From assembly GCA_020161775.1 (NCBI GenBank), contig JAIUOW010000007.1:1-64000 (forward strand): a DNA stretch of 64,000 nucleotides. Reading direction: 5' to 3'. Positions 1 through 64,000 of the stretch are shown one piece after another. Source of the stretch: Pseudomonadota bacterium (GTDB lineage Bacteria > Pseudomonadota > Gammaproteobacteria > Burkholderiales > Burkholderiaceae_C). The stretch's first letter is position 1. Each line of letters starts with the position of its first letter. The translations under genes and the position numbers were made by a program. The notes under the pieces are model-generated. The model saw only the letters and a list, made by a program, of their open reading frames with translations. It did not search any database and was not told the DNA's origin.

Positions 1-92
1 AAGACCTGTACGACCCGGGCCAGCGCCGTGTCAGTACCGGCTCTCATGTCCAGGGGGTCTATGGCCAGCCATACCGCATCGATGCGGATCAC
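1..92 (-). CDS. tnpB: IS66-family TnpB (Orf2), N-terminal fragment cut by window edge
   Basis: Read on the minus strand from a GTG at 92, this translates as MIRIDAVWLAIDPLDMRAG, the usual opening of the IS66 accessory protein TnpB, and runs off the left edge of the window in frame. The GTG start overlaps the TGA stop of the upstream tnpA (bases 89-92), the normal translationally coupled arrangement in IS66 elements. TnpB is needed with TnpA and TnpC for IS66 transposition; its biochemical role is poorly known. Only about 30 residues are visible. Confidence 0.85.
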   Translation of the reverse strand, partial: MIRIDAVWLAIDPLDMRAGTDTALARVVQV

Positions 93-472
93 CGCAGCAG
101 CTCGCGCATCCAGGCGGCGCATTCGCCCGCCTGTGCCACGGGCCAGGCCACGTTCACCACCGTGGCGCCTCGGCGCAGCTCGATGCGGATGTCTTGCGCG
201 AGTTTGGCGCTCTCTTCTTCCAGCTTGCCGTGGGCCGTCGGCAGACTCAATGCCACGAAGCCCGATGGCGCCTGCGGCGGCTGGCCCGCGCGTTCGCGTA
301 GCCAGCGGTGAACGATGTTGGCGTTGATGCCGTGGGACAGCGCCACGCCCGCTATCGAGGCGCCGGGCAGGCGCGCCTGGGCAACGACTTGGTTCTTGAG
401 TTCAGGGCTGTACAGGCGTCTCTTGGGGGCTGCGGCGTTCGCCTCGCTCGCCATGGTGTGCATCATCTTCAT
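89..472 (-). CDS. tnpA: IS66-family TnpA (Orf1), helix-turn-helix accessory protein
   Basis: A 127-residue protein with an N-terminal transposase-type HTH (residues about 15-60: RRLYSPELKNQVVAQA, then a second helix with NIVHRWLRE). This is typical of the small IS66 TnpA protein that supports the DDE transposase TnpC. The start is set at the ATG giving MKMMHTM; the reading frame is open upstream to 709 but that part has no transposase similarity and enters the neighbouring IS. Only 56 bp separate this start from the left end of the IS1111-group element at 529, less than the usual IS66 leader, and no IS66 terminal repeat is seen, so the IS66 copy is probably truncated on this side. Confidence 0.82.
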   Translation of the reverse strand: MKMMHTMASEANAAAPKRRLYSPELKNQVVAQARLPGASIAGVALSHGINANIVHRWLRERAGQPPQAPSGFVALSLPTAHGKLEEESAKLAQDIRIELRRGATVVNVAWPVAQAGECAAWMRELLR

Positions 473-528
473 CGTGCACACGATGCACGAGTGATGGTGC
501 TTTCTCAAGATGGGTTGGCCGGACGTAC

Positions 529-540
529 ATGGACGCCCCC
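529..540 (+). repeat. Left terminal inverted repeat of the IS1111-group element
   Basis: ATGGACGCCCCC, an exact reverse complement of 1901-1912. It lies at the recombinase 3'-side end of the element. Confidence 0.8.
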
Positions 541-797
541 TATGCCAAGCTCTCAATCTGCAACGACTCGAAGGTAAAGACTGCACCCGTACATCCGGAC
601 TTTGAATGCGGCCTTTTGAGCCACTGTCCCTGATGGGATTTGCTGGTTGACGCCTCGATCGCTTACACGCACTCTGAGTGCCTCGTCCGGCGCGGGCTTT
701 GCCAACCACGGTCTGACCTGTCTTGCCATCACTTCATGATCGCCTGAGCAATCGGTGGTTTGTTCTCCCTGACGTTGTTGCTGCTGCCTACTCTGAC
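541..797 (-). ncRNA. Candidate bridge RNA (seekRNA) region of the IS1111-group element
   Basis: This 257-bp stretch has no convincing reading frame and lies between the recombinase stop and the element's end. In IS1111-group elements the guide RNA that pairs with donor and target DNA is encoded in the non-coding segment 3' of the recombinase gene. The assignment rests on position only: I did not fold it or find the target- and donor-binding loops. Confidence 0.35.
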
Positions 798-1832
798 TCA
801 GGCCACTACTGCGCTTCGCACGTAGCCCGCGTCGAACTGCCGGTCATGCGCAAGCGACGCCCACGCGATTCGAGCATTCTTGTTCGCGAGCGCCACTGCG
901 GCCACGTTCTTGTTTCGTCGGATGACGACAGAGCTGATCCAACTGCATGTGTCGGGCCGCTGGCTCACTCGGTAGATCACCGAGCGCGCGCCGTGGATCA
1001 ACAATGTCCGCAGGTAGGTGTCGCCACGTTTGCTCATGCCCAGCAGGTTTGACTTTCCACCCGAGGAATGCTGCCGGGGAACCAAGCCAAGCCAGGCAGC
1101 GACCTGCCGGCCTCCGTCGAAGTTCTTCGCATCACCGATCGATGCAACCAGCGCGCTGGCGGTGATCGGCCCTATGCCAGGGATCATGGCCAGCTTGCGG
1201 CTGAGGTCGCTGCTGCGATGCCATGCATGAATCTTGTCTTCGAGCTCCTCGACCTGACGATCCAGCTCCTTGAGGTGATCAAGCAGTCGCTGGATGAGCA
1301 GTCGGAACGCACCCGGCAGTTCGTTGGCACCGTCTTCGATCAGCTCGGGGACACGCGTGGCGATATGGCCGATCCCCTGCGGCACGATGAGGCCCAACTC
1401 GCCCAGTAGCCCGCGGATCTGATTCGCCTGCGCGGTGCGAGCCCGCACGAATCCCTGCCGCACCCGGTGAAGCGCCAGGACTGCTTGTTGCTCCACGTTC
1501 TTCACCGGGACAAAGCGCATGTTCGGCCGCCCGACCGCTTCGCAGATGGCTTCTGCGTCGGCCGCATCGTTCTTGTTGGTCTTGACGTAAGGCTTGACGA
1601 ACTGCGGAGCCATCAGCCGCACCTTGTGGCCCATGCTCTGCAGCTTGCGACCCCAGTGGTGCGCGCTGCCGCAAGCCTCCATGCCGATCAGACAAGGCGG
1701 CAGGTTGACGAAGAACGCGGCCATCTGGTCGCGCCGCAGCTGCTTCTTCAACACCGCCTTGCCATGCTCGTCGATGCCGTGGACCTGGAACACGTTCTTG
1801 GCAAGGTCGATGCCAACAGTCGTAATCTTCAT
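798..1832 (-). CDS. IS110-family (IS1111-group) transposase/recombinase
   Basis: A 344-residue protein that starts MKITTVGIDLAKNVFQVHG. It has the N-terminal RuvC-like DEDD domain: Asp in GIDLAKN (residue 8), Glu in GMEACGSAHHWG, Asp residues in KNDAADAEAI. The C-terminal Transposase_20 domain starts near IPGIGPITASALVASIG and has the serine-rich HSSGGKSNLLG motif. The start was moved 14 codons inside the open frame to the first residue that matches the family. The length is normal and no frameshift is seen, so it may be active. It recombines DNA under RNA guidance in characterised relatives. Confidence 0.9.
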   Translation of the reverse strand: MKITTVGIDLAKNVFQVHGIDEHGKAVLKKQLRRDQMAAFFVNLPPCLIGMEACGSAHHWGRKLQSMGHKVRLMAPQFVKPYVKTNKNDAADAEAICEAVGRPNMRFVPVKNVEQQAVLALHRVRQGFVRARTAQANQIRGLLGELGLIVPQGIGHIATRVPELIEDGANELPGAFRLLIQRLLDHLKELDRQVEELEDKIHAWHRSSDLSRKLAMIPGIGPITASALVASIGDAKNFDGGRQVAAWLGLVPRQHSSGGKSNLLGMSKRGDTYLRTLLIHGARSVIYRVSQRPDTCSWISSVVIRRNKNVAAVALANKNARIAWASLAHDRQFDAGYVRSAVVA

Positions 1833-2152
1833 GGTGGACGCCCCTTTCGGTTCAGTGGTTGGTGACACTTCCACTGTGGCACGCGAATGCCGTTACGGGT
1901 GGGGGCGTCCATCCCATTGCTTACCGTCAAGGGGCGAAAGCCCGCAGGATCGCCAATCCACGCCTGCAGCGCTTCCCTGCGCCATCCCGTTGCCCGACCG
2001 CCAAGTGACACCTGAAGTGGAAACTCGCCAGCGGCGATACGCCGGTAGATGCTGGACCGGCTCAAGGCGGTGATGCGGATGACGTCGGCGAGGCGGTAGA
2101 ACGCCGGCTCGGGGCTGGAAGAAAAAGCTGTAGTTTCCTGCGCATGTGGCAT
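1829..2152 (-). pseudogene. alpA: AlpA-family DNA-binding regulator, 3' end replaced by IS1111-group sequence
   Basis: Residues about 18-66 form an AlpA/excisionase-like winged helix domain (FYRLADVIRITALSRSSIY, then RRIAAGEFPLQVSLG and WRREALQAWI). AlpA proteins regulate excision or integrase genes of phages and islands. About 80 residues are native; after SNG the frame enters the IS end at 1912 and the last 27 residues (MDAPTRNG...) are IS-derived. The DNA-binding core is complete, so the product may still bind DNA. The start used is MPHAQETT; MFKKVQP seven codons earlier is possible. Confidence 0.7.
1901..1912 (-). repeat. Right terminal inverted repeat of the IS1111-group element
   Basis: GGGGGCGTCCAT, an exact reverse complement of 529-540. 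It lies 69 bp upstream of the recombinase start, and the alpA reading frame enters the element here. Confidence 0.8.
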
Positions 2153-2311
2153 GGGCTGCACCTTCTTGAACATTCCTGACAGCCACGAGGTTGCTACATC
2201 CCGCCGAGATGCGAAACCCACTACGGCGAAATCACGCGCAGTGGGTCGTACCGTCGGGGGAATGGCGCACGGCGCACGCCGGACAGCGAGTCCTTGAAGG
2301 ATTGTTTCCCT

Positions 2312-3799
2312 CTACTCGGAGTGCTTGACGCCTCTTGCTGCCAACCAACTCTTCATCTCCTCGATCTCATGCTGCTGGGCGGCGATGATTTCGCGTGCCA
2401 ACTTCCTGTTCGCAGGATCCTTGCCGTACTGGAGTTGAATTTGCGCCATGTCGATGGCACCCTGATGGTGCGGGATCATTCCCAGTACGAATGCCACGTC
2501 CGGATCGGGGTGCTGAATGCCCACCTGCATCGGCCCGTGCATCTTTGCCATGCTGGCTTCATAGGCGCCGCGCGCTGAGCCACCTGATGCGCTTGCAGGC
2601 GGCGCTGCATGCCCAAGCCCATGAGCGCCCGCAGGGGCGGGTGGCGCGGTCGCTTTGCCGATGGCCTGCGGCCCATGCGGGTGTTCGGCACTGTACGTGT
2701 GGGTCGCCATCTCTGCGGTGGTCGGGTTTGCTTCACCGTTCGGGCCGTACAACGCGAGATGCAGGCCCCAGTAGCCGCTCGCAAAAACCACCAGAGCAGC
2801 GCTGAGAGCGGCCGGAATGGTCCAGGCCGAGCGCCGGATGGCGAAGCGCACCTGGGGCGTCGGGTCAGCGGCAATGGCCACGATGATCGCCATGATCAAG
2901 GCGTGTCCGACCAGGTCGATGCGCCCGAACGGATACACGGCCGCGTTGAAGATCACGAAGAGCGTGATCGCCGACAGGCGCCGCACCAGTGCCGTCCATA
3001 GCAGGCCGAAACCCATCGTGAACTCGGCCACGCCCGCCATCGGGATGAACACGTCGCGCGGCATGCCGAATGTGAGGAACGGTTTTTCTTCAACGAGGGG
3101 GTAGAACCAGTCCGGATAGGCGAACTTCTCAAGGCTCGACCACATCAGCGCGATGGCCACGCCCCAGCGCAGCACTTCAAACCGGTACTTTCGCCATTCA
3201 GGCTTGTTCGACGATTCAAGCACCAGGTAACCCGCAACCGACACCCCGAGCGCCAGGTAGTCCAGCAGGTGGAACAGGTCGTACTCGGTGAGCGCCAGCA
3301 CCCACAGCAGAATGATGCCGGCGGCCGCCAGCGGCATCGTCCGGCGCGAGAAGACGAAGGCGGCGATCAGCAATTGCATCCACGACACCCATTCGTTCGG
3401 CGTCTTCAAGTCTGGCGTCAGATAGACCCCGCCGACCGCGAAGATCGCGACGAAGAAGGCCGCGATGACCACCCGAACGAAATCGTCCAGGCGCAGCCAC
3501 AGTGGGTTCATCACCTTGTCCATGCCGGCGAGGATGCTTTGTCCGATGGACATCTTCTCGATGGCCCGGGTGGCCAGAAAGAACACCAGCACCAGTGCGA
3601 TGCCAATCCAGAACCACTGGTTCGTGAGCGTCGCGCTCAAGGGTTGCGGTGGCGCGCCCACAATATAGGGCGCAAACCATTTCACATGGGCCTCAGCGGC
3701 CAAGGCCGTCGCAGCGCATCCCAAGGCGGCGATTCGCAGCAACGGTCGCAGCCGCCCGGGACTCGTGCCTTCAATTCGCTTGCTTGCATTCTTCTTCAT
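2312..3799 (-). CDS. Polytopic membrane protein fused to a C-terminal DUF305 metal-binding domain
   Basis: A 495-residue protein with an N-terminal signal-like segment, then about nine to ten hydrophobic helices (roughly residues 55-360). A His/Ala/Pro/Gly-rich linker leads to a DUF305 domain in the last about 75 residues, with MIPHHQGAIDMA and a helical AREIIAAQQHEIEEMKSWL. DUF305 domains are ferritin-like periplasmic modules often linked to copper. The membrane part resembles DoxX-like integral proteins (LMWSSLEKFAYPDWFYPLVEE), function unknown. The ATG at 3799 is chosen because GGAAG lies 8-9 bp upstream; a GTG two codons earlier is possible. The fusion suggests a copper- or stress-related membrane role (inference). 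Confidence 0.72.
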   Translation of the reverse strand: MKKNASKRIEGTSPGRLRPLLRIAALGCAATALAAEAHVKWFAPYIVGAPPQPLSATLTNQWFWIGIALVLVFFLATRAIEKMSIGQSILAGMDKVMNPLWLRLDDFVRVVIAAFFVAIFAVGGVYLTPDLKTPNEWVSWMQLLIAAFVFSRRTMPLAAAGIILLWVLALTEYDLFHLLDYLALGVSVAGYLVLESSNKPEWRKYRFEVLRWGVAIALMWSSLEKFAYPDWFYPLVEEKPFLTFGMPRDVFIPMAGVAEFTMGFGLLWTALVRRLSAITLFVIFNAAVYPFGRIDLVGHALIMAIIVAIAADPTPQVRFAIRRSAWTIPAALSAALVVFASGYWGLHLALYGPNGEANPTTAEMATHTYSAEHPHGPQAIGKATAPPAPAGAHGLGHAAPPASASGGSARGAYEASMAKMHGPMQVGIQHPDPDVAFVLGMIPHHQGAIDMAQIQLQYGKDPANRKLAREIIAAQQHEIEEMKSWLAARGVKHSE

Positions 3800-3847
3800 A
3801 TTCACTTCCTTCCGGATCGTTTATTCGAATGACCCGTGCGGACCCCA

Positions 3848-4174
3848 TCAGGGATGAAGCACCGTCACCAACAGCAGGGTGTCGAGGTGCGCCTGCACGC
3901 GGTGGGGCTCTGCGGCGGGCAGCATCACCAAGGTGCCTGAAGCCAGTCGGCACGTGCGCGAGGGCGTCACGACATCCGCCTCCCCCGAAAGGCACTGAAT
4001 CGTGATCTCGCCAGGCACGTGGTGTTCCGGCAGTGCATGCCCTGCTGCCAGCACGACCCGCATCAGTTGCAGATGCGGGGTCTTGAGCAAGCTGCTGCTG
4101 ACCGCCGTACCACGCGTCTCGTCGGTGGCGTGCAAGTCGATGACCTCCAGGGGCTGAGCGTGTTTGAGTGCCAT
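3848..4174 (-). CDS. Small cupin protein
   Basis: A 108-residue single-domain cupin (residues about 35-105). The metal-site motif is split as AGHALPEHHVPGEITIQ (His cluster) and a later ML-PAAEPHRVQA. Small cupins often bind a metal or a small ligand; no substrate is known here. It is transcribed away from the haemoglobin gene, with an FNR-like box and NsrR-like operator between them. A second cupin with the same MALKH opening, EH-VPG...QC--GE core and PH-V-A...LVTVL end sits between narG and narH (54819-55187). The start at MALKHAQP is chosen by match to that relative; the open frame extends 21 codons further into the promoter. Confidence 0.78.
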   Translation of the reverse strand: MALKHAQPLEVIDLHATDETRGTAVSSSLLKTPHLQLMRVVLAAGHALPEHHVPGEITIQCLSGEADVVTPSRTCRLASGTLVMLPAAEPHRVQAHLDTLLLVTVLHP

Positions 4175-4186
4175 GGCGCTTTGCGT

Positions 4187-4200
4187 TTGATATAGATCAG
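4187..4200 (+). promoter_or_regulatory. FNR/DNR-like box upstream of the haemoglobin gene
   Basis: TTGATATAGATCAG matches TTGAT-N4-ATCAA except for the last base. Its centre is 67 bp before the haemoglobin ATG, a workable place for activation at -41.5. It is too close to the cupin start to activate that gene. The match is by eye. Confidence 0.5.
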
Positions 4201-4237
4201 AGAGGGGCGCGGTGAGGTGGCCGCTTGAAGGCATCAT

Positions 4238-4260
4238 AAGATATATTGCAAGTAAATCTT
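4238..4260 (+). promoter_or_regulatory. NsrR-like operator overlapping the haemoglobin start
   Basis: A 23-bp 11-1-11 dyad whose half-sites begin AAGATATATT and end AAATCTT. It fits the NsrR pattern AAGATGYATTT-N-AAATRCATCTT with changes only at inner positions. The outer arms extend to ATAAGAT (4236-4242) and ATCTTAT (4256-4262), the latter covering the start codon. A repressor bound here would block transcription and translation of the haemoglobin gene. An nsrR gene lies 1.7 kb downstream in the same unit. Confidence 0.68.
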
Positions 4261-4695
4261 ATGAGCGATACGACTTCCCAAACCGCGCAGGACCGGATGC
4301 CCGGCAGCGAACTTTGCACCGAGGCCGAGGTCGCTGCCCTCGTGCACACGTTCTATGCGCGGGTCCGCCAGGACGGGGTGCTGGGCCCGATCTTCGACGC
4401 ACACATCGGCGACTGGGACCACCACCTGGCCAAATTGGTGGACTTCTGGTCAGCCATCCTCAGGCGCACCGGCCGGTTCGCGGGCGCACCCATGCCCAAG
4501 CATGCGGTGTTGCCCGGCCTTTCAGCAGAGCTGTTCCAGCGCTGGCTGAAGCTCTTCAGGGAGAACGCGGCCGCCCAGGCCAATCGGGCGATGGCCGGGC
4601 AGGCTTGCGCCATGGCCGAGCGCATCGCGCAAAGCCTGTGGATGGGCTACCAGATCAGCCGCGATCCGGACGCCGTGCCCACGGCGCTGGCTTGA
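4261..4695 (+). CDS. Group III truncated haemoglobin
   Basis: A 144-residue globin. Helix B carries FYARVRQD with the B10 tyrosine (Y32), and the likely proximal histidine is H81 in KHAVLPGLSAELFQRWL, the pattern of group III truncated haemoglobins (Campylobacter Ctb type). These bind O2 and NO and often help remove NO or handle oxygen. The ATG lies inside an NsrR-like operator, and nnrS and nsrR follow in the same direction, so an NO-detoxifying role is likely. The frame is open upstream to 4246, but the ATG at 4261 gives the best family match. Confidence 0.85.
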   Translation: MSDTTSQTAQDRMPGSELCTEAEVAALVHTFYARVRQDGVLGPIFDAHIGDWDHHLAKLVDFWSAILRRTGRFAGAPMPKHAVLPGLSAELFQRWLKLFRENAAAQANRAMAGQACAMAERIAQSLWMGYQISRDPDAVPTALA

Positions 4696-4706
4696 GACTG
4701 CGTGCC

Positions 4707-5946
4707 ATGACTGAGCTGCTGCAGATCCAGGAGCCGGGGAGGGTGAAACTCCCAGCGCCGCAATGGGCGGCATTTCTGGAACTGGGCTTCCGGCCGTTGT
4801 ACTTGGCCGGCTGCTTCTGGGCGGCCGTGTCGGTGGCGCTGTGGGTGTTCGCCCCCGTCATGCTGCGCGGGCAGTTGGCCGGTGTCATCTGGCATGCGCA
4901 CGAGATGCTCTGGGGCTTCATCGCCACCATCGCGGTGGGCTTCCTGCTCACCGCAGGGGCGAACTGGACCGGCATCAATCCTCTCAAAGGAAAGGCGCTG
5001 GGCGTGCTCAGCGTACTGTGGGTGACGGCCCATGCCGCCTATCTCATACCCGGTACTACCTCCTTCTGGGTGGCCGTGGCGAGCGAACTGGTGTTCTTCA
5101 TGGGCGCCGCCATCGCGTTGGGCCGTGCCATCTACGGTACGCGCAGCCAGCGCAACTACGGTGTGCCGCTGCTGGTCCTCGCCTTGGGCGTTGCCGATGC
5201 CTTGTTCCTGCTCGCCGCCTGGCAGGGCGACTACGTGCGGCTCATGCAGCACTTCAACACAGGCCTGCTGTGCATGGGAGTGATCGCGCTGCTGGTGGCC
5301 AGGCGGGTGATCCCATTCTTTGCCATGCGTGCGGTGCCGGGTTTGAGCATTCCGATGCACACGCACAGCGGCCATTGGCAACTGGCGGCGAGCGGCCTGG
5401 CCATCGGCAGCGGGCTGCTCGGCTGGTCGGAGGCGACAGCCCTTTTCCTGACCGTCGCGGGAGTCATCGCCGTGGTCCAGGTATTGGCCTGGAAACCCGG
5501 TGCCGTATGGCGCGTGCCGCTGCTGTGGATTCTCTATGTCGGTTACGCCGCGCTTGGCGCGGGGTTGCTGGTGGCGGCTGCGCACGCCGCAGGCGCCGTG
5601 CTGCGCGCTGCCTGGCCGGCGCACGTGATCGGCGTGGCGGGGTTTTCCGTGCTGATCATCGGCATGGTGACGCTCGGCGCTGGGACACCTGGGGCGGCCG
5701 CTGCGCACGGACCGCCTGATCGTGTGCTGCTATGGGCTGGTGATCGCGGCGGCGGCGCTGCGCCTGCTGGCGCTGCTGCCCACCGGCCTTGCTCTGGCCG
5801 CACTGCACGCCTCCGCCAGCGCCTGGGTGCTGGCCTTCGCACTGTACCTGTGGCGGTTCTTTCCGATGTTGATTCGCCCGCGCATCGATGCGGCGCCGGT
5901 GCTCAGACCCGACAAGATCGCGGTTCGCTCGAACCCACCCCAATGA
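4707..5946 (+). pseudogene. nnrS: NnrS-family membrane protein, frameshifted near its 3' end
   Basis: NnrS proteins are 12-helix haem/copper membrane proteins that protect against NO. The protein reads normally from MTELLQIQ through LELGFRPLYLAG, HAHEMLWGF and VARRVIPFFAM to GMVT near residue 322. The frame then changes at about 5671-5676. The expected continuation (TALGHLGRPLRTDRLIV, then LCYGLVIAAAALRLLALLP) is found in the next frame and ends at 5946. The intact copy at 62706-63902 has GMMTRTARGHTGRPLR at this place. Two bases appear to be missing within ACGCTCGGC. This is either a real mutation or a sequencing error. The gene starts 11 bp after the haemoglobin stop and precedes nsrR. Confidence 0.82.
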
Positions 5947-5959
5947 ACAAGGCATCGCC

Positions 5960-6427
5960 ATGCGCCTGACCACGATGACCGACTACGCGCTGCGCCTGCT
6001 GATGTACGTGGCGCAGCAGCCTGATCGCCTGTGCACCATCTCCGAGGTGGCGCAAGCCTACGCCATATCGGAAGCACACCTGATGAAGGTGACGCACCAG
6101 CTCGGTCTGCAGGGCTGGATCGAGACCGTGCGTGGCAAGGGTGGTGGCATGCGCCTGGCCCATGCGCCGCGCGATATCAACCTGGGCGCCGTGGTGCGCG
6201 GCATCGAGCCCGACTTCGCCCTGGTCGAGTGCTTCTCCACTGACAATCAGTGCGTGCTGACCGGCCAGTGCCGGCTCGCTGGCGTGCTCGGAGGTGCGCT
6301 GCAGGAGTTCATGGCGCACCTGGATGGGTTCTCGCTGGCCGACTTGCTGCCCGGCACCGACCTGCTGATCAACCTGCTGCCCAAAGCGGGCCAGCGGATG
6401 AAGCCACAGCGCCGGCAGGTGGCATGA
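5960..6427 (+). CDS. nsrR: Rrf2-family NO-sensing repressor NsrR
   Basis: A 155-residue Rrf2 protein with an N-terminal winged helix (MRLTTMTDYALRLLMYVAQQ) and the three cluster cysteines C91, C98 and C104 in ECFSTDNQCVLTGQCRL, spaced as in known NsrR proteins. NsrR carries an Fe-S cluster that NO destroys, releasing repression of NO-defence genes. It starts 13 bp after the nnrS frame. The NsrR-like operator at 4238-4260 suggests autoregulation of the hb-nnrS-nsrR unit. IscR is less likely because the cysteine spacing and the context point to NsrR. Confidence 0.88.
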   Translation: MRLTTMTDYALRLLMYVAQQPDRLCTISEVAQAYAISEAHLMKVTHQLGLQGWIETVRGKGGGMRLAHAPRDINLGAVVRGIEPDFALVECFSTDNQCVLTGQCRLAGVLGGALQEFMAHLDGFSLADLLPGTDLLINLLPKAGQRMKPQRRQVA

Positions 6428-6437
6428 GGAATTGCCC

Positions 6438-6878
6438 ATGAGCTACGGCGTTCTGCTGGTGCTACACCTGCTCGCTGCCATCGCCTTTGTGGGCACGGTG
6501 TTCTTCGAGGTGGTGATGTTGGAGGGTGTGCGCAAGCACTTGCCCCAGGAGACGATGCGCGCGGTCGAGCGCGCCATCGGCGACCGCGCCACCGCCGTGA
6601 TGCCCTGGGTGCTGCTGACACTGTATGCGGCTGGCCTCGGCCTGGCCTGGCAACACCGCGCAGCGCTGACGCAGCCGCTGGCCAGCAGCTTCGGGCTGCT
6701 GCTCACGCTCAAGATCGCGTTGGCCCTGAGCGTGTTTGGGCATTTCGCCACGGCCATGGTCTGGCGCCGCCGGGGCGTACTGGGAGATCAGCGTTCACGC
6801 CGGCTGCACCTGAGTGTCTTCTGCCATGTGCTGGCCATCGTGCTGCTGGCCAAGGCCATGTTCTACCTGCAGTGGTGA
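6438..6878 (+). CDS. Small integral membrane protein, CopD-like
   Basis: A 146-residue protein with four hydrophobic helices (about residues 5-25, 52-70, 80-102, 122-143). A conserved-looking His lies in VLHLLAAIAFVGTVFFEV and another in VFCHVLAIVLLAKAMFY, like the copper-resistance CopD membrane family and related haem-binding small proteins. It starts 10 bp after nsrR and is followed by a SirB-like gene, suggesting one operon of NO- or redox-related membrane proteins. Substrate is unknown. Confidence 0.6.
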   Translation: MSYGVLLVLHLLAAIAFVGTVFFEVVMLEGVRKHLPQETMRAVERAIGDRATAVMPWVLLTLYAAGLGLAWQHRAALTQPLASSFGLLLTLKIALALSVFGHFATAMVWRRRGVLGDQRSRRLHLSVFCHVLAIVLLAKAMFYLQW

Positions 6879-6892
6879 GGAGGAATAGGGGG

Positions 6893-7300
6893 ATGGCACT
6901 GGCCGATCACTATCTCCTGATCAAGGCCGCGCACGTCGGGCTCGCGATGCTCAGCGGAGGCCTCTTTGCCGGTCGGGGCGTGGGCGTGCTGTTGGGCGCT
7001 GAGATGCCCATGTTGACTCCCGTCCGTCGGCTGAGCCAGGTGATCGATACCGCCTTGCTCGCGGCCGCTTTGCTGCTGCTGGCGACCTTGCAGCTCAACC
7101 CCTTCGCCACACCGTGGCTGCTGACCAAGCTCATGCTGCTGGTGGCCTACATCGTGTTGGGCACGATGGCGCTGCGGCGAGCGCGGACCCTGAGGGGCAA
7201 GGCACTGGCGTTTGCCGCAGCCCTCACGTGCTTCCTGATGATGTTCGCCATCGCCAGGACCCACGACCCGCTGGGATTCCTGCGGCTCGTGGGCCTGTGA
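6893..7300 (+). CDS. SirB-family inner-membrane protein
   Basis: A 135-residue protein with about four membrane helices and the SirB2-type pattern LIKAAHVGLAMLSGGLFAGRG and LTKLMLLVAYIVLGTMALRRARTLR. SirB family members are small inner-membrane proteins of unknown function often found near haem, nitrate or NO genes. The start (ATG 6893) follows a purine-rich GAGGAATAGGGGG. It ends 9 bp from the converging azurin gene. Confidence 0.68.
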   Translation: MALADHYLLIKAAHVGLAMLSGGLFAGRGVGVLLGAEMPMLTPVRRLSQVIDTALLAAALLLLATLQLNPFATPWLLTKLMLLVAYIVLGTMALRRARTLRGKALAFAAALTCFLMMFAIARTHDPLGFLRLVGL

Positions 7301-7309
7301 TGAACGTGA

Positions 7310-7774
7310 TTACTTCGACAGCGTGAGCGTGCCCTTCATGATGGACGCGTGGCCCGGGAAAGAGCAGAACCAGGCATAGCTATCTCCAGCCTTGAGCTTG
7401 GAGACGTCGAAGCTGACCGAGTCGGTTTCACCGCCGCCGATGACCTTGGTGTGCGCGATGACCCGTGCATCCCCGGGCTTCACATAGGCCTTGTCCAGCC
7501 CGGCGGGAATGCCGTCGGCCGCCACGCCCTGTGCATCGGACGCCTTGCTCAATACCCAGTTGTGGCCCATGGCGACCTTGGGAAGCTTGCCCACGTGCTT
7601 GAGCTTGACGTTGAACTGCTTGCAACTCGCTGGCACCGCGATGCTGCTCTTGTTGAACTGCATGGCGTCGTTGCTTTCGATTTCCACATCGCACGTGGCG
7701 GCCAGCACGGGGCCGGCCGCCAGTGTGGTCAGCATTGCGGCCATTAATGCTCCTACGGTGTATCTCATCTTCAT
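7310..7774 (-). CDS. azu: Azurin, periplasmic type 1 copper electron carrier
   Basis: A 154-residue precursor with a Sec signal peptide (to about residue 26, GPVLAA). The mature azurin has all copper ligands: H71 in MGHNWVL, C137 and H142 in [10 protein letters not shown], and M146. C28 and C51 fit the azurin disulfide. Azurin carries electrons to copper nitrite reductase and other periplasmic oxidoreductases. It lies directly downstream of norB in the same direction as nirK-norA-norB, so it is a likely donor to the NirK encoded there. Confidence 0.93.
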
Positions 7775-7805
7775 TGTTCTCTTTCAGTTGAATTGAACTC
7801 TTTTG

Positions 7806-7837
7806 CCGGGCTGCGGCACAGATCGACCGCAGCCCGG
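7806..7837 (-). terminator. Strong hairpin between norB and azurin
   Basis: Perfect 11-bp arms CCGGGCTGCGG / CCGCAGCCCGG with a 10-nt loop, just after the norB stop (minus strand). No T-tract follows on the minus strand, so it may slow or attenuate transcription, or stabilise mRNA ends, rather than act as a classic terminator. It may separate azurin expression from norB. Confidence 0.5.
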
Positions 7838-7841
7838 ACCC

Positions 7842-10124
7842 TCAAACCCGTGCCTGACCCAGGCGCTGTCCAGGCTGTTGCTGCGGGGCGTCCTTGGCCC
7901 ACAGACCCAACACCACCTGCAGCGCCATCGCGATGGCGCCGCCGATGAATACCACGTCGCCGAAGGTGCGCACCCAGCGCAGGTTCTGCAGCAGTGGCTG
8001 CTGCATGAATTCCTCGCTGCGTGCGTACCACAGGCCTTCGCTGACGCTGGCGTGAAACTGGATGATCCCGATCGGCAGCAGGCTGGTGAAAATCATCAGC
8101 ACCAGGCCGACATTCAGACCCCAGAAGGCGGTCTTCATCAGCGGTGCGCTGAACTGGTAGTCCGGACGCAGGTAGCGCAGCACCAGCAGCGTGAAGCCCA
8201 GCGCCAGGAAGCCGTACACCCCGAAGAGCGCGGCGTGCGCGTGCACTGGCGTGGTGTTCAGGCCCTGGATGTAGTACAGCGAGATCGGCGGGTTGATCAT
8301 GAAGCCGAAGACACCGGCGCCCAGCATGTTCCAGAACGCCACGGCGACGAAGCACATCAGCGGCCACTTGAGGTTTTCCATCCAGGGCGCGCGTGCCTTC
8401 AGGCGCCAGTTCTCCCAGGCCTCATGGCCCAGCACGATCAGCGGCACCACCTCCAGCGCACTGAAGCTGGCGCCGACGGCCATCACCGGGGTGGTGGTGC
8501 CAGCGAAATACATGTGGTGGAAGGTGCCGGGAATGCCGCCCAGCATGAAGAGCGAGGCCGAGGCCAGGCTGGCTGCCGTCGCCATACGCGCAGACACCAG
8601 GCCGAGCGTGGCAAAGATGAAGGCCAGCGCCGTGGTGGCGAACACCTCGAAGAAGCCTTCCACCCAGAGGTGCACCACCCACCAGCGCCAGTATTCCATC
8701 ACCGAGAGGTGGGTGCGCTCCCCGTAGAAGAGGCCCGCGCCATAGAACAGGCCGATGGCACCCACCGAGGCCGTGAGCAACGCCAGCAGGTTCTTGTCGC
8801 CCCCGGGCTTCAGGAGCGCCGGCACCACGCCGCGCAGCATCAGCACCAGCCACAGCAGGATGCCCACGTACTTGCCGATCTGCCACAGGCGCCCCAGGTC
8901 GACGTACTCATAGCCCTGATGGCCGAGCCAGAAGTTCCACTCGGGCGGCATCACCTGCGCGATCGCCAGGTAGTTGCCGGTGAAGGAGCCCACGACCACG
9001 GCGACCAGCGCCCAGAACAGCACATCCACGCCGAGCTTCTGGAACTTCGGATCCTTGCCGCCGTTGATCAGCGGTGCCAGGAACAGGCCCGCGGCCAGGA
9101 AGCCGGTGGCGATCCAGAACAGCGCGGCCTGGATGTGCCAGGTGCGGGTCAGCGAATAAGGGAACCACCGCGAGACGTCGATGCCATAGAACTGCTGTCC
9201 CTCGACCGTGTAGTGCGCGGTGAAACCGCCGATGAAGACCTGGAAGACGAAGAGCGCCACCACCAGGAAGAGGTATTTGCCCAAGCCTCGTTGCGATGGC
9301 GTGAGCGCAAAGGTGGTCAAAGGGTCGCGCGCAGCGGGTGCCGGCAGTGGTTCTTCGTGGTTACGCAGGAACGCCCACGCCCAGACGAGAAAGCCCACGC
9401 CGGCCAGCAGCACCACGATGCTGGCGATGGACCAGACGATGTTCTCGCTGCTCGGCTGGTTGCCGATCAGGGGCTCGTGCGGCCAGTTGTTGGTGTAGGT
9501 GACCTTTTGCCCCGGTCGCTCGGTGGCTGCAGCCCAGGCGGTCCAGAAGAAGAACTGCGTCATCTGCTGGCGCCGCTCGGCACTGGGCAGCGTGTTCTCC
9601 TTCATGGCGAAGTGCTCCCGGCTTTTCTGAAGCGCGGGCGCGTCGGAGAACAACTGGTCGTAATAGGCAGCGGTTTGTGCGATGGCCTGGACACGGTGCG
9701 CCGAGAGTTTCAGCACCTGCGCGTCATCGACGCGGTTGGAGCGGTATTCAGCCTTGAGCTGCTCGCGCAACGCGGCCTGCGCGGGGCCATCGAGCGCCGC
9801 ATAGGCCTTGCCGTGTACCTGCTGCGCGGCCAGGTCGAGCCAGGCGGTCAGCTCGCGATGCAGCCAGTCGGCCGTCCAGTCGGGCGCCTGGTAGGCGCCG
9901 TGGCCCCAGATCGAACCGAGCTGCATGCCGCCCACCGACTGCCAGGCCGTCTGGCCGTCGAGGATGCCCTCGCGGTCGAACAGCACCTTGCCATCCGGGG
10001 TGGTGACCTGCGCCGGGATCGGTGGCGCCTGCCGATAGACCTCGCTGCCGTAGTAGCCCAGCAGCGAGAAGGTGACGATCAGCACGCCGATCAGCGTGAA
10101 CCAGAGTTTCTTGTACGAGCCCAT
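7842..10124 (-). CDS. norB: Quinol-dependent nitric oxide reductase (qNOR)
   Basis: A 760-residue protein. The N-terminal part (about residues 1-230) is the fused cytochrome-c-like periplasmic extension of qNOR, without a CxxCH haem-c motif. The rest is a haem-copper-oxidase-type 12-helix core with histidine-bearing segments such as RTWHIQAALFWIATG, TFHHMYFAGTTTPVM and PVHAHAALFGVYG. It reduces 2 NO to N2O with electrons from quinol at the inner membrane. The start ATG at 10124 has a GGAGAAA site upstream. It lies 14 bp after norA in the nirK-norA-norB unit, matching the norAB order of Ralstonia eutropha under NorR. Confidence 0.93.
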   Translation of the reverse strand: MGSYKKLWFTLIGVLIVTFSLLGYYGSEVYRQAPPIPAQVTTPDGKVLFDREGILDGQTAWQSVGGMQLGSIWGHGAYQAPDWTADWLHRELTAWLDLAAQQVHGKAYAALDGPAQAALREQLKAEYRSNRVDDAQVLKLSAHRVQAIAQTAAYYDQLFSDAPALQKSREHFAMKENTLPSAERRQQMTQFFFWTAWAAATERPGQKVTYTNNWPHEPLIGNQPSSENIVWSIASIVVLLAGVGFLVWAWAFLRNHEEPLPAPAARDPLTTFALTPSQRGLGKYLFLVVALFVFQVFIGGFTAHYTVEGQQFYGIDVSRWFPYSLTRTWHIQAALFWIATGFLAAGLFLAPLINGGKDPKFQKLGVDVLFWALVAVVVGSFTGNYLAIAQVMPPEWNFWLGHQGYEYVDLGRLWQIGKYVGILLWLVLMLRGVVPALLKPGGDKNLLALLTASVGAIGLFYGAGLFYGERTHLSVMEYWRWWVVHLWVEGFFEVFATTALAFIFATLGLVSARMATAASLASASLFMLGGIPGTFHHMYFAGTTTPVMAVGASFSALEVVPLIVLGHEAWENWRLKARAPWMENLKWPLMCFVAVAFWNMLGAGVFGFMINPPISLYYIQGLNTTPVHAHAALFGVYGFLALGFTLLVLRYLRPDYQFSAPLMKTAFWGLNVGLVLMIFTSLLPIGIIQFHASVSEGLWYARSEEFMQQPLLQNLRWVRTFGDVVFIGGAIAMALQVVLGLWAKDAPQQQPGQRLGQARV

Positions 10125-10138
10125 GGGTTTCTCCTTGG

Positions 10139-10816
10139 TCAATGCACGGCTGCCGGCGCGAAGCGCTCGAACAGGATGTTGTTTTCGGTGTGGATGTGCA
10201 CCATCAGGTCCTGGCGGAAGGTCCGCAGGCCGGCGTAGAGCGCACGCCAGGTGGTGCAGGCCGCGCGCGGCGCGGTGATGCCATCGGTCAGTTCTTCCAT
10301 CCTGCGCAGCGCGACGCCGTGGTCGTCGTGTTCCATGCGCATGACGGTGATCGGGGCGCCGGCCATCGCGCCATGGCCGCGCGCGATCATGGGGAACAGC
10401 ACGTCTTCCTCCTTGCGCATGTGGCTCTCCAGCTCCTGCGCCATGGCCGAGAGATGTTCGGCCAGACCAGCCGGACAATCAGTGCGCTCGCCATGCACCT
10501 GCTCGACCTTGCGCGCCAGGCGGATGAGTTCGGGCAACTGCTCGCGGTGTACCGCGTGGAAGCGGGTCAGGATGTGGTCCACCAACTCGGTGGGCGTCGC
10601 CTGGTCCCAGTCGCGCTCGCCATCCTGCGCGCTGCGGCATTGCAGGGACTGCAACTCCAGCACGATCGGAGCGGGATCCACTCCAGCCGCCGCCGCGGCC
10701 GAGCGCAGCGACTGGTTGCCGCCGCAGCAGAAGTCGAAGTGATGGGCGTCGAACACGCGCGTGGCACCGGAGATGCGTCGCGCGAGCTGCCCCAGGGATT
10801 GGTCAATGAGTTCCAT
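10139..10816 (-). CDS. norA: Di-iron repair/NO-binding protein RIC (NorA/YtfE/DnrN)
   Basis: A 225-residue protein with the N-terminal ScdA-type domain containing CCGGNQSL (residues 30-37) and a C-terminal hemerythrin-like four-helix bundle with His/Glu ligands (HAVH, HMRKEEDVLFP, MRMEHDDHG, HIHTENNILFERF). In relatives it repairs Fe-S clusters damaged by NO and binds NO at a di-iron site; NorA of Ralstonia lowers free NO. It sits between nirK and norB and is likely co-induced by NorR. Confidence 0.9.
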   Translation of the reverse strand: MELIDQSLGQLARRISGATRVFDAHHFDFCCGGNQSLRSAAAAAGVDPAPIVLELQSLQCRSAQDGERDWDQATPTELVDHILTRFHAVHREQLPELIRLARKVEQVHGERTDCPAGLAEHLSAMAQELESHMRKEEDVLFPMIARGHGAMAGAPITVMRMEHDDHGVALRRMEELTDGITAPRAACTTWRALYAGLRTFRQDLMVHIHTENNILFERFAPAAVH

Positions 10817-10840
10817 CGTGGGCTCCTTTTCGTCGGGGGG

Positions 10841-12322
10841 TTAAAGGGGGCCGGCCTTGTAGACGCCGGGTACCGGCACGCCGGTGACTTCGAGCACACC
10901 GACCGCACCTTTGCCGGCGCGCGACAGCGCGTGGTCCACCAGCAGATAGCTGCCCGGGTGCTGGACCTTGATTTCGACGATGGTCGCGCCGCCCGGGGCG
11001 ACGAGCGTGGTCTGCACGTCGTGCTTGATGCCGCTGAACGAGCCTTCGCTGTACACGGTGTCGAAGATTTCGCCGATGACGTGGAACGACGAGATTTTGT
11101 TGGGGCCTCCGACGCCGAAGTAGATGCGCACCGTCTCGCCCACCTTCGCCTGCAGCTTGTGGGTCTTGCTCAAGGCGCCGACCTCGCCATTGAACACGTA
11201 GTAGTCGGGGAGTTCGTTGGCCATCTTCTCGAGATCGGCCTCCTGGTGCACCTTGGCGCCGTGCGGCCGGCCCGTGTACATCTCGCCCTGCATCACGTAG
11301 TACTCGCGGTCTACCTTGGCCAGGCCCCCTTCGGGCTCCACCAGGATCATTCCGTACATGCCCGCCGCGATGTGCTGCGGGACCAGCGGCGTCGCGCAGT
11401 GGTACACGTACAGACCCGGGTTGAGCGCCTTGAACGTGATGGCCTTCTCCTGGCCGGGGGCGACCTGGGTGTGCTCGCCGCCGCCGTGGCCGCCGGTCAC
11501 GGCATGCAGGTCGATCGAGTGGATCATCTTGCTGTCGCGGGCGTTGGCCAGGGTCAACTCCACCGTGTCGCCCACGCGGGCGCGCAGCATCGGGCCTGGC
11601 ACCTGGCGGTCGAAGGTCCAGTAGGTGAAGCTGGTGCCGTCATCGAGCTTGCCGGGCAACTCGACCGTCTCCATGCGGTACTTCAGCGTCTTCGGTGCCC
11701 GCGTACCGATGGCCGCCGGCACCCCGGCTGGGTTGGCCGCCACGCTGACGGCAGACGGGTCCGCCGCGCGCTGCGGCATAGGGGCGGGGGTGTAGAGCGC
11801 GAGTGCCGCCTGGCTCGAATCGGTGTTCGCGGCGGGCACGGTCCCCGCGTCGGCAACCGCAGTCCCGCTCACCTGGAGTTTTCCCTCCATGCCGATCTGC
11901 CGGTGGCCGGGAATCGAGCAGTAGTAGGTGAAGGCGCCCGAGCGCGGCACCTTGAAGCGCAATGTGGTCTTGCCGGTGCCGGCGCTGAACTTGGCCGAGG
12001 CGACGTTCAGTTCGGGAATCACCAGGTCGTGCTCGGCGCCTTCGCCGCTTTCCAGCACGATCTCGATCGTGTCGCCCGCGTTGGCCGAGAGCGTGGGGTT
12101 CACTTGACCCTTGTCGTCGACAAAGACCATCTTGCCGTCGACGATGTTGGTGTGCAGGTCGTAGCGCTTGGTCGCTGCAGGCTGGGCTGCCGCGGTCGCG
12201 GTTCCGGAGGATGCCGCTGCGTTGTGCATCGAGTGACCTGCAGGCTGTGCCTGCACGGACAGGGTAACGCCCAGGAGGCAGATGGCAGTGGCAATGGCGC
12301 TAGAGCTGAGGGTGCGTTTCAT
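10841..12322 (-). CDS. nirK: Copper nitrite reductase with an extra N-terminal cupredoxin domain
   Basis: A 493-residue periplasmic precursor with a signal peptide (to about residue 26). A first cupredoxin (about 52-153) has complete type 1 ligands H98, C135, H140 and M145 (CSIPGHRQIGM). The two-domain NirK core (about 205-485) has T1 ligands H268, C309, H317 and M322, T2 ligands H273, H308 and H464, and catalytic D271 and H414. It reduces nitrite to NO. Most NirK proteins lack the first domain; a three-domain form with an N-terminal cupredoxin is known in Hyphomicrobium. The start at 12322 was set by the signal peptide; the open frame upstream enters the promoter. A sigma-54 promoter and NorR sites lie upstream. 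Confidence 0.94.
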   Translation of the reverse strand: MKRTLSSSAIATAICLLGVTLSVQAQPAGHSMHNAAASSGTATAAAQPAATKRYDLHTNIVDGKMVFVDDKGQVNPTLSANAGDTIEIVLESGEGAEHDLVIPELNVASAKFSAGTGKTTLRFKVPRSGAFTYYCSIPGHRQIGMEGKLQVSGTAVADAGTVPAANTDSSQAALALYTPAPMPQRAADPSAVSVAANPAGVPAAIGTRAPKTLKYRMETVELPGKLDDGTSFTYWTFDRQVPGPMLRARVGDTVELTLANARDSKMIHSIDLHAVTGGHGGGEHTQVAPGQEKAITFKALNPGLYVYHCATPLVPQHIAAGMYGMILVEPEGGLAKVDREYYVMQGEMYTGRPHGAKVHQEADLEKMANELPDYYVFNGEVGALSKTHKLQAKVGETVRIYFGVGGPNKISSFHVIGEIFDTVYSEGSFSGIKHDVQTTLVAPGGATIVEIKVQHPGSYLLVDHALSRAGKGAVGVLEVTGVPVPGVYKAGPL

Positions 12323-12364
12323 GTTGCTTTCCTTGGTCGGATGCCGGTTCGGCGCTATCCCCAA

Positions 12365-12380
12365 TGCAAGTCGCATGCCA
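12365..12380 (-). promoter_or_regulatory. Sigma-54 (-24/-12) promoter of nirK
   Basis: On the minus strand the sequence reads TGGCATGCGACTTGCA, matching the sigma-54 consensus TGGCAC-N5-TTGC with GG and GC correctly spaced. Transcription would start about 30 bp before the nirK ATG. Three NorR-type sites lie just upstream, so this is a NorR-activated promoter. Confidence 0.85.
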
Positions 12381-12404
12381 CAGGAAATCCCATAAAAATC
12401 AATA

Positions 12405-12457
12405 GGTTGAAAACACAATGGTGCTATAAACCATGCTTTATCAGGGTTTCATTTACC
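12405..12457. promoter_or_regulatory. Three NorR enhancer sites between nirK and norR
   Basis: Three GGT-N7-ACC-type sites: 12405-12417 (GGT...ACA, one mismatch), 12420-12432 (GGT...ACC) and 12445-12457 (GGT...ACC). Three tandem sites of this type upstream of a sigma-54 promoter are the known NorR arrangement in Ralstonia and E. coli. Here the nearest site is about 25 bp upstream of the -24 element of nirK. Confidence 0.82.
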
Positions 12458-12470
12458 ATCCAGGGTGTCC

Positions 12471-14030
12471 ATGACCATTTCCGCCATCCAACTCCTTCTC
12501 GTGGCCGACCTCGTGGCTGACCTGCCGGTGGCGGTACGTCTGCAGCGGCTGGTGGGCAGCCTGCGCGTGCATTTCGGATGCGGAGCTGTCGCCTTGCTCA
12601 AGCTGGAGCAGGAGCACCTACGGCCGGTGGCGGTGGACGGGCTTTCCAGTGACGCACTGGGACGGCGCTTCGCGGTCAAGGACCATCCGCGCCTGGCGGC
12701 CATCCTGCAACGGCGCGGCGTCACCTGTTTCCACCACGATAGCGTGCTGCCCGATCCCTACGATGGTCTGATCGCCGAACGTGCGGGAGAGCCGATGGCG
12801 GTGCACGACTGCATGGGCATGGCGCTGGACGTGGAGGGCGAGCGCTGGGGAGTGATCACGCTGGATGCGCTGGAGGTCGGGGCCTTCGGCGCGCAGGCCC
12901 AGAGTGACATGGCCGAGCTTGCCTGCGCGGTCGAGGCTGCGGTGCGGGTGACCCGTCTTGAATCGGAGATTCGCGGCCTGCGATTGTCCGCCGGCGCCTT
13001 GCCTGCGGGTGCGCCGGAGCAACGCGAAGACAGCGAGATACTGGGCCAGAGTGAAGCCATCACGCACCTGCTGCACGAGTTGCAGGTGGTGGCCGATTCC
13101 GAGCTGCCGGTGCTGTTGCTGGGGGAGACGGGTGTGGGCAAGGAACTGTTCGCGCACCGGCTGCACCGGCTGTCGCGGCGTGCGTCCAAGCCGCTGGTGC
13201 ACGTGAACTGCGCTGCCTTGCCGGAATCATTGGCGGAGAGCGAACTGTTCGGCCATGCGCGCGGAGCATTTTCCGGCGCGGTGAACGACCGGCCCGGTCG
13301 TTTCGAGGCGGCAGAGGGCGGCACGCTGTTCCTGGACGAAGTGGGTGAGCTGCCACTGTCCATCCAGGCCAAGCTGCTGCGCACGCTGCAGAACGGCGAG
13401 ATCCAGCGCCTTGGGGCCGACCGGCCGCGGCGGGTGAACGTGCGCGTGATCGCGGCCACCAACCGAAGTCTGCGCGAGCATGTGCGCGACGGATCGTTTC
13501 GTGCGGACCTGTACCACCGGCTGTCGGTGTATCCGATTCCGATCCCGCCGCTGCGCGAGCGGGGCAACGACGTGCTGCTGTTGGCCGGGCGCTTTCTGGA
13601 ACTCAACCGGGCACGGCTGGGTCTGCGCAGCCTGCGGCTTTCGGCTGCGGCCGAAGAGGCCTTGCGCCGCTACCGCTGGCCGGGCAATGTGCGCGAGTTG
13701 GAGCATGTGATCAGTCGCGCGGCGCTGAAGGCGGTGAGCCGGGGCGCCAACCGCAAGGATATCGTGACGCTGGAGGCGGACATGCTGGATCTCGATGCAC
13801 TGGAGATGGCCGAAGGCGCAGTAGCGGCCGGTGTCGACCAAGCTGTCGGTGCACCCGGTGTGTCGCGATCCGTAGCCCCCCTGCACGAAGTCGTGGAAGC
13901 CAGCCAGCGTAAGGCGATCCGGGAGGCACTGGCATTGCATCAGGACAACTGGGCTGCGGCAGCGCGCACATTGGGATTGGATGCCAGCAACCTGCACAAG
14001 CTGGCGCGACGGCTCGGACTCAAGAAGTAG
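12471..14030 (+). CDS. norR: NO-responsive sigma-54 activator NorR
   Basis: A 519-residue protein with an N-terminal GAF domain (about 15-165) that keeps the NO-sensing iron-site residues of NorR: D95 and D98 in LPDPYDGL, H112 and C114 in VHDCMG, and D132. The AAA+ domain has Walker A GETGVGKE (218-225), a sigma-54 contact loop written GAFSGA (265-270, usually GAFTGA) and Walker B LFLDEVGE (286-293). A Fis-type HTH lies at the C-terminus. It activates NO-reductase genes when NO binds. It is divergent from nirK with its sites in between. A GTG two codons upstream is an alternative start. Confidence 0.93.
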   Translation: MTISAIQLLLVADLVADLPVAVRLQRLVGSLRVHFGCGAVALLKLEQEHLRPVAVDGLSSDALGRRFAVKDHPRLAAILQRRGVTCFHHDSVLPDPYDGLIAERAGEPMAVHDCMGMALDVEGERWGVITLDALEVGAFGAQAQSDMAELACAVEAAVRVTRLESEIRGLRLSAGALPAGAPEQREDSEILGQSEAITHLLHELQVVADSELPVLLLGETGVGKELFAHRLHRLSRRASKPLVHVNCAALPESLAESELFGHARGAFSGAVNDRPGRFEAAEGGTLFLDEVGELPLSIQAKLLRTLQNGEIQRLGADRPRRVNVRVIAATNRSLREHVRDGSFRADLYHRLSVYPIPIPPLRERGNDVLLLAGRFLELNRARLGLRSLRLSAAAEEALRRYRWPGNVRELEHVISRAALKAVSRGANRKDIVTLEADMLDLDALEMAEGAVAAGVDQAVGAPGVSRSVAPLHEVVEASQRKAIREALALHQDNWAAAARTLGLDASNLHKLARRLGLKK

Positions 14031-14066
14031 CCGGCGGCACGGCGGGCCTGCGGCTCTCCAGACCCA

Positions 14067-14930
14067 TCACAGTGTGTACTTCCTGTTCTGCAATGGCACG
14101 GTTGCATCCCAACCCAGTTCGCGCTGGATGCGTTCTCGCAAGGCCTCCGAGGCCTCAGGCTCACCGTGGACGATGAACACCCGCTTGGGAGCACGCTGGA
14201 AACCGGATAGCCAGCGCAGCAACTCGCCAGCATCGGCATGTGCGGACAGCATGGGCAGTTCCGCCACATCGGCGCGCACGTTGATCCATTCGCCGTGAAT
14301 CTTTACCTCCCGCGCGCCTTCCAATAGCTTGCGCCCGCGCGTGCCGGCGGCCTGGAAGCCTGAAAACAGCAGCGTGTTGCGGTGGTCGCCCGCGAAGGCG
14401 GCGATGTGGTGCAACACACGCCCCCCGGTGGCCATGCCGCTGGCCGAGATGATGACCTTGGGGAAGCGATTGGCGGACAAGGCCTTGGATTCCTCCACCT
14501 CCTTGACGTAGGTGACCGCAGCGCAGGCAGCTTCGTAGTCGCGCGCGGTGAGCTTGTGCTCGCCCGCGTGCTCATGCAGGAGCTGCGTGGCGCTGCCCGC
14601 CATCGGACTGTCGAGGTACAACGGCACGTTGGCCAGCCTGCCGGCCTGGCGCAGCAGCCACAGGTGGTGGATCAGGGACTGCGCCCGGCCGACCGCGAAG
14701 GCCGGAATCACCACAGTGCCACCGCGCTGCACGGTGCATTCGATCACGCGTCCGAGTGCCTTTGCGGCAAACACACGGGGCAACACGATCTCCTCGCTCG
14801 CACCTTCGCCGAGGATCACCAGACGTGAGAAATAGAGCTCCGGATAGGCCTGCACCGCCTCTCGCACATACTTGTGCGCCTCGACGGTGTCTGGGGGAGG
14901 GTGATGATGGCCACTGCGGTTTGCCGCTTC
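14067..14930 (-). pseudogene. Metallo-beta-lactamase/beta-CASP RNA-processing nuclease, N-terminal half lost at transposon end
   Basis: The remaining reading frame (ORF start at a GTG, 14867, but open to the transposon end) carries the beta-CASP motif region GGTVVIPAFAVGRAQ, the FPKVIISASGMATGGR motif and an RMMBL domain (LSAHADAGELLRWL, FIVHGEPEASEAL). The N-terminal metallo-beta-lactamase part with HxHxDH is missing. In-frame sequence upstream ends at the 54-bp transposon repeat starting at 14931, so the element removed the 5' half. The remaining protein lacks most zinc ligands and is unlikely to work as a nuclease. Confidence 0.8.
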
Positions 14931-14984
14931 GGGGTGATCTCACTTTCGGTGCAAAACACCCCGTTAGGAGTTGGGGGTAAACCC
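14931..14984 (+). repeat. Left terminal inverted repeat of the Tn3-type element
   Basis: Starts GGGGTGATCTCACTTTC and ends GGGTAAACCC. It is 45/54 identical, inverted, to 41994-42047. Confidence 0.82.
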
Positions 14985-15134
14985 TAAGATTTTGTCAGCT
15001 AAGCCAATGTCGTCTCCCCCTTCTCGCTGTATTTTCAAGGGAGGCCTTGAAGATGAACTACAAGTTGCGAACCGACAGCGTGCGCTAGCCCGGAGCGGCT
15101 ACCATTGGGCAGATCGCATCAAACGAGATCACCT

Positions 15135-15455
15135 ATGCAGATTTTTGCTTCCGGCGAAGGCCGTAAATTGAATGCTCCGGATGAGTTCTTGCCCCAGGGA
15201 TCTATCGGCAAGGTGGTGGGTCTCATTGATCTGGGGAAGAACAATGGATCCAATGATTTCGGTTGGTCTGGGGTCAAAACGGTCATTGACTTCGAGGGTG
15301 ACGCCTACGTTCTGGATTTCCCAGAGCACTCCCGCTTGGTAACCGACGATGGGCTCGAACTCACGCAGACAGAGGCAGGGGAAGTAGGAGGCTGGTGGCC
15401 CGATTCGCGCGACATTCAGCGCTATGGACTGCGCTGGATCAAGTTGTCGAATTAA
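15135..15455 (+). CDS. Hypothetical protein
   Basis: A 106-residue soluble, acidic protein with no family I recognise. Notable segments are GSIGKVVGLIDLGKNNGSNDFG, a central strand-rich part (KTVIDFEGDAYVLDFPEHS) and a tryptophan pair in GEVGGWWPDSRD. The pattern looks like a small beta-rich domain. It is the first gene inside the transposon, alone and in the plus direction, with HAD genes converging on it. The ATG at 15135 is chosen; the frame is open upstream only from a TTG. Confidence 0.5.
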   Translation: MQIFASGEGRKLNAPDEFLPQGSIGKVVGLIDLGKNNGSNDFGWSGVKTVIDFEGDAYVLDFPEHSRLVTDDGLELTQTEAGEVGGWWPDSRDIQRYGLRWIKLSN

Positions 15456-15548
15456 GACATCCGGAAACTTGCCCAGGCAGTGTCTGGAGAGACTAGCAAG
15501 AAGGGCTTAAAAAGGTTGGCTACGCATCAATCACGCAGCGGATGCCAC

Positions 15549-16139
15549 TCACACTGCCGTACTTCGCAACAGCTTTCGCCGAAGCTCACGCCGGACTTCA
15601 GAGCTGGAGAGGCCGGTGGTGCCCTCACAAGCGACCAAGTTGTCGAGGGCTTGAGAAGGCCAGTCCTCAACGTCATCGTCTATCGCGATCCAGTGGCGTG
15701 GCTTTCTTCTCCGCGCATCCGCCAGAATCTGCATGCCACGGGGCGTACTCTGGAACGATGCCAGAGTCCACGGATCGGTTCCATGCACGCGTTTGTGGTA
15801 AGTACCCCCGATGAATCGAGCTCGAAGCTGCGCCGGTAGGCGCTCAAGCGTTTTGGCATAGCCTGGCCTGACGCACCAGGAGCTACTCAGCACCAGTGCT
15901 GCTGAGGGATACGGCGCCAATTCCTCTTCCAAAAATGGAAGCCACTCAAACAGCGTATGGCCTACGGCTTCGTAGGGACTCATATAGATGCCACGGTTCG
16001 GATGCCAGAGGACGGCCTCATGGTGAAGCACGCCGTCGAGGTCGAGGTACAAGATCAAGTCAGCGCTGCGGGGAGTGGATGCTGGTATGTAGGGCTCCAA
16101 ATGGCCTAAGGTCATGCTCAATGGAAGAGAAACTCTCAT
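15549..16139 (-). CDS. HAD-superfamily small phosphatase-like protein
   Basis: A 196-residue protein with HAD motif I YLDLDGVLHHE (about residues 31-41), motif II SSSW (ALVLSSSWCVRPGYA) and acidic motif IV IAIDDDVEDW. The family covers small HAD proteins of unknown substrate, some fused to nucleic-acid repair domains. Alternative start MTLGHLEP at 16115. The gene begins only 24 bp from the end of an IS3-family insertion (16164), so its native promoter may be lost. A second, divergent HAD gene of the same type lies beyond the IS. Confidence 0.68.
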   Translation of the reverse strand: MRVSLPLSMTLGHLEPYIPASTPRSADLILYLDLDGVLHHEAVLWHPNRGIYMSPYEAVGHTLFEWLPFLEEELAPYPSAALVLSSSWCVRPGYAKTLERLPAQLRARFIGGTYHKRVHGTDPWTLASFQSTPRGMQILADARRRKPRHWIAIDDDVEDWPSQALDNLVACEGTTGLSSSEVRRELRRKLLRSTAV

Positions 16140-16202
16140 CTTTATGTAGTTGCGAAATCGGTGTGAATCGCCCCGGGTTTCGTGGAGGCCGGTTGGTTTA
16201 AG

Positions 16203-17054
16203 TCAGGCCGCCACCATGGAGGACTGACTGGCGAGTTGCCGGTAGTAGTTTGCCTCAGCCTCTGCAGGAGGGATGTATCCGATGGGTCCGAGCAGCCGGT
16301 GATGGTTGAACCAGGACACCCATTCCAGCGTTGCCAGCTCCACCGATTCACGGGTTGGCCATGACCGGCGATGAATCACCTCGGCCTTGTACAGACCGTT
16401 GATGGTCTCGGCTAAAGCGTTGTCGTAGCTGTCGCCCTTGCTGCCCACCGAGGGCTCGATGCCTGCCTCTGACAGCCGTTCGCTGTAGCGAATGCTGACG
16501 TATTGCGACCCCCTGTCGGAATGGTGAATCAATGCGCCATCACGCTCGGGCTGCCGGGCATACAGCGCCTGCTCCAGGGCATCCAGAACGAAGTCCGTGT
16601 GCATGGAGGTACTGACCCGCCAGCCCACGATGCGCCGGGCATACACATCGATCACGAAGGCCACGTACAGCCAGCCTTGCCAGGTTGAAACGTAGGTGAA
16701 GTCCGAGACCCACAGCTGGTTCGGCCGCTCGGCCTTGAACTGCCGATTGACCCGATCCAGCGGGCAAGGGGCCTTCATGTCGCTGAGGGTGGTGCGCACC
16801 ACCTTGCCCCGGCGCACGCCCTGCAAGCCCAGTCGCTTCATCAACCGCTCAACCGTGCAGCGGGCAATGACAACTCCCTCCCGGTTCATCTGTTTCCAGA
16901 CCTTGTCGGCGCCGTAGACCCGCATGTTGGCTTGCCAGACGCGCTCAACGTGCGGCACCAGGGTGTCGTCACGCTGGGCGCGCGGGCAGCGCAGCTGGGG
17001 ATTTCGCTGATGAGCAGCATGGCGCCAATAGCCTGACGGGGCGATCTGCAGCAC
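16203..17054 (-). CDS. IS3-family OrfB, DDE transposase
   Basis: The rve/DDE integrase part with motifs WVSDFTYVSTWQGWLYVAFV (first D), a second D in IHHSDRGSQYVS and an E in NALAETINGLYK followed by WFNHHRLLGPIGYIPPAEAE. The coding frame continues upstream of the listed GTG to about 17160, reading [17 protein letters not shown], and overlaps the end of OrfA. The working transposase is therefore probably an OrfAB fusion made by a -1 ribosomal frameshift, as in other IS3 elements. Confidence 0.9.
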   Translation of the reverse strand: MLQIAPSGYWRHAAHQRNPQLRCPRAQRDDTLVPHVERVWQANMRVYGADKVWKQMNREGVVIARCTVERLMKRLGLQGVRRGKVVRTTLSDMKAPCPLDRVNRQFKAERPNQLWVSDFTYVSTWQGWLYVAFVIDVYARRIVGWRVSTSMHTDFVLDALEQALYARQPERDGALIHHSDRGSQYVSIRYSERLSEAGIEPSVGSKGDSYDNALAETINGLYKAEVIHRRSWPTRESVELATLEWVSWFNHHRLLGPIGYIPPAEAEANYYRQLASQSSMVAA

Positions 17055-17107
17055 TTTGCAGATCGACTCGACCCCGTAGGCCTGTCGATGCTGATCGACG
17101 AAGTTGT

Positions 17108-17434
17108 TCAGGACTTCAGACGGCGGTCGAGCTCCGCCTGGGCGAAAAACGCGCTGGCCAGCTTCAGGATCTCGTTGGCTTTGCGCAGCTCTTTGACCTC
17201 GCGCTCCAGCGCCTTCATCTGTTCACGTTCGGATGTCGTGATGCCGTCGCGCACGCCGGAATCGATCTGGTCTCGCTTGACCCATTCGTTGAGGGTCTGG
17301 GGCACGCAGCCGATCTTGGGGGCGATGGACTCGATGGTGGCCCACAGCGAGGGGTACTCGCCTCTGTGCTCACGCACCATGCGAACAGCACGCTCGCGGA
17401 CCTCAGGTGAAAACTGGTTCGACTTCTTGCTCAT
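17108..17434 (-). CDS. IS3-family OrfA, HTH protein
   Basis: A 108-residue protein with an HTH_Tnp_1 domain ([19 protein letters not shown], then [15 protein letters not shown]) and a C-terminal leucine-zipper helix ([20 protein letters not shown]). It binds the element ends and supplies the N-terminus of the OrfAB fusion. Confidence 0.9.
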
Positions 17435-17559
17435 GGCTCAATCCTCTCAGAGAAAAGAGCCTCCTCAAAACCCGGGGCGATTCAGTGCCAGTCATCCCTT
17501 CGAGGGGAGCTGGTTGCCCTAACCTCGTGTCGGAAGTGTGACCAACCCCTCGCTTTCCT

Positions 17560-18012
17560 TCATAAAAGGCCGTGAAGACGCGTTACCAGCTGGCATGTGT
17601 TGGCTTCGGTGAGCCCATCGCGACCATCAACCAACAACAACGACTTGCAAAACGGTCTGTATAGCCAAGATCGGTCATCTACAGCAAGCCAACTGCAATG
17701 GGGCGCGTTGTTGGACCAAAGCCAGGCGTGGCACTCTGCGTCCCGCTGATAGCTGACCAACGTGTTCGGAACGTTCTGCAGATCGCAGTACCTAGGGGTG
17801 ACACCTTGGATCATGCTGGCGATGTCCGGCGAGAACCTTTGCCGCAAGTCCGCCAAAGTCAGCTCCAGCCGCCATGTGCTCGTGATCACTACTTTGGTTT
17901 CGGGCACCTGCCGTAGCGCATCCTCCAGAATCGGCAGGCGGCAGAAGTGTTTCGATTCATGGCAATGCTCTGGGTGCAGGACCCCATCAAAATCCAGAAA
18001 CAGTATGGGCAT
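17560..18012 (-). CDS. HAD-superfamily small phosphatase-like protein
   Basis: A 150-residue single-domain protein that begins with the HAD motif I FLDFDGVLHPE, followed by TSTW (motif II) and LAVDDRSW (acidic motif IV). It is related in pattern to the gene at 15549-16139, but shorter and lacking its N-terminal extension. Its substrate is unknown. It lies on the other side of the IS3-family insertion in the same direction, so the two HAD genes may have been neighbours before the IS arrived. Its start is next to the XRE regulator promoter region. Confidence 0.68.
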   Translation of the reverse strand: MPILFLDFDGVLHPEHCHESKHFCRLPILEDALRQVPETKVVITSTWRLELTLADLRQRFSPDIASMIQGVTPRYCDLQNVPNTLVSYQRDAECHAWLWSNNAPHCSWLAVDDRSWLYRPFCKSLLLVDGRDGLTEANTCQLVTRLHGLL

Positions 18013-18070
18013 ATCGCTGATTCACTTCGTGCTTTTCAACAGCCAGTGAATTTTTGATCAGATTTAATGC

Positions 18071-18109
18071 CAATGAGACTAGTTGGTCGTGGTCTTTTTG
18101 GTCTCATTG
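18071..18109. promoter_or_regulatory. Operator-like repeats upstream of the XRE gene
   Basis: TGAGACTAGTTGGTC (18074-18088) and a reversed half-site TTGGTCTCA (18098-18106) share the unit TGAGACYAR-TTGGTC with a site at 18886-18900. CAATGAGAC (18071-18079) and GTCTCATTG (18101-18109) also form a 9-bp dyad. The site lies 16-54 bp before the XRE start, so it is a plausible autoregulatory operator. Confidence 0.55.
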
Positions 18110-18124
18110 GGCGGAAATCGGGGG

Positions 18125-18427
18125 ATGTCTTCCCGAAAGCGTGTTGCACCCCAAGCCGACTTTGGTCGAGCGCTGCGCCAATTGCGCGCAGCACGCGGCC
18201 TCGTGCAGGAAGACATGCTGCTGGCCACCAGCCGCCGCCACATCAGCCGCATCGAGCAGGGTCACCAAGTTCCCAGCGTCCGCACCATAGAGGTCTTGGC
18301 TGAGCAGATGCAGATCCATCCTTTGACGCTGGTTGCCGTAGCCTACTGCCCGGAGTTGGATGCGGCCTCGGTCAGTGAACTGCTCAAGACCCTTAAAAGT
18401 GACTTCAAAGGCCTCGTTGCCGATTAG
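18125..18427 (+). CDS. XRE-family helix-turn-helix regulator
   Basis: A 100-residue protein with a Cro/CI-type HTH (residues about 12-70: FGRALRQLRAARGLVQEDM, then SRRHISRIEQGHQVPSVRT). A short C-terminal tail follows. It probably represses itself and the converging gene downstream, because matching operator-like sequences lie upstream of both. The start MSSRKR is preferred over an open-frame start 14 codons upstream because that one would lie in the operator. Its stop overlaps the stop of the converging gene by four bases. Confidence 0.8.
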   Translation: MSSRKRVAPQADFGRALRQLRAARGLVQEDMLLATSRRHISRIEQGHQVPSVRTIEVLAEQMQIHPLTLVAVAYCPELDAASVSELLKTLKSDFKGLVAD

Positions 18428-18864
18428 GCGTGGCAATCTGATTCTGCTTCCTCTTTGGCATGCTGAACCAGCATTTGAAGTCCCTGTATCAGACCTGTGC
18501 CAATCGGAGTGGCATCTTGGCGCTGCAGCATGCGGTTGACGATCTCGCGGTCAACGGCGGTGTTGAGCAAACAAAGTGCCTCCTGCAGAGTTTCTAGACC
18601 GACTTCAAAGCTATCTCCCGATGGATTGGCACCGGCTTTGGTGAGCAGCAACAAGGTCAGCGGCAGTGCTGCGCTTGCAGGTTCGTGTTCACCATCTTTC
18701 CAGCCAGCGCCGGAAAGAAGGTCTCTGATTTGGTCTGACATGAGCAACAGGTGGTTGTCCTGGAGTGCATCGGGCAAGATGGCTTCCCAGCCCTGTGACG
18801 TGATCAGGCCCATCATGTCCTGTGGTCCAAATTTGCCCAGAGTGGCTTTTTCCAAACGTAGCAT
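18424..18864 (-). CDS. Hypothetical protein convergent with XRE regulator
   Basis: A 146-residue, mostly helical, acidic protein with no recognised family. Visible features are GPQDMMGLITSQGWEAILPDA near the start, a leucine-rich middle (ALPLTLLLLTKAGANP) that may be a buried helix, and a C-terminal His/Cys end. Its 3' end overlaps the XRE gene by 4 bp tail to tail, and both promoters carry the same TGAGACYAR-TTGGTC operator. The pair may be a regulatory or toxin-antitoxin-like module, but nothing here identifies an activity. Confidence 0.5.
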   Translation of the reverse strand: MLRLEKATLGKFGPQDMMGLITSQGWEAILPDALQDNHLLLMSDQIRDLLSGAGWKDGEHEPASAALPLTLLLLTKAGANPSGDSFEVGLETLQEALCLLNTAVDREIVNRMLQRQDATPIGTGLIQGLQMLVQHAKEEAESDCHA

Positions 18865-18885
18865 CGTTCATCATTCAAGTTAATA

Positions 18886-18900
18886 TGAGACCAATTGGTC
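18886..18900 (-). promoter_or_regulatory. Palindromic operator upstream of the convergent hypothetical gene
   Basis: TGAGACCAATTGGTC contains the perfect 12-bp palindrome GACCAATTGGTC (18889-18900). It lies 22 bp before the start of the gene ending at 18424 and matches the site before the XRE gene at 13 of 15 bases. Confidence 0.55.
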
Positions 18901-19011
18901 CCGTGTAAGGCCGTCACGCACGAAGATAACGGAGCAGGAATGCCATTTCTGCGTTTCTGGTGCGCACGCCTCTCAATGGAAACAATCCGGTTGCCTTGAT
19001 ATGGTCAGACA

Positions 19012-19029
19012 GGCAACCATCCTGTTGCC
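19012..19029 (+). promoter_or_regulatory. GGCAAC dyad before the mobile mystery protein A gene
   Basis: GGCAAC and GTTGCC arms separated by six bases. Another GTTGCC copy lies at 18990-18995. The position, 16 bp before the TTG start, suits an autoregulatory site for the HTH protein downstream. No binding evidence. Confidence 0.35.
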
Positions 19030-19044
19030 CTGGTTATTTGCCCC

Positions 19045-19482
19045 TTGAAAAGCCGCTTGGATCTCACCCGCTTGGCCGAACTTGACAGGCAGTTTTGCGA
19101 TTTCGCGAAGCTGCAGCGCAATGCCACGCCCAGGTGCGGCTGGACAAAGACGGTTCGACTGGCACTGGGCATGAGTTCGAAAGCGCTGGGAGAGCGTTTA
19201 GGCATGACAGCCCAGGGCGTTCGTAAACTGGAGCAAGCTGAGGCGAGCGGGACGATTACGCTGAATACTCTTGCACGGCTGGCCCATGGCCTGGATTGCG
19301 AAGTGCACTACATGTTTGTTCCACGAACCAGCTTGATGGAACAGGTGCTCAGGCGCACCCATGAAGTCGCAGGAATTCCGATGCCACCAACACTCAAGGT
19401 CACGGAGGTTTTGACGGAGACGCAAACGCTGGCCGCCATATCCACCGTGCTCGCCCAAGTGAACAAACGGGGACTCTGGTGA
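19045..19482 (+). CDS. Mobile mystery protein A-like HTH protein, TTG start
   Basis: A 145-residue protein matching the mobile mystery protein A family. It has an N-terminal conserved segment (LAELDRQFCDF...RCGWTKTVRLALGMSS), an HTH (LGERLGMTAQGVRKLEQAE), the EASGTITLNTLARLAHGLDC motif and FVPRTSLMEQVLRR. The TTG start is used because the conserved N-terminal part lies before the first ATG. Family members usually pair with a Fic-domain mobile mystery protein B directly downstream, and none is seen here, so this copy is an orphan or the partner was lost. Confidence 0.7.
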   Translation: MKSRLDLTRLAELDRQFCDFAKLQRNATPRCGWTKTVRLALGMSSKALGERLGMTAQGVRKLEQAEASGTITLNTLARLAHGLDCEVHYMFVPRTSLMEQVLRRTHEVAGIPMPPTLKVTEVLTETQTLAAISTVLAQVNKRGLW

Positions 19483-19857
19483 GCATGAGGCACCTCAACG
19501 CTCAATGTTAGGTTGAGGGCCGCGAGTGGCGCTTCGCGCGCTCACCGGACATCACTGCTATCATCGATACAAAGCAAGCCCCCGGTGTGACCTCTGCGCA
19601 AGCATGCCCCCGGGGGCGATGTTTTTCTGGATTGTCGGATTCGAGTGACTTACCGACAAAGGGCCTCCTTGCGAAGGGCCATACCAGAATCCGAACGGCG
19701 CTTTTCCCATCGGAGGCCGTTGGCGGATCCGTTGAGTTGGCCCCATGCTCCTCGCGGCCCAAAGCATGCAACCATGCCCTTGGGACAGCCTGTCGTGGCT
19801 CTCTTGGCTGATTTCAGCCTCGCGATCTCGATGCCCAGTTGATTCCCGTGACGGGCC
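19483..19857. other. Non-coding gap, no recognisable gene
   Basis: About 375 bp between the mobile mystery protein and the copper-responsive promoter. No reading frame in it resembles a protein. A GC-rich inverted stretch with CCCCCGGTG and CCCCCGGGGGCG lies near 19577-19617. It may hold remains of a lost gene such as the missing partner. Confidence 0.4.
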
Positions 19858-19888
19858 TTGACCTTCTCATCATGACAAGGTTCATAGT
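19858..19888 (+). promoter_or_regulatory. MerR/CueR-type promoter upstream of the copZ-like gene
   Basis: TTGACC (-35, 19858-19863) and CATAGT (-10, 19883-19888) are separated by 19 bp, the long spacer typical of MerR-family promoters. Over the spacer lies a 21-bp dyad (19861-19881) with arms ACCTTnTCA / TGAnAAGGT, matching CueR-type copper operators. No MerR-family gene is in the window, so the regulator is encoded elsewhere. Confidence 0.72.
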
Positions 19889-19918
19889 CAAACCGTGAAT
19901 CAACCGAAGGAGGCTCAC

Positions 19919-20242
19919 ATGGTTCATTTCAATGTTCCTGATATGACGTGCGGCGGTTGTGCTCAGCGCATTCGTCGAGCAATAGCTCAGACCCAACTGC
20001 CAGCAGGCGTCGAAGTAGAAATCGATGTGGCCGCGCGGCAGGTCCGCGTTCCTGGGCAAGCCGAAGACGACACTGTGGAGCTTGTCCGCTCTGCAATTGG
20101 GCGTGCCGGATACAAAGCAGACGCCGTGGTGGCGACTCCATCGCGCCGAACAACCGGTGGCTGCTGCTGTTCGTCTCGGTCCGCAACCTCTGTTGATGTG
20201 AATCAAGGTGCTGCGAACCGTACGTCGTCATGCTCCAGTTGA
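19919..20242 (+). CDS. CopZ-like HMA-domain metal chaperone with Cys-rich tail
   Basis: A 107-residue protein with an HMA fold and metal site MTCGGCAQRIRRA (CxxC: GMTCxxC-type). After about residue 70 there is a Cys/Ser-rich tail ending GGCCCSSRS...SSCSS not found in standard CopZ. HMA chaperones hand Cu(I) to P-type ATPases. The start ATG follows AGGAGG at 6 bp spacing; an upstream in-frame ATG is less likely. It lies 30 bp after a CueR-type promoter and before a Met-rich lipoprotein. Confidence 0.78.
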   Translation: MVHFNVPDMTCGGCAQRIRRAIAQTQLPAGVEVEIDVAARQVRVPGQAEDDTVELVRSAIGRAGYKADAVVATPSRRTTGGCCCSSRSATSVDVNQGAANRTSSCSS

Positions 20243-20260
20243 ACCTACAAGGAGACCATC

Positions 20261-20764
20261 ATGCGTCTGAATATCGTCGCTGGGCTGTTGACAACCCTTT
20301 TCGTGGCGGGCTGTGCCATCGCGCAATCTCCAAAACCTGCGGACGAACACGCAGGCCACCACCCCGGTGATGCGCAGAGTGGTGGCGTAGTGACCCAGTC
20401 TGCCCCGGCAGCTACTACCCCGCCAGCACCGGACGCCTTTGATCGTCAGATGAAGGCCATGCAGGAAATGCACAAAAAAATGCAGGCGGCCAAGACTCCC
20501 GCCGAACGTTCTTCCCTGATGGATGAGCACATGAAGCTCATGCAGTCCGGCATGGCCATGATGGGTGCTGGAAATTCTGGTGGCATGGGTATGGGGATGA
20601 TGCAGCAAGGGGCGCAGGCCAAACCCGCCATGCCGGCACCCTCCGGAAACTCGGGCATGGGAGGCATGATGGGCATGCACGCTCAAATGGAGCGCCGCAT
20701 GGTCATGATGGAACAGATGATGCAGATGATGGTGGACCGCCAAGCGGCCATGCCATCCAAGTAA
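20261..20764 (+). CDS. Met/His-rich lipoprotein, probable copper binder
   Basis: A 167-residue protein with a lipoprotein signal (lipobox VAGC, cysteine at residue 18). A His-containing segment (DEHAGHHPGD) is followed by a methionine-dense C-terminal half (GGMGMGMMQQG, MGGMMGMHAQM, MEQMMQMMV). Such Met clusters bind Cu(I). It follows the copZ-like gene by 18 bp, under the same CueR-type promoter. It probably buffers copper in the periplasm. No specific family is named. Confidence 0.7.
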   Translation: MRLNIVAGLLTTLFVAGCAIAQSPKPADEHAGHHPGDAQSGGVVTQSAPAATTPPAPDAFDRQMKAMQEMHKKMQAAKTPAERSSLMDEHMKLMQSGMAMMGAGNSGGMGMGMMQQGAQAKPAMPAPSGNSGMGGMMGMHAQMERRMVMMEQMMQMMVDRQAAMPSK

Positions 20765-21185
20765 TCCCACAGAGAGTGTTCTGAGGAGCGCTCGCCACGC
20801 ATCTTCTTTGAGGTTCTGTAGATCGTCGACCAGAATCGACGAGCGCAAGGCGCGCTCTCCCTGAGCCCGCTATCACCGCCCCCAGACACGATGCATTTCC
20901 GGAGCGGGAATGCGTTCGGCTCTCTTGTATCCGTGGATGATCGATAGCTCAACTGGGTGCCATCGATGGAGGCGATGAATCAGTGCGCGATCCTCTACGA
21001 AGAGCGGTTCACCAGAACCGTCGCGTAGGATCAAGACCGACTTTCACACCGCGTCGGTCGGTTCGTCGCAAGCGCCGACCGCCGCCGTGGAAAAGTCTCA
21101 GCGCCTCGAACGCAGAAATTCGGACACCCCCCACGCGTCTCGATCAGCAAACTCGATGCCCCCGAAGGGGCACCCAAAGCAGGCC
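20765..21185. other. Non-coding gap between lipoprotein and cusA
   Basis: A 421-bp stretch between two converging units. Small open frames exist on the minus strand but none resembles a known protein. No clear terminator with a T-tract was seen. It may be remnant DNA from a previous rearrangement. Confidence 0.4.
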
Positions 21186-24100
21186 TCACGAGGCCTCAGT
21201 GTCCAGCCGATCGCGTTTTCTCGGCCTTCGCATCAGCACATAGGCCGCAGGAATCACGAACAAGGACAGCAGCGGCGCTGTCACCATGCCGCCCAGCATA
21301 GGTGCCGCAATGCGGCTCATGACCTCCGAGCCGGTCCCGCTGCTCCACACGATGGGCACCAGGCCCGCCAGGATGACAGCCACGGTCATGGCCTTGGGGC
21401 GCACGCGCAGCACGGCGCCTTCCCGGATCGCATCCAGCAGTTCTTCCAGCGTGGGCGGCCTGCCGTCTGGACATCTCTCTGCAAGTGCCTGCTTGAGGTA
21501 GATGAGCATGACCACACCAAACTCTGCCGCGACCCCCGCCAGAGCGATGAAGCCGACGCCGGTGGCGATGGACAGGTTGTAGTTCATCAGGTACAGGAAC
21601 CAGATCCCCCCCGTGAGCGCAAATGGCAGCGTCGCCATGATGAGGCCGGCCTCACCCATGCGCGAGAAGGTCAAGTACAACAGCACGAAGATGATCAGCA
21701 ACGTGGCTGGCACCACCACCTTGAGGCGGGCATTGGCTCGCTCTAGGTACTCGAACTGGCCTGAGTACGTGATGCTGACCCCGGGCTCCAGCTTGATCTG
21801 GCGGCTCACCGCATCGCGCAGGTCATTGGCCACGGATGCCAGATCACGTCCCCGCACATCGACATACACCCAACCCGATGGGCGGGCGTTCTCGGTCTTG
21901 AGCATGGGAGGGCCATCGGTGATGGAGACGCTGGCCACCGTGCCCAGCGTGATCTGCTGCCCCATGGGGGTGGAGATGGGCAACTGGGCCAAGCGTTCTG
22001 GCGAGTCTCTCCACTCACGCGGATAGCGCAGGTTGATCGGGAAGCGGGCCAGGCCCTCGATCGTTTCCGAGACGTTTTCACCACCGATGGCCCCGGAGAC
22101 CACGGCCTGGATTTCGCTCACATTCAGCCCGTAGCGCCCTGCGGCCGTGCGATCGATGCGGACATCGACATAGCGCCCCCCCGTCAAGCGCTCTGCCAAA
22201 GACGAAGTCACTCCCGGAATGCCCTTGGCGACCTGCTCAACCTCGGCAGCGATCCCATCGATCACCTTCAGGTCGTTGCCGGTCACCTTGACCCCGATAG
22301 GACTCTTGATGCCCGTCGCGAGCATGTCGATCCGGTTGCGAATGGGCGGAATCCAGATGTTGGACAGGCCGGGGATCTTGACGGCCTTGTCCAACTCTTC
22401 GATCAGGCCCTCGGGGGTCATACCTGGACGCCATTGGTCTCTGGGTTTGAGCTTCACCGTGGTCTCGAACATTTCCAGCGGTGCCGGATCCGTGGCGGTC
22501 TCCGCGCGGCCAGCCTTGCCGAACACGCGCTCGACCTCGGGCACCGTCTTGATCATCCGGTTGCTCAGTTGCAGCAGTTCGGTGGCCCGCTGCGCCGACA
22601 GGCCCGGGAGCGCCGACGGCATGTACAGCAGATCACCTTCATCCAGCCTGGGCAGGAACTCGCCCCCCAACCGCGACAGAGGCCAGATCGTGGTGGTCAG
22701 CGCCAGCACGGCGATGGCCAGGGTGGATTTTGGGCGGTGCAGAACCCACTCCAGGCAAGGCCGGTACACGGCGATCAGCGCGCGCGTGATCGGGTTCTTC
22801 TGCTCATCGGGGATACGGCCCCGGATCCAGTAGCCCATCAGGACCGGGATCAGCGTGACCGAGAGACCCGCAGCTGCGGCCATCGCGTAGGTCTTGGTGA
22901 ACGCCAGCGGTCCGAACAGGCGGCCTTCCTGCGCTTCCAGCGTGAAGACGGGAACGAAGGACAAGGTGATGATGAGCAGCGAGAAAAACAGCGCGGGGCC
23001 TACCTCCTCGGCGGCTTCGGTGATCACCTTCCAACGTTCTTCTCCGACCAACGGGCGGTCGGGATGCTTGTGCTGCCAGGCTTCCAGCTTCTTGTGGGCG
23101 TTCTCGATCATCACCACGGCCGCATCGACCATGGCGCCCACAGCAATGGCAATCCCGCCCAAGGACATGATGTTGGCATTGATGCCCTGGTAGCGCATCA
23201 CCAGAAACGCCGCCATGATCCCCAGAGGCAGAGAAATGATCGCGACCAGCGCAGAACGCAGGTGCCACAAGAACAAGACACAGACCACAGCCACCACGAT
23301 GAACTCTTCCACGAGTTTGGTGGTGAGGTTGTGGATCGCCCGCTCGATGAGTGCGCTGCGGTCGTAGGTGGTGACGATCTCCACACCCTGGGGCAGGCTG
23401 CTTTGCAGCTCGCCGAGCTTGGCCTTGACGGCCTGGATGGTTTCCTGGGCATTCTTGCCGGAGCGCAGGACCACGACGCCACCAGCCACTTCTCCCTCAC
23501 CGTCGAGTTCAGCAATGCCGCGCCGCATCTCCGGCCCGATCTGGAGCGTTGCGACATCGCCCAGGCGCACGGGAATCCCGGCGCGCGACACCAGCGGGAT
23601 GGCCCGGAAGTCATCCAGCGTCTTGAGGTAGCCGCTGGCGCGCACCATGTACTCGGCCCCGGACAACTCCAGCACCGACCCGCCGGTTTCCTGGTTGGCG
23701 CCCAGGATGGCCTCGCGGACCTGCGCCTGGGTCAGCCCTTGGGCTGCGAGCTTGATGGGGTCGAGCACCACCTGGTACTGCTTGACCATGCCGCCCACCG
23801 ACGCCACTTCTGCCACATTGGGCAAGCTCTTGAGTTCGAATTTCAGGAACCAGTCCTGCAGGGCGCGCAGCTGGGCCAAGTCGTTCTTGCCGGTGCGGTC
23901 CACCAGTGCGTATTGGTAGATCCAGCCGACCCCGGTGGCGTCGGGGCCAAGCGACGACTTGGCCGTGGCGGGCAGTCGCCCCTGCACCTGGTTCATGTAC
24001 TCCAGCACGCGGGAGCGCGCCCAGTACAGGTCCGTGCCGTCCTCGAACAGGATGTAGACAAAAGAGTCGCCAAAGAACGAGAAGCCGCGCACCGTCTTGG

Positions 24101-24335
24101 CGCCCGGGACGGACAGCATGGTGGTGGCCAGCGGGTAGGTCACCTGGTTTTCCACGATCTGCGGCGCCTGGCCGGGATAGGAGGTGCGGATGATGACCTG
24201 GACATCCGACAAATCGGGAAGCGCGTCCACGGGGGTGCTGCGCACGCCCCACACGCCCCAGGCGGTCAGCATGACAGTCGCTAGCAGCACCAGGAACCGG
24301 TTCGCCACCGACCAGCGAATCAGACGCGCGATCAT
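21186..24335 (-). CDS. cusA: CusA/CzcA-type RND copper/silver efflux pump
   Basis: A 1049-residue RND transporter starting [20 protein letters not shown]. It shows 12-helix architecture with two large periplasmic loops. Heavy-metal RND signatures are present ([81 protein letters not shown]). It exports Cu(I)/Ag(I) using the proton gradient, in complex with CusB and CusC. The start overlaps the cusB stop by four bases (ATGA). It is the last gene of a minus-strand unit. Length is normal for the family. Confidence 0.93.
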
Positions 24336-25861
24336 GGCTTGACCCTTTCCACGGCGGTGATCACGAAGTCCTTGCCTTGCTGCTGGAAGGTGAACCTGAC
24401 CTGCTGCTCGGGTTTCAGGGCCTTGGCCAGCTCTGGGCTCGCCAGCTTGAATGGCATGGTCATGCCGGGCCACTTCAGCTCAGGCACGGCCTCATGGGTC
24501 AGGGTCAGCTCGGTGGGTGTGACCTCATCGACCACGCCCCGCACGGTATAGCTCTTGGGCGCTGGCGCAGCGGCGGGCACGGCACCCGGCTCACTGGGAG
24601 GCTGCGCGCTGCTGGCTTGTGCTTGTGCTTGTGCTTGTGCGGGCATGATGCCCCGCAGGCTGGCTTCCGAATCGATCAGGAACTGTGCCGAGGCGACCAC
24701 CTGTTGCCCTGCGGTCAGCCCGCCTTGAACGACGAGGCGGTCATCGATTTCCGCGCCGAGTTGCACCTGGACGGGGTGGTACTTCCCGGGGCCATCCACC
24801 ACGTAGACCAGCGCCCGCTTGCCGGTGCGGATCACCGCTTCGCTGGGCACCAGCAACGCCGGTTGGGTGCGTCCCGCCAGGACAATCTGCCCGGACATGC
24901 CCGCCTTCAGCCGCTGGGTGGGGTTGGGAAGCTCCAGGCGCACGCGCACCGTGCGGGTGTCCCGGTTGGCCTCTGGCAGGATGCTCACGACACGGGCTTT
25001 GAGGGTTTCGCCTGGAAACGCGGCCAGGCGGACCTGTGCGTACTGCCCCAGTTGCAAGGGACCGCTTTGCGCTTCAGGAACGGCCGCTTCGATCCAGACA
25101 CTGGCCAAACCGTTCACGCGCACCAGGCTGGCCCCCGCAGAGACCGTCATGCCCTGGCGCACCATCAGTTCGGCCACCATCCCCGCCTGTGGAAAGGTCA
25201 CCGCGTAGCGGCCCTGAGGTTCGCCCGTGCGCTCCACCTGGGCCACGAGCGCGGCAGGCATACCCAGCAGCGACAGCCGCTGGCGCGAAGCCGCCGTCAG
25301 CGACTCGTCCTTGAGCGCCCGGACCGCGAGGAACTCGCGCTGCGCAGCCACCCATTCGGGCAGCAGTAGATCGGCCAATGGCGCGCCTGCGGCCACCACG
25401 TCGCCGGGGGCCCGGGCGTAGACCCGTTCCACGAACCCGGCTGAGCGCGCCTGGACGATGCTCACATCCCGGTCATTGAGCTGGACCGTGCCCAGCACGT
25501 CCACGTCGGACCCAATGTCTCGCTGCTCCACCGTGGCGGTGCGCAGGCCAAGGGCTTGCACCGCCTGTGCCGAGACATTCAAACCGGTGCCTTGTTGCGC
25601 GTCCTCATCGGCGTACTTAGGAACCAGCGCCATGTCCATGTAGGGCGACTTGCCGGGCTTGTCGAACTTCTGCGTCGGCACCATGGGGTCGTACCAGTAC
25701 AGCACCTTGCGGTCGGTTTTCGCAGTTTCGGCCGAGGCAGGAACGGCGCCAGATGCATGACTGTTCGCAATGCGCCATTGGGAGACGCCCCAGCCGAGGG
25801 CGATGCCAGCAGCCACCAGTGCCACGGCCACGGCGGTCTTCTTGAAAACGGTATTGGTCAT
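24332..25861 (-). CDS. cusB: CusB membrane-fusion protein with fused C-terminal CusF domain
   Basis: A 509-residue periplasmic adaptor with an N-terminal anchor (about residues 9-27). A heavy-metal-binding segment ([19 protein letters not shown]) precedes barrel-sandwich and hairpin regions typical of RND adaptors. A linker with repeated AQAQ steps (around residue 410) leads to a CusF-like domain (about 430-507) with the [10 protein letters not shown] motif, including the Trp-Met-Met set that binds Cu(I). CusB-CusF fusions occur in other proteobacteria and place the metallochaperone next to the pump. It is 12 bp after cusC. Confidence 0.92.
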
Positions 25862-25873
25862 GTGGTTCTCCCT

Positions 25874-27199
25874 TCAGTCGGCGATCAGGCTGTTCAGGCG
25901 GGCAATCACGGTGTCCCGCTGTGCCTGCAGTTCAATGAGCCGCCAGTGCGTCTCCCGCACTTGGGCCCTTGCCGCCAGCACGGCGCTCAAGTCGCCTTTG
26001 GCAGACTGGTAATTGGCCAGCGCGAGTTCAGCGCGCCCCTGCGCCAGGCCCATGCCAGCCGATTGCAGCCGCTCGATCTGGCTGTTCAGCGCCGCCAGCT
26101 CTGAGGCACTGTCCTCCAGCTCCTGCAGGTGCCTGCGGGTCACATCTTCCTGCTCGGCTTCCAGGCGCTGCAGCTCCAGCTGCTTGGCCTTGATCTGGGG
26201 TACCTGGCGCCGCTCCTGTTGCCAGGGAAGATCAAAGCTCACCTGGAAGGACACCATGTCGCCCCAGCGGCGGTCGCGGCGGCTATAGGCGACTTCCCAG
26301 GACCAATCACCCTTGGTTTCTGCCTGGGCTTCGCGCGTTTCCGCCAAGGCCATGGCCTGCATGGCGGGGTACTCCGCCAGTTCGGCATGGCGGTGTACCT
26401 CTGCGCGCAACTGGTCCAGGGGGCGGCTCAAGGGTCCGGGAGTTCCCTGCAGCGCCTCGTCGGCGCGGGCGCCAACCCAGCGCCGCAACATCGCCCTGGC
26501 CTTGGAGCGGTCCCGCTGCAGATCGTCCCTGCGGTCCGACAGCGTAAGCGCCTCCTGCCTGGCCATCAAGAGTTCGCCCGCCTGGGCCGTCCCCCCCGCG
26601 ATGCTTGCGGGTAGGCTGTCCTGCAGGCGCTGGTTCTCGCGCAGTAGATCGGAGAGCACCTGGTCGCGCTGTTCGATGGACTGCGCCATGATCCAAGCTT
26701 GGCTCAGCTCCAGACGGATCTGCAGGCGCTGGACCGCCAGGGCGGCGCGTTCGCGCTCCACCTTGGCCTCGGCGCCCGCGATCTGGGCATCGCGCTTGGC
26801 CCGGTTGGGCACCTCCTGCATCAGCGCCAGGCGCTGCATTGTCATGGACTCGCGTGTGAGGCTGAAGCGGTCCATGCCGCTGATGGGAAAGTTCTCGATA
26901 CCGACCGAGAGTTTGGGATCCGGCAGGGTCCCTGCGGCCTTCTGCGTACTGCTGGCTGCGTCAATCTGCAGCCGCTGGGCCGTGATGCGAGGGCTGTGCT
27001 GCTCCGCCAGATCCAAGGCCTCTGCAAAGCCCAGGGCGTGGGCCTGGTTGCCGACCAAGCCGATGCCGGCCAGCAGGAACCCGAGAGCGCCCAGGCGCAG
27101 ATGGTGGAGGTTGCGCACCCGGATGCGCTGCACGATGGGATGAATGCGCTGGTGCGCAGACAGGCGCTCGCAGGGAGCGCCGAAGGAGGTGATGGGCAT
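25874..27199 (-). CDS. cusC: TolC-family outer-membrane efflux protein (CusC/CzcC type)
   Basis: A 441-residue protein with a signal-anchor region around residues 35-55 (LGALGFLLAGIGLVGNQAHA) and long helical repeats typical of outer-membrane efflux proteins (LGFAEALDLAEQHSPRITAQ, AGTLPDPKLSVGIENFP). It forms the outer-membrane channel for CusBA. The start at 27199 has GAGGACC upstream; the first about 30 residues are basic and may be partly untranslated. It sits 12 bp before cusB. Confidence 0.83.
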   Translation of the reverse strand: MPITSFGAPCERLSAHQRIHPIVQRIRVRNLHHLRLGALGFLLAGIGLVGNQAHALGFAEALDLAEQHSPRITAQRLQIDAASSTQKAAGTLPDPKLSVGIENFPISGMDRFSLTRESMTMQRLALMQEVPNRAKRDAQIAGAEAKVERERAALAVQRLQIRLELSQAWIMAQSIEQRDQVLSDLLRENQRLQDSLPASIAGGTAQAGELLMARQEALTLSDRRDDLQRDRSKARAMLRRWVGARADEALQGTPGPLSRPLDQLRAEVHRHAELAEYPAMQAMALAETREAQAETKGDWSWEVAYSRRDRRWGDMVSFQVSFDLPWQQERRQVPQIKAKQLELQRLEAEQEDVTRRHLQELEDSASELAALNSQIERLQSAGMGLAQGRAELALANYQSAKGDLSAVLAARAQVRETHWRLIELQAQRDTVIARLNSLIAD

Positions 27200-27274
27200 G
27201 GTGGTCCTCGAAATGAATGGGCACGAAGTCAGACTTGCGCAAACGCTGCAAGGCAGCGCGCAAGACGTGCACGA

Positions 27275-27730
27275 TCAATTTCGAAAGACCTGATGGGTCA
27301 GATAGATGGGGGGAGAGCCCGCTCGACTGTCCAGCTCCACGTAGACAGCCCGAGGGTCAATGTGGCGCTCGGAGTCCAGGACCACTGGCAGCACATAAGC
27401 GACCCAGATGGCATGCGCCGCGAGCGCCTGCAGATCCAGACCCTGGAGCGAAGGGGAGGACAGGCTGTCGCCGTCACAATGGGCCCGGCACAGCTGAGGG
27501 GCCTGCTCATCCATGGTGCCCGCCATCGCGTGACAATCGGGCATGGAAGGCATGCCGACGGCATCTTCCATGGCCATGCCCGCTTTTTGCATCGATGCCG
27601 CATGGGCTGCCGAGTCCAGCTTGGGACAGGCATAGGCGGCCAACGCGAACTGCATCAGAAGCAACGCCGCGACCAGAACGCTGGTTATCCAGCGTCCTCG
27701 GCGAAAAAAGGTGCTCCTGACGGCGGTCAT
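27275..27730 (-). CDS. Hypothetical secreted Cys/Met protein of the copper operon
   Basis: A 151-residue protein with an N-terminal membrane segment (WITSVLVAALLLMQFALAAYA) and a following part with spaced Cys/His/Met residues (ACPKLDSAAHAASMQKAGMAM, MPDCHAMAGTM, LCRAHCDGDS). The likely function is periplasmic metal binding. It lies between copA and cusC in the same direction. The start is set at MTAVRSTFF; the open frame extends 16 codons upstream. Confidence 0.58.
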   Translation of the reverse strand: MTAVRSTFFRRGRWITSVLVAALLLMQFALAAYACPKLDSAAHAASMQKAGMAMEDAVGMPSMPDCHAMAGTMDEQAPQLCRAHCDGDSLSSPSLQGLDLQALAAHAIWVAYVLPVVLDSERHIDPRAVYVELDSRAGSPPIYLTHQVFRN

Positions 27731-27799
27731 GGTGCGAATGGTATCCAGAATGTCGGCCACGGACTTAACCCAGATCAAATCCGTGCCGACCGGCCTTCC

Positions 27800-30163
27800 T
27801 CAGCCCTTGCGAAGCCGCAGGGCGTTGGCGATCACGGACGCCGAACTCAGGCTCATCGCCAGCGCTGCGATCATGGGCGATAGCAGCCATCCGGTGAAGG
27901 GATACAGCAGCCCTGCGGCGATCGGTATGCCCAGCGCGTTGTAGAGGAAGGCAAACATCAGGTTTTGCTTCATGTTGCCCACCGTCGCCTCCGACAATTC
28001 CCGCGCTGTGGAAATACCCCGCAGATCACCTTTGACCAGGGTAACCTGGGCGCTGTTCATCGCCACATCGGTGCCCGTGCCCATCGCGATGCCCACATCG
28101 GCCTTGGCCAGGGCGGGCGCGTCGTTGATCCCGTCCCCTGCCATGGCAACGACACGGCCTTCGCCTTGTAGCCGGGACGCCAGAGCCAGCTTGTCCGCAG
28201 GCTTGACCTCGCCATGGACCTCATCGATCCCCAGCTTCGCGCCCACTGCCTTGGCGGTGGTCATGCCGTCGCCCGTGGCCATGACGATCCGCAGTCCCGC
28301 CGCGTGCAGCGTCGCCAGCGCTTCCGGCGTGCTCGCCTTGACGGCGTCAGAAACCGCCAAAAGACCTTGAAGCTGGCCATCAGCTGCCAGGTACATCACG
28401 CTGGCCCCTGTGGCGCGCAAGGCCTCCGCCTGCGCAAGCAGCGGACTCGCAGAAACGCCCACCTGCTCCATAAGGACCGTGTTTCCCAGGGCGAGCTGAC
28501 GACCGGCGACCCGTCCGCGCACGCCGATGCCCGACCCGGACTCGAAGTCCTCGGGTTTGTCCAGAGCCAAGCCCTTGGCACGGGCAGCCTGGACGATCGC
28601 ATCGGCCAGCGGATGCTCGCTGCCCTGGTCCAGACTGGCTGCGAGGCGCAGCACTTCGTCCTCGGACAGACCGGGCATCGCCACCACGCGCTCGAACGAG
28701 GGCTTGCCTTCAGTGAGCGTGCCCGTCTTGTCCACAATCAGCGTGTCCACCTTGCGCAGGTTCTCGATGGCGGCAGCATCCCTGAACAGCACGCCGCTGG
28801 TGGCGCCCCGGCCGGTGGCCACCATGATGGACATGGGCGTGGCCAGACCCAGAGCGCAGGGGCAGGCAATGATCAGCACCGCCACGGCGTTGACCAGACC
28901 GTAGACCCATCGTGGCTCCGGACCGAACAGGCCCCACGCGAACAGTGTGAGCAACGCGATACCCACCACAGCCATCACGAAGTAGCCCGCCACTTGGTCG
29001 GCCATGCGCTGCATGGGCGCGCGGGAGCGCTGCGCCTGTGCCACCATTTGCACGATCTGGGACAGCATGGTGGCGGAGCCCACCCGCTCCGACCGGATCA
29101 CCAGCGCGCCGTTGGTGTTGAGCGTGGCACCGATGACGGAGTCGCCTGGCCCTTTGACGATGGGCACTGGCTCCCCCGTGAGCATGGCTTCGTCCACCGC
29201 GCTGCTGCCCTCGACCACCACGCCATCCACAGGCACCTTCTCCCCAGGGCGCACGCGCAAGAGGTCGCCCACATGGACGTGGGACAACGGGACATCACTC
29301 TCCTGGCCATTGGCGTCGATACGCCGTGCGGTCTTGGGAGCCAGGCCCAGCAATGATTTGATGGCAGCCGACGTCTGCGAGCGCGCCTTCAGCTCCAGCA
29401 TCTGGCCGAGCAGCGTGAGCGAGATGATGACGGCGGCCGCTTCGAAGTACACCGCCACGCGCCCCATGGCCTGGAACGAGGCGGGAAACACCCCAGGTGC
29501 CACAGTGGCGACCACGCTGTAGACAAATGCGGCGCCTGTTCCCAGGCCGATCAGTGTCCACATGTTGGGACTGCGATTGGCGATGGACTGGGCGCCACGC
29601 ACAAAGAAGGGCCAGCCCGCCCACAGCACGATGGGAACCGTCAGCACGAGTTCGATCCAGCTCTGTGTGGCCATCTCGAACCACTGCAGCCGGTGTCCCA
29701 CCATGGCCAGGATGGTGACCACCACGGTAAGTGGCAACGTCCACCAGAAGCGATGCCGGAAATCCACGAGTTCGGCGTTTTCTCCCTCATCCAGCGTGGG
29801 CAACATGGGCTCCAGCGTCATGCCGCATTTGGGGCAGTTTCCGGGACGGTCTTGCTGCACCTCCGGGTGCATGGGACAGGTGTAGATGGTGCCGGGCTGG
29901 ATTGCTTCAAGCTCGGTCCCAGACTTGCCTTGAGCGCCCGGTGCGTGCTTCTGTGGCGCCTCGACAAAGCGCCCCTGGCACTTGGCGCCGCAAAAGTAGT
30001 AATTGTGGCCTTCGTGGAAGGCGGTGTACTGGGACTGGGCAGTCACCGCCATACCGCAGACGGGGTCTTTCAGTTCAGTTGCTGGCGGCGGTGTATCCCC
30101 GTGGATCCCTTCATGATGCTTATGGCGATGGTGGGTGTGATCGTGCGGTTCCGTGTTGGACAT
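27800..30163 (-). CDS. copA: P1B-type Cu(I)-exporting ATPase with YHS and heavy-metal-binding N-terminal domains
   Basis: A 787-residue ATPase. It begins with a His-rich stretch ([12 protein letters not shown]), then a YHS-type domain (about 31-68, DPVCGMAV and CGAKCQGRF) and a zinc-ribbon-like heavy-metal-binding domain (about 94-120, CPMHP and CPKCGM), with no classical HMA domain. The core has CPC (C434, C436), phosphorylated D478 in DKTGT and a [10 protein letters not shown] hinge. It exports Cu(I) to the periplasm, where CusCBA can take over. The start at MSNTEPHD is chosen because the upstream frame has no family similarity. Confidence 0.93.
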
Positions 30164-30201
30164 GAATGGCCTCCCTGCAAATGTGTTGTGTGCCTGCAAG
30201 A

Positions 30202-30441
30202 TTACTTTTTGCTCGAATCGCCTTCGTGGGATCCGTGCCCCCCGTGCCCATGGAAGATGTGCATCAAAGGACAGGCCAGCAAGAGCAGATAGGGCCAATA
30301 GCCCGCAATGTGCGACCAGTGTTCCCTGAGCAAGAAGAATGCCCCGATGAGCGCAAGCATGATCACCGCGCCGATCAATTTGCGACGGCCTCCGGCGGAG
30401 TTGGCAGCTTCTGAATGTCCTGTGGTGTGGTCGTGGTTCAT
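30202..30441 (-). CDS. DUF2933-like small membrane protein, His-rich C-terminus
   Basis: A 79-residue protein with two hydrophobic segments (about 24-40 and 48-65) and a His/Gly-rich end ([13 protein letters not shown]). DUF2933 proteins are commonly found beside copper ATPases; their role is not known. It begins 48 bp downstream of a MerR-type promoter and leads the minus-strand unit DUF2933-copA-orf-cusC-cusB-cusA. Confidence 0.75.
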
Positions 30442-30489
30442 GGCGATCTCCAAGAAGTGGCCATCGAGAGAGTGATGGACCTCGTGGGA

Positions 30490-30520
30490 ACGATACGGCT
30501 TACCATGGTGGCAATGTCAA
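30490..30520 (-). promoter_or_regulatory. MerR-type promoter of the DUF2933-copA-cus unit
   Basis: On the minus strand TTGACA (30520-30515) and TATCGT (30495-30490) are separated by 19 bp. The spacer contains the near-perfect dyad TTGCCACCATGGTAA. The long spacer with a central dyad is a MerR-family (CueR) hallmark. It lies about 50 bp before the DUF2933 start. Confidence 0.6.
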
Positions 30521-31008
30521 GCATGATCATCGTCAATTCTTGACTTGCGTCACATGAATGGCGGCATTTCCAGACGTTCGACTGTGGTCGCGGCGATGCT
30601 TCCTTGCCGCCGTCCACGGACGCAACGGGTGTTGCACCGCATTGCCGGATGCATCAACGTGTGCGGGTCGATGGATTGCCGGAAGGAGCTGCAGATTGCG
30701 CGGTGTCATCCTTGGCAGAGTCATCCGTGAGCATGCGGCCAGCGGCGTCCACCTTGACCATTCGCAGTCTCGGATGACTCCAGTAGCGCGTCCTTCCTTC
30801 TTTCAAGCTGCGCTTTGACGGGTGAGTGTGATCGCCCTGAAAACGATAGTGCCTCGTGCTCAGATTCGCGTGCATTGCCAGCTGCTTTCAAAAACGTAAT
30901 CAGTGGGTCACCTCTTCGTGGGGATGCGATTTCTAGACTTCTCTCCGTGGTGCAGAAATCGCCACCTGGATGAACCATATCGGGCATCCGGCGCCACAGG
31001 AGACCATC
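30521..31008. other. Non-coding gap between copper ATPase unit and DUF4148 genes
   Basis: About 490 bp between divergent units. Small open frames occur on both strands, but none has a recognised domain. The one at 30654-30875 (minus) looks the most protein-like but has no support. Promoter elements for the DUF4148 gene should lie at the right end, but none could be set with confidence. Confidence 0.4.
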
Positions 31009-31380
31009 ATGAAAGTTCGTACCGCAATCCTCGTCGCCAGCCTCGCTGCATCCGCCACCGCTTCTTTCGCCACTTCCGTGTACCACGCAAGCCCAAGCGC
31101 GGAAGAAGGTGTCACCCTGGCCCCCGATCACTTGGGCAATGCAGTGAGCCGCCAAGCGGTCGAAAGCACTGTGCTGGCCGCGAAAAAAGATGGCACGCTG
31201 TATTGGATCAGCCGTGGCTATCCCGGCACCTATCCACTTGTCCCAGGCCCAAAACTGACCAAGACCCGCCAGCAAGTTCTGGATGAGTTGCAGTCCGCCA
31301 AGCGCAACCCCGTCGGTCGTGACGGTGTGCGGGACATGGGCGGCGAAGCTGGCTGGGTCGATGCCCGCCAACTGCCCTGA
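31009..31380 (+). CDS. DUF4148-family secreted protein
   Basis: A 123-residue protein with a Sec signal peptide (to about residue 21, ATASFA). The C-terminal half has the DUF4148 pattern KTRQQVLDELQSAKRNPV. DUF4148 proteins are small Burkholderiales periplasmic proteins of unknown function, often induced by metals. It is followed by a second DUF4148 gene, and GGAGACC precedes its ATG. Confidence 0.72.
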   Translation: MKVRTAILVASLAASATASFATSVYHASPSAEEGVTLAPDHLGNAVSRQAVESTVLAAKKDGTLYWISRGYPGTYPLVPGPKLTKTRQQVLDELQSAKRNPVGRDGVRDMGGEAGWVDARQLP

Positions 31381-31475
31381 ACCCTCTCAACGATCACCGG
31401 CAACCGCGCGTCTTCTCAAGCAGGCTCGCGGTTGCACCTGAACCTTCGCCAGTTGTCCAAAAAGGAAACCCCACC

Positions 31476-32000
31476 ATGAAACTCAAGTCCACTCTCATCG
31501 TCCTTTCCCTCATCGCCGCCCCCGCTTTTGCTTCGGATCAAGTGGTCAGCAAGACACGTGAACAAGTGCAGGCCGAGTTGGCCCATGCGATGCAAAGCGG
31601 CGACATGCTCGCCTCCGGCGAATCGGGTCTGACGCTCAAACAACTCAACCCCGGTGCGTACCCGGCGACTGCTTCTGCACAGGTCACAAAATCGCGCGAC
31701 CAAGTGCGGGACGAGCTTGAGCAGGCAATCCGCTCAGGTGACATCATGGTAGCGGGTGAACTCGGCGTCAAACGCAATGAACTGATGTCTGGCCGCTACC
31801 CCATCGTGGCGGGCAAGTCGCTGAAAACTCGTGAGCAGGTCAAGAATGAGCTGGCGCGCGCCATCCGCGAAGGCGAACTGGTCGCTGTGGGCGAAGACGG
31901 CCGCAAGCTCAACGAAATCTATCCTGACCGCTATCACGCAGCGCACCATGCAGCAGTTGCCGCCAACTTGGACGAATCGGCAAAGGCCTCTCGTTTCTGA
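31476..32000 (+). CDS. DUF4148-family secreted protein with three repeats
   Basis: A 174-residue protein with a signal peptide (to about residue 19). It has three tandem DUF4148 units that each start with K(T/S)R(E/D)QV and continue E-L-AI-SGD-VA-GE-G (around residues 26, 72 and 120). The unit likely forms a small helical repeat. The function is unknown; position next to copper genes suggests a metal- or envelope-stress link (inference). Confidence 0.75.
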   Translation: MKLKSTLIVLSLIAAPAFASDQVVSKTREQVQAELAHAMQSGDMLASGESGLTLKQLNPGAYPATASAQVTKSRDQVRDELEQAIRSGDIMVAGELGVKRNELMSGRYPIVAGKSLKTREQVKNELARAIREGELVAVGEDGRKLNEIYPDRYHAAHHAAVAANLDESAKASRF

Positions 32001-32015
32001 TGCGGTCACAAGCTA

Positions 32016-32049
32016 CCGCCAAGGACGGAGATCTTCCAAGCCTTGGCGG
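32016..32049 (+). terminator. Hairpin after the DUF4148 genes
   Basis: Arms CCGCCAAGG and CCTTGGCGG with a 16-nt loop, between the DUF4148 gene and the converging methyltransferase. No clear T-tract follows, so it may be a weak or bidirectional terminator. Confidence 0.5.
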
Positions 32050-32079
32050 AATTTCAAGTGACTCAAGGAGAAGGCAATT

Positions 32080-32700
32080 TCAGTTGGCCTCCTTGCGGCA
32101 CAGGCAATAGATGAACTTCTGAACGGTCCCAAATGGCGTGTGGTGCTCCTCACTTTCCTGCCGCAGGAGCCGGAACGGCGCACCGAATTCGGCGTGCAGA
32201 CCATCGGCGCTATAGCGCATGACCGGCAGTCCACTGCAGTTCTCAGGCCCGTCCTCAGCGAACGTTGCGACGATGACATGACCACCTGGCTTTACGGCCC
32301 GAAGGACCGCTCTGATGTAGGACTCACGGTCCTCTCGCGTTGTGAGGAAATGGAATACGGCCCTGTCATGCCACACTTCATAGGCATGCCGGGGCAGTTC
32401 TACGCGCGTGATATCACCAATCAGCCAGGAGACATCGACTGCTCGTGGGCCCAAGCGGGACTTTGACGCTGCCAGCGCTGCCTCGGACAAGTCAAGGACC
32501 GTGATATTCGTGCGGCCTTCCTCCAGCAGATCGTCAACAAGGGTGGAGGCACCTCCTCCGACGTCAATGATGCCGGCGTGGCATGCGACGCCAGTCTGGC
32601 CAATGAGTTGAACGGACTGCCGCGCGTGGTCCTGAAACCAGCTGACGCCCGAGGCAGCCTTCGTTGAGTAGACGCGTTCCCAGTGTTCCTTGGATTGCAT
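32080..32700 (-). CDS. Class I SAM-dependent methyltransferase
   Basis: A 206-residue Rossmann-fold methyltransferase with motif I IIDVGGGASTLVDDLL (about residues 45-60), motif II region VLDLSEAALAASKSRLG, WLIGDITRVELP and the HDRAVFHFL motif. The family includes enzymes that methylate small molecules and metalloids such as thiopurines or tellurite. The exact substrate cannot be read. It stands alone, convergent with the DUF4148 genes. Confidence 0.78.
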   Translation of the reverse strand: MQSKEHWERVYSTKAASGVSWFQDHARQSVQLIGQTGVACHAGIIDVGGGASTLVDDLLEEGRTNITVLDLSEAALAASKSRLGPRAVDVSWLIGDITRVELPRHAYEVWHDRAVFHFLTTREDRESYIRAVLRAVKPGGHVIVATFAEDGPENCSGLPVMRYSADGLHAEFGAPFRLLRQESEEHHTPFGTVQKFIYCLCRKEAN

Positions 32701-32796
32701 ATGGCCTCCAGTGCAGACGTCGAGTCTACGGTTTCCCTGATTTACCTACCGTTTTCACGATTGTTTGCGAGGTAGGTCCGCCGCGCTCGGCTGGCT

Positions 32797-33105
32797 TCAG
32801 ACCTGCATGTTCATTACGTCCGTGTAGGCCTGAACAATGCGGTTACGGCTCTGAAGCGTGGCCTGAAACGCGATGTTCGACTTGACGCCAGCGAGCATCG
32901 TTTCTTCGAGACTGACCGTGGGATTGCCGAATGTGACCTCGCGGCTCAGGCGACCAGACTCACTCTGCAACTGGCTTGTGGTTGAAAGCGCCTGCTTCAT
33001 CGCGTCCAGAAAACCGCCTCCCTGGATGCTCGGTGCTTTGGGCACAGAGTTTCCCAGCGAACTGACGGGCAATAGTGCATCCAATGGCTTTGTCGTGACG
33101 TTCAT
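32797..33105 (-). CDS. fliE: FliE-like flagellar hook-basal body protein, orphan
   Basis: A 102-residue protein whose C-terminal two thirds match FliE: FLDAMKQALSTTSQLQSESG, then VSLEETMLAGVKSNIAFQATLQ and NRIVQAYTDVMNMQV at the end. FliE joins the MS ring to the flagellar rod. No other flagellar gene is in the window, and it lies in transposon cargo. The start is set at MNVTTKPLD; the frame is open a further 35 codons upstream without similarity. Confidence 0.78.
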   Translation of the reverse strand: MNVTTKPLDALLPVSSLGNSVPKAPSIQGGGFLDAMKQALSTTSQLQSESGRLSREVTFGNPTVSLEETMLAGVKSNIAFQATLQSRNRIVQAYTDVMNMQV

Positions 33106-33346
33106 GCCGAGGCTTTCTGGGGGCGAAGAGTTTGCGAAGTTCTGCCTCGAAATCTGTACCGAGGCAATGCCCAATCGTAGGGGTTGAAGTTCGACCTGTA
33201 ACTTTCGCAACGCAAGGCGCTACCCGTCAATCTCGCCGCTCGGGATAACAGAAACTTCATCTTGCCGACATCGCCGTGGGTTGCTGCATCCCAGGGGCCC
33301 AAAGAGCCGAGCCCAAGCGAAGCGCGCCGCACGAAATAGCGGTGGC

Positions 33347-34609
33347 TCACAGCCGCTGCGAAATCTCCAGCAACGGCTTGATGCTGGACCCAAAGCGGCT
33401 CATGGAGGCATGGTTCTGCTCCAGTTGGCTGTAGGGCAAGTACCGGATTCCTAGCTCTGACACCCTGGAGAAGGCGGGCCTTTGAAGTTGCTCAGCGACC
33501 TTGTCTCTGCGATTGTCTGGAGCCACCAGAAACAGGGCGCAGTTGCCTGCAACCGGCGTGCCCAGGGCCAAATCGAGCATGCGTACGATGCCCGAATAGA
33601 TGGACGTGGTGTGTTCGACTTCGAATGCGGCGGCGAATTGCGAGGTCTGGGGATCAACCCATACGACATCGATCAGTCGCACGGACTCCAGTCCTCGGTC
33701 CAGGCTGGCGGGCAACTGCGCCATGCATCCATCTCCCAGCAGCCCCCCGCCATAGGCGCGGCCCCGGTCGTTGGACGCGATCCAGACCTCAAAGCCGAGG
33801 GCCTTGCCCAGGTCGCGCAGCGAGGCCTGGACACCCGTGTGGGTCGCATCGCTCTCGGTCGCCTGGGACAGTTCCCGTTGCAATGCGGTGGATTCCTGCC
33901 GCACCCGTTCGAGATCTTCTTGCCATAGAGCCGCAGCCGCCGCATCCATGGCTTGTGGCGGTGCGGCATATCGGCCGCTGCCGATGTCAAACATCAGACC
34001 TGCGATCGCGCCGAGATCGTTCGATAGTTTCAGCCGGTACTGCGCGTTCAAGCGCAGCAAGCCCTCCCGCATGGAGAGATAGTGGTCCCAGCGTCCGAGC
34101 TTCACGCGCCCCCCGGTCACCGCGTTGAACCCATTGACGATGGCCGTGTTGAAGGGAGAGACCAGCGTTGGGTGGATGAAATACAGCAAGTTAGCAACTG
34201 CTGGACCCAAGCCTTTGATGCCAATCGCATCAATGCGCTGTATGGCGGCCACTACGTCTTCTGCGCAGTTGCAGTGATCGCAAGTGTGAAGAAGATCTGC
34301 GAAGGCGAGCTGGTTGCTCGTGCTCTCGTAGATGTCCGGAATCCGCAGCTTGGGTTTCCAGAGGAACGCGTGGTCCGCTCCCTTGAAAATCTGGCGCTGC
34401 TCTGCCACGGAGCCCACAATCGTCTCCAGCGAGGAGCCTCGGTAGGCATTGCCAAACGTGCCACCCCGGATGTCCTCCACCACCTGCGCAATGCCTCGGC
34501 GAATGGAGCGGAAGTTCTTGACCCTCTGGTCCCACAGGAACCAGGTGTTGTAGGTGCTGCTCGGATCTGCCTTCCAGCAGTCTATGAGGGTTGCCAGAGG
34601 GTCATGCAT
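33347..34609 (-). CDS. Unknown protein with PD-(D/E)XK-like C-terminal motif, coupled to cusS
   Basis: A 420-residue protein. The N-terminal half (about 1-190) is helical with CDHCNCAEDVV (Cys pair region) and GIKGLGPAVANLLYFIHPTLVSPFN, which resembles a helix-hairpin-helix DNA-binding element. The C-terminal half has RLIDVVWVD followed by AAFEVEHTTSIYSGIVRMLDL, a D...ExE pattern as in PD-(D/E)XK nucleases, then FLVAPDNRRDKV. A restriction or repair nuclease is suggested, but this is inference. Its ATG overlaps the cusS stop in ATGCATGA (34609-34602), so the two genes may be translationally coupled. Confidence 0.55.
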   Translation of the reverse strand: MHDPLATLIDCWKADPSSTYNTWFLWDQRVKNFRSIRRGIAQVVEDIRGGTFGNAYRGSSLETIVGSVAEQRQIFKGADHAFLWKPKLRIPDIYESTSNQLAFADLLHTCDHCNCAEDVVAAIQRIDAIGIKGLGPAVANLLYFIHPTLVSPFNTAIVNGFNAVTGGRVKLGRWDHYLSMREGLLRLNAQYRLKLSNDLGAIAGLMFDIGSGRYAAPPQAMDAAAAALWQEDLERVRQESTALQRELSQATESDATHTGVQASLRDLGKALGFEVWIASNDRGRAYGGGLLGDGCMAQLPASLDRGLESVRLIDVVWVDPQTSQFAAAFEVEHTTSIYSGIVRMLDLALGTPVAGNCALFLVAPDNRRDKVAEQLQRPAFSRVSELGIRYLPYSQLEQNHASMSRFGSSIKPLLEISQRL

Positions 34610-36008
34610 CTGTCGTGAGGTGCTTGCCAATGCTTTGTGCACTGGGGAAATACATCGAAAAACAAGTCCTGCCACCGGCCGAACTCACGGAAATCCGCCC
34701 CCGGTGCGCATGAACAATCGCCTGGGTGATGGACAAGCCCAAGCCCGCGCCATCGGAGTCCAGATGCTTGCGCGACTTGTCTGCCCGAAAGAAGCGGTCG
34801 AACAGGCGGGGGATCATCTGCGCATCGATAGAAGGTCCAGCGTTGACGACATCCACGGCGGTTCCGTGCAGGTCCCCTTGGATGTCCACGACCACCTGCT
34901 CGCCGGGCGGGGTGTAGCGAATGGCGTTGGACAGGAGATTGCTCAGCGCCCGGCGCAGCATCAACCGGTCGCCAGTGATCTCCGCCGTCCCGATCAATTG
35001 CAGTCGGACCAGCTTTTCTTCGGCAAGGGCCTCGTAGAAGTCAAACAAAGCCTGTGTTTCATCATGGACCGCGATTCTCTCCGTGCTGGGAAGGATGAGA
35101 CCGTGATCAGCCTTGGCCAGGAACAACATGTCAGCCACCATGCGGGCCAAGCGCTGGTACTCCTCGGCGTTGGAGGCCAGTATGTCCTGGTACTCCTCAG
35201 AGGAGCGCGCCTGGCTGAGCGTGACCTGCGTCTGTGTCATCAGATTGTTGATGGGCGTGCGCAGCTCGTGAGCCAGGTCCGAAGAAAACTCGGACAGGCG
35301 GTCAAACTCATCCTTCAGACGCCGGAGCATCTCGTTGAGGGTGGTCGCCAGGTCGGCCATTTCCACCGGAAACTCCTGGGTTGGCATCCGCTCGTCCAGT
35401 CGCTGTGCCGTGATGGCCATGGCGCGGGACCGCATCGCCCGAAGGGGGGCCAAGCCATTCTTTGCGGCCCACCAACCGAGGATCCCGGCAACCAGCGTTG
35501 CCAATGCCACGTAGCCCACAAGCACCCAAATCAATTCGTACATGAAGTGCTTGTGGTGGGCAATGTCCACGGCCACCCAGACCTGCAGAGGCGGCTCGGC
35601 GGAACCCGGCAACGTCACGGACGCAGACATCCCTCTGTACTCTCGCTCCTTGGTTTTCCAAGATGCAACGCCCAGGCGGGCCTTCTGGGTCAGGGCGACG
35701 AGGTCCTCTGGAAACTGAAAATCCGTAGTCGCATAGAGCGGATCCCTGCCACGGAAAACGCTCACAAAAAGGCCCTCATGGCTGTGTAAAACGTCGTCCA
35801 ATCGCAATTTGAGGTCCTGCGGCGACGTGGATTTTCCTATCACCTCACGCGTCAGGTGGATCTTGTCGCGCAGGGCATCGCGGTCGAGTTCCACAAAGTG
35901 CCGGTCGATGGAAATGGCAACGAGCGTCCCCAGGCCAACGAGCACAAGTCCGGAAGCCAAAGTAAAAAAGGCCGTCAGCCGTGTCGTGAGCGAGTACCGG
36001 GCTTTCAC
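34602..36008 (-). CDS. cusS: Heavy-metal sensor histidine kinase (CusS/CopS)
   Basis: A 468-residue two-helix sensor with membrane segments near residues 14-32 and 160-185. A periplasmic sensor loop lies between them ([17 protein letters not shown]). HAMP, HisKA with [19 protein letters not shown] and HATPase with [12 protein letters not shown] and GAGLGLSIT follow. It senses periplasmic Cu/Ag and phosphorylates CusR. The start overlaps the cusR stop by 4 bp (36005-36008). The 3' end overlaps an unrelated PD-(D/E)XK-like gene. Confidence 0.9.
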
Positions 36009-36691
36009 GCACGCTCCTGCGGAGCCTCAAGCACATACCCCATACCTCGCACCGTCTGGATCAACTTGGCGTCAAAGGCATCGTCAATCTTGGCCCGAAG
36101 CCTGCGCATAGCCACCTCGATCACGTTGGAGTCGCTGTCGAAATTCATATCCCATACCTGCGACGCAATCAGAGAGCGCGGCAGAACTTCCCCTTGACGG
36201 CGCATCAGCAGCTCCAGGAGTCCGAATTCCTTGGCAGTGAGGTCTATGCGTTTGCCCGATCTGCTGACTCGCCGCCGCAAGAGGTCCAGTTCTAGATCGG
36301 CCACCTGGAGGATCGTCACCTCGGTGCCGTTGCGACCGCGCCTGAGGATGGTGCGCGCTCGCGCCAGCAACTCGGCGAAGGAAAACGGTTTGACCAAGTA
36401 GTCGTCCGCCCCGAGTTCCAAACCTTTGATCCGGTCTTGCACCTGGTCCTTGGCGGTGAGAAACAACACGGGCATCTCCAGCCCACGGCGGCGCAGATGG
36501 GTGAGCACCTGCCAGCCATCCATCCCGGGAAGCATCACATCCAGGATCACCAGATCGTAGTCACCTTCCTGCGCCAGATGCAGGCCATCGACTCCGTTGT
36601 GGACCAGATCGGCGTTGAAACCCGCTTCACGCAACCCTTGGCGCAGGTATTCGCCGGTTTTGATTTCATCTTCGACGATCAATATCTTCAC
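36005..36691 (-). CDS. cusR: OmpR-family copper response regulator (CusR/CopR)
   Basis: A 228-residue regulator with a receiver domain ([10 protein letters not shown], phospho-acceptor D51 in [13 protein letters not shown]) and a winged-helix DNA-binding domain ([22 protein letters not shown] ... [14 protein letters not shown]). It activates copper genes with CusS. It is divergent from the operon at 36848, with a cop-box-like dyad in between (36765-36780). Confidence 0.92.
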
Positions 36692-36764
36692 GGGATCTCC
36701 TTGGCGCTGCGCGTGGCCGCCAGTGTGCCTGCAGATTGCCCTCAGACTTCCTCCTTTCTTTTAC

Positions 36765-36780
36765 ATGACAAAGATGTAAT
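36765..36780. promoter_or_regulatory. Cop-box-like operator for CusR/CopR
   Basis: ATGACAAAGATGTAAT is an inverted repeat of the ATKACA-N4-TGTAAT type seen in CusR/CopR targets. It lies 74 bp from cusR and 68 bp from the plus-strand operon start, so it can serve both. Confidence 0.65.
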
Positions 36781-36847
36781 GAATCCGTTATGTCTTTGGA
36801 AGCCATCGGCTCACACAATGCGTTGCATCAAAACGCATGGTGAACCT

Positions 36848-37165
36848 ATGAGAAATTCCTGGCTTTCACGACCTACCTCAACCCTCTGGCTGGCCGCCGC
36901 GCTCATAGCGCCGTCCCTGGCCCTCGCGCAGGTACCCGAGGGCGAACTGACGAAGGTGGACTACCAGCTTTCGTACCGATCCGCCCTCTCGGGCTACGAC
37001 GCCTACAAAGAGCAATCCGTCCAGCCGTGGAAAGCGGCCAATGACAAGGTGGGCGAGATCGGGGGATGGCGTGCTTATGCCAAGGAGATGCGCCAGACGG
37101 CGCCCACAACCGGCCAGGAACAACCCGCCCCAGGCCATGACGCACACCATGGGGGCAAACAATGA
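36848..37165 (+). CDS. Hypothetical secreted protein heading the copper operon
   Basis: A 105-residue precursor with a signal peptide (to about residue 26, SLALA) and a mature part with tyrosine-rich text (LTKVDYQLSYRSALSGYDAYK) and a His-containing tail (GHDAHHGGK). No family is assigned. It overlaps the next gene by ATGA (37162-37165), so it is translated with the TolC-like partner. It is the first gene downstream of the cop box. Confidence 0.65.
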   Translation: MRNSWLSRPTSTLWLAAALIAPSLALAQVPEGELTKVDYQLSYRSALSGYDAYKEQSVQPWKAANDKVGEIGGWRAYAKEMRQTAPTTGQEQPAPGHDAHHGGKQ

Positions 37166-38595
37166 ACCGCCCCTTGCGCATGCCCCGCACCAAACTCGTG
37201 ATCGCCGTGGCCGCAGTTGCGGTCTTGTCTGGCTGCGCCAGCGTGAATCTGGAGCAAAACCTCGCCAGCGCCAACGCAGCCGCAAGCGGCTTCACGGACG
37301 GCCAGCTTACCTTGGCCCGGGACCAGAGCGAGCGTGACGCCTTGCGCCAACGCGCTTTGGATCTGCTGGCCAAGCCGCTCAGCCAGAAGGACGCCGTGCA
37401 GCTCGCGCTGATCAATAGCCCATCCCTGCAGGCCATCGTGGCCCAAAACTGGGCGGACGCGTCCACGGCAGCCCAGTCCGGCCGCATTGCCAACCCCATC
37501 CTGAGCCTGGAGCGTGTGCGTCTGGGCAGCGAGACGGAGATTGGACGCCTCCTGTCCTTCGGACTGCTGGACCTGCTGACCTTGCCCACTCGCAAGGGCA
37601 TCGCCGAGCAGCGCATCAAGCAGGCCCAGCTGCGCCTGAGCAGCGACGTGGTGGACCAGGTCACGCAGGTACGTCAGTCCTGGGTCCGCGCTGTCGCCGC
37701 GCAACAGACGCTGACTTACACCCAACAGGTTGTCGCAAGTGCTCAGGCCAGCGCAGAGTTGGCCAAGCGCATGCAGGCGGTGGGTAATTTCAACAAGCTC
37801 GATCGCGTGCGCCAGCAAGCGTTTTATGCCGACACGGCGACCCAGCTGGCCAGTTCCCAGCACCAGGTCACGGCAGCCCGTGAGGAGTTGGTGCGGCTGC
37901 TGGGTCTGGACGAAGCCCAAGCCCAGCAGCTCAAGTTGCCTGAGCGCCTGCCTACCCTGCCCAAGGAGCCGCTGTCCCCATCGGACGCTGGCCGTCAGGC
38001 GTCCAAGGGGCGGCTGGATCTGCAGATTGCGAAGGCCGACTACGACGCCGCCGCACGCGCGCAGGGCTGGAACACGATCACGACCTTCACGGACATCGAG
38101 CTGGGGGTACGGCGCGACTCGGTGTTTGATGCCGCCGAAAACACCCATTCCACGCGGCGCGGCTTCGAGATCAGCCTGCAGCTGCCCATCTTCGACTGGG
38201 GGGGCATGCGGCGCGACGCCATGAACGCGCAGACGCTGGCTGCTGCCAGCCGTCTGGAAGCAACCGCACGCGCGGCTGGCTCAAACCTTCGGGAGAGCTA
38301 CTCCGCGTACCGCACGGCGTATGACATCGCGCGGCACCACCGCGACGAGGTGATCCCCCTGCGGAAAACCATTTCTGAAGAAAACCAGCTGCGCTACAAC
38401 GGAATGCTGATCAGCGTCTTTGAGCTGCTGGCCGATTCGCGCGACCAGGTCAATTCGGTGATGGCCGCCCTGAATGCCGAGCAGCAGTTCTGGCTGGCGG
38501 ATGCGGCACTTCAAGCCTCTCTCATTGGCAAGCCCACCAGCGCTGGCATCTCGGGCGGCGGTGCAGCCGCCGCCGAAGCTGGTGCAGGCCACTGA
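37162..38595 (+). CDS. TolC-family outer-membrane lipoprotein
   Basis: A 477-residue protein with lipobox LSGC (cysteine near residue 25) and helical outer-membrane efflux repeats (LALINSPSLQAIVAQNWADA, ANPILSLERVRLG, RDSVFDAAENTHSTRRGFEIS). It has no RND pump of its own in this operon and may act with other pumps, or by itself next to the multicopper oxidase. It ends with an Ala/Gly-rich tail. Confidence 0.82.
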   Translation: MNRPLRMPRTKLVIAVAAVAVLSGCASVNLEQNLASANAAASGFTDGQLTLARDQSERDALRQRALDLLAKPLSQKDAVQLALINSPSLQAIVAQNWADASTAAQSGRIANPILSLERVRLGSETEIGRLLSFGLLDLLTLPTRKGIAEQRIKQAQLRLSSDVVDQVTQVRQSWVRAVAAQQTLTYTQQVVASAQASAELAKRMQAVGNFNKLDRVRQQAFYADTATQLASSQHQVTAAREELVRLLGLDEAQAQQLKLPERLPTLPKEPLSPSDAGRQASKGRLDLQIAKADYDAAARAQGWNTITTFTDIELGVRRDSVFDAAENTHSTRRGFEISLQLPIFDWGGMRRDAMNAQTLAAASRLEATARAAGSNLRESYSAYRTAYDIARHHRDEVIPLRKTISEENQLRYNGMLISVFELLADSRDQVNSVMAALNAEQQFWLADAALQASLIGKPTSAGISGGGAAAAEAGAGH

Positions 38596-38613
38596 TCCCC
38601 CAAGGAAACCAAC

Positions 38614-40026
38614 ATGAATTCAAGAAGAGATTTTTTCCGGTTTGCCGGCATCGCCGGAGGGGCCGTGGCCGCAGCGAGCGTGAGCCGGGTGGCGATGGCC
38701 GCATTGCCCGAGCCCGTGTTTCAGTCCAGTGCCGACACGATGGCGCCGCTGGTGCCCAGTTCCGGGCGCCCCTACAACCCTGTGGTTACGCTCAACGGCT
38801 GGACGCTGCCCTGGCGCATGAACCAAGGCGTCAAAGAGTTTCATCTGGTGGCCGAACCCGTGGTGCGCGAAATGGCGCCCGGTTTCAAAGCACACCTGTG
38901 GGGATACAACGGCCAGAGCCCAGGCCCCACGATCGAGGTGGTGGAAGGCGATCGCGTTCGCATTTTTGTGACCAACAAACTGCCCGAACACACCAGCATC
39001 CACTGGCACGGGCAGCGTTTGCCCAGCGGTATGGATGGCGTGGCGGGCTTGAACCAGCCAGCGATCCAGCCTGGCAAGACCTTCGTCTATGAGTTCGTGG
39101 CCCGCCGTCCTGGCACCTTCATGTACCACCCACACGCCGATGAAATGACCCAGATGGCCATGGGCATGATGGGCTTCTGGATCACGCACCCCAAGACCAA
39201 GCATCCACTGATCGATGAAGTGCAACGGGATTTCTGCTTCCTGTTGAGCTCTTACGACATCGAGCCAGGCGCAGCCACGCCGAAGGTCGCAGAAATGACG
39301 AACTTCAACCTGTGGGCATGGAACAGCCGGGTTTTCCCAGGCATCGACTCGCTGAACGTGCGGCTCAACGACAAGGTTCGCATCCGGATCGGCAACCTCA
39401 CCATGACCAATCACCCCATGCACTTGCATGGTCACGAGTTCCTGGTGACGGGCACTGATGGCGGCCCCACCCCCAAGAGCACACGGCTCTATGAAGTGAC
39501 CACCGACGTGGCCGTGGGCCAGATGCGCCAGATCGAATTCCTGGCAGACGAAGAAGGCGACTGGGCATTCCACTGCCACAAGAGCCACCACACCATGAAT
39601 GCCATGGGGCACGACGTTCCCACCATGATCGGCGTGGACCACCGGGGCATTGCCAAGAAGATCAACAACCTGATCCCTGACTACATGGTCATGGGCGAGC
39701 GCGGCATGGCCGACATGACCGAGATGGAGATGCCCATTCCCGACAACACCCTTCCGATGATGACCGGGGAAGGCCCGTTCGGTTCGGTCGAGATGGGCGG
39801 CATGTTCAGTGTCCTGAAGGTGCGCCGCGACCAGAAGCCGGGCGACTACAAGAACCCGGGTTGGTACAAGAACCCGCCAGGCACTGTGGCCTACGAGTAC
39901 ACCGGCCCCATGGCAGAACCTGCCCGCTTCAAAGCCGAGGGAGGCCAGTCCATGCCCCGCAAAGAGAAGTCCACATCGGACACCGTCGTCAAGGTCAAAA
40001 AACCGTCTTCGCACAGCGGCCACTGA
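38614..40026 (+). CDS. Multicopper oxidase (copper tolerance), Tat-exported
   Basis: A 470-residue precursor with a twin-arginine signal (NSRRDFFRFAG). Multicopper oxidase copper motifs are complete: HWHG, HPHADEM, NHPMHLHGHEF and HCHKSHHTMNAMGH. A Met-rich region (MADMTEMEMP, MEMGGMF-type) lies near residues 365-395. It oxidises Cu(I) to less toxic Cu(II) in the periplasm. It is 18 bp after the TolC-like gene and precedes a cupredoxin gene. Confidence 0.88.
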   Translation: MNSRRDFFRFAGIAGGAVAAASVSRVAMAALPEPVFQSSADTMAPLVPSSGRPYNPVVTLNGWTLPWRMNQGVKEFHLVAEPVVREMAPGFKAHLWGYNGQSPGPTIEVVEGDRVRIFVTNKLPEHTSIHWHGQRLPSGMDGVAGLNQPAIQPGKTFVYEFVARRPGTFMYHPHADEMTQMAMGMMGFWITHPKTKHPLIDEVQRDFCFLLSSYDIEPGAATPKVAEMTNFNLWAWNSRVFPGIDSLNVRLNDKVRIRIGNLTMTNHPMHLHGHEFLVTGTDGGPTPKSTRLYEVTTDVAVGQMRQIEFLADEEGDWAFHCHKSHHTMNAMGHDVPTMIGVDHRGIAKKINNLIPDYMVMGERGMADMTEMEMPIPDNTLPMMTGEGPFGSVEMGGMFSVLKVRRDQKPGDYKNPGWYKNPPGTVAYEYTGPMAEPARFKAEGGQSMPRKEKSTSDTVVKVKKPSSHSGH

Positions 40027-40061
40027 TCGGATCCTTTCCTCATTCACAACCCAAGGTAACT

Positions 40062-40565
40062 ATGAAACGCACTCTTTCCCTGATCGCAGCCTCCGCCCTG
40101 GTGGCCCTTTCCTTCAACAGCTTCGCCGGAGGCAACCACGGTGGTGGCCATGACGGCGGCGGCGCCAAAGGCCACGGCAGTGCTGAATCCGCCATTGGTC
40201 AGCCAGGCCAGGCCAGCAAGGTGACTCGCACTATCAATGTGGACATGGCCGACACCATGCGCTTCACGCCCGCCGCGATTTCCGTCAAGCAGGGTGAAAC
40301 CGTCAAGTTCGTGATCAAGAACAGTGGCCAGGTCAAACACGAGTTCAGCATGGGCACCGATGCCGAACTCAAGGAGCATTACGAGACGATGAAGAAATTC
40401 CCGGACATGGAGCATGACGAACCCAGCAAGGTGTCACTGGCCCCCGGAAAGCAAGGCGAGATCATCTGGCAGTTCACCAAGGCTGGCGAAGTGAAGTTCG
40501 CCTGCCTGTACCCAGGCCACTACGACGCCGGCATGAAGGGCCAGGTCACGGTGGTCAAGAAGTAA
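40062..40565 (+). CDS. Periplasmic cupredoxin-like copper protein
   Basis: A 167-residue precursor with a signal peptide (to about residue 22) and a His/Gly-rich N-terminus (GGNHGGGHDGGGAKGHG). The cupredoxin domain has HEFSMGTDAELKEHYE and C-terminal FACLYPGHYDAGM, which supply type 1-like ligands His/Cys/His/Met. It may accept electrons or copper from the multicopper oxidase. It starts 36 bp after that gene. Confidence 0.82.
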   Translation: MKRTLSLIAASALVALSFNSFAGGNHGGGHDGGGAKGHGSAESAIGQPGQASKVTRTINVDMADTMRFTPAAISVKQGETVKFVIKNSGQVKHEFSMGTDAELKEHYETMKKFPDMEHDEPSKVSLAPGKQGEIIWQFTKAGEVKFACLYPGHYDAGMKGQVTVVKK

Positions 40566-40603
40566 CGGCACGAGCGCTGCCTCTATTCGAAAAAGGAGTT
40601 CCT

Positions 40604-40945
40604 ATGCAAACCGCAACCAAATTGTTGATGGGCGCAACGCTGTCGCTGGCGGCGCTCCTGCCGCTGTCGGCCTCGGCCCAGGCCGGCACGGACGCAGGCA
40701 AATCCGCCTCCGCGCCTGCAGCCTCCATGACGGAGGGGGAAGTACGCAAGATCGACAAGGACGCCGGCAAGATCACCATCAAGCACGGTGACATCAAGCA
40801 CCTGGAGATGCCGGGAATGACCATGGTGTTCACTGCCAAGGACAAGGCCCTGCTCGACAAGCCACAGGTCGGCGACAAGATCCGCTTCATGGTGATCAAC
40901 GAGGGCGGAAAGATGGTCGTCACTGCCATCGAGCCTGCCAAGTAA
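40604..40945 (+). CDS. cusF: CusF-like copper metallochaperone with Met in place of Trp
   Basis: A 113-residue precursor with a signal peptide (to about residue 26) and a CusF beta-barrel whose metal site reads KHLEMPGMTMVF. The usual CusF site has W before MTM; here a Met takes that place while the CusF domain fused to CusB keeps Trp. CusF hands Cu(I) to the CusB adaptor. It is the last gene of the operon. Confidence 0.84.
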   Translation: MQTATKLLMGATLSLAALLPLSASAQAGTDAGKSASAPAASMTEGEVRKIDKDAGKITIKHGDIKHLEMPGMTMVFTAKDKALLDKPQVGDKIRFMVINEGGKMVVTAIEPAK

Positions 40946-40990
40946 GCGCAAAAAGTGTCTCGCTACGCCCTCAAGAAAAGGGGGCGTTCT

Positions 40991-41067
40991 GGGCTGCTGC
41001 CGGTTTCAAAGACACCTTGTTAAGGTGGAAAAGCTTAGGTCGGTGTCCACTGAACCGGCAGCAGCCC
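40991..41067. repeat. Large inverted repeat at the break in the Tn3 transposase
   Basis: Arms GGGCTGCTGCCGGTT (40991-41005) and AACCGGCAGCAGCCC (41053-41067) are perfect, with similarity continuing to about 26 bp. An inner dyad CACCTT/AAGGTG (41013-41027) lies inside. The outer right end is exactly where the Tn3 transposase reading frame stops matching its family. It looks like the two joined ends of an IS, or a MITE-like remnant. Confidence 0.7.
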
Positions 41068-41908
41068 ATAGATCGCGCTGATCCTCAGAGAGAAATTTCG
41101 TAGCGGATGGCGGACGATTGATCACCTCCTGGCTGTACGCCCTGAGACGATTCAATGGAATCGCCGACAGCTTCCACTTGTGAACATACAGTGACTTGAG
41201 GCACTCGATCTTCTTGGTGACCTCGCTCAGCGTGAGCTGTCCATGCTTTCCCGGGGGCGTGCGCAGCCACTCCAGCACGGTGTGACCGCCAGGCCCTGAT
41301 CGCTTGGAGAACGCGTGCGAGAGCGCCGCCTGAATCTGCTTGCGTGGCGCACAGGCGCGGATCGCTGCGATTGCAGCGCTCTCCTGGTCAGCAAAGGCTG
41401 TGCGCGCCATGTCACGCAGCGTCCGATCACCAGGCAGAACGAGCCGACGATCAAAAAGCCAGAGCTCCGACTGTTGGACTAGGTCATCGACTGATACCGC
41501 TGAGGCGGAAAGCTCGCCCAGTGCATCTGCCAGGAGCAGTTTTGTGGTGTCGTCTAGTACCGCGAAGCCAACACGTTCCCGAGCCCAGAGCTGGTGCTCG
41601 TACCGCGTGTCCTTGTCCTTGTACAGCGAGGTCACCGATGCGATGTCCGTCGCGTTCATGCCAAGCGCTGAGGTCAGGTGCCGCAGCAAAACGGAGGGGA
41701 GCCCTGAAAAGGCATCCGGATGCCGGCCCGTAGCGCGCAGCATCACCAGTTGAACTGCAGCGCCAAGGCGTGCAGACCCTCTGAACCGGGGCGGGCGCAG
41801 CTCCTGGATGTCTTCAATGCTCAGCCCAAAGCACTCTTCGACTTCCCGCTTGGATAGCGATTTGGGCAAAGTATCGGCGCCAACGAAACGTAGGTAGTAG
41901 CTAGACAA
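41006..41908 (-). pseudogene. tnpA: Tn3-family transposase (DUF4158 type), C-terminal part lost
   Basis: The first 280 residues match the DUF4158 N-terminal region of large Tn3 transposases (LSKREVEECFGLSIEDIQEL, RFRGSARLGAAVQLVMLRATG, INRPPSATKFLSEDQRDL). Full-length relatives are about 1000 residues with a C-terminal DDE domain, which is missing. The match ends at 41068, where an inverted repeat begins; the last residues come from that repeat. It lies just inside the right terminal repeat and fits the 27-kb element. It can not move the element by itself. Confidence 0.85.
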
Positions 41909-41993
41909 GCTGGTCCTCCCGTGGCTGGCGCGGTCGCGAGCCTGCTGCAGTCTACGTATTCGCTACTGATAATTCCAGACAATAAAATAGCAC

Positions 41994-42047
41994 GGGTTAA
42001 CCCGTAGTTCCTAACCGGGTTTTCTGCACGGAAAGTGAGATCACCCC
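41994..42047 (-). repeat. Right terminal inverted repeat of the Tn3-type element
   Basis: On the minus strand it starts GGGGTGATCTCACTTTC and is 45/54 identical to 14931-14984. The AAA-ATPase fragment runs into it from the right. Confidence 0.82.
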
Positions 42048-42245
42048 AATGGGCACGTGGAAATCGGCACGCCGCACCCGTCGCAGGGTCGGATCGGCGC
42101 CGAACATCCGCGACAGTGCCTGCAGCACCGCTGTCTTGCCTGCGCCGTTAGGCCCCAGCAAGAACGTCATGTCGTTGAAGCCGATGCGCAGAGGCGCCGG
42201 TCCGCAAGATTGGAAGTTGCAAAGGCGCACCCAGGTCAGTTTCAT
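41997..42245 (-). pseudogene. OLD-like AAA ATPase, N-terminal fragment cut by transposon end
   Basis: The 66 native residues include MKLTWVRLCNFQSCG and Walker A GPNGAGKT (31-38), typical of the ATPase domain of OLD-family and SMC-like proteins. After 42048 the frame is in the transposon repeat, ending TRLGTTG. Full OLD proteins are over 500 residues. The remainder of the gene was lost when the element or an adjacent deletion formed. No TOPRIM part is present. Confidence 0.75.
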
Positions 42246-42390
42246 CGCTTGTTTCCTCCTTGTTGTTTTTCTGTCGCGCCGAGAACGGCACCTCGCCATT
42301 AAATGGGGCAAAGCGATTTGTATCAACCAACGCCGCTAATTTGTTTTGAAATGGCGCGGTTCTGTGCAAAATAAAAGCATACACATATGG

Positions 42391-42447
42391 TTTATTACAA
42401 ATATTCGTGTTTATCTACGATAAATATCCTTTATCGTGGGTAATAAA
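42391..42447 (+). promoter_or_regulatory. Inverted repeats upstream of kfrA
   Basis: Two interleaved dyads: TTTATTAC (42391-42398) with GTAATAAA (42440-42447), and ACGATAAA (42417-42424) with TTTATCGT (42430-42437). KfrA proteins repress their own promoter by binding inverted repeats, so these are likely operators. They lie 19-75 bp before the start. Confidence 0.6.
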
Positions 42448-42465
42448 GCGCACTGGAGCAGGGCA

Positions 42466-43383
42466 GTGAATACGAAAAGTTCGAGAGGCGTTCAGCAGCA
42501 TGAAGTGAATGCGGCGGCCGATGCGCTGATCGCCCAAGGCGTTCGGCCGACGATCGAACGCGTACGGGGCCAGATGGGCCGCGGTTCGCCGAACACCGTA
42601 GCACCAATGCTCGACACGTGGTTTGCCGGTCTGGCTGGACGGCTCGGGCTCGATGCAGGGCTAGAGGAGGGCGGGCCAACCCATGAAGTACGGCACCTGC
42701 TTGGCCAGCTTTGGACGGCCGCAGTGGATGCCGGCGCCCAGCGCGCCGAAACCACTCTTTCGGCCCAGCTTGGCCAGCTCCAATTCGATCAGCAGACCCT
42801 GGCGACAGCCCGCCAGGATCTGGCCACCCAAGAAGCAGCATTGGCAGAGAAGGCCGCCGGCATCGACCAGGCACTGGAGTTGGCCAAGCGGCAGCTGGAC
42901 GAACGAAACGTCGAGATGGTCCAGCTGCGATCCGACTTGGGCAGAGCCATGGCTGACTTGTCCCGGGCACGGTCAAGCTTGGCCGGCGTTATTGAGGAAC
43001 GGGACGCCGATCGCCAGGCGTTCGCCGAGCAGCAACGCGCCCACGCAGCCGAACGGCAACGCATCGAGGAGCGCACCGCCGGCACCGAACGCCGGTTGCT
43101 CGAAGATGTCGACCGTAACCGCCAGGATGCCAAGTCGGCGCGCACTGCTCTCGTCGATGCCCAACGCCTGTTGGATGGGCTGCGGGAGAAAGTCGAGACG
43201 CTGACTGTCCGGGATCATGAGGCCCGGGTGGAGATTGCTGCATTGACCGAGCGACTCGCGGCCGCCAGCGTGAGGGAGTCGGATCTGACTCAGGCGTTGC
43301 AGGCGCACCAGGATGCGGCCAAGGCTCACCGAACGAAACCTGCGGTCAAAACCAAGCGCACCGCCGTGCGCTCGGCGCGCTAA
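42466..43383 (+). CDS. kfrA: KfrA-like plasmid DNA-binding coiled-coil protein
   Basis: A 305-residue protein with an N-terminal KfrA DNA-binding domain (about 5-70: VNAAADALIAQGVRPTIERV, GSPNTVAPMLDTWF) followed by a long alpha-helical coiled coil to about residue 290 (repeated Q/E/R heptads) and a basic tail (KPAVKTKRTAVRSAR). KfrA proteins autoregulate and help plasmid segregation. This is the strongest sign that the window may be plasmid-borne. The GTG at 42466 is chosen because GGAGCA lies upstream; a GTG at 42436 lies in the operator. Confidence 0.82.
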   Translation: MNTKSSRGVQQHEVNAAADALIAQGVRPTIERVRGQMGRGSPNTVAPMLDTWFAGLAGRLGLDAGLEEGGPTHEVRHLLGQLWTAAVDAGAQRAETTLSAQLGQLQFDQQTLATARQDLATQEAALAEKAAGIDQALELAKRQLDERNVEMVQLRSDLGRAMADLSRARSSLAGVIEERDADRQAFAEQQRAHAAERQRIEERTAGTERRLLEDVDRNRQDAKSARTALVDAQRLLDGLREKVETLTVRDHEARVEIAALTERLAAASVRESDLTQALQAHQDAAKAHRTKPAVKTKRTAVRSAR

Positions 43384-43488
43384 AATTAGGTTGTAAGCGC
43401 TCGGATCCAACGGCTGGAATGCTCGCGAAAGCCAGCATCCAGACGCCGAGACGTAAATGAACTTGCTACGGTGAACCCGTGGTCACTC

Positions 43489-43511
43489 AGGCTGCTTTGG
43501 CAGCCTTTTTT
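43489..43511 (+). terminator. Intrinsic terminator after kfrA
   Basis: Hairpin AGGCTGC-tttg-GCAGCCT followed by a run of T residues (43506-43511). It lies 105 bp after the kfrA stop. Confidence 0.8.
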
Positions 43512-43525
43512 ATTTGTCCCCCGAT

Positions 43526-44146
43526 CTATTGGTGAGGTGGGCGTGGGTTGCGAATCTCGGCTGCCAGCCACTTGGGTAGCTTGGCCGAGACGGCCCTCAA
43601 CGCTTCGAACTCGACTTCAGGAACTAGCTTCTGAAGACGCTGGACCTCTGCCCTGGCTGCTGATTTCCCGCCATTGATAAGGCATCGAAGAACATCTCCA
43701 GCAAGAGAACCAGGCAAGAGCAGTTGCCAACTCGGCGCATGGACGAGATCGACGGATAGCTTTCCCAGGTAGAAGCGCCGCGTTCGGCCCGACGTCAAGA
43801 AGACGTGTCGCACAGGGACCTGAAGGCTGCCCCCCAAAGCGTTGGCGGCCGTTGCCGGTGACGTGACGATGGTTTCGCCAGTCATGCACATCAATCCTTG
43901 CAGGACGGGTTGGACTGCAGGAGCCCTTGGGCCGAACTTGCCTTGGACGGGCAAAAGGTACAGACCTCGCGTCATTCGCAGGAGATGGTTTTTCACAACC
44001 AGCCTGGCAAGGGCGCGGCCAACTTTCGTCGTGCTGCCCAGTTGCGCCAGCGCGCCAGCCGAGATTGGTGTTCCCTCGGGCCAGGTCCTGACCTGCCGGA
44101 GTAACTGGACTTCCAGTTCAGTTCGGACGGAGTTCGCTCGTAACAT
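43526..44146 (-). CDS. DUF6088 (AbiEi-like) protein
   Basis: A 206-residue protein with a winged-helix N-terminal part (ALAQLGSTTKVGRALARLVV), the RGLYLLPVQGKFG motif and a core around FGPRAPAVQPVLQGL, VTSPATAANALG and HVFLTSGRTRRFYLG. DUF6088 proteins resemble the antitoxin AbiEi of type IV systems. No matching AbiEii nucleotidyltransferase gene follows on the minus strand, so it may act alone or be what remains of a system. Confidence 0.72.
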   Translation of the reverse strand: MLRANSVRTELEVQLLRQVRTWPEGTPISAGALAQLGSTTKVGRALARLVVKNHLLRMTRGLYLLPVQGKFGPRAPAVQPVLQGLMCMTGETIVTSPATAANALGGSLQVPVRHVFLTSGRTRRFYLGKLSVDLVHAPSWQLLLPGSLAGDVLRCLINGGKSAARAEVQRLQKLVPEVEFEALRAVSAKLPKWLAAEIRNPRPPHQ

Positions 44147-44308
44147 GGGCTAGTACTTAGTCGTGCGCGTTCGAGTCTATTGCGAGCCGCCAGCGTACGA
44201 TAGACGCCAATTCGGCGTGCTGGGAATCGCCGTGGACAAGCTGGAAAAGCCGTATGCGCAGAGGTTTCGCGCTCTGGCGGCTCTGTGTACCTCTGGCAGT
44301 GCCGTCAC

Positions 44309-44568
44309 TCATACCAGCTCGTAGCCTGCGGCAGGAAGAGCAAGGCAGGCTTCGAAAGTACCAGCGATCGCCGGAATATCGCCCCAAAACTTATCATCGA
44401 AGGCGCGGCGAAGTTGCGCCAGTCGCTCGTCATCTTCCAGCCGCTCGACTTCCCAGCGGTCAATTGGCCAATAGGAGGCTGGAACTCTCAGAGCTGGGCG
44501 GCGGCATAAGCCAGCGAGTAGTCTAGGATGACGCCGTCAGCGTGTACAGCAGTTGCAGGAATAGACAT
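44309..44568 (-). pseudogene. Broken small reading frame downstream of the antitoxin gene
   Basis: An ATG at 44568 opens MSIPATAVHADGVILDYSLA and stops near 44490. The next frame continues with LRVPASYWPIDRWEVERL, DDERLAQLRRAFDDKFW and GTFEACLALPAAGYELV, ending at 44309. The joined text looks like one small protein of about 85 residues with a shift near 44485-44500. No family is recognised. It lies in the toxin position after a ParS/MbcA-type antitoxin gene but does not resemble a RES toxin. Confidence 0.4.
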
Positions 44569-44626
44569 CGCTTAGATTTGGCGCGATCTTTGCAGACCGA
44601 AGTCCGACAAGCGACCGACTGAGAGG

Positions 44627-44854
44627 TCACGCAGCGCCACCATACTTAATTGCTGTCAGGATTTCGCGTACGCGCTGGGCTCCGGATGAAATGGCGGCCG
44701 CCTCGATCGGAGACTTGTTCAACATTGGATGTGGGTTCTGTAGCCAACCGCGCGCAGCATCTTCAGATGCGAACACGTCCAATGCGAGCGCCTCCAACTC
44801 GGCTAGGCGTCGATTGGCCTCGAGGTTAGATGCGTCAGTTTGCGGATTGGTCAT
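44627..44854 (-). CDS. MbcA/ParS/Xre-type antitoxin, DUF2384-like
   Basis: A 75-residue protein with the ParS/MbcA toxin-binding pattern: LEALALDVFASEDAARGWLQ, then NPHPMLNKSPIEAAAISSGAQ and RVREILTAIKYG at the end. Members neutralise RES-domain NAD-consuming toxins. The N-terminal HTH of longer members is missing or reduced; start used is MTNPQTDAS. No RES toxin gene is seen next to it; only a broken reading frame follows. Confidence 0.75.
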   Translation of the reverse strand: MTNPQTDASNLEANRRLAELEALALDVFASEDAARGWLQNPHPMLNKSPIEAAAISSGAQRVREILTAIKYGGAA

Positions 44855-45130
44855 TTCCCAAATTTTGCGCCAACCATGGTAGCCTGACCTGAAGCAGTAC
44901 AGTTGTGCCGTCACCGAAACGTGCAGCAAAGATGTAGCGTTGTCATCGTTTCCGGACCAAAAGATGGGTCAAGGACCCGGTTTACATCCGCCATACCCAC
45001 CGAATTTGTCGCTGTCGTTCACACGAATCGGGGAGTGCTGTTTTCCCTTCATCTCAGGAGCTATTTTCCCTTCACCGGACGGGTGACAAGGACTTGCCTT
45101 GATTTGGTTATTGCGTCATTTATTTAACAT

Positions 45131-45146
45131 AAGATACATCGTGTAT
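45131..45146 (+). promoter_or_regulatory. NsrR-like half-site dyad upstream of narX
   Basis: AAGATACAT (45131-45139) matches the NsrR half-site, and ATACA-tcg-TGTAT is a perfect palindrome (45134-45146). It lies 68-83 bp before the narX start. Weak evidence on its own. Confidence 0.35.
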
Positions 45147-45213
45147 AAAAACCAGATGTGCGAGTGCAGAACCGCCATCGGCGAAATCCACGGCCGCGCC
45201 TACACTACCGCCC

Positions 45214-47076
45214 ATGGTCATGCGCACGCATTGGGGTCTGGGCACCAAGCTCGCCTTGGTGGCCACGCCGTTTCTGGCGGCGGCCATGATGCTGATCGCC
45301 GCCACGCTATGGGTGTCCTGGCAGCTGGACGGCGGTGCAGCCGCACTGAATGAAGCCGGCCGCATGCGCATGCAGAGCTATCGGCTGTCGCTGTCGATCA
45401 GCGCGGGCGACCCGGGCGCCGTCGCGCAACAGGCAGCCGGTATCGAAAACAGCCTGGCGTTGCTGCGCCATGGCGACCCGGAACGGCCGCTGTTCGTGCC
45501 CTGGGACAATGGCCTGCACCAGCGCTTTGATGCCGTCAGCAACGACTGGCAGGCCTTTCGCCAACGCTGGACGGGCACCGAAACGCCAGCCCTGGCCGCG
45601 CTGCCGGCTGAAACCGCCGCGCTGACCGCGCGGATTGATGCCCTGGTGTCATCCATTGAGGCCCATCTGTCGCGCTGGACCGCGATCCTTCACCTGCTGC
45701 AGGCCGCCATGATGGCGCTGGCGGTCGCCGGGGCGGCGGCCCTGCTTTACACCGGCTACCTGTTCGTGCTGGAGCCGGTGAGCCTGCTCAAGCGGGCCAT
45801 TGAGCGGCTGCAGGCGGGCGACCTGGCGGCACGCGTGAACAAGGTCACCAGCGATGAATTCGGCACGCTGGCCGTGGGCTTCAACGGCATGGCGGACCAT
45901 CTTCAGTCCATGTACCAGAACCTGGAAGCGCGCGTGGCCGAGAAAACCGCCGAGCTGGAAGAAAAGCGGGAACGGCTGCAAACGCTGTACAGCGTGACCA
46001 CCTTGGTGGCCAACGCCGTCAGCCTGGACGAGCTGGCGCGTGGCTTTACCGAGCGCGTGACCCGCGTGGCCCATGCCGACGCGGCGGCCCTGCGCTGGTC
46101 CGATGAGGGCAACGAGCGTTACCTGCTGCTGGCCAGCCAGGGCCTGCCGGCGTCCATGGCCGAGGCCGAGCATTGCGTGCATGCCCATGAATGCCACTGC
46201 GGCGTGCCCGATGCGCCGCCGGGCGCGCGCGTCATTCCCATCCATGCCGTGGGCGCGGCGCGCATGCAGCATTGCGTGCAGGCCGGCTTCCAGACCATCG
46301 TGTCGCTGCCCATCCGCATGAAGGACCGCCTGATGGGCGAGGTCGATCTGTTCTATCACGCCCGCTTTGAGCCGCAGCCGGCCGAGCGTTCGCTGCTGGA
46401 GGCGCTGACCGCCCATCTGGCGGGCGCCATGGAAAACCTGCGCCTGAACGCCATGGAAAAGGAAGCCGCGGTGTCGCAGGAAAGATCGCTGCTGGCGCGC
46501 GAACTGCATGACTCCATCGCGCAGTCGCTGGCGTTCCTGAAGATCCAGGTGCAGCTCATGCGCGACGCGCTGGAGCAGGCTGATACCGGCCGCATGCGCG
46601 ACGTGCTGGCCGAAATCGACCTGGGCGTGCGCGAAAGCTACGCCGACGTGCGCGAGCTGCTGCTGAACTTCCGCACCCGCGCCAGCGAGGAAGACATCGG
46701 GCCCGCCTTGCAGACCACGCTGCGCAAGTTCGAGCAGCACAGCGGCCTGCGGGCGTCGCTGCAGATGCAGGGCCATGGCCTGCCGCTGGACCCGCAGGTA
46801 CAGGTCCAGGTGCTGCATGTGGTCCAGGAGGCGCTGTCCAATGCGCGCAAGCATTCGGGCGCCACGCAGGTGTGGCTCGATGTCCAGCAACAGCCGCAAT
46901 GGCGCTTTGAGGTGCGCGACAACGGCGGCGGGTTCGCACAGCATGCGGCGCCCGACGAAACCCACGTGGGCCTGCGCATCATGAAAGAACGCGCCGCCCA
47001 GATCGGTGCCAGCGTGGACGTTGTGTCCACGCCCGGCCTGGGAACGTCGGTCATACTCCAGATGCCCAGCCCATGA
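45214..47076 (+). CDS. narX: Nitrate/nitrite sensor histidine kinase NarX
   Basis: A 620-residue sensor with two membrane segments (about 12-35 and 165-188). The periplasmic P box lies near residues 46-60 (EAGRMRMQSYRLS). A HAMP domain follows (VLEPVSLLKRAIERLQAGD), then a Cys-containing GAF-like central part and a HisKA_3 kinase (LARELHDSIAQSLAFLKIQ). HATPase motifs are near LHVVQEALSNARKHSGA and VRDNGGGF. It phosphorylates NarL when nitrate binds. The stop overlaps narL by 4 bp. The start could also be the next ATG two codons on. Confidence 0.9.
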   Translation: MVMRTHWGLGTKLALVATPFLAAAMMLIAATLWVSWQLDGGAAALNEAGRMRMQSYRLSLSISAGDPGAVAQQAAGIENSLALLRHGDPERPLFVPWDNGLHQRFDAVSNDWQAFRQRWTGTETPALAALPAETAALTARIDALVSSIEAHLSRWTAILHLLQAAMMALAVAGAAALLYTGYLFVLEPVSLLKRAIERLQAGDLAARVNKVTSDEFGTLAVGFNGMADHLQSMYQNLEARVAEKTAELEEKRERLQTLYSVTTLVANAVSLDELARGFTERVTRVAHADAAALRWSDEGNERYLLLASQGLPASMAEAEHCVHAHECHCGVPDAPPGARVIPIHAVGAARMQHCVQAGFQTIVSLPIRMKDRLMGEVDLFYHARFEPQPAERSLLEALTAHLAGAMENLRLNAMEKEAAVSQERSLLARELHDSIAQSLAFLKIQVQLMRDALEQADTGRMRDVLAEIDLGVRESYADVRELLLNFRTRASEEDIGPALQTTLRKFEQHSGLRASLQMQGHGLPLDPQVQVQVLHVVQEALSNARKHSGATQVWLDVQQQPQWRFEVRDNGGGFAQHAAPDETHVGLRIMKERAAQIGASVDVVSTPGLGTSVILQMPSP

Positions 47077-47744
47077 GCCCATCCATCCGCATCCTGGTGG
47101 TTGACGACCACACCCTGTTTCGCCGCGGCCTGTCCGCGCTGCTGGCGCGCGACCCACAGCTGCAGGTGGTGGGCGACGCCGGCGACGCCGGCGAGGCTAT
47201 CCGCCGCGCCCAGGAGCTGCAGCCCGACGTGGTGCTGCTGGACAACCACCTGCCCGGCGTCAGCGGGGTGGACGCCATCGGCTCGCTGCGCGAGGCCGCG
47301 CCCCAGGCCCGCATCCTGATGCTGACCGTCAGCGAGGACAGCCACGACCTGGCCGCCGCCCTGCGCGCGGGTGCCAGCGGTTACCTGCTCAAGACCATTG
47401 AAGGCGACGCGCTGGGCGATTCGCTGCGCCGCGCCATGCGTGGCGAAAGCGTGGTGGCGCCCGAGATGACCGGCAAGCTGGTGGCGGCCTACCGCGATGC
47501 GGCCGGCGGCGCTGCCGCCCAGGGACTTCCCTGCGCGCCCGCATCGGTGCTGGACCCGTTGTCCGCGCGCGAGCAGGACATCCTGCGCGGCATTGCGCGC
47601 GGCCAGAGCAACAAGGAAATCGCCCGGGCGCTGGGCATTGCCGAAACCACGGTCAAGATCCACGTGCAGCACGTGCTTCGCAAGCTGGACGTGAGCTCAC
47701 GGGTCCACGCGGCCGTTATCGCAACCAGCAACGGCCTGGTTTGA
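47073..47744 (+). CDS. narL: Nitrate response regulator NarL
   Basis: A 223-residue two-component regulator with phospho-acceptor D57 (VVLLDNHLPGVSG), K in LMLTVSEDS/GYLLKTIEG and a LuxR-type HTH (LSAREQDILRGIARGQSNKEIA, ETTVKIHVQHVLRKLDVSSR). It overlaps narX and controls nitrate respiration genes together with FNR. An FNR-like site overlaps its stop codon. Confidence 0.92.
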   Translation: MSPSIRILVVDDHTLFRRGLSALLARDPQLQVVGDAGDAGEAIRRAQELQPDVVLLDNHLPGVSGVDAIGSLREAAPQARILMLTVSEDSHDLAAALRAGASGYLLKTIEGDALGDSLRRAMRGESVVAPEMTGKLVAAYRDAAGGAAAQGLPCAPASVLDPLSAREQDILRGIARGQSNKEIARALGIAETTVKIHVQHVLRKLDVSSRVHAAVIATSNGLV

Positions 47745-47754
47745 TCTGGCGCAA
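47741..47754 (+). promoter_or_regulatory. FNR-like box at the narL stop, upstream of narK1
   Basis: TTGATCTGGCGCAA has a perfect TTGAT left half and CGCAA instead of ATCAA on the right. It lies 157 bp before the narK1 ATG, so the promoter would leave a long leader. Weak-to-moderate match. Confidence 0.4.
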
Positions 47755-47910
47755 GCGCGCTGCCGTTTCGCGCGCGCCTAGTTCTTCAGGATGATGGCGC
47801 CGGCGCAGCGCATCGTTCCAGCGCCGCGCCCTGCCCTCCCCCTCTGAAGGATGCCGCAAAAGCAGCCCGGCTCCTAAAGTCCTTTCATCTCAAAAAGCCC
47901 GGGGGCTCGC

Positions 47911-49170
47911 ATGGTGGACAGGAAAGGACAGGCGCTATCGGTGCTCATCGTGAGCACCCTGGCCTTCACGGTGTGTTTCATGGTGTGGATGATGTTCGGC
48001 GTCATCGGCATCCCGATCCGCAAGGCGCTGAACCTCAACGCAACCGAATTCGGCCTGCTCACGGCCACCCCGGTGCTGACAGGCTCGCTGATCCGCGTGC
48101 CGCTGGGCATCTGGACGGACCGTTTTGGCGGGCGCATCGTCATGACGGTGCTGATGGCGCTGACCGTGCCGGCCATCTGGCTCATGGCCTACGCCACGCA
48201 GTACTGGCACTTCCTGGTCATCGGGCTGTTCGTGGGCCTGGCGGGCGGATCGTTCTCCGTGGGCACGCCTTATGTGGCGCGCTGGTTCCCCAAGAACCGC
48301 CAGGGCTTTGCGATGGGCGTCTATGGCGCGGGCAATTCCGGCGCCGCGGTCAACAAGTTCATCGCGCCAGCCCTGGTGGTGGCATTCGGCTGGACGATGG
48401 TGCCGCAGGCCTATGCGGCCATCATGCTGGCGACCGTCATCCTGTTCTGGTTCTTCAGCCACAGCGACCCGGCCCACCTGGTACCGCCCAGCACGAAGTT
48501 CAGCGACCAGTTGCGCATGCTCAAGGACCCGAAGGTGCTCAAGTACTGCCAGTACTACTCCATCGTGTTCGGCGGCTATGTGGCGCTGTCGCTGTGGATG
48601 GTGCAGTACTACATCGGTGAATACGGGCTGGACATCCGCGCCGCGGCCCTGCTGGCGGCCTGCTTCTCGCTGCCCGGCGGCGTGTTGCGCGCCGTGGGCG
48701 GCTGGCTGTCGGACAAATACGGCGCGCACAGCGTCACCTGGTGGGTCATGTGGGTCTGCTGGATCTGCCTGTTCCTGCTGAGCTACCCCCAGACCGACTT
48801 CACCGTGCTGACGGTGGACGGCCCCAAGACCTTCCACCTGGGCCTGAACGTCTATGCCTTCACCGGCCTGATGTTCGTGCTGGGCATCGCCATGGCGTTT
48901 GGCAAGGCCAGCGTCTTCAAATACATCAGCGACGACTTCCCCACCAACATCGGCACCGTCAGCGGCATCGTCGGCCTGGCCGGCGGCCTGGGCGGCTTCG
49001 TGCTGCCCATCCTGTTCGGCGCGCTGATGGATTTCACCGGCATCCGCTCCAGCGCCTTCATGCTGATGTACGGCGTGGTCTGGGTGTCGCTGATCTGGAT
49101 GTACTGGACCGAGGTGCGCCGCACCGAAGTCATGGGCAAGAACGCCACCTCTTTCAGCCTGCAGGGCTGA
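47911..49170 (+). CDS. narK1: NarK1-type nitrate/proton symporter
   Basis: A 419-residue major-facilitator protein with 12 helices and the nitrate-signature text GAGNSGAAVNKF in helix 5 and GLAGGLGGFVLPILFG in helix 11. The conserved Arg in TPVLTGSLIRVPLGIWTDRFGGR is present. It imports nitrate with protons. The product is followed 15 bp later by a second nitrate transporter. Confidence 0.9.
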   Translation: MVDRKGQALSVLIVSTLAFTVCFMVWMMFGVIGIPIRKALNLNATEFGLLTATPVLTGSLIRVPLGIWTDRFGGRIVMTVLMALTVPAIWLMAYATQYWHFLVIGLFVGLAGGSFSVGTPYVARWFPKNRQGFAMGVYGAGNSGAAVNKFIAPALVVAFGWTMVPQAYAAIMLATVILFWFFSHSDPAHLVPPSTKFSDQLRMLKDPKVLKYCQYYSIVFGGYVALSLWMVQYYIGEYGLDIRAAALLAACFSLPGGVLRAVGGWLSDKYGAHSVTWWVMWVCWICLFLLSYPQTDFTVLTVDGPKTFHLGLNVYAFTGLMFVLGIAMAFGKASVFKYISDDFPTNIGTVSGIVGLAGGLGGFVLPILFGALMDFTGIRSSAFMLMYGVVWVSLIWMYWTEVRRTEVMGKNATSFSLQG

Positions 49171-49185
49171 CCCCCGGAGAACCCC

Positions 49186-50796
49186 ATGAGCAACGACGTC
49201 ACCGACTGGCGCCCCGAAGACCCCGCTTTCTGGGAAGCCACCGGCAAAAAGATCGCCTACCGCAACCTCTGGATCTCGGTGCCCGCGCTGCTGTGCGGCT
49301 TCGCGGTGTGGGGCATGTGGGGAATCATCACCGTGCAGATGATGAACCTGGGCTTTCCCTTCACCCAGGCCGAGCTTTTCACGCTGACCGCCATCGCCGG
49401 GATTGCCGGGGCCACCATGCGCATCCCCGCGTCATTCCTGATCCGCCTGGCGGGCGGGCGCAACACCATCTTCCTGACCACCGCCATGCTGCTGGCGCCG
49501 GCCTTTGGCACCGGCGTGGTGCTGCAGCACCCCGAATGGCCGCTGTGGGCATTCCAGCTCATGGCGCTGTGGTGTGGCGTGGGCGGCGGCAACTTCGCCA
49601 GTTCCATGTCCAACATCAGCACCTTCTTTCCCAAGCGGCTGCAGGGCACGGCGCTCGGCCTGAACGCGGGGCTGGGCAACTTTGGCGTGACCACCATGCA
49701 GATCGTCATCCCCCTGGTGATGACGCTGTCGATCTTCGGCACCCTGGGGGGTGAACCCACCACGCTGATCAAGGACAGCGGCTGGATCTTCGGCAAGATC
49801 GCCGCGGGCACGCCCACCTGGATCCAGAACGCCGGCTTTGCCTGGGTGCTGTCGCTGGTGCCGCTGTCCATCCTGTGCTGGTTCGGCATGAGCAACCTCA
49901 AGACAGTGTCCCCGGACGCGGGCAACCCGCTGGTGGCATTTGCCAGGATCACCTGGCTGTACACGCTGGCGTTCATTCCGTCCATCGTGGGCCTGTACCT
50001 GTACCTGCCCAAGCCCACCGGCCTGGGCCTGATCAGCATGTGGGTGGCGATCCCGCTGGACATCGTGAGCGCCCTGCTCATCATGAAGCTGGCCGCCTTC
50101 GGGCCCATGAAGGACAACGTCGCCAGGCAGTTCGCGATCTTCCGGGACAAGCACACCTGGTCGCTCACCGCGCTGTACATCGTCACCTTCGGCTCGTTCA
50201 TCGGTTTTTCGATGGCGCTGCCGCTGTCGATGAAGGTGATCTTCGGCGTGAGCCACGTGCCCGACGCGGCCGGCGTGATGCAGCACACGCTGAACAACCC
50301 CAATGCCCCCACCGTGCTGGCCTACGCCTGGATCGGCCCGTTCGTGGGTGCGGCCGTGCGGCCCATTGGCGGCTGGATTTCCGACAAGGTCGGCGGCTCC
50401 ATCGTGACCCAGATCATCTCGGCCGTGATGGTGGTGGCCTCCGTCGCGGTGGGCTACGTGATGATGAAAGCCTATGCCTCGGCCACGCCCGAGCAGTACT
50501 TCCCCGCGTTCCTGGGGCTGTTCATCGTGCTGTTTTTTGCCAGCGGCGTGGGCAACGGATCGACCTTCCGCACTATCGGCGTCATCTTTGACCGCCAGCA
50601 GGCCGGCCCGGTGCTGGGCTGGACCTCCGCCGTGGCGGCCTACGGTGCCTTCGTGGCGCCCATCGTGATCGGCGACCAGATCAAGGCCGGCACGCCGCAA
50701 TACGCCATGTACGGCTTCGCCGTCTTCTATGCCCTGTGCCTGGTGCTGAACTGGTGGTTTTACCTGCGCGCCAACGCCTACGTGAAGAACCCCTAG
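49186..50796 (+). CDS. narK2: NarK2-type nitrate/nitrite antiporter
   Basis: A 536-residue MFS protein with a 38-residue cytosolic N-terminus (DWRPEDPAFWEATGKKIAYRNL). Nitrate signature motifs are GVGGGNFASSMSNISTFFP and GLNAGLGNFGVT, with Arg in IPASFLIRLAGGRN. NarK2-type proteins exchange nitrate for nitrite. The narK1-narK2 pair in denitrifiers is often fused; here the two genes are separate. It is about 140 bp before narG. Confidence 0.9.
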   Translation: MSNDVTDWRPEDPAFWEATGKKIAYRNLWISVPALLCGFAVWGMWGIITVQMMNLGFPFTQAELFTLTAIAGIAGATMRIPASFLIRLAGGRNTIFLTTAMLLAPAFGTGVVLQHPEWPLWAFQLMALWCGVGGGNFASSMSNISTFFPKRLQGTALGLNAGLGNFGVTTMQIVIPLVMTLSIFGTLGGEPTTLIKDSGWIFGKIAAGTPTWIQNAGFAWVLSLVPLSILCWFGMSNLKTVSPDAGNPLVAFARITWLYTLAFIPSIVGLYLYLPKPTGLGLISMWVAIPLDIVSALLIMKLAAFGPMKDNVARQFAIFRDKHTWSLTALYIVTFGSFIGFSMALPLSMKVIFGVSHVPDAAGVMQHTLNNPNAPTVLAYAWIGPFVGAAVRPIGGWISDKVGGSIVTQIISAVMVVASVAVGYVMMKAYASATPEQYFPAFLGLFIVLFFASGVGNGSTFRTIGVIFDRQQAGPVLGWTSAVAAYGAFVAPIVIGDQIKAGTPQYAMYGFAVFYALCLVLNWWFYLRANAYVKNP

Positions 50797-50850
50797 CAAT
50801 GGCCCACCCCCGAAGCGCCTGCGGCGATGCCCCCTCGGGCTTCGCCCTCT

Positions 50851-50864
50851 CCCCCTCAAGGGGG
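50851..50864 (+). terminator. Hairpin in the narK2-narG gap
   Basis: CCCCCT-ca-AGGGGG lies in a GC-rich 140-bp intergenic stretch with further repeat-like text. No T-tract, so it may attenuate rather than stop transcription into narG. Confidence 0.45.
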
Positions 50865-50938
50865 CGCAACCAGCGGCCCGGCAAAGCCGGTTCCGCGGTT
50901 GCCCCCGAATCGATGCCTCAACGACGGACCCAATCATC

Positions 50939-53900
50939 ATGAGCCACTTTCTCGACCGCCTGAGCTATTTCTCCAACCCGCGCGAGGGCTTTTCCGGCGA
51001 CCACGGTGTCACCACCGGCGAAGACCGCACCTGGGAAGACGCCTACCGCAACCGCTGGGCCCACGACAAGATCGTGCGCTCCACCCACGGCGTGAACTGC
51101 ACCGGCAGCTGCAGCTGGAAGATCTACGTCAAGGGCGGCATCGTCACCTGGGAAACCCAGCAGACGGACTACCCTCGCACCCGCTGGGACATGCCCAACC
51201 ACGAACCGCGCGGCTGCGCGCGCGGCGCCAGCTACAGCTGGTACCTGTACAGCGCCAACCGCGTGAAATACCCCATGGTGCGCGGGCGGCTGCTGCAAAG
51301 CTGGCGCGAAGCCCGCCTGTCGCATGACCCGGTGGCCGCCTGGGCCAGCATCGTCGAGGACGACGCCCGGCGCAGCGCCTACCAGCAGGTGCGCGGGCTG
51401 GGCGGCTTTGCCCGTTCCAGCTGGGACGAAGTCAACGAAATCGTCGCCGCGGCCAATGTGTACACCATCAAGAAGCACGGCCCGGACCGCATCATCGGCT
51501 TCTCGCCCATTCCCGCCATGTCCATGGTCAGCTATGCCGCCGGCAGCCGCTACCTGAGCCTGATCGGTGGCGTGTGCATGAGCTTTTACGACTGGTATTG
51601 CGACCTGCCGCCCAGCAGCCCGCAGGTGTGGGGCGAGCAGACCGACGTGCCGGAATCGGCCGACTGGTACAACAGCAGCTACATCATTGCCTGGGGCTCC
51701 AACGTGCCGCAAACGCGCACGCCGGACGCGCACTTTTTCACCGAGGTGCGCTACAAGGGCGCCAAGACGGTGGCCATCACGCCCGACTATTCCGAGGTCG
51801 CCAAGCTGGCCGACATCTGGATGAACCCCAAGCAGGGCACCGACGCCGCCGTGGCCATGGCCATGGGGCATGTGATCCTCAAGGAGTTCTATTTCCCCGA
51901 GGTCAACGGCGTCAAGGGCGAACGCAGCGCGTACTTTGATGACTACGTGCGCCGCTACACCGACATGCCCATGCTGGTGATGCTCAAGGAGCACACGCTG
52001 CCCAATGGTGAAGTCATCACCGTGCCCGACCGCTACGTGCGCGCGTCGGACTTCAACGGGCGGCTGGGCCAGGCCAACAACCCCGAATGGAAGACGGTCG
52101 CGCTGGACGAGAACGGCAAGGTCGTACTGCCCCATGGCGCCATCGGCTTTCGCTGGGGACCGGACGGCCGCGCCGATGAAGGCCAATGGAACCTGCAGGC
52201 CCGCGAGGCACGCCACGGCAACGAGGTCAAGCTCAAGCTGTCCGTGCTGGAAGGCGCCCAGCCCAGCGCCGAGACGGCGCGGGTCGGCTTTCCGTACTTT
52301 GGCGGCATCGTCAGCGAGAATTTTCCCAACAACGTGGCACCGGGCGGCCATGACGCCTCTACAGGTGACGTGCTGGTGCGCACCGTGCCCGTGCAGCGCA
52401 TCACGCTGGGCAAGGCCGGCGAGGAGCGCTCGGCCCTGGTGGCCACGGTGTTCGACCTGCAGGTGGCCAACTACGGCGTGGCGCGCGGGCTGCCGGGCGA
52501 GCTGGCCGCCACCAGCTTTGACGACGATACGCCCTACACGCCCGCCTGGCAGGAAAAGATCACCGGCACGCCGCGCGCGCAGCTGATCACCGTGGCACGG
52601 CAGTTCGCCGAAAACGCCCACAAGACGCAGGGCAAGTCCATGGTCATCATCGGCGCGGCCATGAACCACTGGTACCACAGTGACATGAACTACCGCGGCG
52701 TCATCAACATGCTGATGATGTGCGGCTGTATCGGCCAAAGCGGCGGCGGCTGGGCGCATTACGTGGGCCAGGAAAAGCTGCGCCCGCAGACCGGCTGGAC
52801 AGCCCTGGCGTTCGCACTGGACTGGATCCGCCCGCCCCGCCAGATGAACAGCACCAGCTTCTTCTATGCCCACACCGACCAGTGGCGCTACGAAAAGCTG
52901 GGCCTGGAAGAAGTGCTGTCGCCGCTGGCTGACAAGAAGGCGTTTGCCGGCAGCATGATTGACTACAACGTGCGCGCCGAGCGCATGGGCTGGCTGCCCA
53001 GCGCGCCGCAGCTGCAGACCAACCCGCTGCAGGTGGTGCGCGACGCCGCCGCCGCCGGCGTGGACGCAAAGGACTACGCCACCCAGGGCCTGAAGGACGG
53101 CACGCTGCGCATGAGCTGCACCGACCCGGACAACCCGGCCAACTGGCCGCGCAACATGTTCGTGTGGCGCTCCAACATCCTGGGCTCGTCGGGCAAGGGG
53201 CACGAGTACTTCCTGAAACACCTGCTGGGCACCAGCAACGGCGTGCAGGGCAAGGACCTGGGCCAGGAGGACGCCAAGCCCACCGAAGTGGTCTGGCACG
53301 ACAAGGCCCCCGAGGGCAAGCTGGACCTGCTGGTCACGCTGGACTTCCGCATGAGCACGACCTGCCTGTACAGCGACATCGTGCTGCCCACGGCCACCTG
53401 GTACGAAAAGAACGACCTCAACACCAGCGACATGCACCCGTTCATCCACCCGCTGTCCACCGCGGTGGACCCGGCCTGGCAGTCGCGCAGCGACTGGGAC
53501 ATCTACAAGGGCTTCGCGAAGAAATTCAGCGAAGTCTGCGTGGGCCATCTGGGCGTGGAGCGCGACCTGGTGCTGGCACCACTTATGCACGACAGCCCGG
53601 CCGAGCTGGCCCAGCCCTTTGGCGTGAGCGACTGGGCGCGCGGCGAATGCGAGCTGGTACCGGGCAAGACGGCACCCAACATGCAGGTGGTCGAGCGCGA
53701 CTACCCCAACGTGTACAAGCGGTTCACCGCGCTGGGGCCGCTGATGGGCAAGGCCGGCAACGGCGGCAAGGGCATCGCCTGGAACACCCAGACCGAGGTG
53801 AAGCAGCTGGGGGAACTCAGCGGCCTGGTCACGGCCGAGGGCGTGACGCGCGGCATGCCGAAAATCGAAACCGACATTGAGGCCGCCGAAGTGGTGCTGA

Positions 53901-54790
53901 TGCTCGCGCCCGAGACCAACGGCCATGTGGCCGTCAAGGCCTGGGAAGCGCTGGGCAAGCAGACGGGGTTGGACCACACCCATCTGGCGCTGCACCGCGA
54001 AGACGAAAAAATCCGCTTTCGCGACGTGCAGGCACAGCCGCGCAAGATCATCAGCTCGCCCACCTGGAGCGGCATCGAAAGCGAAACCGTCTCGTACAAC
54101 GCCGGCTACACCAACGTGCATGAACTGATCCCGTGGCGCACCCTGACCGGCCGCCAGCAGTTCTACCTGGATCACCCCTGGATGCAGGCGTTTGGCGAGG
54201 GCTTTTCCAGCTACCGCCCGCCGGTGGACCTGAAGACCACCGCCGAGATCCAGGGCATCAAGCCCAATGGCAACAAGGAAATCGCGCTGAACTTCATCAC
54301 CCCGCACCAGAAATGGGGCATCCACAGCACGTACACCGACAACCTGCTGATGCTCACCCTCAGCCGCGGCGGCCCCTGCGTGTGGCTGAGCGAGGACGAC
54401 GCCGCGCTGGCGGGCATCGCCGACAACGACTGGATCGAGTTGTTCAACATCAACGGCGCGATTGCCGCGCGGGCGGTGGTGAGCCAGCGCGTCAAGCCGG
54501 GCATGGTCATGATGTACCACGCCCAGGAAAAGATCGTGAACACGCCCGGCTCGGAAATCACCGGCGTACGCGGCGGCATCCACAACTCGGTCACGCGCAT
54601 CGTACTCAAGCCCACCCACATGATTGGCGGCTACGCACAGTTCAGCTACGGCTTCAATTACTACGGAACCATCGGCACCAACCGCGACGAATTCGTGATC
54701 GTGCGCAAGATGAACAAGGTGGACTGGCTGGACACGCCCGTGGGCGAGGAGCTGGTGAAGGTCACGCAGGCCGAGGGGGAAAGTGCATGA
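50939..54790 (+). CDS. narG: Respiratory nitrate reductase alpha subunit NarG
   Basis: A 1283-residue molybdopterin enzyme. The N-terminal Fe-S site is HGVNCTGSCSWKIYV with CARGASY. The Mo-region text CDLPPSSPQVWGEQTD includes the Asp ligand region, and molybdopterin-binding domains follow to the C-terminus (FSYGFNYYGTIGTNRDEFV). It reduces nitrate to nitrite in the cytoplasm, bound to NarH and the NarI membrane anchor. There is no twin-arginine signal peptide of the periplasmic type. Length is normal for membrane-bound NarG. Confidence 0.95.
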   Translation: MSHFLDRLSYFSNPREGFSGDHGVTTGEDRTWEDAYRNRWAHDKIVRSTHGVNCTGSCSWKIYVKGGIVTWETQQTDYPRTRWDMPNHEPRGCARGASYSWYLYSANRVKYPMVRGRLLQSWREARLSHDPVAAWASIVEDDARRSAYQQVRGLGGFARSSWDEVNEIVAAANVYTIKKHGPDRIIGFSPIPAMSMVSYAAGSRYLSLIGGVCMSFYDWYCDLPPSSPQVWGEQTDVPESADWYNSSYIIAWGSNVPQTRTPDAHFFTEVRYKGAKTVAITPDYSEVAKLADIWMNPKQGTDAAVAMAMGHVILKEFYFPEVNGVKGERSAYFDDYVRRYTDMPMLVMLKEHTLPNGEVITVPDRYVRASDFNGRLGQANNPEWKTVALDENGKVVLPHGAIGFRWGPDGRADEGQWNLQAREARHGNEVKLKLSVLEGAQPSAETARVGFPYFGGIVSENFPNNVAPGGHDASTGDVLVRTVPVQRITLGKAGEERSALVATVFDLQVANYGVARGLPGELAATSFDDDTPYTPAWQEKITGTPRAQLITVARQFAENAHKTQGKSMVIIGAAMNHWYHSDMNYRGVINMLMMCGCIGQSGGGWAHYVGQEKLRPQTGWTALAFALDWIRPPRQMNSTSFFYAHTDQWRYEKLGLEEVLSPLADKKAFAGSMIDYNVRAERMGWLPSAPQLQTNPLQVVRDAAAAGVDAKDYATQGLKDGTLRMSCTDPDNPANWPRNMFVWRSNILGSSGKGHEYFLKHLLGTSNGVQGKDLGQEDAKPTEVVWHDKAPEGKLDLLVTLDFRMSTTCLYSDIVLPTATWYEKNDLNTSDMHPFIHPLSTAVDPAWQSRSDWDIYKGFAKKFSEVCVGHLGVERDLVLAPLMHDSPAELAQPFGVSDWARGECELVPGKTAPNMQVVERDYPNVYKRFTALGPLMGKAGNGGKGIAWNTQTEVKQLGELSGLVTAEGVTRGMPKIETDIEAAEVVLMLAPETNGHVAVKAWEALGKQTGLDHTHLALHREDEKIRFRDVQAQPRKIISSPTWSGIESETVSYNAGYTNVHELIPWRTLTGRQQFYLDHPWMQAFGEGFSSYRPPVDLKTTAEIQGIKPNGNKEIALNFITPHQKWGIHSTYTDNLLMLTLSRGGPCVWLSEDDAALAGIADNDWIELFNINGAIAARAVVSQRVKPGMVMMYHAQEKIVNTPGSEITGVRGGIHNSVTRIVLKPTHMIGGYAQFSYGFNYYGTIGTNRDEFVIVRKMNKVDWLDTPVGEELVKVTQAEGESA

Positions 54791-54818
54791 CCACGGCATC
54801 CGGTTCAGGAGCATGGCC

Positions 54819-55187
54819 ATGGCGCTGAAACACCTGGCCCCTGGCGAGCTGGCCCATGCCGGCCCGCTGGGCAACGCCCTGCCCACCACACGCACGTTCA
54901 CCCTCGTGCGCACCGATGACTTGCAGATCTTCCGCCTGGTGCTTCGCGCCGGCGCCGATCTGGCCGAGCACGCCGTGCCCGGCGCCATGGTCTTCCAGTG
55001 CGTCGAAGGCGAGGTGATCTTCCGCGCGCCCGGCTGCGAGCTGCACATGCATGCCGGCGACCTCACCCACATCGGCGCCGGGGCGCCGCATTCCGTCCAC
55101 GCCGTGACCGACATGTCGGCACTCGTCACCGTGCTGGGCCACGCAACGGTCCGCCCACCCGTCCCCCTCAAGGAGAACAACACATGA
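54819..55187 (+). CDS. Cupin protein inserted between narG and narH
   Basis: A 122-residue single-domain cupin (residues about 30-110) with the metal motif AGADLAEHAVPGAMVFQCVEGE and a second His pair in GAGAPHSVHA. It is related in pattern to the cupin at 3848-4174. The gene starts 28 bp after the narG stop and its stop overlaps the narH start (ATGA, 55184-55187), so it is translated as part of the nar operon. In classic nar operons narG and narH are adjacent, so this insertion is unusual. A role in cofactor or metal handling, or sensing of nitrate or NO, is inference. Start choice: MALKHLAP at 54819, with AGGAG upstream. Confidence 0.78.
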   Translation: MALKHLAPGELAHAGPLGNALPTTRTFTLVRTDDLQIFRLVLRAGADLAEHAVPGAMVFQCVEGEVIFRAPGCELHMHAGDLTHIGAGAPHSVHAVTDMSALVTVLGHATVRPPVPLKENNT

Positions 55188-56707
55188 GAATCCGCGCGCA
55201 AATCGGCATGGTGCTCAATCTTGACAAATGCATCGGCTGTCACACCTGCTCGGTGACCTGCAAGAACGTCTGGACCAGCCGCCCCGGCATGGAATACGCG
55301 TGGTTCAACAACGTCGAATCCAAACCCGGCATTGGCTACCCCAAGGAATGGGAGAACCAGGACAAGTGGAACGGCGGCTGGATACGCAAGGCCGACGGCT
55401 CGATCGTGCCGCGCCAGGGCGGCAAGTGGAATCTCCTGATGAAGATCTTCGCCAACCCGAACCTGCCGGAGATCGACGACTACTACGAACCCTTCACCTT
55501 TGATTACGGCCACCTGCAGTCGGCACCCGAAATGAAGGCCAGCCCCACTGCCCGCCCGCGCAGCCTGATCACCGGCAAGCAGATGGACAAGATCGTCTGG
55601 GGCCCGAACTGGGAGGAAATCCTGGGCGGTGAATTCAAGTCCCGCAGCGCCGACCGCAACTTCGACGACATCCAGAAACAGATGTACGGCGAATTTGAAA
55701 ACACCTTCATGATGTACCTGCCGCGCCTGTGCGAGCACTGCCTGAACCCGGCCTGCGTGGCGTCCTGCCCCTCGGGCTCGATCTACAAGCGCGAAGAGGA
55801 CGGCATTGTGCTGATCGACCAGGACAAGTGCCGCGGCTGGCGCATGTGCGTGAGCGGTTGCCCCTACAAGAAGATTTACTACAACTGGAAAAGCGGCAAG
55901 GCCGAGAAGTGCATCTTCTGTTACCCGCGCATCGAGGCCGGCCAGCCCACGGTATGCAGCGAAACCTGCGTGGGCCGCATCCGTTACCTGGGCGTGCTGC
56001 TGTACGACGCTGACCGCATCCAGCAGGCCGCCAGCGTGGAACACGACCGCGACTTGTACCAGGCGCAGCTGGACATCTTCCTGGACCCGCACGACCCCAA
56101 GGTGATTGCCCAGGCCCGCATGGACGGCATCCCCGACAAATGGATGGAGGCCGCCCGCAACAGCCCGGTCTACAAGATGGCCGTGGAATGGAAGGTGGCG
56201 CTGCCGCTGCACCCGGAATACCGCACCCTGCCCATGGTCTGGTATGTGCCGCCGCTGTCGCCCATCAGCGCGGCCGCCAATGCCGGCCACCTGGGACACA
56301 ACGGCGAAATCCCGGACGTCAACCAGCTGCGCATTCCGGTGAAGTACCTGGCCAACCTGCTGACGGCCGGCGACACGGTGCCGGTGATCCGGGCGCTGGA
56401 GCGCATGCTGGCCATGCGCGCCTACCAGCGCAGCAAGCATGTGGACCAGGCACCCAACCGGGCCGTGCTCGACCAGGTGGGCATCAGCCAGGCCATGGTG
56501 GACGAGATGTACCACGTGATGGCCATTGCCAACTACGAGGACCGCTTCGTGATCCCCAGCACGCACCGCGAATACGCCGAGAACACCTTCAACGTGCGCG
56601 GCGGCTGCGGCTTTTCCTTCGGCAACGGCTGCTCCGAAGGCACCAGCGAAGTCAGCCTGTTTGGCAGCGGCATGAAGCGCACCATCCCCATCAAGGCGGA
56701 AATCTGA
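55184..56707 (+). CDS. narH: Nitrate reductase beta subunit NarH
   Basis: A 507-residue ferredoxin-type subunit with cysteine clusters CIGCHTCSVTCKNVW, CEHCLNPACVASC, CRGWRMCVSGCP and CIFCYPRIEAGQPTVCSETC. The Trp in CRGWRMC marks the [3Fe-4S] cluster. It passes electrons from NarI haem to NarG. The start overlaps the cupin stop by 4 bp, and the TGA stop is fused with the narJ ATG (TGATG). Confidence 0.95.
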   Translation: MRIRAQIGMVLNLDKCIGCHTCSVTCKNVWTSRPGMEYAWFNNVESKPGIGYPKEWENQDKWNGGWIRKADGSIVPRQGGKWNLLMKIFANPNLPEIDDYYEPFTFDYGHLQSAPEMKASPTARPRSLITGKQMDKIVWGPNWEEILGGEFKSRSADRNFDDIQKQMYGEFENTFMMYLPRLCEHCLNPACVASCPSGSIYKREEDGIVLIDQDKCRGWRMCVSGCPYKKIYYNWKSGKAEKCIFCYPRIEAGQPTVCSETCVGRIRYLGVLLYDADRIQQAASVEHDRDLYQAQLDIFLDPHDPKVIAQARMDGIPDKWMEAARNSPVYKMAVEWKVALPLHPEYRTLPMVWYVPPLSPISAAANAGHLGHNGEIPDVNQLRIPVKYLANLLTAGDTVPVIRALERMLAMRAYQRSKHVDQAPNRAVLDQVGISQAMVDEMYHVMAIANYEDRFVIPSTHREYAENTFNVRGGCGFSFGNGCSEGTSEVSLFGSGMKRTIPIKAEI

Positions 56708-57402
56708 TGCAACGCAACCCCCTCCACAACGACCTGGCCACCACGCTGCGCGCGCTGGCGCGCCTGCTGGAATACCCCGGCAGCGAGCTGCGCGGGCACC
56801 TGCCCGAACTGCGCGCGGCGCTGCACGGCGCGCGCGCCGTCAGCCGCCAGCGGCTGGCACAGCTGGACGCACTGGTTGACGGCCTGCTGGCGCAAGGCGA
56901 CATGGATGCCGAAGAAAACTACGTGCAGCTGTTTGACTGCGGCCGGGCTACCTCCCTGCACCTGTTCGAGCATGTGCATGGCGACTCGCGCGACCGCGGC
57001 CCGGCCATGATCGACCTGGCCCGCACCTACGAGGCAGCCGGCCTGTACCTGGCCGAAGGCGAACTGCCGGACTACCTGCCGGTGGTGCTGCAGTTCGCGT
57101 CCACCCAGCCCGCGCCCCAGGCCCGCGCCTTCCTGGCCGAGATGGCCCACATCCTCAATGCCATCCACAACGCCCTGCAAAAGCGCAACAGCCTTTATGC
57201 AGGCGTGCTGGGCGCCCTGATCGAGATGGCCGGCGACACCACGCGCGCTACCGAAGTGCCGGACGAAGCCCCGCTGGACGAAAGCTGGGAAGAGCCGCTG
57301 GCCTTTGACGGCTGTTCCACCCAGGGCCAGGCCACGCCGGGCCAGGCCCAGCCCATCCGCATCGTCCGCACGAAGCCGCACGCCCAAGGAGCCTCCACAT
57401 GA
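56707..57402 (+). CDS. narJ: Nitrate reductase assembly chaperone NarJ
   Basis: A 231-residue NarJ/TorD-family chaperone with the pattern RLLEYPGSELRGHLPELR, the conserved YVQLFDCGRATSLHLFEHVHGDSRDRGPAM and LARTYEAAGLYL. It helps molybdenum cofactor insertion into NarG and is not part of the final enzyme. The C-terminal 40 residues are Pro/Gln-rich and less conserved. The start overlaps narH by one base, and the end overlaps narI by ATGA. Confidence 0.92.
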   Translation: MQRNPLHNDLATTLRALARLLEYPGSELRGHLPELRAALHGARAVSRQRLAQLDALVDGLLAQGDMDAEENYVQLFDCGRATSLHLFEHVHGDSRDRGPAMIDLARTYEAAGLYLAEGELPDYLPVVLQFASTQPAPQARAFLAEMAHILNAIHNALQKRNSLYAGVLGALIEMAGDTTRATEVPDEAPLDESWEEPLAFDGCSTQGQATPGQAQPIRIVRTKPHAQGAST

Positions 57403-58127
57403 GCACGCTGAACGGTTTTCTTTTCCAGGTCTATCCCTATGTCTGCCTGACGGTCTTCCTGGTAGGCAGCCTGATCCGCTTTGACCAGAACCAGTACGGC
57501 TGGAAAAGCGATTCATCCCAGATGCTGCGCTCGGGCCTGCTGCGCTGGGGCTCCAACCTGTTTCACCTGGGCGTGCTGTTCCTGTTCTTTGGCCACCTGG
57601 TGGGGCTGTTCACGCCGCACGCGGTGTACGGCATCTTCATGACGGCCCAGACCAAGCAGATGCTGGCCGTGACGGCTGGCGGCATCGCGGGCGCGTTCTG
57701 CTTCGTCGGGCTGACCATGCTGCTGTACCGCCGCATCTTTGACCCGCGCATTCGCCTGACCAGCCACCCGACCGACATCGCGGTGCTGCTGGTGCTGTGG
57801 GTGCAGCTGGTGGTGGGCCTGATCACGCTGCCCTACTCGCTGCAGCACACCGACGGCAGCGTCATGCTGATCCTGGCTGACTGGGCGCAACGCATCGTCA
57901 CGCTGCGCCCGGTGGACGCCACCGCCGTGGCCGCCCTGCCCTGGCCTTACCTGGTGCACATCGTGCTGGGCATGACGATCTTCCTGCTGTTCCCGTTCAG
58001 CCGGCTGGTGCATGTGTGGAGCGGCTTCGCGTCCATCTTCTACGTGCTGCGGCCCTACCAGGTGGCACGCTCGCGCCGCCTGAACCTGCCGCCCGGCCAC
58101 AACCTGCCACCCCAGGGCCGCCGCTGA
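57399..58127 (+). CDS. narI: Nitrate reductase gamma subunit NarI (cytochrome b)
   Basis: A 242-residue membrane protein with five helices and haem b-ligand histidines in NLFHLGVLFLFFGHLVGL, TPHAVYG and LVHIVLGMTIFLLFPFSRLVHVW. It takes electrons from quinol and anchors NarGH. The start overlaps narJ. It is followed 27 bp later by a parvulin gene in the same direction. Confidence 0.95.
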   Translation: MSTLNGFLFQVYPYVCLTVFLVGSLIRFDQNQYGWKSDSSQMLRSGLLRWGSNLFHLGVLFLFFGHLVGLFTPHAVYGIFMTAQTKQMLAVTAGGIAGAFCFVGLTMLLYRRIFDPRIRLTSHPTDIAVLLVLWVQLVVGLITLPYSLQHTDGSVMLILADWAQRIVTLRPVDATAVAALPWPYLVHIVLGMTIFLLFPFSRLVHVWSGFASIFYVLRPYQVARSRRLNLPPGHNLPPQGRR

Positions 58128-58154
58128 AGAAGCGCCCCGCCGAAGGAGAACACC

Positions 58155-59066
58155 ATGGAAAAGAATGGATGCGGATCAGGCCATTGCGGTTGCGGCGGTG
58201 GGTCCGGCAATGCCAGTGCCGTGCTGCCCGAGCCGGTTGATTTCACGGCGGGCATGCCGCCCCATGAGGCGCTTGCGCCACCGGGGTCCACGCGCCCCAC
58301 GGCCACTGTCAATGGCGTGGCGCTTCACCCCGACGGGCAGGCGCCCGATGACGACACGCTGCGCCAGCGGGCCTGCGCCGAGCTGCTGCGCCAGGCCGCG
58401 CAGGCCGCGGGCCTTCTGGCCGCCGATGACACGGCCCATGCCGACGGCGCGCAGAGCGAAGCCGCCACCGCCGCCATCGAGGCCCTGCTGGAGCGCGAAA
58501 TCCGGGTGGACGCGCCATCCGAAGAGGCCTGCCGGCGCCACTACAACGCGCACACCGCTGCGTACAGCAGCGGTGAGAGGCTGCGTGCCCGGCACATCCT
58601 GTTTGCCGTGACCCCGGGCGTGAACGTCACCGCGCTGCGCCAGCGGGCCGAGCGCGTGCTGCTGGACGTGCGTTGCCACGGCGACGACAAGGCCAGCGCC
58701 GACGCGGCCTTTGCGCAGGCGGCAGCCCAGTGGTCCAACTGCCCCAGCAGCACCCAGGGCGGCGAGCTGGGCTGGCTGACCCGCCAGGACTGTGCGCCCG
58801 AATTCGCCCGCGAACTCTTCGGCCTGAAGGACATGGGCGTGCTGCCCCGCCTGGTGCACAGCCGCTTTGGCCTGCATGTGGTGGAAGTCACCGCGCGCGA
58901 AGCCGGAACGCCGCACCCTTTTGACACCGTGCGTGATGCCGTGCGCCTGGGCCTGCAGCAACAGACCTGGGCGACCGCGCTGCGCCAGTACCTGCAGCTG
59001 CTGGCCGGCCAGGCCCATCTGGTGGCCGTGCCGCTGGAAGGCAGCGACACGCCGCTGGTTCAGTAG
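58155..59066 (+). CDS. Parvulin-type peptidyl-prolyl isomerase with Cys-rich N-terminus
   Basis: A 303-residue protein with a short Cys/Gly-rich N-terminus (CGSGHCGCGGGSG, residues 6-18). A helical part follows and a rotamase (PpiC-type) domain (about 135-250: RARHILFAVTPGVNV, STQGGELGWLTRQDCAPEF, VLPRLVHSRFGLHVVEVTAR). No signal peptide is seen, so it is probably cytoplasmic like NifM-type proteins. It directly follows narI and likely helps fold or mature the cytoplasmic nitrate reductase subunits (inference). The Cys-rich start may bind metal. Confidence 0.83.
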   Translation: MEKNGCGSGHCGCGGGSGNASAVLPEPVDFTAGMPPHEALAPPGSTRPTATVNGVALHPDGQAPDDDTLRQRACAELLRQAAQAAGLLAADDTAHADGAQSEAATAAIEALLEREIRVDAPSEEACRRHYNAHTAAYSSGERLRARHILFAVTPGVNVTALRQRAERVLLDVRCHGDDKASADAAFAQAAAQWSNCPSSTQGGELGWLTRQDCAPEFARELFGLKDMGVLPRLVHSRFGLHVVEVTAREAGTPHPFDTVRDAVRLGLQQQTWATALRQYLQLLAGQAHLVAVPLEGSDTPLVQ

Positions 59067-59070
59067 CGCA

Positions 59071-59745
59071 ATGCCAGACGACCTGCTGCTGCGGCTGCGC
59101 CGCTTTCACGACCACACGTTTCCCGGTTCCGCGCAGCAATTCCAGGACCTGGTGCGCGACGGCCAGCACCCGACCATCCTGTTCATTGGCTGCTCGGACT
59201 CCCGCCTGGTGCCCTACCTGCTGACCGGCACCGGGCCGGGCGAGCTGTTCATCGTGCGCAACGTGGGCGCGTTCGTGCCGCCTTACGACGGCAGCGCCGG
59301 CTACCACGGCACTTCGGCGGCCATCGAATTTGCCGTGCTGAACCTGCAGGTGTCGCGCATCGTCGTGTGCGGCCACAGCCATTGCGGCGCCATCCGCGCC
59401 GCCTACGAAGGCGTGGGCGACGACGCACCCAACCTCAAGGCCTGGCTGGGCCTGGCGCGCGAGGCGCTGCTGCCGGTGCAAGCGGGCCCGGAGGCGCTGC
59501 GCCGCACCGAGCAGCGCGCGGTGGTGTTGCAGCTGGAACGGCTCATGGACTACCCCATGGTGCGCCACGCGGTGGACGCCGGCCGCATGACGCTGCACGG
59601 CTGGCATTACGTCATCGAAGACGGTGAAATCCATGTGTTTGACGTGCAGCAAGGCGCGTTCGTGCCGGCCTCGGTATCACTGCACAGTGGCACCGGCCCT
59701 TACCAACCTTATGTGGAACACGATGGACAGATACTCACCGACTGA
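59071..59745 (+). CDS. Beta-carbonic anhydrase
   Basis: A 224-residue enzyme with zinc-site C41-x-D43-x-R45 in GCSDSRLVP and H102-x-x-C105 in GHSHCGAIRA. It interconverts CO2 and bicarbonate. It starts 4 bp after the parvulin stop. Its 3' end overlaps the nrdJ start (59723-59745). In a nitrate-reducing operon it may supply bicarbonate or balance pH (inference). Confidence 0.92.
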   Translation: MPDDLLLRLRRFHDHTFPGSAQQFQDLVRDGQHPTILFIGCSDSRLVPYLLTGTGPGELFIVRNVGAFVPPYDGSAGYHGTSAAIEFAVLNLQVSRIVVCGHSHCGAIRAAYEGVGDDAPNLKAWLGLAREALLPVQAGPEALRRTEQRAVVLQLERLMDYPMVRHAVDAGRMTLHGWHYVIEDGEIHVFDVQQGAFVPASVSLHSGTGPYQPYVEHDGQILTD

Positions 59746-62164
59746 GTCTGGGACTCAGTCCGACGCTGCATCAGGCCCCGGCGGCCTGCCGCCCCAGGCC
59801 ATCAGCCAGGACGTATTGCGCGAAAAATACCTCAAGCCCGGCGAAACCGGTGCCCAGGACATCTACCGCCGGGTGGCGCGCGCGCTGGCATCGGTGGAGC
59901 CCGCCGCCAGCCGGGCGCACCATGAGACCCTGTTCCTGGACAACCTGCGCGCCGGCGCCATTGGCGCGGGCCGCATCATGAGCGCGGCGGGCACGGACAT
60001 CCAGGCCACGCTGATCAACTGCTTTGTCCAGCCGGTGGGCGATTGCATCCAGGGCTGCGACGACGAAGGCTTCCCCGGCATCTACGAAGCGCTGCGCGAG
60101 GCCGCCGAGACCATGCGCCGCGGCGGGGGCGTGGGCTACGACTTCTCGCGCATCCGCCCGCGCGGCGCGCAGGTCAAGGCCACCGCGTCGCTGGCCTCGG
60201 GGCCGTGCAGCTACATCAACGTGTTTGACCAGTCGTGTTCCACGGTAGAGAGCGCGGGCGCGCGGCGGGGCGCCCAGATGGGCGTGCTGCGCATGGACCA
60301 CCCCGATGTGCTGGAGTTCATCCGCGCCAAGCGCACGCCGGGGCGCTGGAACAACTTCAATGTGTCGGTCGGCGTGCCTGACGCCTTCATGAACGCCCTG
60401 GCCGCTGACGGGCCGTGGGAGCTGGTGCACCGCGCCCGCCCCGGCGACGCGCTGCTGGCGCAAGGCGCCCACCAGCGGGCCGACGGCCTGTGGGTGTACC
60501 GCACCCTGCCCGCGCGCGAGCTGTGGGACACCGTCATGCAGTCGGCCTACGACTATGCCGAGCCCGGCATCCTGTTCCTGGACACGATCAACCGCGACAA
60601 CAACCTGGGCTACTGCGAGGCCATCGCCGCCACCAACCCCTGTGGCGAACAGCCGCTGCCAGCCTACGGCTGCTGCGACCTCGGGCCGGTGATCCTCACG
60701 CACTTTGTGCGGCACCCCTTTGGCTTTGCCGGTGAGCCGGCATTCGACTTTGAAGCGTTTGCGCAGGCTGTGGCTACGCAGGTGCGCGCGCTGGACAACG
60801 TGCTGGACCTGACCTGGTGGCCCCTGCCCCAGCAACAGGCCGAGGCGCAGGCCAAGCGGCGCATTGGCGTGGGCTTTACCGGCATGGGCAATGCCCTGGC
60901 CATGCTGTGCCTGCGCTATGACGCACCCGAAGGCCGGGCGATGGCTGCGCGCATGGCGCAGTGCATGCGCGACGCCGCCTACGCGGCATCGGTGGCGCTG
61001 GCACGCGAAAAAGGCGCCTTCCCCCGGTTCGACGCCCAGGCCTACCTGGCCAGCGGCACCTTTGCCAGCCGGTTGCCGCCCGCGCTTCAGGAGAGCATCC
61101 GTCAGCACGGCATCCGCAACAGCCACCTGCTGTCGATCGCCCCGACCGGCACGGTGAGCCTGGCGTTTGCCGACAACGCCTCCAACGGCATCGAGCCGCC
61201 CTTTTCATGGACCTACCTGCGCAGGAAGCGCGAAGCCGACGGCAGCACCACGGAATACACCGTGCAGGACCACGCCTGGCGGCTGTATGAATCGCTGGGC
61301 GGCGACGTGACGCAGTTGCCAGCGTACTTCGTCTCGGCGCTGCAGATGAGCCCGGCCAGCCACATCGCGATGATGCAGGCCGTGCAGCCCTTTGTGGACA
61401 CGGCCATCTCCAAGACGGTGAATGTGCCGGCGGACTGTCCATACGACGACTTCAAGGGCCTGTACCTGCTGGCCTGGCAGGCCGGGCTCAAGGGCCTGGC
61501 CACCTACCGGCCCAACACCATCCTGGGCTCGGTGCTGGAGACGGGCACACCAGCCGCCAGCGCCGCGCCCGATGCGGCTGCAACGCCCGACCCCATGCGG
61601 GCCGTGATTGAAAGCAGGCCGCGCGGCGCGCTGGCGGCGGTGGCTGAAAAGATCGAATACTGGACGCAGCAGGGCCGCCAGAACCTGTACCTGATCGTGT
61701 CCTTCCTGCCGCTGGCCGACGGGCGCGAACGGGCCATCGAGTTCTTCATGCCCGTGGGCCAAAGCGGCGAATCGCAGCAGTGGATCACCTCCACCATGCG
61801 CATGCTGTCGCTGGCGGCGCGCGGCGGCTTTCTGGAACGGGCCCTGAGCGACATGCGCAAGGTAGCCTGGGACCGCGGGCCGGTACGCCTGGGCAGCGTG
61901 GCGCGCCAGGACGGCACGCCGGTGCCCCTGTGGCACGACAGCGAAGTGGCAGCCGTGGCGTATGCGATCCAGAACATCATTGCCCGGCGCAACGCCCCCG
62001 CCGGCACGGCCGGGGATGGCCTGGCCACGCCAGAGCCACCCGCTGGTAACGCCATGCCGGCCATGGCGGGCGCCAAATGCCCGGAATGCGGTGCCCACGC
62101 AGTCATCCGCAAGGACGGTTGCGACTGGTGCACCCAGTGCGGCCACATCGGCTCATGCGGGTGA
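59723..62164 (+). CDS. nrdJ: Adenosylcobalamin-dependent ribonucleotide reductase (class II)
   Basis: An 813-residue class II enzyme. The active-site loop has TNPCGEQPLPAYGCCDLG and the substrate-site text TLINCFVQPV and RRGGGVGYDFS. A barrel core has SIAPTGTVSLAF and YRPNTILGSVL. A C-terminal zinc ribbon (CPECGAHAVIRKDGCDWCTQCG) is typical for this family. It makes deoxynucleotides without O2 and needs vitamin B12, fitting anaerobic growth behind the nar genes. The start ATG is 59723; another ATG at 59711 is possible. It overlaps the carbonic anhydrase end by 23 bases. Confidence 0.92.
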   Translation: MDRYSPTESGTQSDAASGPGGLPPQAISQDVLREKYLKPGETGAQDIYRRVARALASVEPAASRAHHETLFLDNLRAGAIGAGRIMSAAGTDIQATLINCFVQPVGDCIQGCDDEGFPGIYEALREAAETMRRGGGVGYDFSRIRPRGAQVKATASLASGPCSYINVFDQSCSTVESAGARRGAQMGVLRMDHPDVLEFIRAKRTPGRWNNFNVSVGVPDAFMNALAADGPWELVHRARPGDALLAQGAHQRADGLWVYRTLPARELWDTVMQSAYDYAEPGILFLDTINRDNNLGYCEAIAATNPCGEQPLPAYGCCDLGPVILTHFVRHPFGFAGEPAFDFEAFAQAVATQVRALDNVLDLTWWPLPQQQAEAQAKRRIGVGFTGMGNALAMLCLRYDAPEGRAMAARMAQCMRDAAYAASVALAREKGAFPRFDAQAYLASGTFASRLPPALQESIRQHGIRNSHLLSIAPTGTVSLAFADNASNGIEPPFSWTYLRRKREADGSTTEYTVQDHAWRLYESLGGDVTQLPAYFVSALQMSPASHIAMMQAVQPFVDTAISKTVNVPADCPYDDFKGLYLLAWQAGLKGLATYRPNTILGSVLETGTPAASAAPDAAATPDPMRAVIESRPRGALAAVAEKIEYWTQQGRQNLYLIVSFLPLADGRERAIEFFMPVGQSGESQQWITSTMRMLSLAARGGFLERALSDMRKVAWDRGPVRLGSVARQDGTPVPLWHDSEVAAVAYAIQNIIARRNAPAGTAGDGLATPEPPAGNAMPAMAGAKCPECGAHAVIRKDGCDWCTQCGHIGSCG

Positions 62165-62180
62165 GCCGGTGGCGGGCCTT

Positions 62181-62588
62181 TCAGGAAAACACCAGCGGCT
62201 CGCCTTGCGGGTCCAGTGCCATGTACGGCGCCAGATCGCCCGCGCGCAGGCCCTCGACCATCCTGGCCAGCGCCGCATCCACGCGCGAGGCCGCAGGCGG
62301 CTGCCCGTCCTGCCCCGCCAGCGTGGCAATGAACACCACCTGCCAGGGCGGGCAGGCGCTGCGCGCTTCTTCCACCAGCGCCTGGAAGCTTTGAAGCTCG
62401 TCCGGCGTCTTGTCCACGCAAGCCAGCGGCTCCAGCACGCCGCCCTGCCCGGCGTCGAACCCCGCACGCTGCGCCGGCGTGGCGTCGTCGGGCAACCGGG
62501 CGGCGGCAAACACAAAAAGAAGCTGCTGCGGCTGGGACTGGGCCGCGGCCGCCTGCAGCAATTGGTCGAAGTGGGACAAGGTGCTCAT
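62181..62588 (-). CDS. Hypothetical protein convergent with nrdJ
   Basis: A 135-residue soluble protein with no family I can name with certainty. Visible features are an N-terminal helix with a Gln/Ala-rich run (LLQAAAAQSQPQQLLFVFAAARLP), ACVDKTPDELQSFQALVEEAR, PPWQVVFIATLAG and an acidic/aliphatic end (MALDPQGEPLVFS). The fold looks like an alpha/beta domain. It converges with nrdJ, 16 bp apart, and is divergent from nnrS, so it may share the anaerobic setting. Confidence 0.6.
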   Translation of the reverse strand: MSTLSHFDQLLQAAAAQSQPQQLLFVFAAARLPDDATPAQRAGFDAGQGGVLEPLACVDKTPDELQSFQALVEEARSACPPWQVVFIATLAGQDGQPPAASRVDAALARMVEGLRAGDLAPYMALDPQGEPLVFS

Positions 62589-62705
62589 GGCCACAGCATC
62601 CTTCAAATCGGCCCGCCCTGCTTGACCCGCATCAAACGACCCCGGCCCCCGCTGGCGCAGGCACTTTCCACCTGCGCCACCGCCTGACACCTCAAGGAGC
62701 CCGGC

Positions 62706-63902
62706 ATGAAGCCCCTCATCACCATTCACGAACCGCGGCGCGCGCCAGCGGCGGCGCCCGGCTTTGCCCTGTGGCAGTTGGGCTTTCGCCCGTTTTACCT
62801 GCTGGCCAGCGCCTTTGCCGCACTGTCCATCGGGCTGTGGGCGCTGCAATTCGCGGGCTGGCTGGGCCAGCCCTATCTGCACGGACCCCTGTGGCATGCC
62901 CATGAAATGCTGTTTGGCTTCACGCTGGCGGTGATCGTGGGCTTTTTGTTCACCGCCGGGCGCAACTGGTCCGGCCTGCCCACGCCCACGGGCCTGCCGC
63001 TGGCCGCGCTGGCGGCCTTGTGGGTCGCTGCCCGCGTGCTGGTGCTGACGCCCTTTGGCTGGGCTGCGGCGCTGGCCAACGTGGCCTTTCCGCTGGCGGC
63101 CGCGGTCGCGCTGGCCATTCCGTTCGTGCGCGCGGGTGTCCGGCGCAATTACTTCTTCATCGCGCTGCTGGTGCTGCTGGCCGCCGCGGCGCTGGCCATC
63201 CACCTGGAGCGGCTGGGCGTGCTGGCGGTGCCCAGCTGGCTGGGCGTGCAGCTCGCGCTGGACATCGTGCTGTTCATCATGGTGGTCATGGGTGGGCGGG
63301 TGATTCCGATGTTCACCAACAATGGCGTGCCGGGCGCGCGGGCGACGCGCCAGCCGGTGGTGGAAAAAGCCGCGCTGGGCCTGGTGCTGGCGCTGGCGGC
63401 TGCCGACGCCGCACAGCTGCAAGGCGGCTGGCTCGGGGCGCTGGCGGGCGCATGCGCGCTGGCGCATCTGGTGCGCTGGCTGCTCTGGCAACCCTGGAAA
63501 ACCTGGCGCGCACCGCTGGTGTGGGTGCTGCATGCCGCCTACCTGTGGATCGTGGTGCACCTGGCGCTGCGCGCGCTGGCAGCGCTGGCCTGGGCAGCGC
63601 CCTCCACGGCAACGCATGCGCTGACCGTGGGCGCGGCGGGCGGGCTGATCATCGGCATGATGACGCGCACCGCCAGGGGCCATACCGGCCGGCCGTTGCG
63701 CGCCAGCCGGGCCGACCTGGCGTGCTACCTGCTTGTGGGCGCCGCCGCCCTGGTGCGCGTGCTGGTGCCCTGGGCCGTGCCCGCATGGACGATGCCCGCG
63801 GTCCTGGTGTCGGCGGCGCTGTGGTCCAGCGGCTTCGCCCTGTATGCCGTGTGCTACTGGCCGGTGCTGACCCGCGCGCGGCTGGACGGGCAACCCGGCT
63901 GA
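62706..63902 (+). CDS. nnrS: NnrS-family membrane protein, intact
   Basis: A 398-residue 12-helix protein starting MKPLITIHEPRRA. The NnrS motifs LWQLGFRPFYLLAS, LWHAHEMLFGF, RNWSGLPTP, RVIPMFTNNGVPG, HALTVGAAGGLIIGMMTRTARGHTGRPL are present. NnrS helps resist NO and is a target of NNR/NsrR-type regulators. Its C-terminal part lines up with the frameshifted copy at 4707-5946 and shows where that copy is broken. Two NnrS copies in one window are notable. Confidence 0.9.
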   Translation: MKPLITIHEPRRAPAAAPGFALWQLGFRPFYLLASAFAALSIGLWALQFAGWLGQPYLHGPLWHAHEMLFGFTLAVIVGFLFTAGRNWSGLPTPTGLPLAALAALWVAARVLVLTPFGWAAALANVAFPLAAAVALAIPFVRAGVRRNYFFIALLVLLAAAALAIHLERLGVLAVPSWLGVQLALDIVLFIMVVMGGRVIPMFTNNGVPGARATRQPVVEKAALGLVLALAAADAAQLQGGWLGALAGACALAHLVRWLLWQPWKTWRAPLVWVLHAAYLWIVVHLALRALAALAWAAPSTATHALTVGAAGGLIIGMMTRTARGHTGRPLRASRADLACYLLVGAAALVRVLVPWAVPAWTMPAVLVSAALWSSGFALYAVCYWPVLTRARLDGQPG

Positions 63903-63936
63903 AGGCGCCCGCAGGGCCGGTGACACAATCGGCCGC

Positions 63937-64000
63937 ATGACATCTGAAGGCCCGGATCTTTTTGGCGACGCGGGCCCGCCAGTGCCCCCACCGGTCAGGA
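63937..64000 (+). CDS. Start of an unidentified gene, cut by window edge
   Basis: An ATG at 63937 opens a frame MTSEGPDLFGDAGPPVPPPVR that runs off the window end. The Pro/Gly-rich start with a DLFGD motif is not enough to name the family. It lies 34 bp after nnrS. Confidence 0.5.
   Translation, partial: MTSEGPDLFGDAGPPVPPPVR

Follow-up and report, generated by a model that had tools for sequence, protein, structure and literature searches.

The segment at positions 14931-42047 of the window, the 64,000-nucleotide stretch of DNA analysed as a whole, is very probably a non-autonomous deletion derivative of a large Comamonadaceae Tn3-family unit transposon carrying a copper-efflux and copper-oxidation block, a reading that includes a history of insertion, deletion and tnpA loss. 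Comparison with other genomes showed that the ends, the left-end module and the copper block co-occur there in the same order. An earlier sequence-only reading had proposed that the cargo moved as one unit, and this is borne out, because sister elements share the ends, the copper genes with their order and, in four cases, matching 5-bp duplications. The ends and the transposase remnant are located as follows.

14931..14984, + strand: left terminal inverted repeat (IRL), 54 bp; inverted-repeat detection, compared with the IRL of the 71.7-kb GW101-3H11 element
41994..42047, - strand: right terminal inverted repeat (IRR), 54 bp, adjoining tnpA; inverted-repeat detection and sister ends
41006..41908, - strand: truncated Tn3-family transposase gene tnpA, about the first 305 of 984 residues; DUF4158 at 2.9e-20, DNA homology stopping at 41070
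40990..41068, no strand: 79-bp palindrome where the cargo adjoins the truncated tnpA; inverted-repeat detection

The inverted ends described earlier were reproduced, with 45/54 identical positions, an identical outer 17 bp and a GGGG start. No listed inverted pair of the 64-kb window is longer, though shorter 26-nt pairs reach higher identity; six exact inverted 17-mer pairs occur in the window, and the ends account for one of these. Terminal inverted repeats of the Tn3 family have a length of about 38 bp or more, and the 54-bp ends agree with the family in both length and GGGG start. The family's 5-bp target duplication is absent, as had been claimed: the bases just outside the ends read GCTTC and AATGG. 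A duplication is present in 4/6 readable end pairs, that of the window counted, and we therefore filed the window element as a Tn3-family derivative. Searching with the end pattern at up to two mismatches, we found ends of this type in 9 of 299 family genomes including its own, which holds only the two known ends, and the reversed control pattern yielded 0 throughout. This recurrence in other genomes, together with the empty control, rules out a chance inverted repeat as the origin of the ends. The GC content is 0.56-0.60 at 15-20 kb, yet 0.59-0.60 just beyond the right end; we dropped it as evidence, since the element is no lower than its right flank. Inside the ends we assigned the following features.

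15549..16139, - strand: HAD_SAK_2-domain protein (Pfam 1.1e-30); several sisters have it deeper inside, in reverse orientation
16164..17484, - strand: IS3-family insertion within the element, with 26-bp ends and 3-bp duplication GTG; inverted ends, transposase domains, flanks
17560..18012, - strand: HAD_SAK_2-domain protein (Pfam 7.3e-27); in five sisters the first gene inside IRL
18083..18427, + strand: XRE/HTH regulator of the left-end module (HTH_31 1e-9; sister comparison)
18424..18864, - strand: 146-aa protein of the left-end module without family assignment (56-86% identity in relatives)
19045..19482, + strand: XRE/HTH regulator of the left-end module (HTH_3 5.3e-7; sister comparison)
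19895..20242, + strand: HMA copper-chaperone-like protein (Pfam HMA 6.6e-12)
20261..20764, + strand: possible heavy-metal-resistance protein (weak Metal_resist, 0.0024, under the Pfam cut-off)
21186..24473, - strand: CusA/CzcA-type RND pump (TIGR00914, 1403 bits)
24332..25861, - strand: CusB adaptor with a CusF domain at the C-terminus (profile search)
25874..27199, - strand: CusC-type outer-membrane efflux protein (OEP 4e-26)
27800..30298, - strand: copper P1B-type ATPase with HMBD and YHS domains (profile search)
30970..31380, + strand: DUF4148 protein (profile search)
31476..32000, + strand: DUF4148 protein (profile search)
32080..32700, - strand: methyltransferase-like protein (profile search)
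32797..33210, - strand: FliE-domain protein (FliE 4.7e-21)
33347..34675, - strand: 442-aa ORF of unassigned function (match in both GW101-3H11 copies)
34602..36008, - strand: CusS-type sensor kinase (profile search)
36005..36691, - strand: CusR-type response regulator (profile search and sister comparison)
37162..38595, + strand: TolC/OEP-family outer-membrane protein (profile search)
38614..40026, + strand: multicopper oxidase (profile search)
39861..40565, + strand: CopI-like cupredoxin (profile search)
40604..40945, + strand: CusF-like periplasmic copper protein (CusF_Ec 3.1e-27)

Judging by family names, this cargo, comprising Cus-type RND efflux, P1B ATPase, multicopper oxidase, CopI and CusF under CusRS control, should protect the host from copper. 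For the 146-aa protein no Pfam, PADLOC or PHROGs family was matched, and its predicted structure was uninformative with a mean pLDDT of 42.6.

The broken DUF4158-type tnpA just inside the right end was confirmed, its product aligning at 88% with the first 305 residues of an intact sister TnpA of 984 aa. A Tn3-family TnpA combines an N-terminal DUF4158 with a catalytic DDE_Tnp_Tn3 domain; in the window only the amino-terminal part is present, and it matches NF033527 at 2.3e-39, yet below the cut-off of that model. Full TnpA frames with PF01526 occur in elements with window-type ends in D2M1, G331 and G068. Because most of its own transposase gene is lost, the window copy is probably unable to move by itself. 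The 79-bp palindrome at the break may represent an IS3-like element consisting of little more than its two ends; the lack of an annotated transposase within 2.5 kb of two other matches counts against this. A check of the host genome for a trans-acting transposase returned a full Tn3 TnpA on contig C5, about 21% identical to the sister TnpA. Contig C26 of the same genome carries a broken Tn3 transposase. As for cointegrate resolution, the window element contained no match to the recombinase pair of the sisters, and no resolvase domain was detected among the ORFs scanned.

In 10 named genomes of Acidovorax, Hydrogenophaga and Giesbergeria, 17 stretches carry window-type ends, several genomes containing more than one. 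The transposon is shared with Acidovorax-related bacteria from soil and water. Ends lacking a transposase, which would have spoken against the earlier claim, were encountered once, as an 84-bp palindrome of two such ends in G138 with no space for a transposase; but the start of tnpA lies directly inside the end in 9/17 stretches, and left-end genes of the window are found inside it in 5/17. Full-size elements offered six readable end pairs. A matching 5-bp duplication flanks four of these, two of them on single contigs: Acidovorax 210-6 (19,946 bp, TCGGG) and contig C2 of Acidovorax sp. GW101-3H11 (71,694 bp, TGCTG). For D2M1 (CATGA) and NB1 (AGATG) the two ends lie on different contigs. The window is one of the two pairs without a duplication; the other is the second pair of GW101-3H11 (C1 and C29), so that either duplication loss is not unique to the window or the C1 and C29 ends come from different copies. 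When the 210-6 flanks are joined so as to keep a single copy of the duplication, a 373-codon open frame results, which we read as biotin synthase; at the joint of the GW101-3H11 C2 flanks, no nameable gene was found.

The cargo itself is conserved. From HMA to CusF, 16/17 window genes are matched collinearly in GW101-3H11 C2, with 82-98% identity in the best piece, the methyltransferase being the only one missing, and the same genome holds a second copy with gaps. Extra DNA lies beside the copper block in both C2 and C1, and part of this extra block is found near the right end in G285; it is either a loss from the window or an acquisition by the others. The trio of XRE, 146-aa protein and XRE is present in 7/9 elements whose left-end interior was retrieved, inverted as a block in one. 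The GW101-3H11 element additionally carries IetA/IetS phage-defence genes.

The flanks required a different interpretation from that given earlier, when two host genes, encoding an MBL/beta-CASP protein and an OLD-like ATPase, were taken to be cut at the ends. They comprise these pieces.

42048..42245, - strand: start part of the target gene, residues 1-66 of a GajA/OLD-type nuclease; comparison with relatives and GajA profile
14757..14930, - strand: later part, about residues 374-431 of the same GajA/OLD-type gene; comparison with relatives
14067..14757, - strand: 3' part of an MBL/beta-CASP gene, fused in frame to the GajA piece and outside the element; profile search and relatives

Both flanks thus belong to one OLD/GajA-type gene, of which some 307 codons are missing exactly between the two ends, an approximate figure since the residue numbers are taken from relatives 52-73% identical. 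The start piece matches the GajA profile at 6.9e-27, and an intact relative, L014, matches it with 1103 bits over 634 aa; a Gabija GajA unites an OLD-type ATPase with a TOPRIM nuclease, and by the profile match the target gene corresponds to one. In most relatives the beta-CASP homology sets in near residue 57-59 of the left frame, roughly at base 14757, and in the window the beta-CASP gene replaces the DNA beyond about residue 431 of gajA. This joint is a separate break about 170 bp outside the left end. The missing middle of GajA was not found elsewhere in the host genome, and the host genus is represented by one genome in the comparison set.

Of the two causes suggested earlier for the lost duplication, deletion stands as the likeliest, given that about 307 target codons are gone exactly between the ends, while recombination is kept only as a rival. 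The ancestor's TnpA would have acted on the 54-bp ends in a replicative transposition into gajA, after which a further intramolecular transposition into the same gene would have deleted about 0.92 kb against one end. Such a deletion takes one duplication copy with it, which would explain why the ends are exact and yet no duplication remains. Separately, an IS3-like insertion with deletion at 40990-41068 would have cost the element two thirds of its tnpA and, probably, another block of cargo, leaving a copper island that would be mobile only with a matching transposase supplied. A precedent is the Tn1331 derivative of KPC plasmids, for which the accessible part of the report describes Tn3-family duplications lost via abutting deletions, read as intramolecular transposition (PMC5142620). 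According to the same text, that derivative is a clinical plasmid element with other cargo, and its order of events was traced via related plasmids, whereas for the window we infer it.

The same exact ends, absent duplication and missing middle of one gene would also arise if two transposon copies had entered the same gajA in direct orientation and recombined, deleting the DNA between them and leaving one copy with mismatched flanks. We regard this as unlikely: the presence of more than one window-type end in several genomes is compatible with it, but it requires that one gene was hit twice within about 0.9 kb, the host genome has just the two known ends, and Tn3 elements are reported to show target immunity on a basis not understood (PMC5142620). 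Far less probable is a chance bracketing of a chromosomal copper island by two miniature inverted-repeat elements (TIMEs). Such TIME-COMPs are a published kind, as described in PMC4133298 and PMC13367494, and the G138 palindrome of two window-type ends speaks for this reading; we nevertheless rejected this reading, since each window end runs into full-element interior DNA (tnpA on the right, HAD/XRE genes on the left), this interior is collinear with GW101-3H11, and there such ends, flanked by a duplication, enclose the same cargo. That the copper block has long resided in the nar/nor region and was joined later by chance ends draws on the flanking nitric-oxide and nitrate reductase genes of the 212-kb contig, and is hardly credible given a target gene continuing on both sides of the element and a copper block collinear in elements with window-type ends elsewhere.

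We compared the deletion derivative and its sisters with known systems. Their nearest named transposase is IS882 (Cupriavidus necator H16 pHG1; Comamonadaceae OS-4), whose TnpA aligns full-length and whose ends also begin with GGGG, the inverted pair around the H16 gene reading GGGGTAATCGTCCTTTT..GCAGATTGATACGGT. However, sister TnpAs, 81-86% alike among those compared, are 44% (H16, over 973 residues) and 51% (OS-4) identical to it, the end sequence is another, and the sisters, unlike IS882, carry metal cargo and measure about 20 to 72 kb. In the plasmid search IS1071, also of the Tn3 family, ranked next among the named TnpA groups, at about 34% identity and with different ends. TnpT/TnpS partners may resemble KfrA_N proteins, and a likeness to Tn4651/TnXax1-type transposons, which use tnpS/tnpT for resolution, is seen in GW101-3H11 C2 and D2M1, whose recombinase pair consists of a divergently arranged KfrA_N protein and tyrosine recombinase. 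TnXax1 has a divergent tnpT/tnpS pair, according to the available part of PMC7157771. In contrast to the Tn4651/TnXax1 type, the nearest named TnpAs of the sisters are IS882 and IS1071, and neither gene of the pair is present in the window; in the 210-6 interior neither PF00589 nor PF00239 was found.

In the plasmid collection, the tnpA/IRR stretch had no DNA match, and no record covered 80% of either cargo query (best 18% at about 75% identity, and 28% at 77%). The phage collection gave no match to 14931-20000. No description of a lineage with window-type ends was found among the literature matches listed, nor in the accessible text of PMC7157771, PMC5142620, PMC2864759 and PMC4447125; the literature search returned no paper on IS882 as a transposon. 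It is about evenly balanced whether the ends mark an undescribed giant Tn3-family lineage of Comamonadaceae, about 20 to 72 kb in size, with a TnpA clade of its own, exchangeable metal cargo and phage-defence genes, and a left-end module (HAD, XRE, 146-aa protein, XRE) kept as backbone. This module may govern transposition, immunity or maintenance.

The window element shows how a copper-resistance block of about 20 kb can travel as a single Tn3-family unit from one environmental bacterium to another. Its own fixation can be read from its scars: a broken antiviral defence gene, a lost duplication and the loss of most of the transposase. The lineage, with its 71.7-kb metal and defence element, offers natural material for asking whether there is a size limit for transposition in the Tn3 family.

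Self-comparison of the window recovered the inverted pair at 14931–14984 and 41994–42047, with 45 of 54 nucleotides identical, an identical outer 17 bases and a GGGG start, as the sequence-only reading had described. It was the longest inverted pair listed within the window and one among six exact inverted 17-mer pairs. Immediately outside them, the pentamers GCTTC (left) and AATGG (right) form no target duplication. The 23-base end pattern GGGGTGATCTCACTTTCSGTGCA was found in 17 stretches from 10 genomes of the named genome collection, without exception Acidovorax, Hydrogenophaga or Giesbergeria, and, at up to two mismatches, in 9/299 genomes of the family set, host genome included; the reversed pattern used as control yielded 0 matches throughout. 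Directly inside the end, nine of the 17 named stretches carried the same tnpA start and five the left-end genes of the window.

Contents inside the end in the named stretches
L027, L031, L034, L036, L037, L038, L041, L042, L043: tnpA start (L037 with 44 residues only)
L029, L032, L035, L040: 2-kb HAD/XRE module (HAD, XRE, unknown 146-aa protein, XRE)
L030: HAD genes only
L028: contig ends ~33 bases inside the end
L033: no more than 68 bp of the right end
L039: Hydrogenophaga element, left end; tnpA sits at the opposite end

The tnpA start also lay inside the end in two further family genomes (G285, G068); for G318, G310, G129 and G277, no tnpA match was observed within the 1.5 kb read. G138 contained an 84-bp palindrome consisting of two ends of this type (stretch L018, 1440–1523 and 1501), back to back and resembling a Tn3-derived miniature element, the 5-mers on its two flanks being unlike each other.

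Six end pairs of full-size elements were readable, including the window. We observed 5-bp duplications in Acidovorax 210-6 (TCGGG; 19,946 bp) and GW101-3H11 contig C2 (TGCTG; 71,694 bp), each with both ends on one contig, as well as in D2M1 (CATGA) and, using one of two candidate right ends, NB1 (AGATG), both with ends on different contigs. The 5-mers flanking the GW101-3H11 C1 and C29 ends did not match; these ends perhaps stem from different copies. Joining the 210-6 flanks with a single duplication copy resulted in a 373-codon open frame, read as biotin synthase, with a longer frame of 428 codons on the opposite strand. The rejoined C2 flanks yielded no nameable gene at the joint.

The right flank of the window element corresponds to residues 1–66 of OLD/GajA-type relatives (L014, L076–L079) and the left flank to such relatives from residue 374 onward (L014 numbering), with ~56–73% identity in alignments stopping at the joint and lower values for L080. 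Since the relatives match both flanks, and a whole relative used as query against the host genome returned only these two pieces besides one weak match to another ATPase (8e-4), with the gajA middle not found elsewhere, the element sits within one gene, named GajA by PADLOC, with ~307 codons missing between the flanks. The proposal of two host genes cut exactly at the ends has thus to be abandoned, as both flanks belong to one GajA/OLD gene. The MBL/beta-CASP gene is ruled out as left-end host gene: its homology begins at ~residue 55–69 of the left frame in nine of ten relatives (at 38 in one), so that its break is a further joint, distinct from the left end and lying beyond it. Two neighbouring features were observed:

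14067–14930 (−): GajA piece (TOPRIM start) fused in frame to the beta-CASP/RMMBL portion of an MBL nuclease; the frame stays open for 287 codons from the element edge
43526–44146 (−): AbiEi/DUF6088-like protein close to the broken gajA

The latter protein and the broken gajA suggest a patch of decayed defence genes separating the nor genes from the nar genes.

Deletion or recombination had been put forward for the lost duplication. The ~307 missing gajA codons point to the former: the element would have entered gajA by replicative transposition, and a second, intramolecular strike would have caused an adjacent deletion, leaving the end exact and removing the duplication. PMC5142620 describes a Tn3-family element with the same pattern of an end-abutting deletion and a lost duplication. 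Recombination between two copies within gajA is a possible alternative to this adjacent deletion.

The broken DUF4158 tnpA reported inside the right end was confirmed:

41006–41908 (−): tnpA fragment, 300-aa ORF with DUF4158, matching the initial portion of the NCBIfam Tn3 transposase model

At the DNA level, homology to the tnpA genes of sisters ends at 41070 and cargo homology to the GW101-3H11 copies at 40977–40990. The interval between these limits holds a 79-bp palindrome, and its two halves separately match sites in other plasmids. One such match begins ~100 bp before an IS3-family transposase, two further ones lack an annotated transposase within 2.5 kb, and another plasmid record carries no annotation there; with reserve, we regard the palindrome as an IS3-like element shrunk to its ends. 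GW101-3H11 C2 and D2M1 encode a tyrosine recombinase and a KfrA_N protein, 86–87% alike between these two, for which the window element showed no match; by BLAST, the tyrosine recombinase of the Hydrogenophaga element G331 is unrelated to the one they carry. Because tnpA is cut, the host genome holds no third end (end pattern, ≤2 mismatches) and its only full Tn3 TnpA has ~21% identity to sister TnpA, we judge the window element to be probably non-autonomous.

From the left end inward, GW101-3H11 C2 carries the HAD/XRE module followed by copper genes, their predicted function deriving from family names. Of the 17 genes that the window carries from HMA to CusF, sixteen are present and collinear, with 82–98% protein identity (best piece); the best piece covers 62% of the copper ATPase, and the methyltransferase is the sole cargo gene lacking a match. 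The C1 copy contains the methyltransferase and a best piece covering only 38% of the ATPase, and no CusC match was found. The same ends and collinear copper genes in sisters, along with the four duplications, corroborate the earlier view that the cargo moved as one unit. Cargo varies between elements with these ends. C1 and C2 have DNA beyond the copper block in common, part of which sits near the right end of G285, and 210-6 harbours a related block (~69–77%). NB1 and D2M1 match the left part of the element up to their contig ends. The copper genes of G331 (~38 kb) are more distantly related (CusA 70%, multicopper oxidase 75%), and the 210-6 RND pump is only 37% identical to the window CusA. 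XRE, unknown protein and XRE were present in 7/9 left ends with fetched interior (window, GW101-3H11 C1 and C2, NB1, D2M1, MAG C18, 210-6) and absent from G331 and MR-S7; the predicted structure of the unknown protein was of poor quality.

Several further features were observed in these elements and elsewhere. A FliE-domain protein (32797–33210, −; 4.7e-21) lies within the copper block, with 78–85% matches in both GW101-3H11 copies. An IS3-family element at 16164–17484 is bounded by 26-bp ends and flanked by a 3-bp duplication (GTG); its relatives interrupt tnpA in 210-6 and GW101-3H11 C29, or lie beside a HAD_SAK gene in C1. The 71.7-kb GW101-3H11 transposon harbours an IetA/IetS defence pair beside the tyrosine recombinase (L065, 6897–10284). 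On a Comamonas sp. C11 plasmid (L100, 4843–9678), the HAD/XRE module is located beside SulP and universal stress protein genes, with a recombinase/KfrA-type pair further along; no end of this family was found in that stretch.

The sister TnpAs (D2M1, G331, part of 210-6) are 81–86% alike, whereas their identity to IS882-labelled proteins is 37–51% (44–51% for the two full ones) and that of sister TnpA to IS1071 ~34%. The ends share the outer pattern alone with those of IS882. Among solved structures, the Tn4430 transposase was the only type found. On pHG1 (L091; IS882 region features at 11847, 15209, 16014, 16186 and 19711–22837), inverted ends flank the IS882 transposase, two further GGGG ends lie 1 kb on, and an ATP-binding protein and a UvrD-helicase gene are found a few kb from the transposase. 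Among the matches listed from the open-access literature, no description was found of the element, which we place in the Tn3 family as a new member.
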